This document shows, piece by piece, positions 1 to 64,000 of a stretch of 64,000 bases of DNA; position 1 is the first letter of the stretch; every line of letters begins with the position of its first letter. Made by a program: the position numbers and the translations under genes. A model generated the notes under the pieces. It saw only the letters and a list, made by a program, of their open reading frames with translations, was not told the origin of the DNA and did not search any database. This DNA is from Branchiostoma lanceolatum (Eukaryota > Chordata > Leptocardii > Amphioxiformes > Branchiostomatidae), in NCBI RefSeq assembly GCF_035083965.1, contig NC_089724.1, forward strand, positions 16,796,410 through 16,860,409, given 5' to 3'.

Positions 1-194
1 ACGAAGCCCTCAGACTGTTCCAATAAGGGACGGAGAGTTTTTGTCCTCGTCGCCTTCTAATGCATGCTTATCGAAGTTTTCAGACAGTGTTCTGAATACG
101 TTAGTCTGTCAAGTTTGCATTTCTAGCGGTATTACTGATGTTGCATCTAGCACATATCCCTAAATACCCCGTTTTCGAAAAATCCCGAATTTAA

Positions 195-352
195 GTACCC
201 CACGAATTTATGTTACCCAACGTTAAGTGCCTTTCCCAAGGGCACAACGTCGGGGCGCATGTTCAGACATGTCTGGGGGCAGGCCGGGTTCGAACTGGGG
301 TCCCCTTGTTTGACAGTCGGGTGTTCTATCCATTACGCCACACGGCCACTGT
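195..352 (-). repeat. tRNA-derived SINE, 5' head
   Basis: Read on the minus strand this begins with a tRNA-like segment: an A-box-like stretch (GTGTGGCGTAATGGATAGAA) and a B-box (CAGTTCGAACCC) at tRNA spacing. It is followed by the SINE body motif CCTTGGGAAAGGCACTTAAC. The same body motif recurs near 47.5 and 59.0 kb, so this is a dispersed Pol III-type SINE rather than a tRNA gene: the anticodon arm does not pair well and the element continues past the acceptor end. Confidence 0.75.
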
Positions 353-1393
353 ATGTACAGACTTTTGAACAAACTGGCGTGGGCACTACTATTTACATTT
401 ATTGTTATGATATATTACAATGACATAACAGCTATCGATGACATTTTTTCATAAATGATAATCTATCTTTATTCTAGATCTCTTTTACAGACAAAGAGTT
501 TTGATATGAAGTACCCGATCAGGCTCATTACAAACAGATGAAACAAGAGTTCCGTGTTTGCTGCCGGGAGCACCGATTGATCGATCCGTATGTATGTCCT
601 ATATCTAAAAGCTGGATTGCCAGAGGTAATTGGAAAATGAACAAATCAAATTAGACATTACAAATCTAATGATGATGACAAGAAGTCCATCGGACTCATC
701 CACTGCTGGTCATTCATTAACCAATCGATATCTAGTTCAAATGGTACATACAGGCTTACTGTCATACAAATGTATTCCCGCAGAGCAAATATTAGTCTAC
801 ACTGATTGGTGTATTTTACTGGACCAATCAACATCCACATGAAGACGTTGTCACCCTTAGTCGATTGGGCGTCAGAAGGATGACGGCTGAGACACAACAA
901 TTGCGACCTTTTATTCAAAAGTCTTCATCAGAATGTTATTCAAAAGTCTTCATCCTTAGTTGCAGTTCTACTTAATTTCGCTAAACAATAGTGGCGTCAT
1001 TTAGTATCGCAGTGAGTTGGAGAGGAAGCTTGACACTTGATTCTATGGATAACATCTTCTGGACACCTCAAAACTGATGCAAGTGCGCGAGAAGTGATGA
1101 CGAAGGTCATATGAATAATTGAATGCAGACTTCACGATGGTACAATAAACAATGAATCCTTTATCTTGTTCTTTCACCAGGAGGTCGCTGTAACAAACGT
1201 TCAGCAATGCAAGGGGCTCCCCGAGCGGCCAAGGTTATATTGCACCACACACCTTGCAGCATTGAGAGGGAAAATGCATCTATAGAGATAGACAAACAAA
1301 AACACAGCTGCGGTTTTTCAACCACTTCCTTTTTTTTTTATCTATGCTAATAGCCATAACCTCAGCTTAGCAGCAGAGCTGAATAAATGTTCA
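353..1393. other. No gene seen
   Basis: AT-rich intergenic sequence. Short open frames on both strands near 630-918 overlap each other, lack recognisable motifs and have no splice signals in phase. I see no feature I can support here. Confidence 0.6.
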
Positions 1394-2095
1394 TTACACA
1401 GGGCGCTGACGAGTGGCGCTGAGGTAGGCGTTAACTTTACATTTAAAGTTCTGTGAGTCCTTGATGTTTACAATGTCCTGTGGGAGGCTGTTCCACAGCT
1501 TTACTGTAGCAGGGATGAAAGTTCCTTTGTGCCAGGAGGAGGATGACTTGACAGGTTCTAGGGCTGCACTGTGTTGGGATGTGGACAGGCCGCGGAGTTT
1601 CTCGTAGGGCTCAGGTAGCAGGTTGTTCAGTAGAGTTGGTGCGTTTTGGTAGTACATTCTGTGTAGCAGTGTGAGGGCTCCAACATTTCTCCGCTGTTCT
1701 AGGGGCTGGATCTGGATGCTGTGCAGTGAGTCCTGTGGTAAGTCGATGATCTTGGTCGCCCTTCTCTGTATGGCGTCTAGCGAGCTAAGGGTTGTGGCGC
1801 AGGCTCCCATCCATACAGTTGCAGCATATTCCATTGACGATCTAACCATGCTTTTGTAAATATTTGCTCTCTGTTTAGGACTTAGGTATGGGGAGACTCT
1901 TCTTAGTAGGCCTAGTCGTCTTCCAGCATCAGCTGACATTTTGTCTATGTGGTGAGACCATGTCAGGTTTCTTCTGATTGTAAGACCTAGTAGTTCAACT
2001 TCTTCCACGTCGGAGAGGACAGTGTCCATGAAGTTGATGACAGGGTGGTTGCCTTCTACGTCGACGTCCTTCAGGTTGCTGACTGTCAAACTCAC
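1394..2095 (-). pseudogene. LINE reverse transcriptase, C-terminal fragment (5'-truncated)
   Basis: An open frame of about 230 codons reads as the thumb and post-RT region of a CR1/Jockey-like non-LTR retrotransposon ORF2. Diagnostic stretches are VELLGLTIRRNLTWSHHIDK (the LGV.id..L.w..Hi signature), YAATVWMGACATTLSSLDAI, QRRATKII and LWNSLPQDIV. The catalytic palm with the YxDD box is missing, so the copy is 5'-truncated as LINEs usually are. The frame runs on upstream to 2257, but residues before VSLTVSNLKD look unrelated and are probably flank. A tail resembling an A+T-rich LINE 3' end follows at about 1375-1393. It cannot mobilise itself. Confidence 0.85.
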
Positions 2096-3109
2096 AAAAT
2101 TTGAATTGAAATTTGGATGCATTAACCCTTCAGAGCCCCAATGAATGTGACAATTTACAGAAACTGTATACTCAGCCACTTCTAAAGGTAAGATAAGAAG
2201 GAAGCATATCGTTGGACTTGATATCCCATTGTTTTGTGTGACATTTTGCAATTTCACTGTCTTTTTTCGACTTTTGGAGGCGGCCGGGAGCGGTACTGCA
2301 GGTTAGGCTTTGATAGGGCATGTAGTGTCGACGTGTAAAATGACAATTAAGGGACACCCTGCTATCAACAAGGATCCCTCATTATAATGCATATGATTCA
2401 TAAATGTCAAAAAGCAGACAACTCAGATACAATGTACCAGAATTTGTATTTTCATATCATCATGCAATGCAGCCATTAGATACAAACGTATGATAAAAAA
2501 CAGCACTCATTTTTAGCTGTTAAATACTATTCTGCATGTATATACTGTGTATATAGTAAATATGATAATAGGATGCCTCAGCAAATTTATAACACTTGCA
2601 AGCTTAGTTGACAGGTTATCATGTTAAACCATGTAAAAGACTGACTCTGGCACAGCTATTTCCCATACATGTAATACATATGAGTTCTGAAATGTAGCAT
2701 ATTAAAACAGTTGTCATATATCCAAGTTACACTGATTATTTTTGCATTAGTCAAGTCAGTTCAAGACCTTCCAGCATGCTTTGTGTATTTGGATATATAT
2801 ATTCTAATGTCAAACTATGAATACAAAACAAAACTATACATATCATATAATGTTATACATATATACATATAATCTTTCCTCACCATTTCACTTCAAGTCT
2901 TTGGAAGCATCAAGATTCCTTGGCATCTTCTCAAAAAAGTTACTTCAGTCGGTTCTTTCATCACTTTAATAACATAAAAAATAGTACTCTTGTTCCATGA
3001 AAGCAAATTCAACAAGAGTCTTAGGACCCAAAATCTCCATGAAACTTTGTTTTTTATTAAACCAGTTCCCCCCGTTCTATATCACTCAATGGTATGACCC
3101 CCACCTGTC
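2096..3109. other. No gene seen
   Basis: AT-rich, with scattered short ATATAC runs. No open frame with recognisable content, no conserved splice-framed exon and no RNA gene seen. Confidence 0.55.
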
Positions 3110-3840
3110 GGGGGCCCAGGAGAAGTGACCCACTTTCGCTATTAATAGCTACTAACATCTGTTAGTAGTGTCACAATATGCAATGGACAACACTGCAAAT
3201 ATAGATTTTCCTCATTACTTATGCAAATTAAGTCCAATTTGCTTGCATAATTTGCAGTTCATTTTATACATCTCTGTCTAAGCTACCTGCATAGTAAATA
3301 ACATGAAAATCCGTCGCTTCTTTCTTCAGTTATTCTCCTTAAAAGATTTTGACAACTACGCCATTGCAGTTCCAGTAACACATACCAGGGGGCCCAAAAT
3401 TGACCTTGACTTTTCTCCTCTCGACACCTACCCACATACCAAATATCATTACAATCCATCTACACGTTCTATAGTTATGCTGATTTTACGCATCCGGTGA
3501 CACGAACATACACACACGGTGACACAAACATGCACACGCGCACACACACGCAAACACACTAACTTTGCAAGATTTGCACTACAGTGTGTACATTTCTGTC
3601 CAACCTACCTGCGTACCAAATAACATGAAAATCTGTTGTTCCTTTCTTCAGTTATTCTCCTTTAGAACATTTTTACAAATCGGCCATTGCAGTTCCAGTG
3701 ACACATACAAGGGGGCCCAAAATCGACCTTGACCTTTCTCCTCCCAGCACATACCCACATACCAACTATCATTACAATCCATCTACACGTTCTACAGTTA
3801 TGCTGATTTTAAGCATCCGGTGACACAAACACCAAACGCA
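3110..3840 (-). repeat. Dispersed repeat with an internal duplication
   Basis: Two blocks, about 3300-3500 and 3620-3830, are close copies. Both contain AGTTATTCTCCTT, GGGGGCCCAAAAT and CACCTACCCACATACC-type stretches and end in GCATCCGGTGACAC. The reverse complement of the whole region, including the CTATATTTGCAGTG stretch near 3195, matches 20.05-20.64 kb. It is therefore a genomic repeat family in opposite orientations at the two places. No coding potential is recognised. Confidence 0.7.
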
Positions 3841-4085
3841 CGCAAAACAGTATCTCCATGAAAAAGCCTTTTTTCATGGAGATAATCAGTATCTGAATCC
3901 ATAAAGCATACATAGTTGCAGCTTGGTTGCAGGTAGCCATTATATTCAAAAGCCTGCACCAGATCATCAAACAAAAATAGTGCATACACAAGCTTGAATA
4001 GATGATGGTTTGATAGATGAAATGAGTGTCATCAGGCATAATGGGTTTGTATTCCAAATGTTACACCGACTAGATCGGTAGCTCG

Positions 4086-4178
4086 GTAGCCATCCGCGGA
4101 CCAAATGTCTGGAACAGCCTACCGCCAGACACACGTACGGCTCCGAATCTGACTTCCTTTAAGAGACTCTTGAAGTAA
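4086..4178 (+). pseudogene. LINE ORF2 C-terminal remnant
   Basis: A 30-codon frame ending in TAA reads VAIRGPNVWNSLPPDTRTAP then NLTSFKRLLK. This is the standard last segment of many CR1/L2-type ORF2 proteins (GPxxWNSLPxxxRxAxSLxxFKxxLK). Only the tail survives. It directly abuts the composite repeat that starts at 4183, so the repeat may have inserted at the LINE 3' end. Confidence 0.7.
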
Positions 4179-4182
4179 CGGA

Positions 4183-6235
4183 AATTACACTTACGTACAC
4201 ATAGACAATACAAGGAGAAAGCTAGGCGGTTTGGGGCATGTGATGTCTTTAATCTGTGAAACTGCTCTGTGGTAGAGGCTTATAATGGTTGTACAGAGAC
4301 ATCAACGGCCAAAGACTGTGGTCTTGGCGGTCACAACACAAACTGTAATGTATTACGTACAGTGTTGGTAAGTTTAAACAATTTTATGAGTTCTTAAGAT
4401 ACAAGTTGAGATTGGAGCAAGGGCGGGATGGTGGTAACATTGCAGGGGAGGCGAGCCGGCCGCACGAGGCGGCGGATTTCGCGTTGTGAGCATGGCACGA
4501 GCGGAGGTCAGAGGTCGCTTCCTCCAGCGTAATTCCCTACGATTGGTCCAGACCAATCCTACTATAATTACACTTACGTACACATAGACAATACAAGGAG
4601 AAAGCTAGGCGGTTTGGGGCATGTGATGTCTTTAATCTGTGAAACTGCTCTGTGGTAGAGGCTTATAATGGTTGTACAGAGACATCAACGGCCAAGCCGA
4701 GGGTAGTGAGGGCCCCAAACCGCGTAGCGGAAAAGTAGTTAGTTGTAGTGGTACTGGTAGTGCTGAATCTAAATTAGGAGGTAGCTGGATATTCAAGTTC
4801 ATAAAAAAGTGTCCAAGGCTGGTGAAGAACGCGCCGCAGGACGTCACCGGCCGGGCACTGTCGAACAGCGTAGAGACAAACCGGAAAGGGTACGTCGGCG
4901 TGAGTCTCTCACTTAGTACGGTGAAGTGGGCCGTGGGCGGGTACTGGGGGTCTTCGGCACGCAGCTGGAGCTGATCTTGATGAACTGTCAATCTGGCTGT
5001 GCTAAACTACTCTAATCTACTCTACTCTACTGGAAAGAGTCAAGAGTTTCGGGTGTGCGTAGTAATCCAGGCTGATGACGATCTCGCTGCAGGACGCTGC
5101 CGCGGACTCCGAGTCGGACCGGAAGGTTAAGTCGCATCGACGTGGAGTGGGGAGCCTTCAGTACGCTGCTGTAGATGCACACCGCATTCTTGTAGACCGT
5201 GTAGGTACGGGTGGAAAGGGAGAAGGGCGTGCGATGAGGAATTACCGCTCGTGGAAGCTCGTGGATAAGTTGTTAGGTTCGCGAGAAGAAACATGGCTGC
5301 TCAAATCACGGGCCGGAGTCTCGCGAGACCCCGCCTCAAGGGCGGGAAGTGAGTGAGGGAGGGGGGCTGTCGGTCCGATCGTTGTAGACTCTCTGTAAAA
5401 TTGTGGGGCGGCAACCCGCAGGTTTCTTGGCAGGTTCGTGTGCCTCGGCAGTTGGGAAACATCGCACGGTGGTTGAGAGGCTTGATGAAGGCTCAGAATG
5501 TATATGTCGGGGAAACTCACACGGGGCAGGCGGGTGTGCAGTCCCAGGCTGGTGGAGAAAACTCGCTGCAGAAAGCCGCCACAGATTACGAACAGTGTAG
5601 AGACAGCAGGAATCAGTCTTCGGGTGAAACTCTAGCTTAGAACTGCGAATCCAGGTGGACAACGTTACTGGGAGTCCCCGCACGTTACTGTGGTTGCACA
5701 CCGCGGCCCTGCGTTAACGAGGGGGGCTGTCGTTCCGGTCGCTGTGGACTCACTGTCTCTGTGGACGTTATGGGCAGGCAGGAACGGGTGTGCGGTCCCA
5801 GGCTGGTGAAGAAAACTCGCTGCAGGACGTCGCCAAAGATTACGAACAGTGTAGAGACTCAGGGTCGGGAGGAGCTCTAGCTTTAATAGAACTGCGAATC
5901 CAGGTGGGCAACGTCACTGGGAGCCCATACACGCTGCTGTAGTGCACACCGCGGCCCTGCTGTCTGAGTCGGCGTCGGGCCCAACGAGGACGGCAACCCG
6001 CGAGTTTCTTGGCAGATTCGTGTGCCTCGGGAGTTGGGGAGCGCCGCACGGTAGGTTGAAATGCTTCATGAAAGCTCGAGAGGGGAAAGGCTTCCGACGG
6101 AACATTGCAGGGGAGGCGAGCCGGCCGCACGAGGCGGCGGATTTCGCGTTGTGAGCATGGCACGAGCGGAGGTCAGAGGTCGCTTCCTCCAGCGTAATTC
6201 CCTACGATTGGTCCAGACCAATCCTACTATAATTA
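4183..6235. repeat. Composite GC-rich repeat, two tandem copies sharing both ends
   Basis: A 130-bp block at 4183-4312 recurs identically, as far as read, at 4566-4695. A 135-bp block at 4436-4570 recurs at 6101-6235. This gives two head-to-tail elements with the same left end (AATTACACTTACGTACACAT) and right end (CCAGACCAATCCTACTATAA): a short one (4183-4570) and a long one (4566-6235). The interior of the long copy contains degenerate subrepeats, for example GATTACGAACAGTGTAGAGAC at 5584 and 5839 and CACACCGCGGCCCTGC at 5697 and 5945. It is GC-rich against AT-rich flanks. I cannot assign a transposon class; open frames inside overlap on both strands and look spurious. Confidence 0.7.
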
Positions 6236-6568
6236 ACTAAACGAACGGACACGGACCATGAACCAGCTTTCACCCTACTATATGTTGTATGTTGTAGAAA
6301 TTGTATATTGTTGTACCATAAATACGTAATGATATATGTTGATAGAGTTATTAGGACTCAAATGACTGTGTATCTCTGTTATATTGTATCTGACCCTTAC
6401 CTCTTCCCTCATGACCTCAATGAAAAGCGGCCTGCGTGCCGATTTGAGCTTATCATGAATAAACAAAGGTTCAAACCAAACCAAACCTTTATACAGGATG
6501 ACCAAGGTTGGCATGTACCTGTGAAATTTTCTTTTAGCTATTAATTTGTAACTTTGGGGGCCATGATC
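6236..6568. other. 3' flank of the two-TM gene
   Basis: No gene seen. Sequence between the composite repeat and the stop codon of the minus-strand two-TM gene. It would contain that gene's 3' UTR, but I do not see a clear minus-strand AATAAA close to the stop. Confidence 0.4.
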
Positions 6569-8512
6569 TTACACAGCATTAGGGTTTCCAGGGGTAGGGA
6601 AACCATTTGGGTTCCCAGGGGTAGGGAAACTATTGGGGTTCCCAGGGGTAGGGAAACCACTGGGGTTCCCAGGGGTAGGGAAATCATTGGGATTCCCAGG
6701 GGTAGGGAAACCACTGGGGTTCCCATGGGTAGGGAAACTATTGGAGTTCCCAGGGGTAGGGAAACCACTGGGGTTCCCAGGGGTAGGGAAACTATTGGGA
6801 TTCCCAGGGGTAGGGAAACCACTGGGGTTCCCAGGGGTAGGGAAACTATTGGGGTTCCCAGGGGTAGGGAAACCACTGGGGTTCCCATGGGTAGGGAAAC
6901 TATTGGAGTTCCCAGGGGTAGGGAAACCACTGGGGTTCCCAGGGGTAGGGAAACCATTTGGGTTCCCAGGGGTAGGGGGACCATTTGGGTTCCCAGGGGT
7001 AGGGAAACCATTTGGGTTCCCAGGGGTAGGGGGACCATTTGGGTTCCCAGGGGTAGGGAAACCATTTGGGTTCCCAGGGGTAGGGGAACCATTTGGGTTC
7101 CCAGGGGTAGGGATACCACTGGGGTTCCCAGGGGTAGGGAAACCACTGGGGTTCCCATGGGTAGGGAAACTATTGGAGTTCCCAGGGGTAAGGAAACCAT
7201 TGGGATTCCCAGGGGTAGGGTTGGGACTACCAGCTATTGGCATGACATTGACAGTGTCCTTGTGCAGACCAGGTAAGGATGGGGGCTGCTCGATGGCGAC
7301 GACTTCATGCGCGGGGCCACCGTGAACCGCGGCCGCAGCAGCCATTTGCCTGCGACGGTAGCGCCGGGCCACCACTTGACCAACCATGTTCAGGTACTCC
7401 TGCTTGCTTTCTTCGCTGGCTTTAGGTTTGTAGACCGTGACGAAGATGGCCAGTCCCAGAAACACCGCAGACAGCGCGACCAGCGCCCACGGCCACAACT
7501 CCTCTGTAAGTCCCTGGAAGAGAATTGTGGGGAAGTTTCAGGTGTTAACTTCAGGTAAGTGTCAGACCTCTGCAAGTAGAAGAACCCAACATATTTAACA
7601 AGAAGAGTATGGGTGAACCGGTTTGGTTGGCTGAAAGCACTAGTGGTAACAAAGCCATGGTGCACTACTACTATAGCCACTTGAAAAGGCGTCACACTTC
7701 ACCTCAGCTGAGGACCACTGCCTTACCCATCATAGTCATACATGAAAACCGTTTTTAATTGGAGTATAACAAAATGAAAAAGGTATAGAAAGACTAGACA
7801 ATAACTTTTTAAACTACCACCTTACCAAGACCTAGACAAAGGAAGAAAAACAGAAAAAGGATGTGTCAAGCTGCCCACTACAAGTTACATGTCCGCGTCC
7901 TCCCACCGACCCACTCCTGCCAACTTGACACATCAAAATAAACCATCTGACTTCAACACAGAACAACTCACTGCAATTACGAATACAACAATGTCAGCTA
8001 GACTTTTAGGTTGCAGTGAGTTCAGAAGCAAACGTGCTGCCCGCACTCTGGCCCAGTGTACCCACGACAGGTTACTGTTCTACATTTACATCACTTTGGT
8101 AACACCATGTTGAAATTTTGATTTCATTTCCAGTTGGATTCTGACAATACACCAGATGTTGTGGCATTGTAATCATGCTAAATCCTTCATAAGGCCAGAG
8201 GAAGTAAATTTTATGGATGACAACAGCGCGCGCATTGATTTTCGCCTAATTTTGAAATAAAAGACAACAATGTTTTTACCCTTTGGCAACGGGCAATATA
8301 CAGAAAATGGGGCAATATGTTTCAAATGTCTGTCAGTTCCATTGCAAAAAAGATTCCAGATGCCGTAACAAATATGTAATTGCTGTGCCATTATCATCAA
8401 CAACGTGTAATCCGATGTGTATTTCTTGAATGCAGTGAAGTCCTAACAAATCCGATAACAGGGTCAGATGAAGTAACTAATGTTGCCCGGTTTGACTAGA
8501 CCAATGTCTAGC

Positions 8513-8583
<71 letters not shown>

Positions 8584-11379
8584 TGAGGACAGAATAAAAA
8601 GACGAGAGATTTCTGAGGCACGGAAATTCATGCAGACAGTCAGGACAGCAATAGCAGAGAGAATTTCAGTTGAGACGAAGTGAGCAGAGCCAGCAGTATT
8701 TAGTCACAGCCAGTCTGCTGCATGACTCATGATCATGAGACTCCAGTGCCCAATGTACGGGAAACCTTGTCTCGGCGTTCTTGATGTGCTACACAAACCC
8801 GGATCTATACAATGTATGTAGAATGATTTAAATGTTGACATCAGTGTTAGTTACTGTTTTACTGAATACATATAAACCAATATATATACCAATAAACCAA
8901 TATATACTAATAAACCAATAAACCAATAAACCAATATATACCAATAAACCGATAAACCAATAAACCAATATATACCAATATATACCAATAAACCAATAAA
9001 CCATAAACATGGATAAAAAAACTTGTAGGTTGTAATACCATGTTTTATCGCTTCAATTCTTCTTATATGCTTTATGGTATTCAAGTTTGAAAATGTAGAT
9101 ATCTTGTTTTTTTTGACCGCCTTGTTTTTTTTCGCCCGCGCGTACTAAATTTGGAGTCTGCAGAGGATGTCATCCAAAAAAATTTACTTGCTATGGCCTA
9201 AATATAGTATGAAATCTACTAAGTACTAGTCATACAAGGGCAAGCATTTAACTATGTATAAAATGAAGCTGTCAATCAAAACTCCAAATACCTAATGTAA
9301 CTTGGGCAGACTGGAAAATCAAAGCACAGAAATTATACTCCAATGTTAGGAACAAATGTAAATGATGTTATTCTCAAGGTTGCCCGTACTGGGAAGAAAT
9401 CTGATATGTTAACAAATCGTCCTGTTCTAGTTCGTTTCAAGAAGTACAATGACAAGTTACATGTTCTATACAACTCAAAAATGTTAGCTAATCGAAAAGT
9501 CTTATTAGAGCAACCTACAACGTCCTATGAGATACCCGACTTGAAGTTGGAATATGTTCTTCTCAACTACTGCAAAATGCTACTTTGTGTCCCAAGGAGT
9601 TCTGTAAACGCCGCAATAAGAGGCGAACTAGGAATGTTTCCATTGTATATTGACACCCAAACACAACTTATCAAATACTGGCTTAGACTACATAACTTAC
9701 CCAATGATAGAATTGTCAAGAAAGCGTATGATGCTGCAGTAGAACAAGAACTAGACTGGATTGTTCATGTTCAAGATATTTTGTGCAGGCATGGTTTCCG
9801 AAATATATGGCTAAACCCTGCGGTTGATGCTAAACATTTTAGTAACATATTCAAAGAACGTTTAAAAGATACATTTCTCTCTGGTTGGCGACAAGAAATT
9901 AGGAGCTGCAGTAAACTAAAAACCTATTCACAAGTCAAAACTGACTTCACGTTGGAAAACTACCTTTCATCAATTCGTAATAAATCCTTTATAGTTAACA
10001 TTACAAAATTAAGAATCAGTTCTCACTGTTTAGAAATAGAAAAAGGCCGATACCATAATATACCAGCCAACCAGAGACTATGTCCTTCATGTCAAAATAG
10101 AATTGAAGATGAATATCATTTCTTAATGACATGCCCCGCATATACTGTAGATAGACGAAAATTAATGGATATGATCTCATGTAAATTCAGTAAACCCTTG
10201 CCAAAGGCAAACATAGACATGTTCAATCTACTTATGTCATGTCCCGACACCACATCTACGTACTTAGGCCAATACATATGTAGCGCTTTACAAAAGAGAG
10301 AATGTATTTTAACAAACCGAAACGTTTAACATATATCATATCATTACGCCATTTACGTTCATATATTCTTGTGATTATAGTTTTCAGAATAGAATAGAAT
10401 AGACTAATTTAGTACCCATTGTATTGATTGTGCCATGTACAATTGTCGAGCAATAAAGTTCATTCATTCATTCATTCATTCAATAACTACCTCATTTGCA
10501 TAACCAGCAAGAAAATGCTGTAAGTATGGGTAATTGAGGTGACGTGGTTAAACTTACTGGAACCTGATGCATTACTAGAAAACAACAATATATAGATTAT
10601 AAATATATCTTACCGTTGTTAGGAAGATGACAGCCACACACATGACGGCGAGGAAGACCACCCAGGCCAGGTACCGGAGCCACGCCCACCCAACCGACCT
10701 GCCCACCACCTCGGGGAGTTTGATAGCTCGGCCGTCTGCCACGAACAGGAAACTGTACATTCAAGTAAAAAAGTACAATTAATGTTCGTCAACATGGGTT
10801 TAGCTAAGGCCTACAAAAAAGGTCTAAAACTTTGCACTGACTTTCAATACCTTGCAAATAATCAGTTTTTGAGGGGGTACATGTTTTTTTTCAGTTAGTT
10901 TATGGCAATAATGAATAGAATAGAGAGGAACCTAGCCTTTTAGATGGCATACTGGACCCTCTCTCCGTAGCCAACTCCCTTAGCATACTATTCACTCTAT
11001 ATGGCCAATGTCTACTATTTTTCGAGTCATCCGCGGAGCCTGGTAGAGGCCAAGTGAAACCTTCTTCGAAAACACAGCGAGCGAGCGCGACAGAAGACAA
11101 ATGGTCACAATGATTACATAACTGATTAGGGGGAGGGGGCGGTCTAACAACTTTTACAGACAGTCATGTAGTGAACAAAAAAAGGCATAAAGGCTACCTC
11201 TCTTCGGGGGCACACGGCATGAAGTTGAAGTGGTAGAATTTGGTTCGCACGAACATCTCCTGCTCCTCTACGGTGAAGTAGTCGCAGGCCCCGAACAACC
11301 GTGTACCGAATATGCACACAAACGGCATGTTAGCATGCAGACAGGGACGAGTCTCCGAGTTGGAATATTTATAAACAAC
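6569..11379 (-). CDS. Two-transmembrane-segment protein with minisatellite-encoded tail (3' part of gene)
   Basis: Three exons join in phase: 11198-11379, 10614-10752 and 6569-7513 (stop at 6571-6569). Junctions are GAGAG/gtagcc, ttgaatgtacag/TTTCC, ACAACG/gtaag and cttccag/GGACTT. The first junction splits a codon as AG+T and the second is phase 0. The first exon carries a Cys/aromatic-rich ectodomain piece (GACDYFTVEEQEMFVRTKFY) and begins at a weaker acceptor (tgtctgtag). Exon two supplies a hydrophobic helix (LRYLAWVVFLAVMCVAVIFL). Exon three opens with a second helix (WPWALVALSAVFLGLAIFVT), then a basic stretch (RRYRRR), then about 24 copies of a Pro/Gly/Asn nonapeptide (FPTPGNPNG type) to the stop. 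The topology suggests a hairpin or multi-pass membrane protein with a cytoplasmic tail. I do not recognise the family. Upstream exons are not identified; a LINE lies in the second intron. Confidence 0.65.
6575..7225 (-). repeat. 27-bp coding minisatellite
   Basis: About 24 head-to-tail copies of a 27-bp unit (plus strand GGGTTCCCAGGGGTAGGGAA plus 7 variable bases). Because 27 is a multiple of 3 every copy keeps frame, giving the nonapeptide tail of the two-TM protein on the minus strand and spurious long open frames on other frames and on the plus strand. Variant units are ordered in blocks, including higher-order pairs near 6960-7110, suggesting unequal exchange. Copy number is probably polymorphic. 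Confidence 0.92.
8511..8584. repeat. (CTGT)n microsatellite
   Basis: An uninterrupted tetranucleotide tract, roughly 18 units, within the intron of the two-TM gene. Confidence 0.95.
8872..9004. repeat. AT-rich minisatellite (AAACCAAT/ATATACCAAT)
   Basis: A mosaic of two short words, AAACCAAT and ATATACCAAT, repeated irregularly over about 130 bp. Non-coding; the hydrophobic open frames on its reverse strand are repeat artefacts. Confidence 0.85.
9343..10486 (+). pseudogene. Internally deleted LINE: ORF1-like start fused in frame to ORF2 C-terminus
   Basis: A 328-codon open frame (9343-10329) whose first about 60 residues resemble the RRM-like domain of a LINE ORF1 (VARTGKKSDMLTNRPVLVRF then KKYNDKLHVLY). 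From about residue 68 it becomes the distal part of a reverse transcriptase ORF2 (AIRGELGMFPLYID, IKYWLRL, LEIEKGRYHNIPANQRLCPS). A zinc-knuckle-like C-x2-C-x8-H-x4-C set (CPSCQNRIEDEYHFLMTCP) matches the zf-RVT domain seen after LINE RTs. The endonuclease and RT palm are absent, so the element is an internal-deletion derivative. The 3' end CGAGCAATAAAG is followed by (TTCA)n at 10461-10486, a typical LINE tail. It sits in an intron of the two-TM gene in the opposite orientation. Confidence 0.75.
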
Positions 11380-11902
11380 CTACAGACACTGGCAGGCCGA
11401 AAATCAGTCTCTACCAGGCACCACTTCCTTTTGAAAATGGCTGCCAGCTCTCCAGGCCTAGTTATGAGCACAACAAAGGCCTGTGTAGACCTGTTGTTCG
11501 GCAATAACACTTGAACGCCGGAAACACACATTGATCACTGCGCACGGCTTTCGAGCCATTTTATTGGTGGATGGCCTTGCAGGTTCAACTGAGGACGCGC
11601 CATGGCATGCACTTCCTGTTCCTGTTCTCTCTTTATCCTGTAGATGGCCGGGTTCTAAGAAGTCTTCCAGTTCGAGTCCTGACATGTTCATCAATACACA
11701 TTTTCTTTTAGAATTGTCCAATATACATGTCAATGTCATGTACAGTCAACAAACAAATCAAATTAACGTTAACGCTACATGCTTAAATAGATTAAACTAT
11801 CTAGCATAGCATCACATCATTGGAAAACATCAATACTCAGATACTGGTAAATAACGGGATTTCATACGGCATACGGCATTTTGAAGTTAAGAAAAGGTGA
11901 AC

Positions 11903-13016
11903 ATTATGAAAAGTTTATTGCAAATTCCTGCCCGTAGGCTAATTGCAAGTACATGTACATGTAACACGGAGTGGACGGACAGACAATAATGAACAGTATA
12001 ACAAATGTCTACTCTAGTCTTAACTACTGCCACTAAGTTCTAACTTATTGAGTTTGACTTCTTTTTCCGAGACTGTGGAAGACGAATGATCCCACTTTTT
12101 CTGTGATATGTGGGTTTTGTGATGTTAAGAGGAGAGTAGTTTTCTTTTCGTCTGAAAACGTGGAGAAATTAGGATGAAATATGGTGGCCTCTTTAAACAG
12201 CTCATTTCTTTCGTTGTCGTAGAATGGGCAACTTGACATAAAATGTATTTCGTCTTCCACCTTGTTTGACATACAGTATTTACAAGTTCTTTGGCACACG
12301 GGTAAGTTCTTGAACCGCCCTTTCTCAATTTCAAGGGGGTGGGCACTAATTCTAATTTTGCTAATTGCAGAGCGTAAATCGAAGTTATCTAATTCTAAAT
12401 ATTTTTCCATGGTATAAGTTGTTTTGCATGTCTTATAAAACCTTAGCTTGCCAGTATCAATACTCAAATTGTGACAGAAAGTTTGAATATACGTATTGGT
12501 AATTCTGGACCTTAACATAGTACATACTGACTTGATATCACTGGATGAACTGCAAGAATAGAACAAATAGGAGTATCCACTATGGTCTAAAATTTCTTTT
12601 ACACTTTGTAACAGGGTTTTTCTACGACTAGTTGTAATAGAGTTACGTTGGAACGAGAGAGCGTCAACTTGTAATGGGTGTCTCTCATTATCCATCTGTA
12701 ACAAGCGCAACCAATAATGAATCACACGTACAGATATATCTAAGTCTAGAGGGAATCTACCTAGTTCTGCTCTAGAGGCTAAATTACTACAGTTTCTGAA
12801 GACCCCAAGTATATTTTTGCAGAATCGTTGTTGCGAAATTTCGATTGGAGAGCTGTCATTTATGGTAAGCACCGCAGAGTCTCGTTTACATAATTCATGA
12901 GGAGATGCTACAATAGCTTTCTTTGCTATGATAAGACTTTCATATTTTGAACAAATTGTGTGGCTTAAGTAGAGAAGATGATCGACTGGTATGATTTATG
13001 CCAATAAGGACCTAAT
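11903..13016 (-). pseudogene. LINE ORF2 C-terminal region (5'-truncated)
   Basis: Minus-strand frame, open from about 13010 to the stop at 12045, encodes the distal half of a non-LTR ORF2 related to the 9.3-kb copy. Matching blocks are AELGRFPLDLDISVRVIHYW, KIRISAHPLEIEKGRFKNLP and RTCKYCMSNKVEDEIHFMSS, the last being the C-x2-C...H-x4-C zinc-knuckle-like motif. No endonuclease or YxDD palm is present. The 3' end (GCAATAAACTTTTC, near 11903-11920) resembles the GCAATAAAG tails elsewhere in the window. The 5' 628 bp are duplicated in tandem (see 12389-13644). Confidence 0.8.
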
Positions 13017-13644
13017 CTAATTCTAAATATTTTTCCATGGTATAAGTTGTTTTGCATGTCTTATAAAACCTTAGCTTGCCAGTATCAATACTCAAATTGT
13101 GACAGAAAGTTTGAATATACGTATTGGTAATTCTGGACCTTAACATAGTACATACTGACTTGATATCACTGGATGAACTGCAAGAATAGAACAAATAGGA
13201 GTATCCACTATGGTCTAAAATTTCTTTTACACTTTGTAACAGGGTTTTTCTACGACTAGTTGTAATAGAGTTACGTTGGAACGAGAGAGCGTCAACTTGT
13301 AATGGGTGTCTCTCATTATCCATCTGTAACAAGCGCAACCAATAATGAATCACACGTACAGATATATCTAAGTCTAGAGGGAATCTACCTAGTTCTGCTC
13401 TAGAGGCTAAATTACTACAGTTTCTGAAGACCCCAAGTATATTTTTGCAGAATCGTTGTTGCGAAATTTCGATTGGAGAGCTGTCATTTATGGTAAGCAC
13501 CGCAGAGTCTCGTTTACATAATTCATGAGGAGATGCTACAATAGCTTTCTTTGCTATGATAAGACTTTCATATTTTGAACAAATTGTGTGGCTTAAGTAG
13601 AGAAGATGATCGACTGGTATGATTTATGCCAATAAGGACCTAAT
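12389..13644. repeat. Perfect 628-bp tandem duplication within a LINE
   Basis: Bases 12389-13016 are repeated at 13017-13644 with a constant offset of 628 and no difference that I can find by eye. The unit starts CTAATTCTAAATATTTTTCC and ends CCAATAAGGACCTAAT. The second copy re-encodes the first about 200 residues of the minus-strand LINE fragment and then stops at the junction. It is either a very young duplication or an assembly/sequencing artefact. Confidence 0.9.
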
Positions 13645-14403
13645 TGCATAACCAATGAGAAACATTGATAATGCATCACTCAAAAGTAACACACTGACAT
13701 TACACTGACACTGACTGAAACATGATATAATCTTCTGTATTCCTTTTTTTTTATAATCGCTGTACAGACGCAGGCAGGGCTTATCGACCGTACTGATCAT
13801 TCACAGACGCAGACCTATTACTATCTGGTATGTTTCAGTTTTACCGACAAGATGCAACTATACAAGAGCAAAGATGATCTTCGAATTCTATCAGAACGAA
13901 AGGTGTATTGTCCCTCAATTGATTATTTCATTCTTCTGCATAATAAATATTTTTTCAAAACATCGATAATTAGGGCGTGGTGATAATTAGGGCAAGGGAT
14001 GTTAACTATGTTATATCTACTTGAAAAATCACCATGCTTCACGCCAACTGAGGACGACTGCTCAACCTTAATGTCCCGAATGCTCCAGCATCAGACAAGT
14101 AATACTCTCAAATTACTTCTGTTGTAATGCACATAATAAGTACAATCAATCATCCATATCTACCATTTGAGCCCAGAAAAAATAAAGACAAAGGTGGCTG
14201 GTGTCCTTGGTGCTGATGTCGTCATTTGCGCGAATCACTTCACGGTGCCTGTCAACCGATAACAATTTCATAGATGGCGCTGATATTATTAGCTTTACCC
14301 CAGATATGTATATGGTAGTTTATTGGGCGAACAAGGGGTTTACGAGCTACCGCCAATGTCGTGGACGGGCACTTTGACTGCCTCATTATCATCAATGATC
14401 AGC
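13645..14403. other. No gene seen
   Basis: Non-coding AT-rich sequence between the LINE duplication and an imperfect inverted repeat. The first bases (TGCATAACCAATGAGAAA) resemble a word shared with the 20-kb dispersed repeat, perhaps the target into which the LINE inserted. Confidence 0.45.
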
Positions 14404-14566
14404 TGCGCCTAAGTATTCATACGTATTTACGGAATTCATTTGAGTTTTACTAGTAGTAAAGATCGTACATATTCCATAAAACCCGTTTGAATTCCGTAAA
14501 ATTCGTATGTTTCTTAGCAGTGGATCGTATCAATTCAGTAAAATGCGCATGAATACTTACGCACCC
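14404..14566. repeat. Imperfect inverted repeat, MITE-like
   Basis: The left end GCGCCTAAGTATTCATACG and the reverse complement of the right end (GCGTAAGTATTCATGCGC) match over about 35 bp with mismatches. The central part has further GGAATTCA/TGAATTCC-like symmetry. Size and structure suggest a small non-autonomous DNA transposon; no clear target-site duplication was found. Confidence 0.45.
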
Positions 14567-14895
14567 CTGACGATTGCAGATTCATCTCTTAGATTTAAAT
14601 TTCGAATAGTAGATAACTTAGATAGCAAAATGCTTATTTTTCTATCATCTTGTAATACATCCATGAGATGAAAACTTTCATCAGCTTACATTTCTTATTC
14701 AATACTATTCATACATTATGTTCCAAACCTTCCAGCATGCCTTGCGTATTCAATCAAATTGTCCATGGCTTAAGATCGCAGTTGTATAAGATTGATATCC
14801 ATGTAACAGTTCTAATGGCAAACGTGATATACATCAAACACTCCCTCACCCTCAACACTGTAGCGTATAAACAATTCATGCCATCTTCCCTCCAG

Positions 14896-15480
14896 CTTGC
14901 CCTGCCGGATTTAGGCTGTTCCAGGACCAGTGCTTCTGGTTCTCTGCGACTGCTGTGAGGAAGAACGTGGCAGCTGCAGAAACAGACTGCGATGCACGAG
15001 GCGCCCGTCTGGCTTGTGTGAAGGACGAAGAGACGCACAACTTCCTCAAAATGACAATCGCCACAACAAACCGCAGGTGAGCAATCTCGTATAAGTGAAT
15101 ACGAAAACGACAGATTGGGACCACATTACTTATATATCCAGTAACTTTTTACGGGATCGGCGGCTTGTCTGCGATGTATCTTTCATAATGGATTGGAATA
15201 AGTTGACATCTTTATTAGTGAACGCATACACATCAACAAATAGATACGATGCACATGTTGTCACTACCAATCAATTGGCATATGACATTTATTCCAGGCC
15301 TTACTGGATCGGGTTGAGTGACAGGGTTGTGGAAGGCATGTGGCGTCACAGTGACGGGACAGCCCTGCGCAGTTTCCGGCCTTACCGTGCGTACAGCAAC
15401 ATTGAGACAGCCTGGAAGGACTGCCTACCAGTGGCTCTACTGGAACTGCCGTTCTCCCAGGAACTACATCTGCCAGAAAG
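14896..15480 (+). pseudogene. Orphan C-type lectin domain (two exons) with frameshifting deletion
   Basis: Exon 14896-15076 (tccctccag/CTTGCC ... CGCAG/gtgagc) encodes the N-terminal half of a C-type lectin domain ([20 protein letters not shown]). Exon 15298-15480 (attccag/GCCTTA ... CAGAAAG/gtgggc) encodes the C-terminal half ([20 protein letters not shown]). Both are copies of the second lectin domain of gene B (36000-37143, opposite strand). The first exon differs at only about 3 of 181 positions. The second is more diverged and lacks 23 bases between GACTGC and CTACCAG, removing the VLIWPAS segment and shifting frame, so the terminal WNC...ICQK motif is read out of frame. No signal peptide or partner domains are seen nearby, so it is probably a pseudogene fragment. 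Confidence 0.85.
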
Positions 15481-16211
15481 GTGGGCACGGTAGTACGGTA
15501 ATACTTTGAAATTATTGCCTTTAAACAGCGGGCTCTGCGTTGGTAGACTGCTGTGGTTATCGTTTAGTAACTGCATAGAACGTCGTAACAGATGCAATTG
15601 TTTAGATTATAGATGGAGAATGACGGTGGTTTTTATTTGACTTTCAGTCGCAAGTCCCTGAGCTGTCGATGTCCTGACCAAAAACTGAGTGGGTAAACTC
15701 ACGAGACAGGCACAGTCTTAATGATATATGGAACAAATAATGATATCTAGATAGATAAACACCGCAGAGAATAGGTATAGGGGATCGAGTCTTTGTTGGC
15801 CTAAGTAGATTAAACAGTAGACATAGCATTAGAAGTTTGAAGAGACAAAAAAGATTTTATAACATGACAAGAAAGTCATGTTTGGTGAAACTCATGATTT
15901 TAGTAGGATATTCACGTGACTATCCCTTTAGCAGTTCTTCTTGTTTCATTCATCCCAAACCTCCCCTGCCCTTAAAGGTAGGGTGATGTTTTAAGGTTGA
16001 GAGATAGTCAGAGAGTATATATAAGATGGCAGCCTGTTGCTACATGTACTTCAGTAAGAAGAGGGGTGGCGCATTGGTGTATCAAAACTTGGTTGTATCG
16101 GTTTTAACTTGAGTTTATAATACTTTCATGTTGCATTTGATGATGTCCTATATGTTAACTTTCGTTATTGTGTGAAATAAAATGAGCTGAATGGGAATAT
16201 TGGTTCGTCTT
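15481..16211. other. No gene seen
   Basis: Flank of the orphan lectin copy. No further exon continuing the lectin frame was recognised, and no RNA gene or repeat of known type was found. Confidence 0.5.
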
Positions 16212-16915
16212 TTATGAATCTGTTACTTTCCTACTACAATACATAGTATACCCTGTGGTTTTGGTTGGTGGAAGTGCCTTAAGTTTCCCCCTTACCTGTC
16301 CTTCTGTGACAGTTTGAAAAGAGAAGGAGCTCGAGTAGTTCTTTGAGGACATGATATTCACCTTAATTGGTGCCAGTGCTTCTTCAATGTTTGGTTGTCC
16401 TTCTTGACTAATTTTGTGCAACAGTGTAAGGCTGTTGATGTTAACAATCATTAAAATACTTTGCAATGTCTCTGGGTTTGGTCTGTCCATCAGATTCTAT
16501 GAAGTTGGGTGTTTTACATGTCTTTCTGCCCAACATACCATTTATTACGTTCTAAAGCTGTTTGGTGTTTCTGTCCTTGCTTTGCTTCTATTTGTTCATT
16601 ATAAAATGACTTCTTTTTCTTCCTGTTCTCTCTTACAGCGTCATTCCTCAGACGTCTATACCTCTGAAGACAAACCAGATGTCTGTGCGTCACGTTTAGC
16701 TTGGTCTCGCAGATACATAAGAAATCGTCGGTCATCGTCGACTGGCGATGACCGAACGGCTGTCTTACGGACGGGAGCATGGCAGTTGGCTACATTGGTG
16801 AAGAGGATCATAAAGCTGTTGAGAGCTTCTTCTACTGCTACATCACTGCTATTAAGCACAATGTGCCACGACAGAGTGTTCGGCTCTGGCAATGGTGTGA
16901 AGAATTCCGCTTCTG
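16212..16915 (-). pseudogene. LINE ORF2 fragment between endonuclease and RT domains
   Basis: Broken minus-strand frames carry a recognisable LINE linker region: ALNSFMILFTNVANCHAPVR, DDDRRFLMYLRDQAKRDAQT, RYRRLRNDAVRENRKKKKSF, then (frame interrupted) FQTVTEGQVRGKLKALPPTK followed by TTG. These are the W..D...hAPvR...RD.A...YrrlRN...KK.fY and L..LpptKATG landmarks that precede the RT fingers in CR1/Jockey-like elements. At least two frame breaks separate the blocks. The endonuclease and the RT palm are missing. It is flanked directly by an inverted copy of the amplified repeat described at 25.6-28.7 kb. Confidence 0.75.
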
Positions 16916-17190
16916 TCTGTATTCAATGGGTTAAATGATGTGTGTAATATTGACCTACCAGTCGAAAATAATTGAATGTGTTACCTAGAATAAAAGTATG
17001 CCACTTCTGTCTGGGATTTTACGACGTGACTTTTCCATAATTACGAAACTATGGTTTTACAGGTATTATAGATTCTTCACCAGTACGATCTTTGATTTGG
17101 TTCTATATTCACTCAGTTATATTTCCAACGTGCCTGGTAGTGAATGAATACTTCATGGCATGTAAAACAAAATGCTCATGAAATCGGTTG
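16905..17190 (-). repeat. Copy of the locally amplified 'CGACTGGTAGGTCAA' repeat, inverted
   Basis: The reverse complement contains, in order, CATGCCATGAAGTATTCATT, GAACCAAATCAAAGATCGTA, CGTCGTAAAAT and TTTTCGACTGGTAGGTCAAT, then TTTAACCCATTGAA. This is the same order as in the tandem copies at 26.3-28.3 kb and 33.7-34.6 kb. Non-coding. Confidence 0.75.
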
Positions 17191-17661
17191 TGTTTTATTC
17201 CTAAAACTATAGATTACAGCAAGGCAATTAGTTTGTACTTAACTATTAAACCAGCGATGAGTTGAAAGCCCTTTTTTCTCAGGAAGTCGTACCTATATAC
17301 CCTTACTAACTAAACCGTCATGCTTGGTCCGTATGGACTCTATTTTGTATGTGTATGTATCCCTATCAAGCACCAGTTCCATGAACAATATATAGCCTTT
17401 TTCCATATGCATGTTTACCAACTTCTTTAATAAGCAAAAAATCATCAAAGACAAACAAACGCATGAAAGCAATACCTGCTGTGTACATACATACATGCGC
17501 CAGTGAGACGATAGTCCAGTAGGATAACAAAACCAAAAACACATTTTCCTGACTTGAGCGTTATCGAAGCATTTGCTACAGTTTCTTGCTTTGCGTCAGT
17601 TATAAAATCTGTGTTGAGCTAGCATCAGGAAGTAATGCAGTCCTCTGCATGGCCCGCACCT

Positions 17662-17818
17662 CAATACAATACAATACAATACAATACAATACAATACAAT
17701 ACAATACAATACAATACAATACAATACAATACGATACGATACGATACAATACAATACGATACACTACAATACAATACAATGCAATGCAATACAATATACA
17801 ATACAATACAATACAGAA
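17662..17818. repeat. (AATAC)n microsatellite
   Basis: A pentanucleotide array with variant units (GATAC, GCAAT), non-coding, downstream of gene A. Confidence 0.95.
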
Positions 17819-18426
17819 GTAGCGTTACATCAATAAGAACTAACCTACAAGTATTTACTTTCAGCAGATGCAAATTACTAATGTTAGAAAGCAATTAGAT
17901 TGTTTACCACAGAAATATATCTGTAAAACCATCTAATACATGTACATTTGTATATCTATGAAATATGTCTATTGGTACAAAGAGACTGAAAGTTGGGTAT
18001 ACGTTGTCAATCTACACTGCTAGACTAAGTATTCTATGGTTTGAAGTTTATGTTTATGCTTATTAGGAAACTCCATTAGTGAAACAACATGTGCATGCTA
18101 ATATCCCTGGAGTCGTTTACATCATACTCAAAAAGACAATACAATTATATACTTAATGACTACAAATGATACAACAACAACTTGTAGTATGTTGTTCCAA
18201 GTGTCAGTAGTGTACTAGTATGTGGTATTGAATCGAAATCCTATCCTTGCACATTTGATTTACAAAACTTGTAAACACTCGAAAAAAGCACAATATGAAA
18301 TTGTGATGAGCTATGCTGAATTAATGTTGGTTGTTTGATATCTTCGTCTTAGTTTCTCAGTAGGGCGGTCGCTGAAACATGATGATCACACAGGCCACGG
18401 CTTCAGCTCAACCCTCCCTCCACGGC

Positions 18427-18515
18427 TCACTCCCACCTGCACACCAACATGGCGGTCAGCAGCGCGCCGAACAGGACGTCCATGCACAGGCGACACCTAG
18501 CGGCCACATTTGTAT
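18427..18515 (-). CDS. Gene A last exon: membrane anchor
   Basis: The acceptor gctgttcgcag/ATACA joins in phase 1 to the second CCP exon. The 29 codons read [20 protein letters not shown] then TAMLVCRWE and stop. The hydrophobic run is short for a transmembrane helix, so a marginal TM segment or GPI-like signal are both possible. The gene C copy (29776-29894) has an extended exon start. Confidence 0.75.
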
Positions 18516-21500
18516 CTGCGAACAGCAAGTTGCTAATTAATGAATTAACGAATTGATGAATTAACTATCAATCTACTGTTCTTAATTAATCACATTTTGT
18601 TATGAATACTGATTAATTTCAATAACATGCGCTATCTTACGTGAGCATGTTGGAACAGCGTTACTCCATGTTCCGTCAGATTGGCACATCGTATACAAAG
18701 CGCCGCTTCGCATGTATCCCCGGTTACAGGTGATCGTGACCACGTCATTGGGGGAGTTCGCTCCGGGAGGACTCAGCGCTCCATTCCCTGGTGCCGTCAG
18801 CGTCGGACATGGTACTAAAAAAATTAGATAAATCTTGATCAAGAAAGTTTAAGGGATCTAACATGCAAATAATACATGAAGCGATAATCGTTAGGGAAAT
18901 TCTGTATACTATTTATGCATATGCATTTTACTCCTAGTAGTTTAGTTTCTGACTATTGTAGGTAAATGAATTTTTCCATATTAACATTCATTATTTTCAA
19001 TGCCATCTTACCTGTGCATGTTGGAACAGATCCACTCCATGTTTCGTCAGCCTGGCACGTCACACTAGAGGCTCCGTTCAGTCGGTATCCCGAGTTACAG
19101 GTGAACGTTACCACGTCCTGGTAGGCGTTCGCTCCGGCAGAATCCATCACTCCATTCGCTGGAGCAGTCAGCGACGGACATTGTATTGCTAAAAAGTTCA
19201 ATTGTCTTGGTCAAAAAAGTTGAAAGTCTGCACACTAATACTAGTAATTCATGCAGCGCCGTTCGTTACGGAAGGTCTGTACGACAGGTTTTGAGTAAAA
19301 TGTATTGAAAGAAGGATACATTTTCAACAGTAGTGCAGTATACACACGGCTCCCAACATCCGCTGTGGGTATACGGAAGAAACACATACATTGATTAATG
19401 AACATTATTGATACCCATTTCTCCTATTTCACGCATTGCGCATTTAGAATATACTACTTTGTAAAAAAAGCACAATGTAGCGCCAATACAATGACAGATT
19501 TCTACTAACGTTATATTACATCATATTGAATCTTGTTAATGAGCAATATTTCTGACAAGTGATGGATGGCTTCATTCCAGCTCTTCTTTGATCTGAAATC
19601 GAATCCTCCTCGTTTTGCATGGGATCATCCAAATGGTTCATGTATTTGTATTTGCATTTTCGTGAGGAATTTTTACTTACGCAAGCACCTGTATCGGTGG
19701 TAGTTTTCACTTAAACACTCACAGAACCCGTCGACACAGCTGGCTTCAGTGACATTGGACCAGGAGCAGGACCCTTGGCAGCGGGTTCTTTCTACGGTCG
19801 GGAAAATTCATCAAAATCTGTTAATTTGAAGGTTGCTTTATTGTGCTGTGGATGAATATGAAGACCGAGTAAGTTGGTGTCAATTCAAAGTAGTAAAAGT
19901 TCTGTTTCTGATGTGTTGCCTGTCACGGGAATGTTGTTGGATTCGTATAGATTACGATCGATATCTTTCACCTGTTTTGATGCAGGTAAGGTGTATTCGT
20001 GTGTGTGTGTGTGTGTGTGTGTGCGTGTGTGTGTTTGTGTGTGTGTCTTTTTGTGTTTCCGGACTATTGTAGTCAGCATAACTCAAGAACCTCTTGATGG
20101 ATTACGATGATATTTGGTATGTGGGCGGTTGTTGTGAAGCCGAAATTCAAGGTCAATTTTGGGCCCCCTGGTATGTGACCTTGGTACTGCAGCAGAACTT
20201 CCGTTTTTGTATCTTTTGACCTGGACGTGCTGTGGTTTTGATTTTTGGGTGGCAGGTAGCTTGTGATGTAATAAAGAAGTGGTGTAGGTTTGGGCCCCCT
20301 AGCAGCTTGCTCGGGAACTGCAGTGGCGCCATTGTGAAAATCTTCTAACGAGAATAACTGAACAAAGGGACGATGGATTTCCATGATATTTAGTATGCAG
20401 GTAGCTTAGACAGACATGTACACAATGATGTGCAAATTATGCTAATTGACACTTAATTTGCATAACTAATGAAGAAAATCTATATTTGCAGTGTTTTCCA
20501 TTATAAGACTCAAATACATGTAACATATGTAGTTTATGGCAAGTGGAGCATCAGCAGTTACCAATTATGCAAATAAATTCCTAATTTGCATAATTAATGC
20601 AAAAGTGCCGTAATTCATCCAAGTGGAAAATGATAGGACTGACAATATCTAAGTTGGATGAAGGTGTTTATGACCAAGCATATATTATGTAAATGTGTAT
20701 GTCATTTGCATAAACAAAATGGTTCGTGGAGATATGAGGTCGCGGAACTCTTGTTTAAGATGCAGCAAATATTTCTCACCATCATGACAGGTCCGTCCAT
20801 CCGACCCAAGGGTCCATCTATCCTGACAGGTGCAGGTCCGTCCTCCGCCAGGGACGGGGAGACACAGCTGGGCACAGTTCCCGTTAGACGTCGAGCAAGC
20901 TGTTACCAGAGACGAACAAAGGAATGGAACCATATACGCTTAGTGACATTTTTGCTGAGACTAAGACACGTACTGCAACTTACACAGACATGAAATTCAA
21001 GGCAACGTTCATACGCTGTATATATATCAATTTCCATGTGCACCGACCATTTGGTTGACTTGGAGTATTTGAGGCTGTCCGGACGATGATGCCATGCAGG
21101 CCTTTGAAGTGACTAGCGATGATCTTGTCGTATCCTCGCAGCGACTTGCTGATCCTGCAACCACAAGTTATCTCATCTGTGATCCACGAACATTTATCCA
21201 CTAAGACTCATATGAGTTTCACTGTATGATGACAAAGTGTGTGTTGTACCTGTGAATGCCTGGATCGTTCGTAGCTGTCCAGTACAGATATCTTTCATCC
21301 ACAGCTATCCCGAACAGACTTCAGTCTGTGTGTGTGAAGATCCTCCTAGGGTTGCTGCCAGTCACTCCAGATGTCCAGATCTGGCCACTCCCACCGTTAC
21401 ACCAGTACAGCCGGTTAGCTTCGAGAGGTTTGCAGATAATGTTAGATCAGACAAATCAACTGATGTTAATTGAAAATGATGATAATATTCTTTATTGTAC

Positions 21501-24211
21501 ATTTTTCAGGCTAAGAACAAGCTTACAACTACAGGTATGTGGCTGACATTATGGGATTGGTACATTTATGCACATGTTTTGTACTACTTAACGGAAGTTC
21601 CCGTACTTTCCACAAAGTATCGTTATACTGAATAGCAAAGTTCACAACCGAGTATGTGCACGAGCCAACCAAGTATGGATCGTGTACATACTTGGTTGTG
21701 AATAAAAGAACTTTGCTATTCATTCATTCACCAACCTGATGAAAATGATTACGGAAATAGTTATACTAGTCCTATGTTGAAGAAGCCACACTGACCTGAT
21801 GCGTCCAAAGCCAGTCCATTGGGCCAGTGGCCCTGTCCGATGTTGCCAATAACAGACCTCTGAGTGCCATCCATTCGCGCACGCTCGATCTTGGGTGGGT
21901 TTCCCCAGTCGGTCCAGTACATCCAGCTACATTGGAATGGGTTTTGGAATATCCGTTTACCAATGACAAACATCGTTTTGTTTTCCTCAATAAAGGTGCC
22001 ATAATGGAAAACGACACAATTTCAGGGTTTGTTTTCTTTCACTTAACGCATTTTCAAAATATAATGCCAAAAGTTACTTGTTTGATCGAATGTACCTGTC
22101 ATGTTCGACCACATTTACGGGAAAAACGTTCTATATAATACAGGTCAGTTTATAATCATGAAGATAGGCGTGAATCGGAGGAAAAATGTACATACCCAGA
22201 GTTGGGGTCCACTACGATCGCCCTGGGTTTGTCCAGCCCCTGGGTGATGAGAGACTTCCTGAAGCTGCCGTCCAAGCGGGAGACGGTGATCCGGTCTGTA
22301 CCGGCGTCTGTCCAATACAGGTTCCTGGAAATGACGTCCACTGCAATGCCTTCCGGTTCTGGAATACGTAGAAACGACAGCGGTTGATGTAATAGCACAC
22401 AGGCGATGGTTCGAAATATTTCTTTGAACTTAAAGTTATTATGGAATCGACCGCAATGTATCTCTTTCGTATGAAACCGATACAGCCCAATCGTGTCTTC
22501 CTCTTATCAAGGCATTTCAATAGAATAGTTTCTTGTCTGAACAAATTTGGACAAAAATACGTGTTTATGTATATCTTCTTTGGCTGCTCTGGACTATGTT
22601 TGAATCACATGCACAATACAACAAAGGCAAACTGCTGAACAGAGCGCGAACAACACAACAGCTGCATGTCTTATCATGACTTATAGCATATGAAGAGAAC
22701 AAACAGTTATCAATGGAGGATTTTGGAAGAAAACAAACCTAATGCCTGGTTTCCATCTAGAAATAGTCCTGGTCCAGTCGCGTAGGGAGAACGGGCTACC
22801 AGACTATTCGCCCCGTTAACACTGGTCCAGTAGATAAAATCCTCCTGTAGAAGATTAATAAATACTGTAGTTGAAATAAGGACATTGGCAAATTGACATA
22901 AGCTAAGATAAACAAGTGCTTAAATCTGCTTCAGAACAACAACGAAACAAAATTCAAGGGAGCATGCAGATAAAATATACGTTAGCTAGACGATCTCTAT
23001 CTACGAATGTACGTAAAGAACCCTACCATGTCAACGGGGTGGTTATCATATTGGCAAACTACCTTCATACCGCCAACATTCGCTTTCCCGGGATCCCAGG
23101 GCAACATTAAAGATTATCTGTAAACGCTACTTGGCGAAGTATCTGGTGATCCTGATGGCATATATAATATGGAAACCCGATCCATTTATTAAAAACCTAC
23201 CTTTCTATCATACTCAACAGCTGTTGGCTTATGGGCGCCACCACCAACGCTGTATTGAAGAAACGGATACCAGATGTGACTTGACGTGGTTAAGCGAGTT
23301 ATGGTCCTGTCTCTTGTATCAGCCACTATGATCAGAGTCTGTCCTGGCCGGGGGGCCTTTACTCCTGTAAGTAAGGTAGACAGAACAATCTCTCTCGTCT
23401 CAAACATTTCACGTGATATTCCTCCCAACAAAAACAAAAGCAATGTATGTTCGACATGGTTCATATGTTGTGGCATATATATAGCTGGCGAAGGCGTTTG
23501 GGTGCTTCAATCTAGAAGAACGTTTATACATTGTAGTTTGTACTGTCGCTAAATGTTTGGCAGTGCGTCACGATGTGCAGCAAAACCTTACTTATGGCCT
23601 TGTCTTCGCTGTCCACGGGTTTGCCGAGCTGTAAGGAGTCCATATCACCCTTCTCAACTACTGCTGTATTGACACCCTCAGTAGTTTCAGACGGAGCCTT
23701 GGCGAAATCTCCACTGTCTTTTGCGACAGCTTGATCACCTGAAATGAATTGAGACAATGTAAAGATAAATGACTGTAAGTGGTAATGACGTCAGAACGAA
23801 GTTGGAAATGCGCATTTTCTCGTGTCCTGTTTTCCACTCCACTCGATGTCAAAGAACGTTAACGATCACAGTGTTGTTGTTGTTGTTATTGCTTTAACCA
23901 CTCCAGCTGACCTAATACACTGTCATGCTGATCTAAGTATAGTTCCCGTCAACTTCCTAGATCCAGACTCGGGTCAAACATTTCAAAACAATGAAACATA
24001 CATTTGTTGTATATCGCTTGTCTTAAAAATGATTTACGATAATGTGACGACGTGCACTGTTTCTAAAAGTTAAATGTTTGCATGCTACTTGGAACGTTTC
24101 ATCATAAATCTCTTTGTTAAAAAAATGAGTTATACACTTACATGTACACATCAGGTGGATGGTCACAGCTGCCCACAGCAGCAGCGCGATCCTCCCGCGG
24201 GTCCCCGCCAT
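18427..24211 (-). CDS. Gene A: YWTD propeller-EGF-CCP2 membrane protein, with an in-frame nonsense codon
   Basis: Thirteen coding exons join in frame: 24148-24211, 23592-23738, 23201-23364, 22739-22844, 22196-22358, 21796-21926, 21250-21418, 21048-21154, 20780-20899, 19681-19791, 19012-19188, 18641-18814 and 18427-18515, giving 574 codons. Order of domains: signal peptide ([17 protein letters not shown], residues 1-21), acidic/polar linker (22-70), six-bladed LDLR-class B (YWTD) propeller (71-350), EGF (351-390), Cys-rich module (391-427), two CCP/sushi domains (428-544) and a short hydrophobic anchor ([12 protein letters not shown]) with a tiny tail. LDLR-type propellers followed by EGF bind protein ligands; CCPs are complement-regulator and adhesion modules, so a surface receptor is likely. 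Oddity: codon 291 is TGA (21323-21321) in the fifth propeller exon with correct frame on both sides, so this copy is truncated, polymorphic or a recent pseudogene. An alternative first donor at 24142 also keeps phase. Confidence 0.85.
18641..19188 (-). CDS. Gene A: two CCP (sushi) domains, one exon each
   Basis: Exon 19012-19188 encodes [12 protein letters not shown]... with [20 protein letters not shown] and [10 protein letters not shown]. Exon 18641-18814 encodes [12 protein letters not shown]... with [14 protein letters not shown] and [10 protein letters not shown]. Each has the four Cys and the conserved Trp of the CCP fold. Both exons are symmetric phase 1-1 (177 and 174 nt), the hallmark of shuffled CCP modules. 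Confidence 0.92.
20050..20640 (+). repeat. Dispersed repeat (family of 3.1-3.8 kb)
   Basis: Inside an intron of gene A. Starts at a (TG)n tract (about 19998-20046) and carries ATTTTGGGCCCCCTGGTATG, GAAGATTTTC-type and ACTAATGAAGAAAATCTATA stretches. These match the reverse complement of 3110-3840. Non-coding. Confidence 0.65.
21048..23364 (-). CDS. Gene A: six-exon YWTD propeller
   Basis: Exon lengths 164, 106, 163, 131, 169 and 107 nt equal those of gene B except the fifth (175 in B). Blade motifs: [103 protein letters not shown]. The fifth exon has a 6-nt deletion and the TGA codon described under gene A. Confidence 0.9.
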
Positions 24212-24818
24212 GGTCTGCGTAGCGTGAGTAGGAAAAGAATGTCATTCAATTTGCTCGCAGTACTTTTGAAATTGAAAGTTTGGGTGTCGAAGTGATGGTA
24301 TCGCATGAGATCATTTTTTCAGAGCAAGGGGAGAATAGGAATGCATATGGTACACACAAATAAAGAAATACCAGCAAACATGATACAAAAATGTTCTGGA
24401 TATCAATCTCTACCGAGGTTATGAGTACTGCTGTGAAATACAGATGCTGCCTGCACCCAGTTCAATGTTACCAACGCCATGCCATTCCTGGCAGCACTTG
24501 TCTCTGCTTTGCAGTGTTGTTAGGAACGTTCAAGAAGGAAAATAAATCACACCAATCGAGTTGTCGACAGACAGTATGGCTCTATACAATGCTGATTGTA
24601 TGAAACAAGCAAATCATAAACGAGACGGCATTTTTAGGTTACAGAAAGCAACAATTACACAAATACACAGGGCTAGGGAAAGTCAACTGTTAGTTTACCC
24701 CATATAGTGTCAACATGAGCGCCATAATAAAGTAATCTTTTTTTTAAAAACATGCAATACTGGTGTATGGCACTTGTATTTCCTTAGCATTGGAAAGCTT
24801 CTTATGTTGTAAGCATAC

Positions 24819-25011
24819 CTTCACTTGTTGCCGAGAGTGCTTGATACGGGAATCCTTTCGGCCAACCTCTTGATGTGCCGTATGGTAGACTCGTCGCTTC
24901 TTGTGTGCCTGTGTTCGCGGACGTCCTGTGTATTTCAGTGCCGATGCGAAGCTGTCTGTAGCTTTGTGAATGTTTCTCTGACAAGCGTACTACAACGGTC
25001 GCTCTTTTATA
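24819..25011 (-). promoter_or_regulatory. Gene A promoter and non-coding first exon
   Basis: On the minus strand a TATA box (TATAAAAG, 25011-25004) lies about 30 bp upstream of a probable start near 24975. The presumed 5' UTR exon runs to a donor GTGAAG/gtatgc at 24819 and would splice to the signal-peptide exon (acgctacgcag/ACCATGG). The block is conserved upstream of gene C (32707-32855), including CCGTTGTAGTACGC next to the TATA box and the same donor, which supports function. Confidence 0.6.
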
Positions 25012-25599
25012 CTTTTCTGGGCGAACGAAGATCACGACGTATAGATATTTTTATCTGAATATATGAGATCATAATATGATCTAAATATGGCTAGAGGTGC
25101 CCTACCCTTCTTGCCACTCCCGATCAACGACCCCTACGGTGATTACATGTGCAAATTTGCTATGCCGCAGTTGTACTCAGAGATATGCTTTCACCGTAAT
25201 AAACGGTTTTATCCTGTTTGAAACTATCTGAATAAGTTCTGTGGTGAGTGCAGTCAAAGCTCCACCAGTGACTGCATAAGGACCACTTGTCTCCGTGGCC
25301 ACTTAATGGTACTCGTAATCCTTCTTCCTAGCTACTCCTTCCTGATTATCCTAGACTTAAGAATCCTGTACATAGTGGTCACCTGTCTACTGTGAGCACT
25401 TTCTTCTTTAGTTATCGCCATGTTCAGGTGAATGGAATAAATTCTGCCAATAGTATACAAATAGAGGACATAGCTGATCAATTCATCAGCATATACTCGA
25501 TTTAGCTATATACTGAAGAGTCAATTCAAGAGAGCGACGCACCACTGACAGTGTAGAGGGATTCTATTATAACATGGAAAAAAAAAATTGTCTGGAGAA

Positions 25600-28500
25600 C
25601 TTATTGAAAGTACACAATTGCGTACGATTGCGTAACACAGCTAAACTGATTTTCGACTGGTAGGGCAATATTATCTATTACACCCATTGAACACAGACAG
25701 AAACGGAACTTTCCACCCCATTATTCGGTACTGGGTGGCTCTGTACGTCAGCAGGTTAATTCTGTAGTAGTCCGATAGGTCATGATTACACAGTTCATTA
25801 AACTCATGAACTCCACTGGCCCACAGTAACTGGAACTTTCCACAGTTACGTTCATAACGGGGTGGGTTTGTAGGGCTACATTTGTCCGATCATTAGCGGT
25901 CATCAAACTTCAAAAGTAAGTAAAGATGATTTTGATTTGATTTGATTTGATTGGGATTGTGACGGTACAATACACATAGGACACAAGCAGCTATTGAAGT
26001 TTGTAAGAGAATACCATAAAACTCCATACACACGAGGTGCCATTATTTTACACAACTCTACATCGGAATAGTACATGGAACAAAGCCACAAATGCAGCCT
26101 TACAAGCAATGTCTGTTTTGAGATTTGATATTAGTAGGGTTTTCTTATTAAGCTGCAGACTCTTGATTCTTGATGTAACGTTTTGTCTCATGATTATAAA
26201 ACTATATTTATTTGGTATATGTAGTTTTTGAAGCTCATATTAGTCGTATGTATGCAAGTACATATTTATATTGTGCGTAACACAGTTTAAATGATTTTCG
26301 ACTTGTAGGTCAACATTACTCACTTCATTGACTCTATTGAACACAAACAAAAACGGAATTTTCCACACCATTGTTCAGTGCTGGGTGACGTCAGCACGTT
26401 TAAATCTTGTACTTGCCCGGTTACTGCAGGACAGTGACTGACAATCAATTCGATACAATAGTACAGTAAAACCATGTATGGTTTAAATTGACCACTAAAA
26501 TCGAATTGTCGAGACCGATCATAAACATGTTCCCGGAAGATACACAATTTTGAAACCATTAGATTATTAAATTGAACTATGACAAACCTTGCCTTACACA
26601 TTATTTCAATAGGGAAAGCTATCACACACAGTTGGATACAAATGTGCATGATGAAAATTCACACCAAACCCAGAATTGTTTCCGTACTTTCCCAGTATAT
26701 GGGGTGTTAATCTATAAGTTGCTCTTCTCCCCTGACTTTAATAGTACATGTGACTGTACCGGGCTTTTGTGTATTTGCATACAAGATTACTGTATATTAC
26801 TGCCATTTAGGCAAGACTGCATCTGGTTACAACTAAGAAAACAAATTTATAGTAATTCTTCCCAGAGAATAAAGGGCTTTCAACTCATCCCTGGTTTAAT
26901 AGTAGACTACAAACTAATTATCTTGATTTTAGGAATAAATTTTAAAACACAACCTATTTCATTGGTATTATGTTTGACATGCCACGAAGTATTCATTTGC
27001 CACCTGACAGACACGTTAGAAATCATATATTTGAGTGAATATAGAACCAAATCAAAGATCGTACAGGTGAAGAATACGTCGTGAAATACTGTTTAACTAA
27101 TTGTTTACCTAACTGTTTAACTGTTTAACTAGTAATATACTTTTATATTGGGTAACACATACAAAGATTTTCGACTCGTAGGTCGATATTGCACAATCCA
27201 TTAAACCCATTGATTAAAGATAGAATTCTCCACGCCATTGTTCAGTGCTGGGTGGCTCTGAACGTCAGCAGATCTAAATCTTGTACTTGCCCGGTTACTG
27301 TCGGACAATGGCTGACAAGCAATTAACTGCGTCGGTGCAGTAAATGTATTGTCTACAAAAGCTCATGAAGTTTATCAGCGAAATAAAAACTGATTATCTT
27401 GATACAAACTCTCATTTTAAGAATAAAACAACCTATTTCATTGATATTTGGTTTTACATGCCACGAGGAATCAATTCACTACCAGACACATAAGACAGCA
27501 TAACGTATTCACTAATCATATGTATTTAGAACCAAATCAAAGATCGTACTAGTGAAGAATATATAATACATGTAAAGGGATAGTTTCGTAGTTATGGAAA
27601 AATCACGTCGTGAAATACTGTTTAATTGATATTTTTATTCAAAGTATGACCTACCATTTTCGACTGGTAGGTCAACGATACACACTTCATTTAACCCATT
27701 GATTAAAGACCAAAACGGAATTTTCCACGCCATTGTTTAGTGCTGAGTGGCTCGATCTGTACCTCACCAGATCTAAATATTGTCTTTGACCGGTTACTGT
27801 CGGACGATGGCTGACAAGCAATTAACTGCGTCGGCGCTTTAAACCGTGTATTGTTTAAAACTCTACAGACGCCCACGACAGTCTATTAGTATGTGTCGGG
27901 ACTTATCATAATCACCTACATGGTTCCTGAAGATATATAACTTGAGATTGTTAAACTAAACTATGACAAACCGCTTGCCCTAGATATCCTAGACAGAATT
28001 TTCCACGCCATTGTTCAGTGCTGGATGACTCTGTACCTCACCAGATCTAAACCTTGTACTTGCCCGGTTACTGTCGGACAATGGCTGACAGGCAGCTAAA
28101 TGCGTCGGTACAGTAAACCATCTATTGTTTAAAAATTCTACAGTAGCTCACGAGAGTCTGTTTGTCGGGACCTATCATGATCACCAACATGGTTCGGGAG
28201 GATATACAACTTCGAAACTAGATTATCAAAGTAAAATATGGCAATCCTTGCCGTAAAGATCCTGCAATGTAGGGAACTTTCACACACATTTGGATACACA
28301 CTGTTATTGCACACAATGTCCAAAATTCTTTCCGTACTTTCCCCGGTTTGTAGATGGGGGTGGGGGTGTAATTAAGTTGTACTTCTCTCGTCATTATAAC
28401 GGTATGCACCGAGTGCGCAGTTTTCACAGTGTGCACCAGTGACTGCATCGAGTCTTTGTGTGTTTACGTAATTACACACAACGTTACTGTATAGTACTAC

Positions 28501-28700
28501 CATTTAGGCAAGACTCCATCTGGTTACAAGTAAGAAAAACACATTTTCTAATTTACCCAAAGATAAGCTATCCTCTTTCGGAGCTCTTATCTAATGCATT
28601 TACTGTTTTGATAGTAAAGTACAAACTGAAGGCTGTGATGCAATTTTTTTTTAAGTCAATGTCAATATTAGCGACGTGTCAATTTACCTCCAAACACGTT
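25600..28700 (+). repeat. Cluster of a locally amplified repeat
   Basis: At least five direct copies or partial copies with landmarks TTTTCGACTGGTAGGTCAAT, TTAACCCATTGA, CGGAATTTTCCACACCATTG, GCCCGGTTACTGTCGGACAA and GGCTGACAAGCAATTAACTG. Starts are near 25653, 26290, 27170, 27655 and 27985. Blocks 26580-26850 and 28240-28530 are also duplicates (ACTACCATTTAGGCAAGACT type). No protein family is recognised; the short ATGGCTGAC... reading frames are 11 codons and not conserved. More copies lie at 16.9 kb (inverted) and 33.6-34.8 kb. Confidence 0.75.
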
Positions 28701-28839
28701 GGAAATGATATTAGATAATTTAGGGTAACTGACCGAAAAACGTATCTGATGATGATACGCATTTAGTAGCAAATCAATAAAACGATCGTACTAGACTGAG
28801 TGAAGAATACATGTAAAGGCATTAGCAACATATTTTCGT

Positions 28840-29900
28840 ACTTTTGGAGACACCAATTGCCATTAATTATAACCCGCAAATTTCACCATATTATCACACA
28901 AATATCACACCTTACCCCCTTACAAACCCCATGCGTTTGAGTCCTCATGGACTCTATCTTGTATGTGCACGTTGCCCTATCAAGCACCAGTTCAATGGAC
29001 AATATATTTTTGTCTCATGTATACCAACATCTTTATTAATAAGCAAGAAGAAATATTAAATCATCAGAGCCAAACAAACGCTGGGTTCTCTATAGCATTA
29101 AAGTGATAACTACCGCATACAGCTATTCACAAATGGCAATATTCCAGTAGGGCAACAAAACCGATTCAAAACACATTAATGCGTTCTCGATGCATCTATC
29201 GTTTTCTTACTTTGTGTCATCTATAAAATCTGTGAGGAGCTGGCATCAGGAACCAATACAATACCCTACATGGCCAGTATCTCATTGCAATCACAGAAGT
29301 ACACCAATTCATTGGCTTGGCTTCGTGAATAAGCTAAGGACAAACCTATATACGAAAGTATTCACTGAAAAATACAGCAGATGCAAAATCTAATGTTAGA
29401 TAGCGATGTGATGGTTAAGAACTACAACAATATATCTATTTATAAGTCAATATCTATAGTCAAATAAGACTGAAAATTGGGTACACGTAGTCTATCTATG
29501 ATATTCTTTGGTTTAAAGTCTTCCCTCGTAACGTTACATTTAACACCATTGTTGTCAATCCAAGTGTCAGGTGACAAGTATTGAATTGAAATCCTATCGT
29601 TACATAAATCACGAAACTTGCAAAGACTTAAAAAAAGCAAGCACAATATGGAGCGGTGATAATCTATGCTGAATGTTGGTTGTTTGATATCTTCTCCTTG
29701 GGTCCTCAGTGGGGCGGTGGCTGAAACATGATGATCACACAGGCCACGGCTTCAGCTAAACCCTCCCTCCACGGCTCACTCCCACCTGCACACCAACATG
29801 GCGGTCAGCAGGGCGCCGAACAGGACGTCCATGCACAGGCGACACCTAGCGGCCACATTGGTGTACCTCGCACAAACCTCTGGCGTCTTGACGGCTACGA
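28840..29900. repeat. Segmental duplication partner (with 17240-18530)
   Basis: Parallels 17240-18530 in order, ending in the membrane-anchor exon of gene C. See that entry for shared words. Confidence 0.75.
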
Positions 29901-31169
29901 ACAGGAAGTTGTAAAAGAATGTATAAGTGAACGAAGTTCCCAACAATATACACATTGCACTTGCGATTTCCCATATACACTATGTAGTGTTGCGTGAAGG
30001 GTGGAAATTCTGTCATATGTGATTTTGTTCTTGAGAATTGAATATGCAGCGCAAAGTTGCGATGATACTAGCATCACTTACCGGGATGGGCTCTGTATAG
30101 TGCATACTGATCCGTTCCTGTTGCCAGACACTGGGTGGTTCGGGAGGCATTCTTCACACAGCTGTCCAACTGCTGAAGCAGCCTGTGGTCGACATAAGTA
30201 TGACATAAGTACATGATCAGTAGCTCTCTATCTACACAAAATACTCTCTATCAAGATGCTCACAAACTACATTTTTTCCACTATCCAAGACCAAAGCTTT
30301 ACAAACACATCTCTTGGAGAAATACGCTCGATTTGTCTGTACATGTATAATTGATAACGTGGATTCAGTGACAGCGGCACAGAGATGAGGACGCCCATCC
30401 GTGGGGCGAAGACGGCGTACCGCAAGACCCTCCAAAACGCATTGAACAGTCTCCGTCCCCCGATGATCGCCAGTCAACCGACAGATAGAGCACACTGCAC
30501 TCCAGAGTCCCTAGTTGGTAATACACTACACATGCCACCCTCCCAACTATTCACACTACACATGTCACCCTCCCAACTATTCACACTACACATGCCACCC
30601 TCCCAACTATTCACACACTACAGCATAACCCCTGCTCACAGCTCCTCACACACCACCGTGACTCGTCTTTCCCACTTACTGGCACAGCTGCTTCACGTCT
30701 CTCTCTCCACGGTTCACGGCGTTCTGGGCAGGGACGGCGCACGTGTTTATCATCTCGGTGCACTCTGTTCACGTTTAGTACATGTATATCATTATCTTTG
30801 ATCGCCGTTGGCCATGCCACCTTCTTTCAATAATTTTTTTGCACACACAAATCGGCACTTATGACCACCCAAAACCTGGTTACAAGACCAATGCAATCTA
30901 TTACTGTTCTTACTTAGCAAATCAAGTTAGGGCTGGATAATGAATTCGAAGCTAGTTTTCACAGATGACCACGTGACGACCATCTAATAAACAAATCATT
31001 CTCTGCTTTTATTAAAAATGTAAAGCTGAAACTAATCATCACCATCATCAGTCGACGTAAAGCTGAAACTACTATCAAAATGTAAGAAGAGAAACATACG
31101 CAAAACTTGGCCATGAATGGTCACTGCTCCCACAAGCAGAAGAACGACTCCCTGGTAGGTCCGCATCAT
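29776..31169 (-). CDS. Gene C: short signal-peptide/membrane-anchor relative of genes A and B
   Basis: Exon 31100-31169 starts ATGATG and encodes a signal peptide (RTYQGVVLLLVGAVTIHG) clearly related to those of genes A and B, ending in phase 1 (TTTTGC/gtatgt). Exon 30082-30182 (cgaccacag/GCTGC ... CATCCCG/gtaagt) gives LLQQLDSCVKNASRTTQCLA then TGTDQYALYRAHP. Exon 29776-29894 (ctgttcgtag/CCGTC) continues [39 protein letters not shown] and stop; the G/CC junction keeps frame. A further exon around 30.25-30.51 kb (after gagtgcag at about 30503) may lie between them, but its donor is unclear and I cannot close the frame from the signal-peptide exon. No propeller, EGF or CCP exons are present. 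It may be a truncated paralogue or a small secreted/anchored protein. Confidence 0.5.
30526..30622. repeat. 30-bp minisatellite, three copies
   Basis: Three direct copies of a 30-bp unit containing CACTACACATGCCACCCTCC. Inside or beside the gene C introns. Non-coding. Confidence 0.85.
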
Positions 31170-32354
31170 TACCTATACACCGTGATGAGGAGTGGAGAAA
31201 AACAAGTCAATACCGTGGTCAGCAAAGAAAATACCTCAACCGCGGAAGAAACCTAACGGGAACCACATATCAATGCCCCCCCCCCCCCATACACATATTG
31301 TTTCGTTCAATAGCTAATAGTCCTGTTATTCTCTCCTGATATTGAGTGACTCAAGCGGTATATTTCTTGTGTACATATCATATATATGTTAATAGTGTAT
31401 GTAATGAGACACTCGCAATATTGTTATGTTTGCAAATGAGGGACATGCAAGTAATTCGATGTACTTTTACCACATACATTTTTCCGCATGTAGGTAGTAA
31501 TACTGTTATATATGATAGGAGTTACGTTACTAGCGATAAAGTAGAATCCGCTTAAAAGCAGAGCTCGATAGCATCACCACGGGTAGAGGATCGTAGAGGG
31601 GCCGAGAGGTGGTGGTCCGTTCATTCGTTCAGATCCTTGTATTGCCTAGTGGCACAGACGGCAGCAAGCTTTCTTTCTTTTCAGTAGGTAGGATATACTT
31701 TTATAGAGAGAAGCATCCACACTTTACGTCCCTCCCGAAAGATGGTTGCAGCCCCAAACGAGATGCCCTTCCCAGGATGGAAGCGGGGTTTCTCAGTTAC
31801 ATGTACCAACTATTTAAAACCAGGTCAACTGTGAGACTGCTACCAATTGAGTTACAGGTTCATTCTCGAGAGTTGGGGGGGGGGGGGGGGGGTCAAAAAA
31901 GCGCTACGATCCAGAAGAAGGCAGTGTAGTACTAGTAGCGAGTTCTCATGAGGAACAGACAGAAACCGACAACGATGCTGATTCCGAGAGTATAATAGAC
32001 ATGTTCTCGTGAATATGATAAAGACATGAAAGAAATACATGAGGACGACGACAGTAGTTATGTCTTATGAGCAAGATTGTACGCTCTATCTAGACTGGAA
32101 AGCTCAACAACCATATTATTGTTAAGATACTCTTTTACGAAAAACAATGAATTAATCTGTGAATTAGTATATCTTAATGCAAATGACAGCTGTGCATGGA
32201 CTAGGTTTATTTACCTTTCTAATCAGTGTAGTCAGTGGCAAGTGGCAACAAACACGGCGTGCTTATACATAATAAGATCAGTAAGGTACGTAACATTACT
32301 ACTAACACCACTTAGGCAAATACAAGAAAAATCAGCTGTTTCTCTAGCTCTACA
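31170..32354. other. Gene C first intron; no further gene seen
   Basis: Between the signal-peptide exon and the presumed 5' UTR exon of gene C. Contains a C tract near 31276 and an 18-G homopolymer at 31875-31892. No coding feature is supported. Confidence 0.5.
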
Positions 32355-32580
32355 CGCTCGTTCACATTTAAATGTACACATTTTGTAACTTCCGTTACCG
32401 TTTGAAGTAAGACGTTCCTGACATTAAGCCACATATAAGGTGCCAAACTGTCGTTTTCAAAAGCCAGAAAAGTTGTCATAAAAACGACAGTTTATATGTG
32501 GCACATCTTAATGTCAGGAACGTCTTACCTCAAACGGCAACGGAAGTTACAAAATGTGTACATTTAAATGTGAACGAGCG
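32355..32580. repeat. Near-perfect palindrome (foldback/MITE-like)
   Basis: The left arm beginning CGCTCGTTCACATTTAAATG is the reverse complement of the right arm ending CATTTAAATGTGAACGAGCG. The pairing continues through TTTTGTAACTTCCGTTACCG and ACGACAGTTT to a loop of roughly 22 nt centred at 32468. Arms are about 100 bp with small indels. Flanks show TACA on both sides, but no convincing target-site duplication. A non-autonomous foldback element is the likeliest reading. Confidence 0.85.
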
Positions 32581-32706
32581 TACACCGTGAAGCGCTGACT
32601 TGGGTGCCAACATGAGTGCCAACTATTCTTTTAAAATACATGATGCAAGATTGCTATGTGATCCTGGTGTTTGCTCAGCATAGGAAAGCTTATGATATAA
32701 GCATAC

Positions 32707-32855
32707 CTTGACTTTTTACCGAGAGCGCTTGATGTTTTTTCGGGAATCCTTTCAGCCAACTTCTTGATGTATCGTATAGTGGACTCGTCGCTTCCTGTGC
32801 GGGCCGGGAACGTCCTGTGTACTGACAGGCGTACTACAACGGTCGCTCTTTTATG
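32707..32855 (-). promoter_or_regulatory. Gene C promoter and first exon (copy of gene A promoter)
   Basis: Homologous to 24819-25011. The TATA box has decayed to CATAAAAG (32855-32848) and the exon ends at the same donor position (GTCAAG/gtatgc, 32707). The exon is shortened by a deletion relative to gene A. Whether it still drives transcription cannot be told from sequence. Confidence 0.5.
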
Positions 32856-33639
32856 CTTTTCTGTGCAACCGAAGATCACGATGTACAGATATTTTTATCT
32901 GAATACATGAGATCATGATATGATCTAAATCTGGCTCGAGGTGCCCTACCCTTCTTGCCATTCCCGATCAACGACCCCTCAAGTAGTTACATATGCAAAT
33001 TCACTGTTACACACGCTGGCCGGGGATATGTTTTATCAGTTTTTTCAGATCAAACATGTTTAAATAGCCCATCAAAATCAAACGGGTCGTGTTTTTGTAA
33101 GAACTGCACTTATCTTCGCCCATTCCGACAGCACAGAAATGACGATGTGCAGTGAAACTCAGACGAGATAGACAGCCACGTGAAAAACGAAAGACACTTT
33201 GTGGGAAAACGTTGCGCAGAACTGCATAATTTTGTATTTTATTCTATTCAAACACATAAAGGACCAAGGTTGAGTCCACAATGCGGCGATGCAGCGCGGA
33301 TTTCAAAAGATTGTGAATCCAGCGTGTGTTGGCACGGAGCATGTTACGTTCGCTGTTGTAATCAGGACAGTTTGGCCGGCGGTGCCGTGACCGTACTCAG
33401 CACTGTAATGGCATAGCGGCCGGACCGGTAATCGTGTGGCCACAACCACGTTGGACATTTTCAGTGACCGCTATAGGCTGAATTCTTAATGCTTAGGTCA
33501 ATGAGAAAACCCAAGGGACCGACAAAAAGTGACCGCTATGGCATATGGCCAGGTGGCTGCTATACTCAGGTGCCTGTCGTGTGGAGACATACATACCTAC
33601 ATAACAGCGCATAACAGTGGTACGTGTGATGAAAGTACT

Positions 33640-34633
33640 ATTTGCATTGTACGTAACACAGCTAGAATAATTTTCGACTAGACTGCTTTACAATATTATA
33701 TACTTAATGTGACCCATTGAACTCATCATTGAATACTCTGTTTAACTGATAAAAGTGGTATACTTTTATTTAGGTGACACATACAATGTCAATAATTTTC
33801 GTTTGCTAGGCCGATATTACACACGTCATTTAACCCATTCAACACAGTCAGAATTTTCCACACCATTGTTCAGTGCTGGGTTGCCAGATTTAGATTTAGC
33901 ACTTGCTCGGTTAGTGTCGCACAATGGCTGCTGACAAGCGTCGGTGCAGTAACCATGTGTTTTAAAGTTCTACAGAAGCCCACAAAGTCTATGTGTCGGG
34001 GCCTATCAGCTTGGTCTGGGCAGAGAGTTGTATAATGTAGCACCTGAAGACAATGGAAAAGGCCCGGATGAAAAAATCAGTATGAATGTAACGTATTTAC
34101 TAACCATAACACGTTATGTATTTAAATGTATATATGATACATGTAAAGGAATGGTTTCGTAATGGAAAAATCACGTCGTGAAATGCTGTTTGATTGATGC
34201 TTTTATCTAAGGTAGCATTTTCGACTGGTAGGTCAATATTACACACTTCATTTAACCCATTGATTAAAGACAGAAACGGAATCCTCCACACCATTGTTTA
34301 GTGCTGGGTGGGTCTGTACGTCACCAGATCTAAATCTTGTACTTGCCCGGTTACTGTCGGACAATGGCTGGCAAGCAATTAATTGTATCGGTACAGTAAA
34401 CCATGTATTGTTTCAAATTCCACAGAAGCCAACGGCAGCCTATGTGTCGGAACCTATCATGATCAGCAACGTGGTTCCGGAAGATATACAATTTCGAAAT
34501 TATATCATCAAACTTAACTATGACAAACCTCGCCCTAGAAATCCTACAATATAAGGAGCTGCTGTACAATATCAAACAGTTGGGTACATTCTGAAATTCA
34601 CACAAAACTCATAATTGTTACCGTGACCCCCCC

Positions 34634-34676
<43 letters not shown>

Positions 34677-34815
34677 CGCGCGCGCCTGTCTGGGAATGAA
34701 ATAACTAAGAGGATAACATATTTGATAATGAAATGATTTTCGACTGGTAGGTCAATATTACACACTTCATTAAACACATGCACATTGAACACAGAAACCT
34801 CCTCACCCGTGCAAA
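33640..34815 (+). repeat. Second cluster of the amplified repeat
   Basis: Copies or partial copies start near 33670, 33797, 34217 and 34737 with the landmarks TTTTCGACTGGTAGGTCAAT, ACACTTCATTTAACCCATTG and GCCCGGTTACTGTCGGACAA. The (TG)n/(CG)n tract at 34636-34686 separates two of them. Confidence 0.75.
34636..34686. repeat. (TG)n(CG)n tract, potential Z-DNA
   Basis: About 17 TG dinucleotides run directly into about 9 CG dinucleotides: an alternating purine-pyrimidine stretch with strong Z-forming potential, preceded by a C run. Confidence 0.9.
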
Positions 34816-35970
34816 GTACGATGTCATGGAAAAGACTAATTTGGTAATAGTAATTGAGGAGGGAGTACAAATTCAATCAATAAAAACAACAGACTCATAA
34901 AGGCAGAAGTCTACAATAGTCCCCTTCAGTATGTTTTACTTGAAAGTTGAAACTACCTTAAAAATCAGTAAATAAGAAGCATAATTCATAGAAAACTGTA
35001 GGCTTTAAAGCCAAACAACTACATTACATATCTGACATTACATATTGAGAAAAGCGAAATAACAAAGTCTGAAGACACCCTTGCAAATAATACATGCTTT
35101 TCATCTTATCTAGTCATTGGATATCTAACAATGCCGCCAGCGAACGCTCCGTTGTTGTGGCATATAATTATTTATACTTTTATGTTGTATCTTAATGCCC
35201 ACTTGTTGATACATGTATATATTTAAGATGTTAAAATCATGTTTATAACCATCGCAACCTTTACACTATCACACCATAATGAGAGTAGCAATGTACAAAC
35301 AGGCTCACTAGAGCTGCATTCTAGATATTACTTTTTACCAAAATATCATCTACAACTTTTGTCAGAACTTCGGAGAGGCGCTTTACATGAATCCATTCCA
35401 CTACATGTTGCCCTGATAGATAAAATAACATCTTACTAAAAATTCCTTGAAAAAAATCACCAAGCGTATTTTTCCTATCACCTAATAAGTTTATCTTCTG
35501 TGCCAACTTCTACGAAGTCCGGTTTACAAGATATTAGATATCACATTATTTTACTGTAGACCAACACATGATCTTCCCCATGATTATCATCCGCGATATT
35601 CTAGTTATCAATCAATCTCTTGTGATGATTTTTCGCAGCTTTCGGTCAGGCCATTGTCGAAGTCAGCTCACGGACTTGCGGCTGAAATGTGAAAAAAAAG
35701 CTCACATTATTCCCAATGCACAGCGACTATGTTTGAAAGTCTACTTCCATGACAAAGGTATAGCAACCAAAAGGTAATCAAAGGAATTCAACAGACCTGA
35801 CCTCATTGTTAACGGCGGATTATTCTAGAAGATTATAGAGTAATATAATGTAATATAATGAAAAGTTACTGCAATGGCCAAGTCACCCCAAAACAGATCA
35901 TTCGCCTTGTCAGCAACAAAATGAGCTGTTAGAGACTTGCGCGCGCTACAGCCGACCGAAGATGATGATT
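34816..35970. other. No gene seen
   Basis: AT-rich downstream flank of gene B. It should hold its 3' UTR, but no clear terminator or polyadenylation signal is picked out. Confidence 0.5.
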
Positions 35971-37143
35971 CTAAATGTATAAGGTAGTATCATGCCCACC
36001 TTTCTGACAGATGAAGTTCCTGCGAGAACCACAGTTCCAGTAAAGCCACTGGTAGGCAGAGGCGGGCCATATCAGAACGCAGTTCCTCCACACACTGTTG
36101 CTGTTACCGGGGCGGAAAGGCCGGAAACTGCCCAGCGCTGTCCCGTCACTATGACGCCATGTACCCTCCTCCACCCTGTCACTCAGCCCGATCCAGTAAG
36201 GCCTGGACATGGAGGGACGTGGCAGGCATTAGAACTCAATTACACAATGATATGATTATATGGATGACATCCGCGCTCGCATCAATTTTTGTCCGTTTCC
36301 CAAAACAAAACGTTTGCGACCATAGCATAAAGTACAAAGAAGCTGCAAAATGAGCAAATATATGCCGTCAATTGGAAAATAATATCGGAAACCGATACTT
36401 ATGTCGTAGAACCTCTTTTTTCTAATGTATACTTTGCATGTCTATCAGTAGAACTTAGCTGAAAAATATGTTTTGAACTCTAAGCGAACGAGATGCGAAA
36501 GAACAAAAATACGGATTGATCTTGCGTGTTCTGCGTGCAGTCATTTATTTCAGGCTTCCTGACCACTTAGATTTCATAATAGATGCAACTTTTCTTTTGC
36601 CTGACACGCTTGCATCAGTTTCGGAGTGCCAAGAAAATGTTATCCATTTAATCAAATCAGTATGCCTAACGATGGAAAACATACTTAACAAGTTCATGTG
36701 AGTTCATCGATCAGCTGATTCCTACTGTTTTATAAACTGACTTACGGAAAATATCCTAGGACTAACCAACTGTCTAGTGTTCCCAAAATAGCTTTCCATA
36801 CAACACTAGCGGTGAGATGTTTTTCGAATTCGCTTTAAAAAGAGCAACATTAACATAAACACAGCATGCCAACCATGTTGAGATTATTACTATTCTTTAT
36901 TGTATATACACATTACCGTAATACATACCACCTTCATACGTGGTAGGGCGATGGTTACTCACCTGCGGTTTGTTGTAGCGATAGTCATTTTGAGGAAGTT
37001 GTGCGTCTCTTCGTCCTTCACACAAGCCAGACGGGCGCCTCGTGCATCGCAGTCTGTTTCTGCAGCTGCCACGTTCTTCCTCACAGCAGTCGGAGAGAAC
37101 CAGAAGCACTGGTCCTGGAACAGCCTAAATCCGGCAGGGCAAG
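35971..37143 (-). CDS. Gene B: C-type lectin domain 2
   Basis: Exons 36963-37143 and 35971-36202. Motifs: [88 protein letters not shown]. The WIGL box and the paired Cys of the long-form fold are present. The EPN/QPD-WND calcium-sugar motif is not evident (the WNC motif follows YW), so canonical mannose/galactose binding is doubtful. An inverted copy lies at 14.9-15.5 kb. Confidence 0.92.
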
Positions 37144-40100
37144 CTGGAGGGAAGATAGCATGATATTGTCTATACTGAGCAAGTAAATATCCAAACACTA
37201 CAACTATCAGCATCGATGAAACTGTTCTGTGTATCAAATACACAATGTATCATATCAAGTTAGGACTATCATTCTGAAGAGCAGTTGTCTGGACAAGAGG
37301 ATCGGGCTGCTTGACAAAACTATCACCATTTGTGCGGTTTAATTTCGGTCCTAATGTAAACCAACAGCACGAGGTGTGTGCAACGCTATTCAACGGTACG
37401 CCGATGTTATCGGGATAAACTACACATTCAAATATGGCGGCATGATGAGGATCATCGCTACAGGTAACCGCAAACAGTCGTGCAAACAGTCGACCTGTAA
37501 ATTGAAGATACTTACTCAGTTCACAGTTGACACCTCCGAACCCACTCGGGCATTTGCAGGTGTAGGACAGGCGACCGTCTGTGCACACGCCGCCATTTTG
37601 ACAGGGATTGGGCTCACATTCGTTGGTTTCTGATGGCAAATGACACTAACCAAGTTGTATTTACGATAGAAGATGAACAGAGTAATCAAGAGTGCAGAAA
37701 TCAATAAATTCTGTCAAGCATATCCTATGAAAACATTGGCATGTCGGCAGCAAGAAGCTTCTCAAGATGGCATTGTAATACCAATGGTGCCATAATTGTG
37801 CTTTCTTTTGTTTGATTTCAAGATAAAACATCAGTTGTGATGCCTGCGTCTTTTACATATACTAATCAACTCCTTTACCTTTACCATCAACATCTGAATA
37901 AACACAGTCACGCTACAGGAGCTTTTAGAAGGCTACACCTGACGCACCTGTCTCACAGTTGTCTCCCACATACCCCGGCAGACAGTAACAGGTGTAGGAC
38001 GACGGCCCGTCTATACAGATCCCTCCCTGGTTACAGGTGTCCGGCTCACAACGTTCAACATCTAAAACAGCAAGATGGCAAAATATTACTCACATCGGTG
38101 CCTATAAGTCGGCATGAAATACAATGACATCATGTAAACTTTATAGAACATTAACTTCCAAAAGATTGAGGCATGCATGTCGCATTGCAAAACCAATGTA
38201 TTTAATGAGGGTACAAATGTATATATACACATGACTGTCTGCATACTGTAAGCTCTGATAAAGTCTTACCTGGTGGGGTCGGGGTTGGAGCATCTGTGGG
38301 CGGCTGGAGAGCTGGAACAGAACAATAATGCCGTTATCTTAACTTACTACACGTTTAATGCACTGGATAGGGTTGTCCAAAACAAACGCGACAGGCAACA
38401 GAGTAAGACGTTATCATATATATGATAAATAGAATGTGTATGGAGACAACCAGGATTGACCTGGCGCTACATATATACTAAAGACCAATACTCACGATAC
38501 TCGCAAATATACGTCAGCTGTGAGTTGCACGGCATGGGCTGCCAATGGTACCCGAAGGTTTCGCTCATGCGCACACAGTCTTTCTTTCTGCTGTTCCAAG
38601 TTCCTTCTGCCCACTCGTTAAAAGGATCGCTGACAAGGACATCGTCCACATACCTATAACAACAAGATAATTACAGTTTACAAGCCAAAGTTGGTATTTT
38701 ACAATTTTACAACATAGCTTAAGTTCCTATTTTACCTTTTCAACCATACATTTAATCCAAACTGTTTTGCAACTTTAAAAGGTCCTTACTTCCATACACC
38801 TTCTGTAGTACTATCGTCGATTCCTATCCACGGAGACCCCCCACCGACATGTTGGACATAGTCCATCAGGAATCGGTGCGTGCTCGGCCGCTTCACCACC
38901 GCCAGCTGGCCGTAGACGTCCAAATCAGCGCAGGTCCGGGCAGCTTCGCTATAAGTGGACTGGTCTTCAAGGAGACAGTAGCACTTCCCCTCATGGTGGA
39001 ACCATCCAGATTCACACACTGCAAATTGATGTGCATGAATTATTGAATAGAAGGAAATACAAATTTCGACCAAACAAGTGAAGTCGTAAGAAATAAAAAT
39101 TCAACTTTAATACAGGATCCCGACTTCTAAAATGCGACGCTTACATTAAGCTATAAAACTATCCATTCAAATCTTTTTTGGATAAACATTACATTTAGTC
39201 TAGTAGGTGTTTTATGAAAAATTAAAAGCTATATCTGTAAAGCAAAAACAGGATATCGACGCACCACTGCTTGTACCAGTCGAAGCAAAAGTTGTAGCTG
39301 CAGTCGTCGCGGAAATTTCGCAGCGTTGTCCTAAAAAGCCATCAGGACACACACAGCCGTAAGAGTTGACCCCGTCCACACATCGGCCGCCATTTTGACA
39401 TGGACTGGGTGTGCACACGTCATCTATTTGACAGTTGACTCCACTGAAGCCGGGTGGGCACACACAGGTGTACCGGTTAACCCCGTCTCGACATTGGCCG
39501 CCATTTTGACATGGACTGGAGGCGCACTCGTTGATATAGCTTTGACAGTTGACTCCGCTGAAGCCGGTACCTCGACAATCGCAGGTGTACCTGTTGACTC
39601 CATCGATACATCGGCCGCCATTTTGACATGGACGGGAGGCACACTCGTTGATATTGGTTTGACAGTTGACTCCGCTGAAGCCATCAGGACAATCGCAGGT
39701 GTACCTGTTGACTCCGTCGACACATCGGCCGCCATTTTGACATGGACGGGAGGCGCACTCGTTGATATTGGTTTGACAGTTGACTCCGTTGAAGCCAGCC
39801 GGGCAGACACAGGTGTACCTGTTGACTCCGTCGACACATCGGCCGCCATTTTGACATGGACTGGAGGCACATTCGTTGATATTGGTTTGACAGTTGACTC
39901 CGTTGAAGCCAGCCGGGCAGACACAGGTGTACCTGTTGACTCCGTCATGACATTGGCCGCCATTTTGACATGGACTGGAGGCACATTCGTTGATGTTGAT
40001 TTGACAGTTGACTCCGCTGAAGCCAGCCGGGCAGACACAGGTGTACCGGTTAACCCCGTCTCGACATTGGCCGCCATTTTGACATGGACTGGAGGCACAT

Positions 40101-43100
40101 TCGTTGATGTTTGTTTGACAGTTGACTCCGTTGAAGCCAGCCGGGCAGACACAGGTGTACCTGTTGACTCCGTCGACACATCGGCCGCCATTTTGACATG
40201 GACTGGAGGCGCACTCGTTGATATTGGTTTGACAGTTGACTCCGTTGAAGCCAGCCGGGCAGACACAGGTGTACCTGTTGACTCCGTCATGACATTGGCC
40301 GCCATTTTGACATGGACTGGAGGCACATTCGTTGATATTGGTTTGACAGTTGACTCCGTTGAAGCCAGCCGGGCAGACACAGGTGTACCTGTTGACTCCG
40401 TCACGACATTGGCCTCCATTTTGACATGGACGGGAGGCACATTCGTTGATGTTGATTTGACAGCTGACTCCGCTGAAGCCAGCCTGACAGTCACAGGTGT
40501 AGGAATTGTCCTGACCGATGCACCGGCCGCTATTTTGACATGGGTTGGGCCGACAGGCTGGAATGATATCGATAACGAATCAAATATCCCTCCGGGATTT
40601 AAGATAGTTTCTTCATACATACAGTATGTCTACATGTTTGCACATATGCTGTTTTCCTAACTGTGAGCTCTTGACATGGTCTAGAAATTGAAATGTTTTA
40701 ATCACCTTTCTACATGACCGTACAGCCAAACATTGGACTGCACTTAAGTATAGGCAACAGCACAACCCAATCCCAAAATCTGCGTCCGCCCTACCTGCCT
40801 AGTACTTGGGGTCGTAAGTCTGCAAATTGTATTTTATTTTCTCACATTAATCATTCATATCTATATCAATAAACATTTCTTTACCAGCTGAAATACAGGA
40901 CCGTCCATCCGACCCAAGGCTCCACCCATCCTGACAGGCGCAGGTCCGTCCTCCGCCAGGGACGGGGAGACACAGCTGGGCACAGTTCCCGTTAGACGTC
41001 GAGCAGGCTGAACAAAGACGAACAAAGAAGGGGAACTCTTAATGACCATTGCAATATATAGGGAAACACACCTTCTTGCAGCTAGATACACCTTGAGCAC
41101 GTAAATGAACCCACCACATCTTTCTAAAAACAGTAGGGGCATGCCCCGGTGTGAGTGGATCAAAACATTCCGGCCTAAATGGGGTAGGGAATTTCCCGAG
41201 CAGCCTTTGTAACCCCTGCTTCTCCTAATGGGTCAGTGAGTCATGCTTGTCTCGAGCATTGATGTTTCTAGGGTGAAGAGATGCTGCTATAGTAACAATT
41301 CGTTCAGTGCTTAGATGAGTGCCCGCCCACGGCTTTGCACTGAGCGAGTTCGTTAGAAGAAAAAAAAATACACAACTATCGGGAATTACTGAAAGACAAC
41401 GCCCAATGCGCACTTTCGGTCTTCATCACAAATAACACTGACCATTTGGTCGACTTGGAGTGTTTGAGGTTGTCCTGACGTGGATGTCATTCAGCTTTTG
41501 AAAGTGCGGGATGCTGAGCTTGAGGTATCCTTGCAGCAACTTGCTGATCCTGAACCGAAAAAGGGTCATCATTTGTTATCCAAAACACTTATTCAAACAA
41601 GGTTTGCCGACGTCACACTTCCGTTCAGGTCAGACCACCTGACATGGGCTTCGGGTCAATTCAACTTAAAAGAACCAGAGGACTGATCGTAGGCTTGTTG
41701 GTTAGCGCTTTATTTACTTTGGGTACGGAAAAAGCGTAAAAAATATTTATGTCAACTAACGTCATACTTGGACATTCATTCGCGCAATTCGAATCAAACG
41801 AAGGTTGTTGGAAACTGTTCAAAAATGATAACACGCTCTGTACCTGTGAACGCCTGGTATATTCCACGCTGTCCAGTAGATATAGGTCTCATCCACAGCT
41901 ATCCCGAACAGGTGGGCATTAGCGTGTGTCAATAGCTTAGCGGGGCTTGGGTTGCTGCCAGTCACACCAGAGGTCCAGATCTCGCCAGTACCACCATTGC
42001 ACCAGTACAGTCGGTTTGCTGTGGTACACAATCACATAGAAAATGTTAACTCATCAGAAGTATATATTTCTAAAAGAAAATCCACGCCTAAACGATTTTC
42101 AGATAATGTCAAGTACATAAAAGCAAGGTTCTTTTCACAATCAAGTATTTACAAAGAGCCGACGTTTCGATGACTGTCTGTCATCTTCATCAGAGCAATA
42201 CTGACTGGTTCACAGTGCACTGAAGCTAGGTGTTACTGCTAACAATGCAGTCCCAAACGTAAAGTATTGTTACAATAATAGATACTGCTAAGCAACAATG
42301 GTGAGATGATGCGGTTACTTGATTGTGAATAAAAGAACCTTGCTGTTCAGTCATTCACCAACCTGATGAAATTATCACGAGTGTCAAGAACATTTATGAG
42401 AAATTACAACGTTGCCTTTCATGAATTCATGTAAACGTTTGTGCATCGATTCACTGTCACGAGAGTTAGACCACTTTAACCTAAACATATAAAAAATTAC
42501 CACGGGCATGAAATCATGTTTATATTAACGCTATGTTGCAGAAGTCAGAACTCACTGACCTGCAGCGTCTAAGGCAAGACCGTTTGGCCAGTGACCCTGC
42601 ACGACGTTGACAATGACAGACCTCTGTGTGCCGTCCATCCGGGCACGCTCAATCTTAGACGGGTTTCCCCAGTCGGTCCAGTACATCCAGCTACATGGGA
42701 ATAGTTTTTTTTAGAATTAAGGAATGTATTGTACTTGTACCACTTCATCAGGAATTCGAAAATGATCTATTTTACTTTTGTCGTACGATGCCAATCTCAT
42801 TTGCAGAACGAACGGTCGAACATGGTATGAACAAGAAGTGGTAGTTTCTAATTATATCCGTTGGCATGAATTAGAATCTGATACAGTAAACACTCATCAG
42901 AAGTACATACCCAGAGTTGGGGTCCACTACGATCGCCCTTGGCTCGTCCAGCCCCTGGGTGATGAGAGACTTCCTGAAGCTGCCGTCCAAGCGGGAGACG
43001 GTGATACGGTCTGTTCCGGTGTCTGTCCAGTACAGGTTCCTGGAAATGACGTCCACTGCAATGCCGTCAGGGACTGGAAAACGTAAGTATGGCATCGGTT

Positions 43101-44546
43101 GATAAAAGCATGTATAGTAAACATGCATAGTAATATCCCTGTGACAGATCCAACAGACCTGGCCGAGGTTTGGTCATGACCCAAGTCCCAGTGCGTACAA
43201 TATACCTGTAAATGCATGCTATTTATTTGTTGTGGTTCGCGGTGAACTCTTTGCCGCGAACTTAAAACCACCGCGAACACTCAATTTTCTCTTTACCGGT
43301 AATTAAACCCCGCGAACATTTCTGCATTTACAGTAGTATACCACAAATGGGTCGTAATGATGGATTTGTACATTTGACATGATAACTCATTAATTGTGGC
43401 ATATTACAATATGTAATGAGACATTCTACATATAAATGCTTGAAGGGTTGAATCTTGGCATTCCTTCCCTATGCAGAGTATTCATGAATTAATGTTTAGA
43501 TCTAACTATGAAGTTTAATTTTTATGGGGAATCACCCACACCATGTGGCACATAAGGTTTTATGACAACCTGATGCCTGCCCCCCATCAAGTCTCAGCCC
43601 TGGGCCGGTCTCGTAAGGAAAACGGGATACCCGACTATTCGCTCCGTTCACGCTGGTCCAATATACAAAATCCCCCTGTAAAAAATCATAGAAACGGCAA
43701 TTAAAAATATTGTAATTCTTCTTGAAATGTAGTACTCATGGACACTTGTCTAGAATTAAAACACAAAAGTACATGGAGCTGTTCTAGTGAGAGAAAAAAG
43801 ACAACAAGGAAAGTATTGGCGAGAGCGGCTAGAGGACCTCATTTCCATTTTAAAGCAACAAAGGTACATACAACATGTTTTGTTTATGAGGGTGCTCATA
43901 GTCAGGCTGCTATTTTACCTACTATTTTTTCAGTACAACAGTATTTCAGTACAACACCTTAGATGGTCTATAGTTTAATTCTGAACATCAATTATTGACA
44001 TCGTACCGTTCGGTCGTAGTCAACAGCTGTAGGCCTGTTGGTAGCGTTGCCGATGCTGTAACGAGCCCACTGATAGCTGTTATCATCGTCTGTTGTTAGC
44101 CGAGTGATGGTCCTGTCCGTTGAATCCGCCACCAGGATCAGCTTGTGTCCCGCCGGGGCGGCTCTGTTTCCTGTGGTGAGGTGGAAACTCATCATTCTTC
44201 ATCTTCAAACTTTTACTGAGATAATCATGTCCAGTAAACAAACCAAAAAAAACACGTTTCTTTCCCTGACTTCTTTTGGCCATACCGTATAGGCGCGTTC
44301 ATTGTTACAAATGCGCATGAACAGCAAGATGCATTGAATGAATGAATGAATGAATGAATGAATGAATGAATGAATGAATGGTTTATTTGCATAGAGGCAT
44401 TTTAAAAACATTTCGCAGCCAGTAGGCTGAATTGCATGTTTTTGTACAGAGTAATCGTTTTTACACATGGAACTATAAAATTACAAGTAATATAAAACAA
44501 CTTACTACATATAAGTATTACGCATATACTGTAAACTTACATACAC

Positions 44547-44578
<32 letters not shown>

Positions 44579-45672
44579 TCTTTCGGGTTTCCGGATTTAC
44601 ATAAACTTCCTAAAATCAAATATTGCACATATACTAGTGACGAATTCATATCATCCTCATTCTTCCGGATTTCCGAATTTACATAAACTTCCTAGAAATA
44701 GATATTGCATTGTGGGTAATATGTCAAAGTTAAACGCCCCTGAGACGCAAGAATACACCTCTAAATATATATTTAGTATGGTCTAGTCAAGGGCTGTTTA
44801 CAACGTGTGGGCCTTCACCTTTGACATATTACCTACAATACATCTGATTCACACCAGGTAGTCAAAATTTTGTTTTCGATGACGTCACAGCGAATAAGGC
44901 GCCACGTTCTTTTGAGAAGCAAACAAAGAAATTATGATGCACTGTATACTTTTCTAATAAAAACGTCAAAGCCACTTGAAAATCTTACCAGTTGATGAAA
45001 CACCACCGTCCACAGGTTTGCCGAGTTCTAAAGTGTCCACCTCGCCCGTCTCAAAGGCTGCTGGTTTGTTACCCTCGGCAGTGCCGACTGTGCTGTCCGG
45101 ATCCGCTCCATCTGATGCCCCGCCAGAGCTGCCGGGCGCACCTGCTTGGTCTGGTGTTAAGTTCGTGTCGGAATCTGGAGTCTCTTTGGCAGCTGCCTGG
45201 TGGCCTGTGCGGTAACACATGGATTGGTGGGTATCATCGCTGAAACATATCGCCGCGGTGAAACCAGACGGCCTTGCGAACACCCACAATATCGTTGCTG
45301 GTTATGTCCTGCGTCAACTTTTGACGTTAGGAAAATACATCTTATTCATCACCGGTTTGCCAGGCTACTTCGGTTGAACGAAACGCCATTTTGACAATCC
45401 AAAAGTCAATCCGCGGTATATCCTGTATGTCTGGAGAATGTCAATCAATCTTAAAGCTATGACATGCACAGTCCCTCCCCATCACATTACATCGGGGCTA
45501 AATAGCATCTTAACATCCTACCACAGAATTCACCACAGAGTTCAAGATTGTATTATTTTGCATTTAAATCTTTTCACAAGTAACTCAACAACTGTATAAA
45601 GAGAAACGTACATGTCAGCTGGATAGCCACCAGTCCCCAAAGCAGAAGGATGATTCCCCGATGGGTCTGCAT
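35971..45672 (-). CDS. Gene B: YWTD propeller-EGF(12)-CTLD-EGF(2)-CTLD protein
   Basis: Seventeen coding exons join in frame to 1202 codons plus stop: 45612-45672, 44989-45204, 44007-44170, 43570-43675, 42911-43073, 42560-42690, 41844-42018, 41443-41549, 40885-41007, 39265-40557, 38790-39018, 38496-38653, 38270-38311, 37948-38061, 37516-37629, 36963-37143 and 35971-36202. Domains: signal peptide ([16 protein letters not shown], 1-20), Ser/Gly/Asp-rich linker (21-92), six-bladed YWTD propeller (93-374), EGF (375-415), 11 EGF repeats in one exon (416-846), C-type lectin domain 1 (847-975), Pro/Thr linker (976-989), EGF 990-1027, EGF 1028-1065, lectin domain 2 (1066-1202). No membrane anchor is seen, so it is probably secreted. 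If the donor AGAAAG/gtgggc at 36000 is used instead, further exons could follow. LDLR-type propellers bind proteins and CTLDs often bind glycans, so a recognition or bridging role is inferred. The combination is not one I recognise from vertebrates. Confidence 0.88.
37516..38061 (-). CDS. Gene B: two single-exon EGF modules
   Basis: Two exons of exactly 114 nt, each phase 1-1. Exon 37948-38061: [20 protein letters not shown] then [16 protein letters not shown]. Exon 37516-37629: [20 protein letters not shown] then [16 protein letters not shown]. Each shows six Cys in EGF spacing. Confidence 0.93.
38496..39018 (-). CDS. Gene B: C-type lectin domain 1
   Basis: Exon 38790-39018 ([20 protein letters not shown] ... 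[16 protein letters not shown]) and exon 38496-38653 ([20 protein letters not shown] ... [11 protein letters not shown]). The WIGI box, the WxSxxxDCVxM motif and the terminal YICE motif are typical. The two-exon split is the same as in domain 2, but sequence identity between the domains is low, so this is not a recent duplication. Confidence 0.92.
39265..40557 (-). repeat. Single exon coding 11 tandem EGF repeats (114-bp units)
   Basis: One 1293-nt exon (tcattccag/CCTGTC ... AGCAGTG/gtgcgt). Units read [20 protein letters not shown] then [18 protein letters not shown], with 11 six-Cys repeats and a Thr/Ser-rich end ([15 protein letters not shown]). The middle units are almost identical at the nucleotide level, implying recent unequal exchange or gene conversion. 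Because the unit is 38 codons, other frames are also open over most of the exon; only the Cys-preserving frame is real. Confidence 0.95.
40885..41007 (-). CDS. Gene B: EGF after the propeller
   Basis: [20 protein letters not shown] then [17 protein letters not shown], the EGF that usually packs against the YWTD propeller in LDLR relatives. Nearly identical to the gene A exon 20780-20899 except for a few codons. Confidence 0.92.
41443..44170 (-). CDS. Gene B: six-exon YWTD propeller
   Basis: Blade motifs: [107 protein letters not shown]. Exon phases match gene A exactly. The frame is open throughout. Confidence 0.93.
43206..43333. repeat. Small inverted-terminal-repeat element (MITE-like)
   Basis: 128 bp bounded by CTGTAAATGCA and TGCATTTACAG, with internal GTTCGCGG/CCGCGAAC symmetry. 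It is intronic to gene B. The target-site duplication is unclear (TATAC/GTATAC flanks). Confidence 0.6.
44330..44460 (-). mobile_element. LINE 3' end only, with (ATTC)n tail
   Basis: The reverse complement reads AATTCAGCCTACTGGCTGCG ... CAAATAAACCATTCATTCATT. This matches the 3' end of the 50.2-52.6 kb LINE (AATTCAGCCGAATTGGCTGC ... AATAAACCATTCATCATC). It is an extreme 5'-truncated insertion in a gene B intron. Confidence 0.7.
44709..44839. repeat. 131-bp inverted-repeat element
   Basis: The ends ATTGTGGGTAATATGTCAAA and TTTGACATATTACCTACAAT are inverted copies (one mismatch over 21 bp), with unrelated interior. Intronic to gene B; MITE-like. Confidence 0.65.
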
Positions 45673-45819
45673 CTTGAACTATATAACATGGAGAATAATG
45701 GAGAAAAAGGGGTCAAGTCGAGCTCCATGAACAAAGGCAACTCTGTCTCTGATGATATAGACTCATGTTGTGTTGTCCTCAAATGTTGTATAGTCGTCTT
45801 GAATTTCACTAACGTTCAA

Positions 45820-45935
45820 ATCGTGTGTGTATGTAATGTATGTGTGTGTGCGCGTGTGTTTGTGTGCGTGTGCGTGCATGTGTGTGTGCGTGTGTGTATG
45901 TATGTGTGTGTGTGCGTGCATGTGTGTGTGCGTGT

Positions 45936-45988
<53 letters not shown>

Positions 45989-46030
45989 CGCGCGTGAGTG
46001 AGTGCGTGCGCGCGCGCGTATCTGTGTGTG
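45820..46030. repeat. (TG)n compound microsatellite
   Basis: Long TG-rich tract with GCGTGCATG and TATG interruptions. His/Thr- or Cys/Val-rich open frames through it are artefacts. Confidence 0.95.
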
Positions 46031-46059
46031 TATGTACTATATGTGTGTACATTAAAATT

Positions 46060-46270
46060 TCTACAAGGAACTTTTCTGCTTGAACAACTAAATAGGATAA
46101 TTGCCACATCACGGGTTTTGCCCGCACGCAATCGCTGCGAGTACATTTTTTGCTTCGTAAAATGTCAGATGGCATGTAGAACATTTCATCCAGTCTTCTT
46201 TTTCCTTGTAAACATACTCTCCGAGACGTGCATTCATACGCAGCGGCTTTCGTCGTCTTTCGTCGTCTTT
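46060..46270 (-). repeat. Dispersed repeat with conserved peptide block (copy 1)
   Basis: The reverse complement encodes EKEDWMKCSTCHLTFYEAKN and then diverges. The same nucleotide block and peptide occur at 47.03-47.23 kb (minus) and at 53.4 and 54.8 kb (plus). The flanking GGAACTTTTCTGCTTGAACA stretch is shared as well. Confidence 0.6.
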
Positions 46271-46360
46271 TGTGAACCATCCAGTGTAGTCAGTGCAAAT
46301 AGGGGGCACTGCCGAAGCTGCTAAAAGTGGCATCGAATTGCCTGGGAGGTAGGCAGGCAG

Positions 46361-46436
46361 GCGCGAGATCAATAGGTCGATCCTGGGTTTGATTCCTGGC
46401 TAGACGCTGTATTCTTGGGAAAGCATACTTCCGTTC
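46361..46436 (+). repeat. SINE fragment
   Basis: Contains CCTGGGTTTGATTCCTGGCT (B-box-like) and CTTGGGAAAG, then runs into a (TG)n tract. Same family as the fuller copy at 47488-47760. Confidence 0.65.
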
Positions 46437-46446
46437 CGTGTGTGTG

Positions 46447-46477
<31 letters not shown>

Positions 46478-46520
46478 GCGTGTGTGTGTGTGTCTGTGTG
46501 TGTGTGTGTATGTATGTGTG

Positions 46521-46618
<98 letters not shown>
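46436..46618. repeat. (TG)n/(TATG)n microsatellite
   Basis: About 180 bp of nearly pure TG with a TATG block at the start, likely hypervariable. Confidence 0.97.
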
Positions 46619-46619
<1 letters not shown>

Positions 46620-47023
46620 AAATTTCCACAAGGAACTTTTCCGCTTGAACAAATAAATAGGATAATTGAACATCACTGGTTTTCTTCACACGCCATCAGC
46701 AACACAAAATAATCGCATGACCTCAACCTTTCCCGTGCGGCTGTACGAGACTTTATTCTTTTGCGCCATTGCATATACCGACGAGCTGCATTAAAAAGGA
46801 CGGGGTTTTGCATCGTTGATTGAGTCTTGGCACTACTTCGAGGAACACCATACAGAGCTGTTTATACACGGTTGTAATACCTCCTGGTTGTTTGTTGCAG
46901 TTAATTTTAAAATGGGAGGATACGTTGCGATAAGACGCTGCAACGTTTGAATGTTTGGATAAAAATGCAACATATATTTTACAAAAACAGTCGACGGTCA
47001 TCAAATTGAAATGAAAACAACTG

Positions 47024-47240
47024 TCATTGAGCCGATGCTATCACAGTGCGTTGGCAGCATAATTGGTGGGAGAGGTCACTGAGCATTACATGTCTCGCTG
47101 TGTAAACATTCTTTGCTTCTCTAAATGTCATAGGGCATGTAGAACATTTCAACCAGTCTTCGTTTCCTTGTGAGCTCGTCGTACGCCAGGTAGACTTTGT
47201 TATTCGAAGGTTCACAATTTTTTCTTTGGGCAAGAAATTC
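47024..47240 (-). repeat. Dispersed repeat with conserved peptide block (copy 2)
   Basis: Encodes SQGNEDWLKCSTCPMTFREA then KNVYTARHVM on the minus strand. See 46060-46270. Confidence 0.55.
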
Positions 47241-49058
47241 GAGGTAGTGGTTAATCAGTAAAACAACGTTAGAAACTATGATCACCCAAACCGCTCAGTG
47301 GAGCTGATCATGACCAGGACATAGTGATTTATGGCTAGGATGGGGGAGGGGATCCACAGGTGTGCTATATAATGAACATATCGAGCCTGCATTCATAGCG
47401 ACTTCTGTCGTCGTTTGTGAACTACCTAATGTATTCGGTGTGTTTAGGAGGCACTACGTACTGAAACTACTAAAAAAATAGTGGCGTCGAATGGCCAAGT
47501 GGCCAGGCAGGCCGACACTAGAAGGACAGGTCCTGGGTTTGGTTCCTGGCGTTTCTGACTAAACGTTGTATCCTTGGGAAAGGACCTTAACACAACTTTC
47601 TCCACTCCATCCAGATATAAACCTGGGTACCTGGCTTTGCATTGGTTGGGGAGGTAAAAGGCGATGGAAGGAGAGGGTTGGGCTCCGCCTTCCAATACTA
47701 TGCCCTTGACACAGTGGATAACAACCCGCTATCACTGCGGCCTCAAAATGGCAGTGGGACTACCTTTAGCTTTTTTACTTTTACTGAAACTACCACAAGA
47801 CAAATGCGCCATTGTAAGAAATGGACAACAAAAACAATAATGCATTCCAGTTCACAACAGCATTTCTTTGCAGACACTAAACTACGGATGCAAAGAAAAA
47901 GTATCAGGGCATCAAGTTGTCTTTAGTAGAGGACATTTTGACGGACTTGTGTGTATATTTTGATCAGCCTCAAGACAGCCTCTGAATTAATGATCCGGGG
48001 CTGCGGTGACACGATACTAAATTGTTTTCAATGTATAGCCGGTGGGATTTTCTACTGACACATACGTTTTCTGTGTACGTTCTACCTGCCTACGCCGACC
48101 ACTCTAGGAGCTGAGCAAAAGCTGTTGCTTTAGACATGTCGTCTCGATAGATTAACGCAAACAAACACTGAGAAGGCGTCCCCCTCAAGGCATCCCCACT
48201 CAATGTGTGATCGAAAGGCACTTAACAATGTTTTCAGACAAGAAAAGTAGCCAAATGCTTTAAATGTTTCTCTTTGTCAGGTTGATCGTCTTCTTTTTCA
48301 ATCGCTGCTTGCCGAATCGCCGACGCAGTAGTTTTCATTGCCTACTGACGGGCGGGCCAAAATAATGTCAACGACGAAAGCATGATAATTTCAACGCAAT
48401 TTGACAAAGTTTCACCACTATTTCCCAATTGATACTGTGACCACATGATTGTAAATCGTGCGGTCGTTTTAGACAGTGAAATATCTAACGTGCGGTCACC
48501 AGACCGTGCTGGTGGTAGTGCTTAATGCTTGTATCTATGGGGAGAACGAGAAAAGAACACATTGGGCAGGTGGTCACCTTGGATCGATGGTCACCTTTAC
48601 CAGGTTTGACTGCATTTGCCCAGTGTGTAGAAGTTTTCAACATTTTCAAAGACAAACATACTTGCAGGTGATACCAGGTGCCACCATTTCAATACAGGTT
48701 CTCTTTCCTAGGTTATTGTGGCGGCGTTTTAACAGGTGGTAGTTTTCGAAAAAGAATTGCGGTGATTCAGTACGAACCAAAGTTTCTAATCACACGCGGT
48801 ACAGACCCCTGTTGCCTGTTCAGTACGACGACGTGTTTGTGACATTACCAAACAGTAAGATTTTTCTAGATTCTACAAACATGGTCGCTTAAGCGTAAAT
48901 GATCAACGGTTTGTCCAATTTTCTGTCAACTTATCTCTCGGACAATAAACGGGCCAAACGCTACACATCACATAGAAAAGGCTTACTGTATCAAGGAGAT
49001 AGGCAGAGAGCACCAAATATGCTACATATACATGTACTGCAATACGAAGTGAACTTAC
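47241..49058. other. Upstream region of gene B, repeats only
   Basis: Contains the SINE at 47488-47760. Near 48110-48200 there is a block (GTCGTCTCGATAGATTAACG, AAGGCGTCCCCCTCAAGGCA) that is the inverse of the 53.3/54.7-kb repeat. No protein-coding exon recognised. Confidence 0.5.
47488..47760 (+). repeat. tRNA-derived SINE, near full length
   Basis: A-box region GGCCAAGTGGCCAGGCAGGC, B-box GGGTTTGGTTCCTGG, then the body CCTTGGGAAAGGACCTTAAC, TGGTTGGGGAGGTAAAAGGC and CCTTGACACAGTGGATAACA. This is the best copy of the SINE family in the window. Confidence 0.8.
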
Positions 49059-49250
49059 TGTCGTAATTGATGGGCAATCTTCAGACTGCTGTCGGCCACC
49101 TTCGCGATGCCCGCAAACAAATGCACAGGCTTCACGGTCAACTTAAACGACGAACAACGTGCCGATCACCACTCTAAGACGGCAAGCAGCTCCCTTGTAG
49201 CTGACGGGAGACAGTTATGTCAGACAAAGCCACCGATCTGGGATTTTATC
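49059..49250 (-). promoter_or_regulatory. Possible gene B promoter and first exon
   Basis: Minus strand: a TATA-like GATAAAAT near 49250-49243, then about 190 bp containing GGTGGCCGACAGCAGTCTGA and a good donor CGACA/gtaagt at 49059. It shows weak similarity to the gene A 5' UTR exon (GGCCGA... before a donor). It would splice about 3.4 kb to the acceptor ttatatag/TTCAAGATG. This is inference from position and layout. Confidence 0.35.
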
Positions 49251-49739
49251 TCTCTCACAATGAAGTTTTTTTTTCTTGATTGAACTAACAAGATAATTGC
49301 AGGATCACGTCACCTAAAGCTTCAAACCCAAATTTAGATTCATTATCTCAACCTTGGGCCGCGACCATAGCTTCATGTTTACGCTAGTTTCATTAAATGA
49401 TTGACCAAGATTATCAATGTTTTTCATTATTTCGCATGACCTTGGCAATGATATTGGGCTTGACAAACAACGACTAGTATAAATCGAGATTAGCTCAATC
49501 AAATCGATTGAGTCTGGAAAATCTTCATGAAAACAACATTAATAGTGGGCGGGGCTTGGTAAAATTCAAGATTATTCCGAAAAGACCAGACGAAACAAAG
49601 AGGTCTGATGGCTGCATGTGAAGAAGATTGCATCCAATTGTTAAGTATCATCTTCGAGACGGACTAGATTACAAAGTTATAGATATCTACGAATACCAAA
49701 TGTCAAATCAAACCTTTAATATATAAAATTCTATAACAA
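49251..49739. other. No gene seen
   Basis: AT-rich intergenic sequence between the possible gene B promoter and LINE sequence. Confidence 0.5.
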
Positions 49740-49882
49740 AATGTATACTAGTCCTTATTGTATTGTATTAGTAATTAGGATGTAAAGTTTTATTCTATAC
49801 TTCTACTTCGTATTATGTTTACGAATTCTTGCCATACTTTGTACCATGTACAATTGTCGTGCAATAAAGTTCTTCTTCTATA
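49740..49882 (+). mobile_element. LINE 3' end only
   Basis: TGTACCATGTACAATTGTCG followed by TGCAATAAAGTTCTTCTTCT matches the 3' end of the 9.3-kb LINE (TGCCATGTACAATTGTCGAG CAATAAAG). Extreme 5' truncation. Confidence 0.65.
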
Positions 49883-50183
49883 ATGCTTGTAGGTTCACCA
49901 TTGTCACCTTGCCATGTGGTAGGGAGACAAGTGTGCACCATCGTGTTCTAATGTAATTATTTGGTTCAATGAGAAGAATGATAAACGGCGAACGTGTCCC
50001 AACACATACAACGTTACAGGTGACATGTGATGAGTGGCATGATGTACAGCCAAAGAATCTGATTGATGGTTCCCCGACACGACGCGGGGCAAATTTTCGT
50101 CCAATCAGACACATTTTCAGCCAGACTGATAATTACAGGATGATTAACCTTGTCAAATCAGTCAACTTTGCAACGGAAACAAC

Positions 50184-52603
50184 TTGTCCCAGGTCATCAA
50201 AGACCCAACAAGAGGACAGGCAATGCTAGACCTGATCATTACCAACCTGGACAAACACTACAAAACACCCCAAGTAAGCAGCCCCCTGGGCCTGAGCGAT
50301 CACAACACAGTTTTGTGGGAGCCGCTGACGACAAGGAAAGAGAACTTTACCAAGCGCAAAACACTGAGACCTATCCGTGACTCCGACCGCAGGGCCTTTG
50401 GCCAATGGATATGTTCTCAATCTTGGGACGAAGTTTACGCATCCCCAACCTGTGCCAGCAAGGCTACGACCTTCTACACAGTCATGGAGGACGCTATAAA
50501 CAAATACTTTCCAACCAAGCAGGTAACAATGCACAACAAGGACAAACCGTGGTTAAAACCGGAAATTAAGGACATGATTCGTCGACGACAAAAAGCATTC
50601 TCACACAACAAGACGACGCTGTGGAAATACCTGCGAAACAAGGTGAACAGAGAAGTCAAGAAAGCTCGTAAGTCTTTCTACCAGGACAGAGTACAAAACC
50701 TTAAAGCAGAAAATCCGGCGGATTGGTACAAAGAAATAAAGACCATCCTGAATATTCAGCAGACAGAACTCACACTCACTATCCCTGGTCATGACGATGC
50801 AGACAGCAGTTTCATCTCAAACCACATCAACAAAAAGTTTGCAGGGGTAGCTCAGGGAAGACCGCCACTGGATCCGGAACTGTTACCAGCATACAGGCCC
50901 GTACAGTCATGCCCACCTGAGGTGAACATATGGGATACCTACAACCGTCTGCGCAGACTGAAAGCCGGAAAGGCGTCAGGGCCTGATCAGTTGAGCGCTA
51001 GGATATTGAAAGAATTTGCTTTTGAAATAAGTTACCCGGTCACAGATACTATGAATGCTTCTTTCAATGAAGGGTACGTCCCACAAGTATGGAAAGACGC
51101 CACGGTCGTGCCCTTACCCAAATCACATCCCCCAACAGTCGACAAACTGAGACCAGTTTCTCTTACCTCTCAACTCGCCAAGGTAGCGGAATCCTTCGTC
51201 ACTAAATGGATCTTAGAAGATGTAAGTGCATCCCTAGACCAACAGCAGTTTGGTTGCTTGAAAGGTCGCTCTACAACACTGTACCTAGTCAGTTTGTTAG
51301 ACTTTCTCTGCAGGGAATCGGAAAAGGTCAAGAACATTTGCACAATGGTAATGACAGACTTTTCGAAAGCATTCGATAGGATAGACCATACGTTGGCCAT
51401 CCAGAAGTTATTACGACTTGGTGTGAGGGGGAGTCTAATCCAGTGGGTCTGCGACTTTCTTAGCCATCGACGGCAAAGAGTTCGTTATGGAGGGCATCTC
51501 TCGGACTGGGAAGTACTTACCTGTTCAGTGCCACAAGGAACACTGCTGGGCCCGTTGATTTTCCTCGTAGTTTTCGATGATGCGATGAGGGACACGCTGA
51601 TTCATCACTGGAAATATGTTGATGATCTGTCTATGACTGAATCGCGTCACTACCTCAAGCCGCCGTTAATGCAGAACGAGCTGGACAGTTTCTCTGGATG
51701 GTGTGGTGACAACCATATGTTACTCAACCCAGACAAGTGTAAAGTCATCACTTTTTGCTTTATGAAATGCCCGCCCCCACCACCAACACTCACAATAAAT
51801 GGATCCCCCCTTGAGGTTGTGCCAGTCACTTGCCTGTTGGGAGTGTGGCTGCAGAGAGACTTGAAGTGGGAGACACAGGTTACCAGAATGGTAGGGAAAG
51901 CTAACGGACGCCTTTTCTTCTTGCGGAAACTTAAACATTTCAACCTTCCCACCGAGGACCTTGTCACCATATTTACATCCTTTGTACGACCACAACTGGA
52001 ATACTGCGCGCCAGTCTGGCATCCGGGGCTCACCTGTGCACAGTCGGACAAGCTCGAAGCAGTTCAACGGAGAGCAGTTCGGACAATACTCGGAAGGCGG
52101 TTTACCAGCTATAAACAAGCCAGGAAAGACTTAAACCTGCCATTGCTCTCAGACCGCAGGCAGAAACTGTGTCTGAAGTTCGGAACTCAGTTAGAAGCAC
52201 ATAGTTCATCAATGCTGCCACCAAAGGGATCTGACTGTCACGATAGACCCACTAGAAACAGGGACAAATATCGACCTATCAAATGCAGAACAGACAGACT
52301 TAAGAACTCTCCCATATCCTACATTGTTCGACTTCTTAATGCTTAACTTCTTATATATTACCGAGGCTTTTAAAGTGTATGCTCATTTTGTAAAAAAAAA
52401 TACTAGAAGTATATTTTAGATTCTGCTAATGCAAAACCAATTGTCTGTTTATCACGGACTTTTATATAATAATGTTGCCATGTGTTTATGTAATAATGTT
52501 GCCATGTTATACAGAAATGAATTTTAAACATTGTATAATCCGCAATTCAGCCGAATTGGCTGCGAGGGATTTATTTTTAATAAACCATTCATCATCATCA
52601 TCA
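50184..52603 (+). mobile_element. CR1/L2-like LINE with a 720-codon ORF2 (5'-truncated)
   Basis: The open frame runs uninterrupted from 50184 to the stop at 52346. It begins in the C-terminal part of an APE-type endonuclease (DPTRGQAMLDLIITNL ... LSDHNTV, with the SDH catalytic motif) and continues with KPWLKPEIKDMIRRRQKAFS, LKAGKASGPDQLSARILKEF, motif A MTDFSKAFDRIDH, SVPQGTLLGPLIF and the catalytic YVDD box (WKYVDDLSMTE). The thumb and C-terminal region follow (CLLGVWLQRDLKWETQV, RPQLEYCAPVWHPG, LEAVQRRAVRTILGRRF). The RT core looks intact. The N-terminal endonuclease half and ORF1 are missing; the first reading-frame codon is not a genuine start. The 3' UTR ends AATAAACCATTCATCATCAT near 52603. 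No recent stop codons means the insertion is young. Confidence 0.93.
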
Positions 52604-52946
52604 TGAATGGTGAAGCCTCCGCCAAGGGTTCTATTCGGGGGTTCCCCTAAACGCCGTAGGGCTGAACGTTGTCCAATCACAGGCGATCACAAACACCCAA
52701 ATAATTGAGGCATAATTGACCAATTACTCACTTGAATGTTGAATGGCACGTAACGTTACCAACTGAACCAAGGAATCATTCGCTCGGATAGGATAGTATT
52801 AGTAGCATGGTTGAAACGTCAAGAGTGTTCACAGAAATCTCGAGAACAATGAAGAAAATAGGCAAACTTCAGATTCTGACACCGCGCTGCTTTTCTAGCA
52901 CAATGACGTCATCGCTTAGGGTAAAATTTAAAATTCTAGCAGAGAA
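52604..52946. other. No gene seen
   Basis: Short intergenic stretch between the LINE and the tandem duplication. Confidence 0.5.
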
Positions 52947-54338
52947 AATGGCCGGCCGCCATGTTGTTTGTCACTTTATATTCAAGCGAAGCCATGACAG
53001 GTTACAGGCAGGCAGGTAGCAGAAGTTTCCGAAACATCAACAGATTTGTCATCTTGTGGGGAAATAAAACTCGCCGATGTATAGTCAAGCGTATTCTGAC
53101 ACCCTTCAGCCGTTTCGGACTTTTTGTGATGAGTGTGATGTGTATGTCAATGACCGGGACAACCCCGGTGACCTTGCAAAGCACGGAAATGACCTTGCAA
53201 AATGCGCCCCCCCCCCCTCACAAGCAGTGACAAAACAGTACTCTGGAATTTTCCACGCTAGAAGGTAAAGCTATTTTTCTTGTCTGAGAACATTGTTTTA
53301 AAAGTGCATTTCGATCTCATATTGGGGGTGCCTTGAGGGGGACGCCCTCTTAGTGTTTGTCGGGCGATAATCTATCGAGACGACCTGCCTAAAGCAAGTG
53401 TCCCATAAATACAATGACAACACTGGATAATTCACAAAAATCTCAAGGAAACGAAGACTGGATGAAATGTTCTGCATGCCCTCTGACATTTGACGAAGCA
53501 AAAACTGTCTACACAGCGATTGCGTGTGTGCGGGCAAAACCCGTGATGACTGATGTGCCAATTATCCTATTTATTTGTTCAAGCAGAAAAGTTCCTTGTG
53601 GAACTTTAAATGCACACGCACACGCGCGCTCACAGACACATACACACAAACACACACAGAGTGACAAAACAGTACTCCACGCTAGAGGGTAAAGCTGTAC
53701 CCAGTTCAGCTGTTCACAGTGACCATTTCCATGGCATAGCAGAGATTCATGATCCAACTTCTGCGTTTTGCTGGCACCTACCCACATACTAAATATCATA
53801 TGGACACATTCACTTCTCCTGCCATGTTGTCCACAGACACACGCACAAACACAACATTCACAAACGGCACCAAAACATAACCTCTTTGGCGAAGAATAAA
53901 ATGGCATCCACTAGTGTTTTAGCTGGTTTAGATACAGGTACATAGATGTTCAACTGCGTCTAAACAATTTTACAGGTATTTATAGTCTAGCAGGTAAATG
54001 CAGACTCATGGTTACTTCTACCAAGAAAAAGCAAGGAGAGACCACAGTATAGCTTGTCAATGATTTATGGCAATTGTAGTACAGTACATACATGTAGCAA
54101 GAGTTCATAATATGTACAACTTTCCATAGGTATAAACTGAAAGCTATCAAGACAACAACAAAATGTGAACTAATTGAGAAACAGAGGTATGTAGCATACA
54201 TATTCAATGGACATTTGAAATACATTCATAAAAGAACATCTGCTAATTGGACTACAAAATGTGTTCTGTATATACATAAGGACAAATTAGTAGTACTCAA
54301 CATTTATGCTGTAGTACTACCAGTAGTAGTCAAAATTG
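52947..54338 (+). repeat. 1.39-kb tandem duplication, copy 1
   Basis: Copy 1 of a head-to-tail pair. The offset to copy 2 is 1390 near the start (GTTACAGGCAGGCAGGTAGC at 53001 and 54391) and 1396 near the end (AAAGAACATCTGCTAATTGG at 54231 and 55627). It contains the 'EDWMKCSAC' repeat block (53440-53610) and a C run near 53211. Identity is very high with small indels. No gene was recognised inside. Confidence 0.88.
53413..53620 (+). repeat. Dispersed repeat with conserved peptide block (copy 3)
   Basis: Encodes NEDWMKCSACPLTFDEAKTV then YTAIACVRAKPVM on the plus strand and continues into the CAGAAAAGTTCCTTGTGGAA stretch also found at 46.07 kb. A fourth copy lies at 54810-55010 in the duplicated unit. 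Confidence 0.6.
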
Positions 54339-55734
54339 AAAATGGCCGCCATGTTGTTTGTCACTTTATATTCAAGTCAAGCCATGACAGGTTACAGGCA
54401 GGCAGGTAGCAGAAGTTTCCGAAACATCAACGGATTTGTCATCTTGTGGGGAAATAAAACTCGCCGATGTATAGTCAAGCGTATTCTGACACCCTTCAAC
54501 CGTTTCGGACTTTTTGTGATGAGTGTGATGTGTATGTCAATGACCGGGAAACCCCGGTGACCTTGCAAAGCACGGAAATGACCTTGCAAAATGCGCCCCC
54601 CCCCCCTCACAAGCAGTGACAAAACAGTACTCTGGAATTTTCCACGCTAGAAGGTTAAGTTTTTTTCTTGTCTGAGAACAGTTTTAAAAGTGCATTTCGA
54701 TCTCATATTGGGGGTGCCTTGAGGGGGACGCGCTCTTAGTGTTTGTCGGGCGATAATCTATCGAGACGACCTGCCTAAAGCAAGTGTCCCATAAATACAA
54801 TGACAACACTGGATAATTCACAAAAAACCTCAAAGAAACGAAAACAGGATGAAATGTTCAGCATGCCCTCTGACATTTGACGAAGCAAAAACTGTCTACA
54901 CAGCGATTGCGTGTGTGCGGGCAAAACCCGTGATGACTGATGTGCCAATTATCCTATTTATTTGTTCAAGCAGAAAAGTTCCTTGTGGAACTTTAAAATG
55001 CACACGCACACGCGCGCTCACAGACACATACACACAAACACACACAGAGTGACAAAACAGTACTCTGGCATTTTCCACGCTAGAAGGTAAAGCTGTACCC
55101 AGTTCAGCTGTTCATTTCCATGGCATAGCAGAGATTCATGATCCAACTTCTTCGTTTTGCTGACACCTACCCACATACTAAATATCATATGGACGCATTC
55201 ACTTCTCCTGCCATGTTGTCCACAGACACACGCACAAACACAACATTCACAAACGGCACCAAAACATAACCTCTTTGGCGAAGAATAAAATGGCATCCAC
55301 TAGTGTTTTAGTTGGTTTAGATACAGGTACATAGATGTTCAACTGCGTCTAAACAATTTTACAGGTACATTGTATTTATAGTCTAGCAGGTAAATGCAGA
55401 CTCATGGTTACTTCTACCAAGAAAAAGCAAGGAGAGACCACAGTATAGCTTGTCAATGATTTATGGCAATTGTAGTACAGTACATACATGTAGCAAGAGT
55501 TCATAATATGTACAACTTTCCATAGGTATAAACTGAAAGCTATCAAGACGACAACAAAATGTGAACTAATTGAGAAACAGAGGTATGTAGCATACATATT
55601 CAATGGACATTTGAAATACATTCATAAAAGAACATCTGCTAATTGGACTACAAAATGTGTTCTGTACATACATAAGGACAAATTAGTAGTACTCAACATT
55701 TATGCTGTAGTACTACCAGTAGTAGTGAAAATTC
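54339..55734 (+). repeat. 1.39-kb tandem duplication, copy 2
   Basis: Second copy; see copy 1. Ends at GTAGTAGTGAAAATTCAC, after which sequence is unique. Confidence 0.88.
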
Positions 55735-56392
55735 ACTACATATACATTGTATATAAACATGTACACTGGCTCAGAAATATACTGCAAGTGAATTGTAATT
55801 GACCTGCTTTTAAAGTTTTATTCCATTGTACTGGAATTTGAAAGTAAAATCTGTGTGACTGTACTTCACTTTGTATACATCTACACGTATGAATAAATAT
55901 CAGTGTTTTTGTAAGAATTAGGTACTGACAGATTCGCAGTTTGATTGAATTGGCCAGTAATAAGACCAATGTTTGTTTTCTTGACTATTTCTTAAGTTAC
56001 TCCTTCTCTACAATGGAAATAAATAAGTCTCTTCAACAAACAGTCAACAGAGATTGCTAAACAGACAACTGTTGAACTGACATACAATTGAACATCAACA
56101 TCGAACATTTTCAGTGTGTTTGGCAGTGGGATTGTATCTGTCCTTTGACAGACAAAACAAAAATTACATTTCTACATCAGTTTAATTCATTGTTTCATTT
56201 GCCTTTATGACAACCAACTGTATCTTCTTTCATTGCATGGTCAACTAAGTTAGTTTTCTAAACTTAACAATACAACAGTATACTGCATCATTGTTCTAGC
56301 TGCCAATCTAACCAATGTACATTGTATATGAACAGAACTGCATATGGTACCAATGTGAATGAGAAGCCTATTGATACTGTATGGATATTACA
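55735..56392. other. 3' flank of the C2orf42 orthologue
   Basis: No gene seen; AT-rich. On the minus strand GAATAAAAC near 55825 could serve as a distant polyadenylation signal for the C2orf42 gene, but this is speculative. Confidence 0.4.
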
Positions 56393-59300
56393 TTATAACA
56401 TGGGCTCTACTACTTCTGGGATTGCGACAGGTCTGCGTACTTCCATGTGGCCGTTTCGCTGGTGCCCGTACTCGAACTTGATACGCAGCTCGCCGATCTT
56501 ACATTTGGGCAGGATGTCGGGGATCCACTCAATGACAAACGGCGTGGGTTCTTTCTGGTCGGGACTGGTGTTACCTACGAGAGATTTGGTTGCATGTTAA
56601 CATTGTTGCAATGTAAGAAAGATACACACACAACATACACACATGATACACTACTCTCTACTCCAGATACACACATATACATGTGTATCTATTTTCATCT
56701 CCTGAATACCTTAGTCATTTGAGTACAAGACCAGGTACCATCTGAAATTACTGAACCAATTCAAACACAAATATTTTGAAATAATTTCATATCAAGTGAG
56801 CGAAGCATTGCAAAATGTTCTCTGGAAACAATAACAAATTTAGGAAACAAAATCAAGACATCCATGTCAGCAAGAAATAGCAGTGTAATTCGAAGAAAGG
56901 TTTCGCTCTAGATTTCAAACTTGTGACTTACCGACTTTCAAATAAGTCTTCAGTTCAAATGGCTTGATGGCTTGTTGGCCTTCTATCTTACGGTACGCTT
57001 CAGCTATCGTTTCTACTTCAACTTTGGGGGCGTCGTACGGCTCATAGGTCCCGTCACGATTTTCCACGAAGCTGCGTGTCACCTCCAGAGGCATCTGGAT
57101 TGAACAGGTTAACATTAATAACAGTAAATCTTAAGGCTACATGTTTGTAAGACTCTAACAATGTCAATGACCCCAAATACAAAAAGGTGCCCCGCCAACA
57201 TTTCTTCATTTCTTGATCCTATATCGTAGAACACATTTCACACAAGACTGGTACATTTTGTTTTTACACAAAAATAATTGGAAATCAGTTACTCAGTTAA
57301 CTGAAGGGACCACCCAAAAGATTCATAAATAAATAAATGTAATGAGCAAATCTTAAAAACAAATGGTACAAGGTGGCATTGAATGAAAAGAACTGAAAGA
57401 ATGCAATATGATAGACATAATTAATGAATTGCATTATATATGTTTTCTATATATACATGGGTTTTTGCTGTGTTTTGAGTTAGAGGTTAACACAATTCTG
57501 TAGTACAGTTGTAACACAGATGGAAACCAGAACCAGAAGTCACCATGAAAGTAAAACCACCACAAACATTTCAAGATTTACAGTAGCTCCACTACACTTA
57601 AGTACTGCTCTGTGGCTTCCTACCAGAGGTGTGTCAAAGATCTGCTTGACGTGTAGAATATTGGTGATGTGCCAGGTGTACTTGGAGAAGGTGCCAAGTG
57701 GCAGAGCATCCTTCCTCACAAACGCCACGGTGGAGTTGGGCAGGCGTCGCTTCTTACACCCGGCGGAGATCCTCTGCTGCAGCGCATCGAAGAACGGCTG
57801 TGGTACGTGGAAAACTAGCGGGTCCGGGTAACCTGTTTGGATGTTTAAAAACCAGACCAAAGACAAGCTATAACATTGTCTGAAGTATGAAAGACTCAAG
57901 CAAAACATCAATCAGTACGAAGATCTTCTTACCACAGTAAATAAAAGAAAACTGAAGTTATATGGGCACCTTTCACGTTCATCAAACTTGATCAAAGCCA
58001 AGCCAAGACTATTATGCAAGGAACAGTCCAGGTAAGAAGAAAGACTGGTAGGCAATGGTGAAGATGGGAGGATCAAGTGTGTATCTCACAGGGCTGCACC
58101 TGAAATGTTGAGCATAGCTTCTATTCTTCTATCAATACTCTACTTCAAGTCACAAGACCTCGTCCTGATAATCAAGAACAAATTCCTCACCATCAAACTG
58201 GTAATGCATGGTTTGGTTGATTCTCTCCACTACACTTCCCAGCCACTCCTGGAAGGATAGAGAGATCTCTGTCTCGTCTATCGTGGCAGCTGCAACACAA
58301 ATAGACATGTTGGAGAACTTGATAACATGTGTGGCTGCTGCAATAGCAATAAGTGTATACGCCATGTAGCTAACGTCATGTAATACATTGATAACTAAGG
58401 GAAAATCATTATTCTTTATCTAGACTAGCACAAGTTTTAATGTTTTGAAGCTCCAAATGATAGTATGATGTTATCTTTTGAAAAATAGCAGCACTGTTGA
58501 CACTTACATTCTTTTCACGTATGTGTATCTATCATAGTATGTCACACCTGGCCATGATAAGGTTCGATATGGGTGTTCCCGCCCAGTCTGTATCTTAGTA
58601 ATTCTGATTGTATCCCACAGGATTCTACTTGTATCATATGAGCTTCCATACAATAATTCAAAAATTTGAATACCGGATTTGGGACGTTAGAATTGCTATT
58701 GTTACAATTTTGACACCAAACACCTGGCATATTTCACATTGAAATGTGTATTTTCTCAGCTTGGTTGGATTGAAACCATAGATGGGCTGGAACTGGGGGT
58801 GATTCGGTATACACCTTGTCCTATTCTCTCTCTATATATTTTTCCTGCAGTTTCGAGACCAGTGGGAATAAAAATTCAAAAACTCTACAGCTCTTGGTAG
58901 CAAATGTGCAGATGTTTTTGGCACACTTTTTACAGATTAGCTGAAGAGGCTCTGTGGGGTCACTCCACCATCAAGATAGGAAAGTTGTGTTAAGTGCCTT
59001 TCCCAAGGGCGCAACGTCGGGGCATGGCAAATATCAAACCCGGAACCTATTGGTTCTGAGCCCAACCCTCTGCCGTTACGCCACACCTACGCCAGTGGGA
59101 ATAACAGACTCAGAAAACTACAGATGTACAGTTACGACTTACCAAGTCTCTTTGCAGATGGAGGGCTTGCCGCTGTTTTCTTGATGGGGGTTTTCTTGGA
59201 GGGAATGTTTCCGCTGTCTTGTAATGTCAGCAATGCACTGCTGGCCTGAGCTGTGGAAAAACAATCGTAAGAAACAAACTGTAAGAAGTGAGCAGGGGAA

Positions 59301-61912
59301 AATATGAGCAGGATACGGTACAGTGTAGTGTTACATTTTGATTCATTGTACCCATCCCATATATCTTAACGTGCAAAATTTCAATTGATTTTTGTTTTTA
59401 CCTATAGCAATACAATAATTAATTTTCTCCTGCAAATAGCACATCACACATGTGTCTTTCGAGCCCAGACAGGAGTGCAGGGTGCGAAATACTTTTTTGA
59501 GGCAGGTTGCCCATGTTGCAACCTAGGGCAAATGCTAGGTTGCACATCCAAATTTCAGGTTGCTCCAGCAACATTCACTGATTTCTTCAAATTAAGCTTG
59601 TATGTAGCGTATAATACTATTAATATTTCAAAATATAAATTAGATAGTATTTTGTTCCCATTGACCTAAGAAAATCTTATTTAGCCGAGGGCAGTGTGTT
59701 TTAGTCTTTTTCAGCTCAAATTCCACGATCTATGAAGGGTTTTGGATGGTTTAAAACGAAAAAGTGTTGATTTTTTTATTTCAATTGAAGATTTACCAAA
59801 TTTTATGACAGTGACACTGTGTTTTTGTGAGCTTCCAGGGCTCCGATTGACATCTTTGGCTCAAAATATAAGGTTGAACACTGCGCTACCTGGGTTTGGA
59901 ATTAACTTGCACCAACCGAAATCTTGTTGCACTGTGCAACGTGCAACCAGGTATTTCGCACCCTGGAGTGTGTTTAAAAGACATTTCTGTGACAAAAAGG
60001 GAACTATTAAAAAAGAAAACAATCTACAGGACAAAAGTAACAAAGGCTTAACATATACACAGCACTTCTGACACTTCTAAAGCAGTTGGAGCTCACAAAT
60101 AGTTCAACTTGCTAGAAGGTAGCCTTCGTTGCAGGCTCTGAACCGGCTTTTTTGGGGGCTGAATAATATACTTTTTGCAGCCAGCCCGTAACCATCAGCC
60201 ACCCCCATAACCATTTTGCCTCTAGAGCCTGCGCGAAAACGGCGCATCAAAGCGAAATTAAAATCACGTTAGGGCAATTAAGAGGTGCGAATTTCCTGCC
60301 TATGGTAGACCGCACAATAAGAACAGTCTGTCACGCTCCCGTGTGCACTAACCCGACAATTTTTTAGCGGTCAAAATTTTTTTTTTTAAACACAGAAGTT
60401 TAAACTGACTTGTTCGACATTCTTTCGGAATGTCTGACGCCCTTGACAGGGCGGAGGGTGGAGCGCGCGGCATATGGCGGTTTCCCCATCGGAAAGACAA
60501 ACTTGGGCGATCCGAGCCATGACACAAGGCATTGATAGCTTCGTCAGCCTAGCTACCTAGCACCTCTGCGTTAATCGCCCTAACTTTTTAATTTTAATTT
60601 TGCTTTGACGTGCCGTTTTCGTACAGGCTCTACCTGCAAAATGGTTACGGGGGTGGCTGATGGTTACAGGCTGGCTGCAAAAAGTATATTATTTAGCCCC
60701 AAAAAAGGCCGGTTGCGAGCCTGCAACGGAGGCTACTAGAAGGCAGCCTCCTGCAAACTACAGTCAGTACCTGTCACTCAAGGCTTCACATCTGCCTGGT
60801 AATACTGATGGTAAGACTGCAAAACATCATTTTACCTAATGTGTCATCCTTCTTTCTCTTCTTTGATATCTTGGGAGACCCGTCTGCCAGTTCTATCAAC
60901 TCCAGTGTCTTCTCTGGGGCTGCACCTGGAATAAATCATTGAAAAACTGTATATAGAAGGTTCATCTTTCTTCATCAAGCGTTTCATTGCATCAACGAGG
61001 ATGAATATAATACTTTTTCTTAACTTATAGTTATGCTCATTACTAATCATGCAAAGAGAAAGGAAAATCTATACCTGGGTTATCAAGATTTATGTAGTAG
61101 GCAAACTCTTCAGTCAGCTTGTCATCGCTGGCAAATGCACAGATACAGGCATAGAAGTGAACGCATCTTCTGGCCTGTTCTGACATGCCCTGATTGCCCA
61201 TCTTCACTGTCTTAAACATACGGCACGTGCAGTGGAACTTGTGCTCCGCCGCGTCGCGGTTACGGCTCGTGTCGCTGAACGAAAAGTGCAGGAAACCGAG
61301 CGGCTGTCTCGGGTCGGGTTTACATTTCACCACCATGATGTTCTTTGTCACCCGCTGCACGAGCGGTCCTGTGGTTTCCGTCGCGAGAAGCCATATCGCC
61401 TGTTTGATTTCGTTGGATATGTTTAAAGAGTTTAGAACTGAGTTTTTCAAGGTGAGAGGCGTTGCCTCTGCCTCACAGGACAGGGCCAACTTGATGTGAG
61501 AGCACGTTTCCTCACCAACGTTTACGTGTCGAACTCTCTGACAAGTCTCAACGAAACATCGCCCAGCACCTGACGCAGCAATCAGCGCCGCTCCATCCAC
61601 AGTCTGCGTAGGATTTCCGTCCGCATCAGTGGTCAGGGGTAGCTGGACAAATCCTCGATAATCTGGGCCTCGGTCACGTAAGCGCACAGAAAACACCTGG
61701 ACGGTGGATCCCGTGATGATGCGCACAGCGTCTGCGCTGTGTCCTGCTTTGCGAACTTTATCGCGAAACACGGTGTTGCATTCTTTGTTCTTGCAGCTCA
61801 GGCCACGCGTTCCATTGAGCGTCCCACACTTTGGGCATTTCTTTACTCCTCGCAGGGTGGGCTTTCCCAAGTCTGCGAACAGGCTCTTGATGCGTTCCTG
61901 GGTGGTTGCCAT
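56393..61912 (-). CDS. C2orf42: C2orf42 orthologue, complete, 562 residues
   Basis: Seven coding exons join in frame: 61075-61912 (ATG at 61912), 60836-60925, 59143-59250, 58191-58289, 57624-57832, 56932-57094 and 56393-56574 (TAA at 56395-56393). All have GT..AG borders. The protein aligns from end to end with vertebrate C2orf42 (about 574 residues in human). N-terminal block: [20 protein letters not shown] with a C-x2-C-x10-C-x4-C zinc-ribbon-like set, then [15 protein letters not shown] and [21 protein letters not shown] CxC...CxH set (FHCTC ... [15 protein letters not shown]) resembles a SWIM-type zinc finger. The low-complexity Lys/Ser middle is encoded by exons 2-3. C-terminal block: [51 protein letters not shown], then [20 protein letters not shown]. 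Molecular function is not established; the fingers suggest nucleic-acid or protein binding. Confidence 0.95.
58985..59097 (-). repeat. SINE head in a C2orf42 intron
   Basis: The reverse complement has GTGTGGCGTAACGGCAGAGG (A-box region), GGGTTTGATATTTGCC (decayed B-box) and CCTTGGGAAAGGCACTTAAC. Same family as 195-352 and 47488-47760. Confidence 0.7.
59478..59965. mobile_element. 488-bp terminal-inverted-repeat element
   Basis: Perfect 15-bp ends CAGGGTGCGAAATAC and GTATTTCGCACCCTG, with GAGTG directly repeated on both sides (59473-59477 and 59966-59970). The interior has more GTTGCAACCT/AGGTTGC symmetry. CAGGG ends are common in hAT-like elements, but those make 8-bp target duplications; only 5 bp are seen here, so the class is open. 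No transposase. Lies in a C2orf42 intron. Confidence 0.75.
60120..60735. mobile_element. 616-bp long-inverted-repeat DNA transposon with 8-bp target duplication
   Basis: Flanked by perfect direct repeats CTAGAAGG (60112-60119 and 60736-60743). Ends are TAGCCTTCGTTGCAGGCTC and the inverse GAGCCTGCAACGGAGGCTA. The inverted arms run inward for about 190 bp (GGGGGCTGAATAATATACTT versus AAGTATATTATTTAGCCCC) around a 240-bp unique GC-richer core. The 8-bp duplication suggests a non-autonomous hAT-type (or another 8-bp superfamily) foldback element. It carries no transposase. Lies in a C2orf42 intron. Confidence 0.88.
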
Positions 61913-61938
61913 TGTTGTCCTTTTGTGAGTGACAAGGT

Positions 61939-62980
61939 CTGGGGAGAAACAAAATGATGCAAACAATCTTAAATATAAAATAGTTCGGAGACAGTAGAGT
62001 TTAATTACCTTTTTGTCCCCCTCCTCCTGCAACCCCCTCCCCCTGAAACACTCTCCCCCTGAAACCCTCCTCCCTGCAACCTTGCCGTTTTGGAACAGAC
62101 TAATTTTACACAGCAGCATTCAAAATCAAACTCTCATTTCTTTCAATTCCAAGGCAGTAAATTTCTCTAAAACTGTTTTTCCTGTCCCCCTTTCTACATG
62201 CGTAAGCGGCAGGATAAACAGTAAATTACATAATACACTTGTTAACAGTTGATCGTCAGTCTCCGCTAAACGCCAAAACCTTCATAAAGTTCGGTCAGTT
62301 TAACACATTTTTAAGTACCGATGTCACAAAGATAAATTGCGATAGCAAACAGATTATTACATGTACAAGCGGTAGTTTCCGTATCGGCTACGCGACTTCG
62401 CGCTTTTTTTTCTTTCGCCATTTTTCTTTGCCCCTCCTTCTTGCTTCGTCTTGCCTTACAAAGCTATAATAAGTCGTACATGAGCTTTTACGTACAATGG
62501 ATTAACAAAACATGTCACTCATCCAGGTACACTATAGTGTCCGTCTAGTTTTATAGAAAACAGTGCCTAAATCACCTGAAAAGACCGCGTTCTTCGGTGA
62601 AACAGGCGCCGTCCTCACTGGCGAACGTCCACCATTTTGACAACAAAGGAAACCTCGAGCAGAATATAGTATCCGAATGCTGATTCGTCGATTGCATCAC
62701 ATGGCTTTCATAAACTTTTACTTGATTGGTCGATTGAAAATTTGTAATTATCGTTTCATCATTTTTAGTCAGAAGTTCTAATTATGTAACACTAAATTAT
62801 CCGACTACAATATATACTCACATTTTATCATCTATTCTAGAAATTTGGGGGGAAATATAGAAAAGTAAAGGTCAGAGGTAAAATGTAGCTGGAGCATAGG
62901 TCAAAGGTAAAAAGAGTCCAGAGGTCGGAGAGACCGTCGGAGAGCCTGGGTCAGTAATTTTGTATACGTGCAAGTTTACG
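61939..62980. promoter_or_regulatory. Head-to-head promoter interval between C2orf42 and FAHD1
   Basis: C2orf42 (minus) starts coding at 61912, with an acceptor just upstream (ttctccccag/ACC, exon edge 61938), so at least one 5' UTR exon must lie in this interval. A candidate is about 62576-62660, ending in the donor TTTTCAG/gtgatt and containing AAAATGGTGGACG (a YY1-like word that also starts a 6-codon upstream ORF). FAHD1 (plus) starts coding at 62981. No TATA box stands out for either gene; a shared bidirectional promoter is plausible but inferred. Confidence 0.45.
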
Positions 62981-64000
62981 ATGACAGCGCCCTTAAAACT
63001 TTCCAGATTCTACGAATGGGGCAGAAAGATTGTTGGAGTGGGCAGGAATTACAGGTCAAGTGTAATGTACTTCTTCTTATCCATATGATTTGCCGGCATA
63101 TACTTACTTCCTGTATTCAGATTTGTAAAAATTGAAGTTCTTGAACTTTGTACTCAAGTTACACTCTTGAAAAGTCACCTTTGTAACGACGATGATTACA
63201 AAATTGCCAAAATCAAAAGAAGACTTCCTACCAGGCCAAAGAATTCAGCTCTGCTCTGCTCTGCTCTTCGCTGCTCTGCTCTACTCTGCTCCCCTGCTCT
63301 GCTCTATGCACTACAAGTTACACTACACTACACAGTACACTACACTAGTCACTACACTAGCTCTACGCTACACTACACTAGCTACACTACACTATGATAC
63401 AGCATTTTGATATTGTTAAATTGAGATCATGCACTTATTGCATATAATTTATAACCACTATAAATGTTAGATTATTGTTAACACAATAGACTATCGGCTT
63501 GTCATTATCAATTCTAATACGAATTCATTGATTAACATCTAATTTACATATGCTGATGATCTCTCTAATTGCAGAGCTCACTGTGCAGAGCTGGGTAATC
63601 CTGTACCAAAAGAACCCGTCCTATTCTTGAAGCCAACAACTGCTTACCTGCCAGAGGGGAAAGGGCCTACCAGGGTATGATATCACTTGTAGTGTAATCT
63701 CCGGAGGTGCTTGCAATAAACTGATAAGAGCGAATCACCACAAATCACAGCCTTGCCGACTCTTGGATGGAGGGCATACTTTGCCTGTAGCCCTATACAC
63801 ACATTAATGGGTTAATGTACAAGCAGAATACGCCCTCCCAAAATCATCATGGCTAACTTAAAATTGTGACACAAGGGCTTGGACCTTCATATCCCTGATT
63901 ATTTTCTTGGTGTTATATATCAGAAGTCAATGTGAGGAGATAGGCATGCCCATTCCAGACGAACCAGCTATTGTGTTCCTCAAGCCACCATCTTGTGTCT
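62981..64000 (+). CDS. FAHD1: FAHD1-like acylpyruvase, 5' part, with duplicated exon 2
   Basis: Exon 1 (62981-63054) encodes MTAPLKLSRFYEWGRKIVGV then GRNY, matching the start of FAHD1 (fumarylacetoacetate hydrolase family; mitochondrial acylpyruvate hydrolase/oxaloacetate decarboxylase), and ends TACAG/gtcaag. Exon 2a (63575-63674, ctaattgcag/AGCTCA ... CCAGG/gtatga) gives AHCAELGNPVPKEPVLFLKP then TTAYLPEGKGPTR. Exon 2b (from 63924, atatatcag/AAGTCA, running off the window) gives SQCEEIGMPIPDEPAIVFLK then PPSCV. Both start in the same phase and cover the same protein segment, so they look like alternative, mutually exclusive exons. 2a keeps the His-x-x-Glu pair equivalent to human His30/Glu33; 2b has Gln in place of the His. 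The metal-binding and remaining C-terminal exons lie beyond the window. If 2b were constitutive the protein would be abnormal. Confidence 0.9.
63248..63398. repeat. CTCTG and CTACA-type microsatellite
   Basis: Degenerate GCTCT tract followed by CACTACACTA words, within FAHD1 intron 1. Non-coding. Confidence 0.85.

Follow-up and report, generated by a model that had tools for sequence, protein, structure and literature searches.

A lancelet locus with shared propeller front ends and unrelated back ends: probable duplication, shuffling and decay, and possible copying of single exons from gene to gene

Results

A 64,000-nucleotide stretch of the Branchiostoma lanceolatum genome (contig NC_089724.1, positions 16,796,410 to 16,860,409; the window, whose own coordinates are used below) harbors four members of a gene family, which we call A, B, C and D. 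Along the minus strand the order is B-C-A, with gene B (45672-36000) upstream of C and of gene A (24211-18427). Gene A bears a stop codon, C consists of a leader and an anchor only and D is frame-broken. Gene B, as modeled to 36000, is apparently the sole member of the four that looks intact. The tandem family proposed in an earlier sequence-only reading was supported, and its related neighbors include broken copies, as in a birth-and-death family.

Gene A is modeled with 13 exons and gene B with 17. All introns are of the GT-AG type (12/12 in A and 16/16 in B), a tally that indicates consistency and is not an independent test, since the borders were picked by hand for GT-AG and frame. A Pfam search of both models (B to 36000; matches up to E = 0.1 taken) detected Ldl_recept_b, FXa_inhibition, Sushi, EGF and Lectin_C modules. 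Rfam and ARAGORN (tRNA) scans gave no matches.

Gene B
45612..45672, minus strand, exon 1, leader
44989..45204, minus strand, exon 2, linker, 216 nt, phase 1-1
41443..44170, minus strand, exons 3-8 (44170-44007, 43675-43570, 43073-42911, 42690-42560, 42018-41844, 41549-41443), YWTD propeller; Pfam and PDB matches
40885..41007, minus strand, exon 9, EGF; Pfam match
39265..40557, minus strand, exon 10, 1293 nt, holding 11 EGF units as a 114-nt tandem array
38496..39018, minus strand, exons 11-12 (39018-38790, 38653-38496), first C-type lectin domain (CTLD1); Pfam and PDB matches
37516..38311, minus strand, exons 13-15 (38311-38270, 38061-37948, 37629-37516), 42-nt linker and two EGF exons
36000..37143, minus strand, exons 16-17 (37143-36963, 36202-36000), CTLD2, end of model; Pfam and PDB matches

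Gene A
24739..25157, minus strand, upstream block common to gene C (73% over 429 columns to 32626-33001), containing a TATA-like box and what may be a 5'-UTR exon with its donor
24142..24211, minus strand, exon 1, leader
23592..23738, minus strand, exon 2, linker, 147 nt, phase 1-1
21048..23364, minus strand, exons 3-8 (23364-23201, 22844-22739, 22358-22196, 21926-21796, 21418-21250, 21154-21048), YWTD propeller; Pfam match
21321..21323, minus strand, premature in-frame TGA at model codon 293, in exon 7
20780..20899, minus strand, exon 9, EGF; Pfam FXa_inhibition
19681..19791, minus strand, exon 10, Cys-rich module
18641..19188, minus strand, exons 11-12 (19188-19012, 18814-18641), two CCP/Sushi domains; Pfam matches
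18427..18515, minus strand, exon 13, hydrophobic anchor and stop

A and B have in common the leader, the linker, the YWTD propeller encoded by six exons, and the EGF exon. Exons 1 to 9 have equal phases, and their lengths in A/B are 70/61, 147/216, 164/164, 106/106, 163/163, 131/131, 169/175, 107/107 and 120/123 nt. When the propeller and EGF were compared with the PDB, they matched a single-propeller LRP6 chain (E = 1.4e-55), an LRP4 chain (E = 5.7e-51) and also LRP2. Beyond the EGF exon, which was the final intragenic match in transcript order, blastn detected no similarity between A and B; five more A/B matches, upstream of A and downstream of B, were dispersed repeats. Intron similarity was slight and adjoined exon 6. 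Symmetric phase 1-1 exons of the two genes measure 147, 216, 111, 177, 174, 42, 114 and 114 nt, as in the 1-1 phase exon-shuffled class of lancelet genes. Three claims of the sequence-only reading held when examined by exon models, Pfam, PDB and blastn: a common front end in the same phases, back ends replaced after the EGF exon, and phase-1 boundaries with symmetric domain exons of the lengths given. The domain folds of A and B are settled by homology.

After the shared EGF, gene B carries 13 further EGFs (11 in exon 10 and two later; 13 PF00008 stretches in Pfam), not the 12 counted previously. DNA identity among units 2-10 is 82-100%. The C-type lectin fold was detected as Lectin_C (E = 1.8e-29, two stretches), and both CTLDs matched C-type lectins in the PDB. 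Sugar-binding C-type lectins are defined by the calcium-sugar motifs EPN or QPD and WND. CTLD1 has TWN and WQP in place of the EPN and WND of the aligned Mincle and aggrecan rows, and CTLD2 has neither EPN/QPD nor WND, its second site being WLYWNC. The fold is thus present and the motifs are found in neither CTLD; judging from these residues, the CTLDs probably bind proteins rather than sugars. The model ends at 36000, read-through reaches a stop near 35971, and the nearest AATAAA or ATTAAA lies 2.2 kb beyond the last modeled exon. A search for a terminal anchor exon in 36000-32001 gave five weak candidates, none of them convincing.

Gene A had been described as running through to its membrane anchor, and the TGA at codon 293 (21323-21321) had been overlooked. 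This codon removes the last propeller blades, the EGF, the CCPs and the anchor. All exons other than exon 7 are open; therefore either A was lost recently or the TGA represents an allele or an error in the sequence. A splice from exon 6 to exon 9 in A would drop 276 nt and stay in frame. Between A and B, amino-acid changes were in excess in exons 8-9 compared with exons 3-6 (Fisher p = 0.006, rounded counts), which would fit relaxed constraint downstream of the stop, the direction not being polarizable. The two CCPs of A differ from each other with dN = 0.335 and dS = 0.232. The Cys-rich exon 10 gave no Pfam match up to E = 0.1; its cysteine spacing presumably resembles that of EB modules. The C-termini of A and C, ...MLVCRWE, directly follow the hydrophobic stretch, and there is no long cytoplasmic tail.

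When A and B were searched against the window outside both loci (tblastn, E up to 1), four matches were obtained: the anchor of C and three in a lectin-domain copy at 14.9-15.5 kb, which is D.

Genes C and D
32626..33001, minus strand, gene C upstream block, gene A-like
31100..31169, minus strand, gene C leader exon, 70 nt
29776..29894, minus strand, gene C anchor exon and stop; final 89 nt match the gene A anchor exon at 86/89
14896..15480, plus strand, D, frame-broken copy of CTLD2 of gene B in inverted orientation; exons 14896-15076 and 15298-15480

Gene C had been said to keep only a promoter, leader and anchor, and our results agree. Its upstream block (TATA-like box, possible 5'-UTR exon) is 73% identical to that of A over 429 columns, a block of anchor and 3'-UTR is 86.7% identical over 293 columns, and leader and anchor exons join in frame to encode 62 aa. 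A Pfam search for hidden domains near C, in eight pieces taken from the 43 minus-strand frames of 24300-35950, gave one match, at E = 0.81, which we discounted. A B-like origin of the C leader, as indicated by local blastn, was dropped; gapped global alignments (A/C 49/63, A/B 45/59, B/C 42/61) hardly separate the three. D lies outside the range covered by the sequence-only reading (18427..45672) and was missed there. Its second exon is 183 nt long, compared with 203 nt in the gene B counterpart.

The synonymous divergence between A and B was uneven. In exons 3 to 9, dS was 0.84, 0.71, 0.17, 1.17, 0.58, 0.24 and 0.09, respectively (heterogeneity chi2 = 33.3, 6 df, p = 9e-6). A permutation test on 126 four-fold sites gave p = 5e-5, and the longest-run test, with few sites, only p = 0.014. 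Whereas dN is alike in exons 5 and 6 (0.038 and 0.052), their dS differs sevenfold. Exon 8 is ambiguous as a patch, with a low dS and 0/9 four-fold differences, yet only 77% identity. Between B and D, dS was 0.05 in exon 16 and 0.47 in the first 90 nt of exon 17 (Fisher p = 0.002 on rounded counts).

The high-identity patches stop near exon borders, and in most tests similarity of the exon flanks was near that of random window pairs. Gapped global alignment of the sequences flanking B exon 16 with those flanking D gives 66-82%; this only seemingly argues against gene conversion, because random window pairs reach about 66% under the same scoring. Slight similarity was found in the upstream flank of B exon 16 and the first exon of D (1/40 random pairs as good) and in the A/B downstream flanks of exon 5 (1/40 by score) and exon 6 (0/40 by score); for that of exon 9, the values were 1/40 by mafft identity and 17/40 by score. 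Jumps in dS between neighboring exons together with near-chance flanks fit exon-sized gene conversion. With one sequence per gene, the direction of such conversions is not polarizable.

Discussion

Duplication of genes, shuffling of exons and subsequent decay seem to have produced this locus, and there are signs that single exons were copied from one gene to another. We consider it fairly probable that A to D form a small tandem array of mosaic genes for extracellular proteins, subject to birth and death, with exon-sized ectopic conversion between members. The colinear exons and phases suggest that an ancestral gene with leader, linker, LRP-type YWTD propeller and EGF was duplicated, introns included. 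Back ends would then have been swapped at phase-1 introns past the EGF exon, where similarity is lost. Gene A would have been interrupted by its nonsense codon, C would be a deletion derivative and D an inverted lectin fragment. Ectopic gene conversion may have overwritten exon-sized patches between members and left adjacent exons strongly different in dS, and unequal exchange may have homogenized the EGF array of gene B, as the identity of its units suggests. The product of gene B would be secreted or anchored; its propeller would serve as the head that binds ligands, joined to a stalk of EGFs and to two domains of C-type lectin fold.

What is new here are the abrupt dS jumps between adjacent exons, which fit exon-sized gene conversion. 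It is conceivable, and we propose it tentatively, that paralogs, among them inverted ones separated by about 22 kb, repeatedly overwrite one another's domain exons singly, and that introns retain almost no similarity; ectopic gene conversion would then act exon by exon, with the broken genes as donors or recipients.

Alternatively, there was no gene conversion, and dS is uneven because the synonymous sites of some exons are under selection through splicing enhancers or codon bias. Such selection would likewise produce patches that end near exon borders, and codon bias could lower the dS of exon 5, in which GC3 is the highest of exons 3-9 in both A and B (0.76 and 0.78). However, exon 9 has the lowest dS despite ordinary GC3 (0.60 in A, 0.63 in B), exon 6 has a far higher dS than exon 5 at similar dN, and the same contrast between adjacent exons is seen in D, a broken fragment on which no constraint is expected. 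We regard this explanation as rather unlikely.

The sequence-only reading favored working recognition receptors, in which a common propeller carries varied ligand-binding ends, for example for innate immunity. The different back ends at phase-1 borders and the lectin, Sushi and EGF modules accord with this, and lancelet C-type lectins are counted among fast-evolving receptors in the available part of one study (PMC4284660). However, A is stopped, C has no recognizable domain and the lectin copy D is frame-broken, so that B alone could act as modeled, and its CTLDs are without the usual calcium-sugar motifs. The sequence gives no sign of exchange between transcripts or between individuals, and it lends no support to immune diversification. 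A working set with exchangeable ends is improbable.

We also doubt that the mosaic is partly an illusion created by models of A or B that merge exons of separate genes. Lancelet architectures are often mispredicted, according to the accessible text of a published warning (PMC4967905), and the 3' end of gene B is open in our model. Nevertheless, the phase-1 chain runs unbroken on one strand from the EGF exon into both back ends, across introns of only 0.3-1 kb, and an unsystematic look noted no start-like leader between front and back ends. Read-through splicing that joins B exon 9, which ends in phase 1, to A exon 10, which begins in phase 1, would supply one front end with several back ends and bypass the A stop. 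It suits the B-C-A order on one strand, the matching phases and the lack of AATAAA or ATTAAA for 2.2 kb past B, but is very improbable given about 21 kb to bridge and the separate TATA-like blocks and leaders of C and A. In a birth-and-death family such as we favor, a striking domain architecture may belong to a broken gene, which calls for caution.

Receptors of the LDLR/LRP family have a transmembrane segment with a cytoplasmic endocytosis motif. A and B share with LRP6, LRP4 and LRP2, their strongest PDB matches, a YWTD propeller followed by one EGF. In contrast, the Pfam search of both models (B to 36000, E up to 0.1) gave no Ldl_recept_a match, that is, no LDL-receptor class A repeats; A and C have no long cytoplasmic tail, and CCP or EGF/CTLD modules make up the back ends. 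Selectins, lecticans and group XIV C-type lectins combine EGF, CTLD and Sushi domains, the same module types as here, whereas at this locus CTLD and Sushi lie on different genes; we know of no YWTD propeller in those proteins.

The sea urchin 185/333 genes are likewise a tandem invertebrate family with many related versions; as described in the part of PMC1988830 available, that family is large and immune-related, whereas the present one has four members, three of them broken or empty. The absence of a described counterpart, as asserted earlier, stands for the exact domain order, for which we found no account in the accessible portions of the literature. It does not stand for the general phenomenon, because lancelets have already been described as shuffling 1-1 phase exons very fast (PMC4284660, as far as its available text goes). 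Extreme rates of such shuffling are disputed between PMC4284660 and PMC4967905, and this locus offers a compact test case: its front ends are common, its back ends are replaced, one copy bears a stop and the patches of identity have the size of exons. The lancelet mosaic genes of PMC4284660, in the text available, share with it 1-1 phase domain exons, new domain combinations and turnover; that survey covers the whole genome, whereas the present case is a single locus followed base by base, in which one copy carries a stop and identity is patchy on the scale of exons.

Gene models and the shared front end

The models of genes A and B were rebuilt from genomic sequence alone.

24211 to 18427, minus strand: gene A, model of 13 exons
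45672 to 36000, minus strand: gene B, 17 modelled exons

Introns were GT-AG in 12/12 cases in A and 16/16 in B, at borders that were chosen by hand to be GT-AG and in frame. Exon phases were equal in the leader, the linker, the six propeller exons (exons 3-8) and the EGF exon (exon 9). Within exons 3-9, five exons had the same length in both genes; the other two were exon 9, with a 3-nt difference, and exon 7, with a 6-nt difference. Pfam matched Ldl_recept_b and FXa_inhibition in both genes, Sushi in A, and EGF and Lectin_C in B. The solved structures nearest to the propeller and EGF of B were LRP2, LRP4 and LRP6. Beyond the EGF exon, no similarity between A and B was detected inside the genes; B carried 13 further EGFs, 11 of which sit in a single 1293-nt exon of 114-nt units. 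Equal phases and the end of similarity after the EGF exon bear out the proposal of the sequence-only reading that a common front end is joined to unlike back ends.

Intron 9 of A, where the resemblance ends, contains a repeat (20003-20502) also found at 3182-3829 (75-82% identity), which may have aided recombination or may be a coincidence. Intron 6 of A (21689-21744) and B (42316-42371) shares a 56-nt stretch (93% identical); by eye, the A copy adjoins an inverted repeat and is perhaps a small mobile element.

A premature stop codon in gene A

Exon 7 of A contains an in-frame TGA (21323-21321, model codon 293), overlooked previously, that interrupts the propeller. This exon is 169 nt in A and 175 nt in B, and therefore the frame is otherwise kept. 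A single miscalled base is an unlikely source of the TGA, because the aligned B codon is GCC (the alignment is gapped nearby, and the older codon of A may have differed). Judging from exon lengths, loss of exon 7 by itself would shift the frame, and joint skipping of exons 7 and 8 (276 nt) would preserve it at the cost of part of the propeller. As written, A cannot produce the described protein. The sequence-only reading was largely right in its observation, but its functional account, in which ligand-binding ends are exchanged on one propeller, for example in innate immunity, was unsupported.

Predicted product of gene B

The modelled protein of B would be extracellular and would combine an LRP-type propeller with an EGF stalk and a pair of lectin-fold domains (CTLD1 and CTLD2). 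EPN and WND motifs mark calcium-dependent sugar binding. CTLD1 reads TWN and WQP at the EPN and WND positions of the Mincle and aggrecan rows, and CTLD2 contained neither motif. Since the usual motifs are lacking, protein is the likelier predicted ligand. Read-through past the last modelled exon met a stop near 35971, and the five putative hydrophobic anchor candidates down to 32001 were all weak; the protein may be secreted, unless the model overlooks an anchor exon.

Other members of the family

The remaining relatives are C, a leader and anchor gene between A and B, and D, a frame-broken fragment.

31169-31100, minus strand: gene C leader exon, joining the anchor exon in frame
29894-29776, minus strand: gene C anchor exon, giving 62 residues with the leader
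14896-15480, plus strand: D, inverted copy of CTLD2 of B

C matched A in an upstream block (429 columns, 73%) and an anchor/3'-UTR block (293 columns, 86.7%). Pfam analysis of eight pieces of the gene C region, from 43 frames listed in 24300-35950, returned one match (E 0.81). The first exon of D was identical to exon 16 of B at 178/181 positions (98%); the second was 183 nt versus 203 nt in B, and its frame was lost. Besides C and D, tblastn up to E 1 found no further relatives outside the A and B loci.

Between the upstream block and leader of C lies a MITE-like 228-nt inverted repeat (32354-32581), which aligns with its reverse complement at 80% across 247 columns. Elsewhere in the window, a 358-aa minus-strand frame (61046-62119) encodes a zf-tcix zinc finger and a product that we take to resemble C2orf42, and a 732-aa plus-strand frame (50148-52343) with a reverse transcriptase domain probably belongs to a LINE-type element. 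Further, there is a tandem duplication of ~1.4 kb (52954-55733, 96% identity), a pair of adjacent 630-nt copies (12387-13644, 100% identity) overlapping minus-strand reading frames, and a 27-nt tandem repeat of ~24 copies (6577-7220) in the window's most GC-rich 4-kb block.

Exon-by-exon divergence

Synonymous divergence between A and B (dS; differences at four-fold sites)
Exon 3: 0.84; 6/15
Exon 4: 0.71; 9/15
Exon 5: 0.17; 4/28
Exon 6: 1.17; 11/16
Exon 7: 0.58; 7/22
Exon 8: 0.24; 0/9
Exon 9: 0.09; 1/21

The spread of dS was significant in a chi-square test with estimated counts (33.3, 6 df, p 9e-6) and when the 126 four-fold sites were permuted (p 5e-5); a longest-run test was weaker (p 0.014). 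Protein constraint does not account for the sevenfold dS gap between exons 5 and 6, because their dN values were similar. B and D showed the same pattern: exon 16 had a dS of 0.05 (2/41 sites), against 0.47 (7.5/21.5) over the first 90 nt of exon 17. Fisher's test of this contrast, with counts rounded, gave p 0.002.

Similarity fell to near chance by 20-40 nt in the flanks of A/B exons 5 and 9; around B/D exon 16 it did so by ~40 nt on the upstream side and ~10 nt on the downstream side. Compared with 40 random window pairs for each test, most flanks were unremarkable and a few retained slight similarity, most clearly behind A/B exon 6, where 0/40 random pairs scored as well. Selection on synonymous sites, instead of conversion, could also produce identity patches that stop near exon borders, and the high GC3 of exon 5 counts against conversion, as do the weaker longest-run test and the limited basis of one sequence per gene and few sites. 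The best reading of these patterns is an old duplication that included introns, followed by exon-sized conversion. Because a few flanks kept slight similarity and exon 5 carries the GC3 caveat, our confidence in the overall account of the cluster was lowered somewhat and is moderate.

Comparison with known systems

Titles and abstract openings in the literature yielded no recognized description of YWTD-EGF joined to CTLD or CCP, which is weak evidence of absence. Architecture differences between lancelet species have been ascribed to gene-prediction errors (PMC4967905), and a lancelet pangenome study reported that some defence genes are dispensable, with one mention of C-type lectin domains (PMC12373286). 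The fastest exon shuffling among metazoans, with a 1-1 phase bias, was reported in lancelets (PMC4284660). The present cluster would, on the explanation that we consider rather probable, offer a good natural case of a tandem family marked by shuffling, decay and, probably, conversion.
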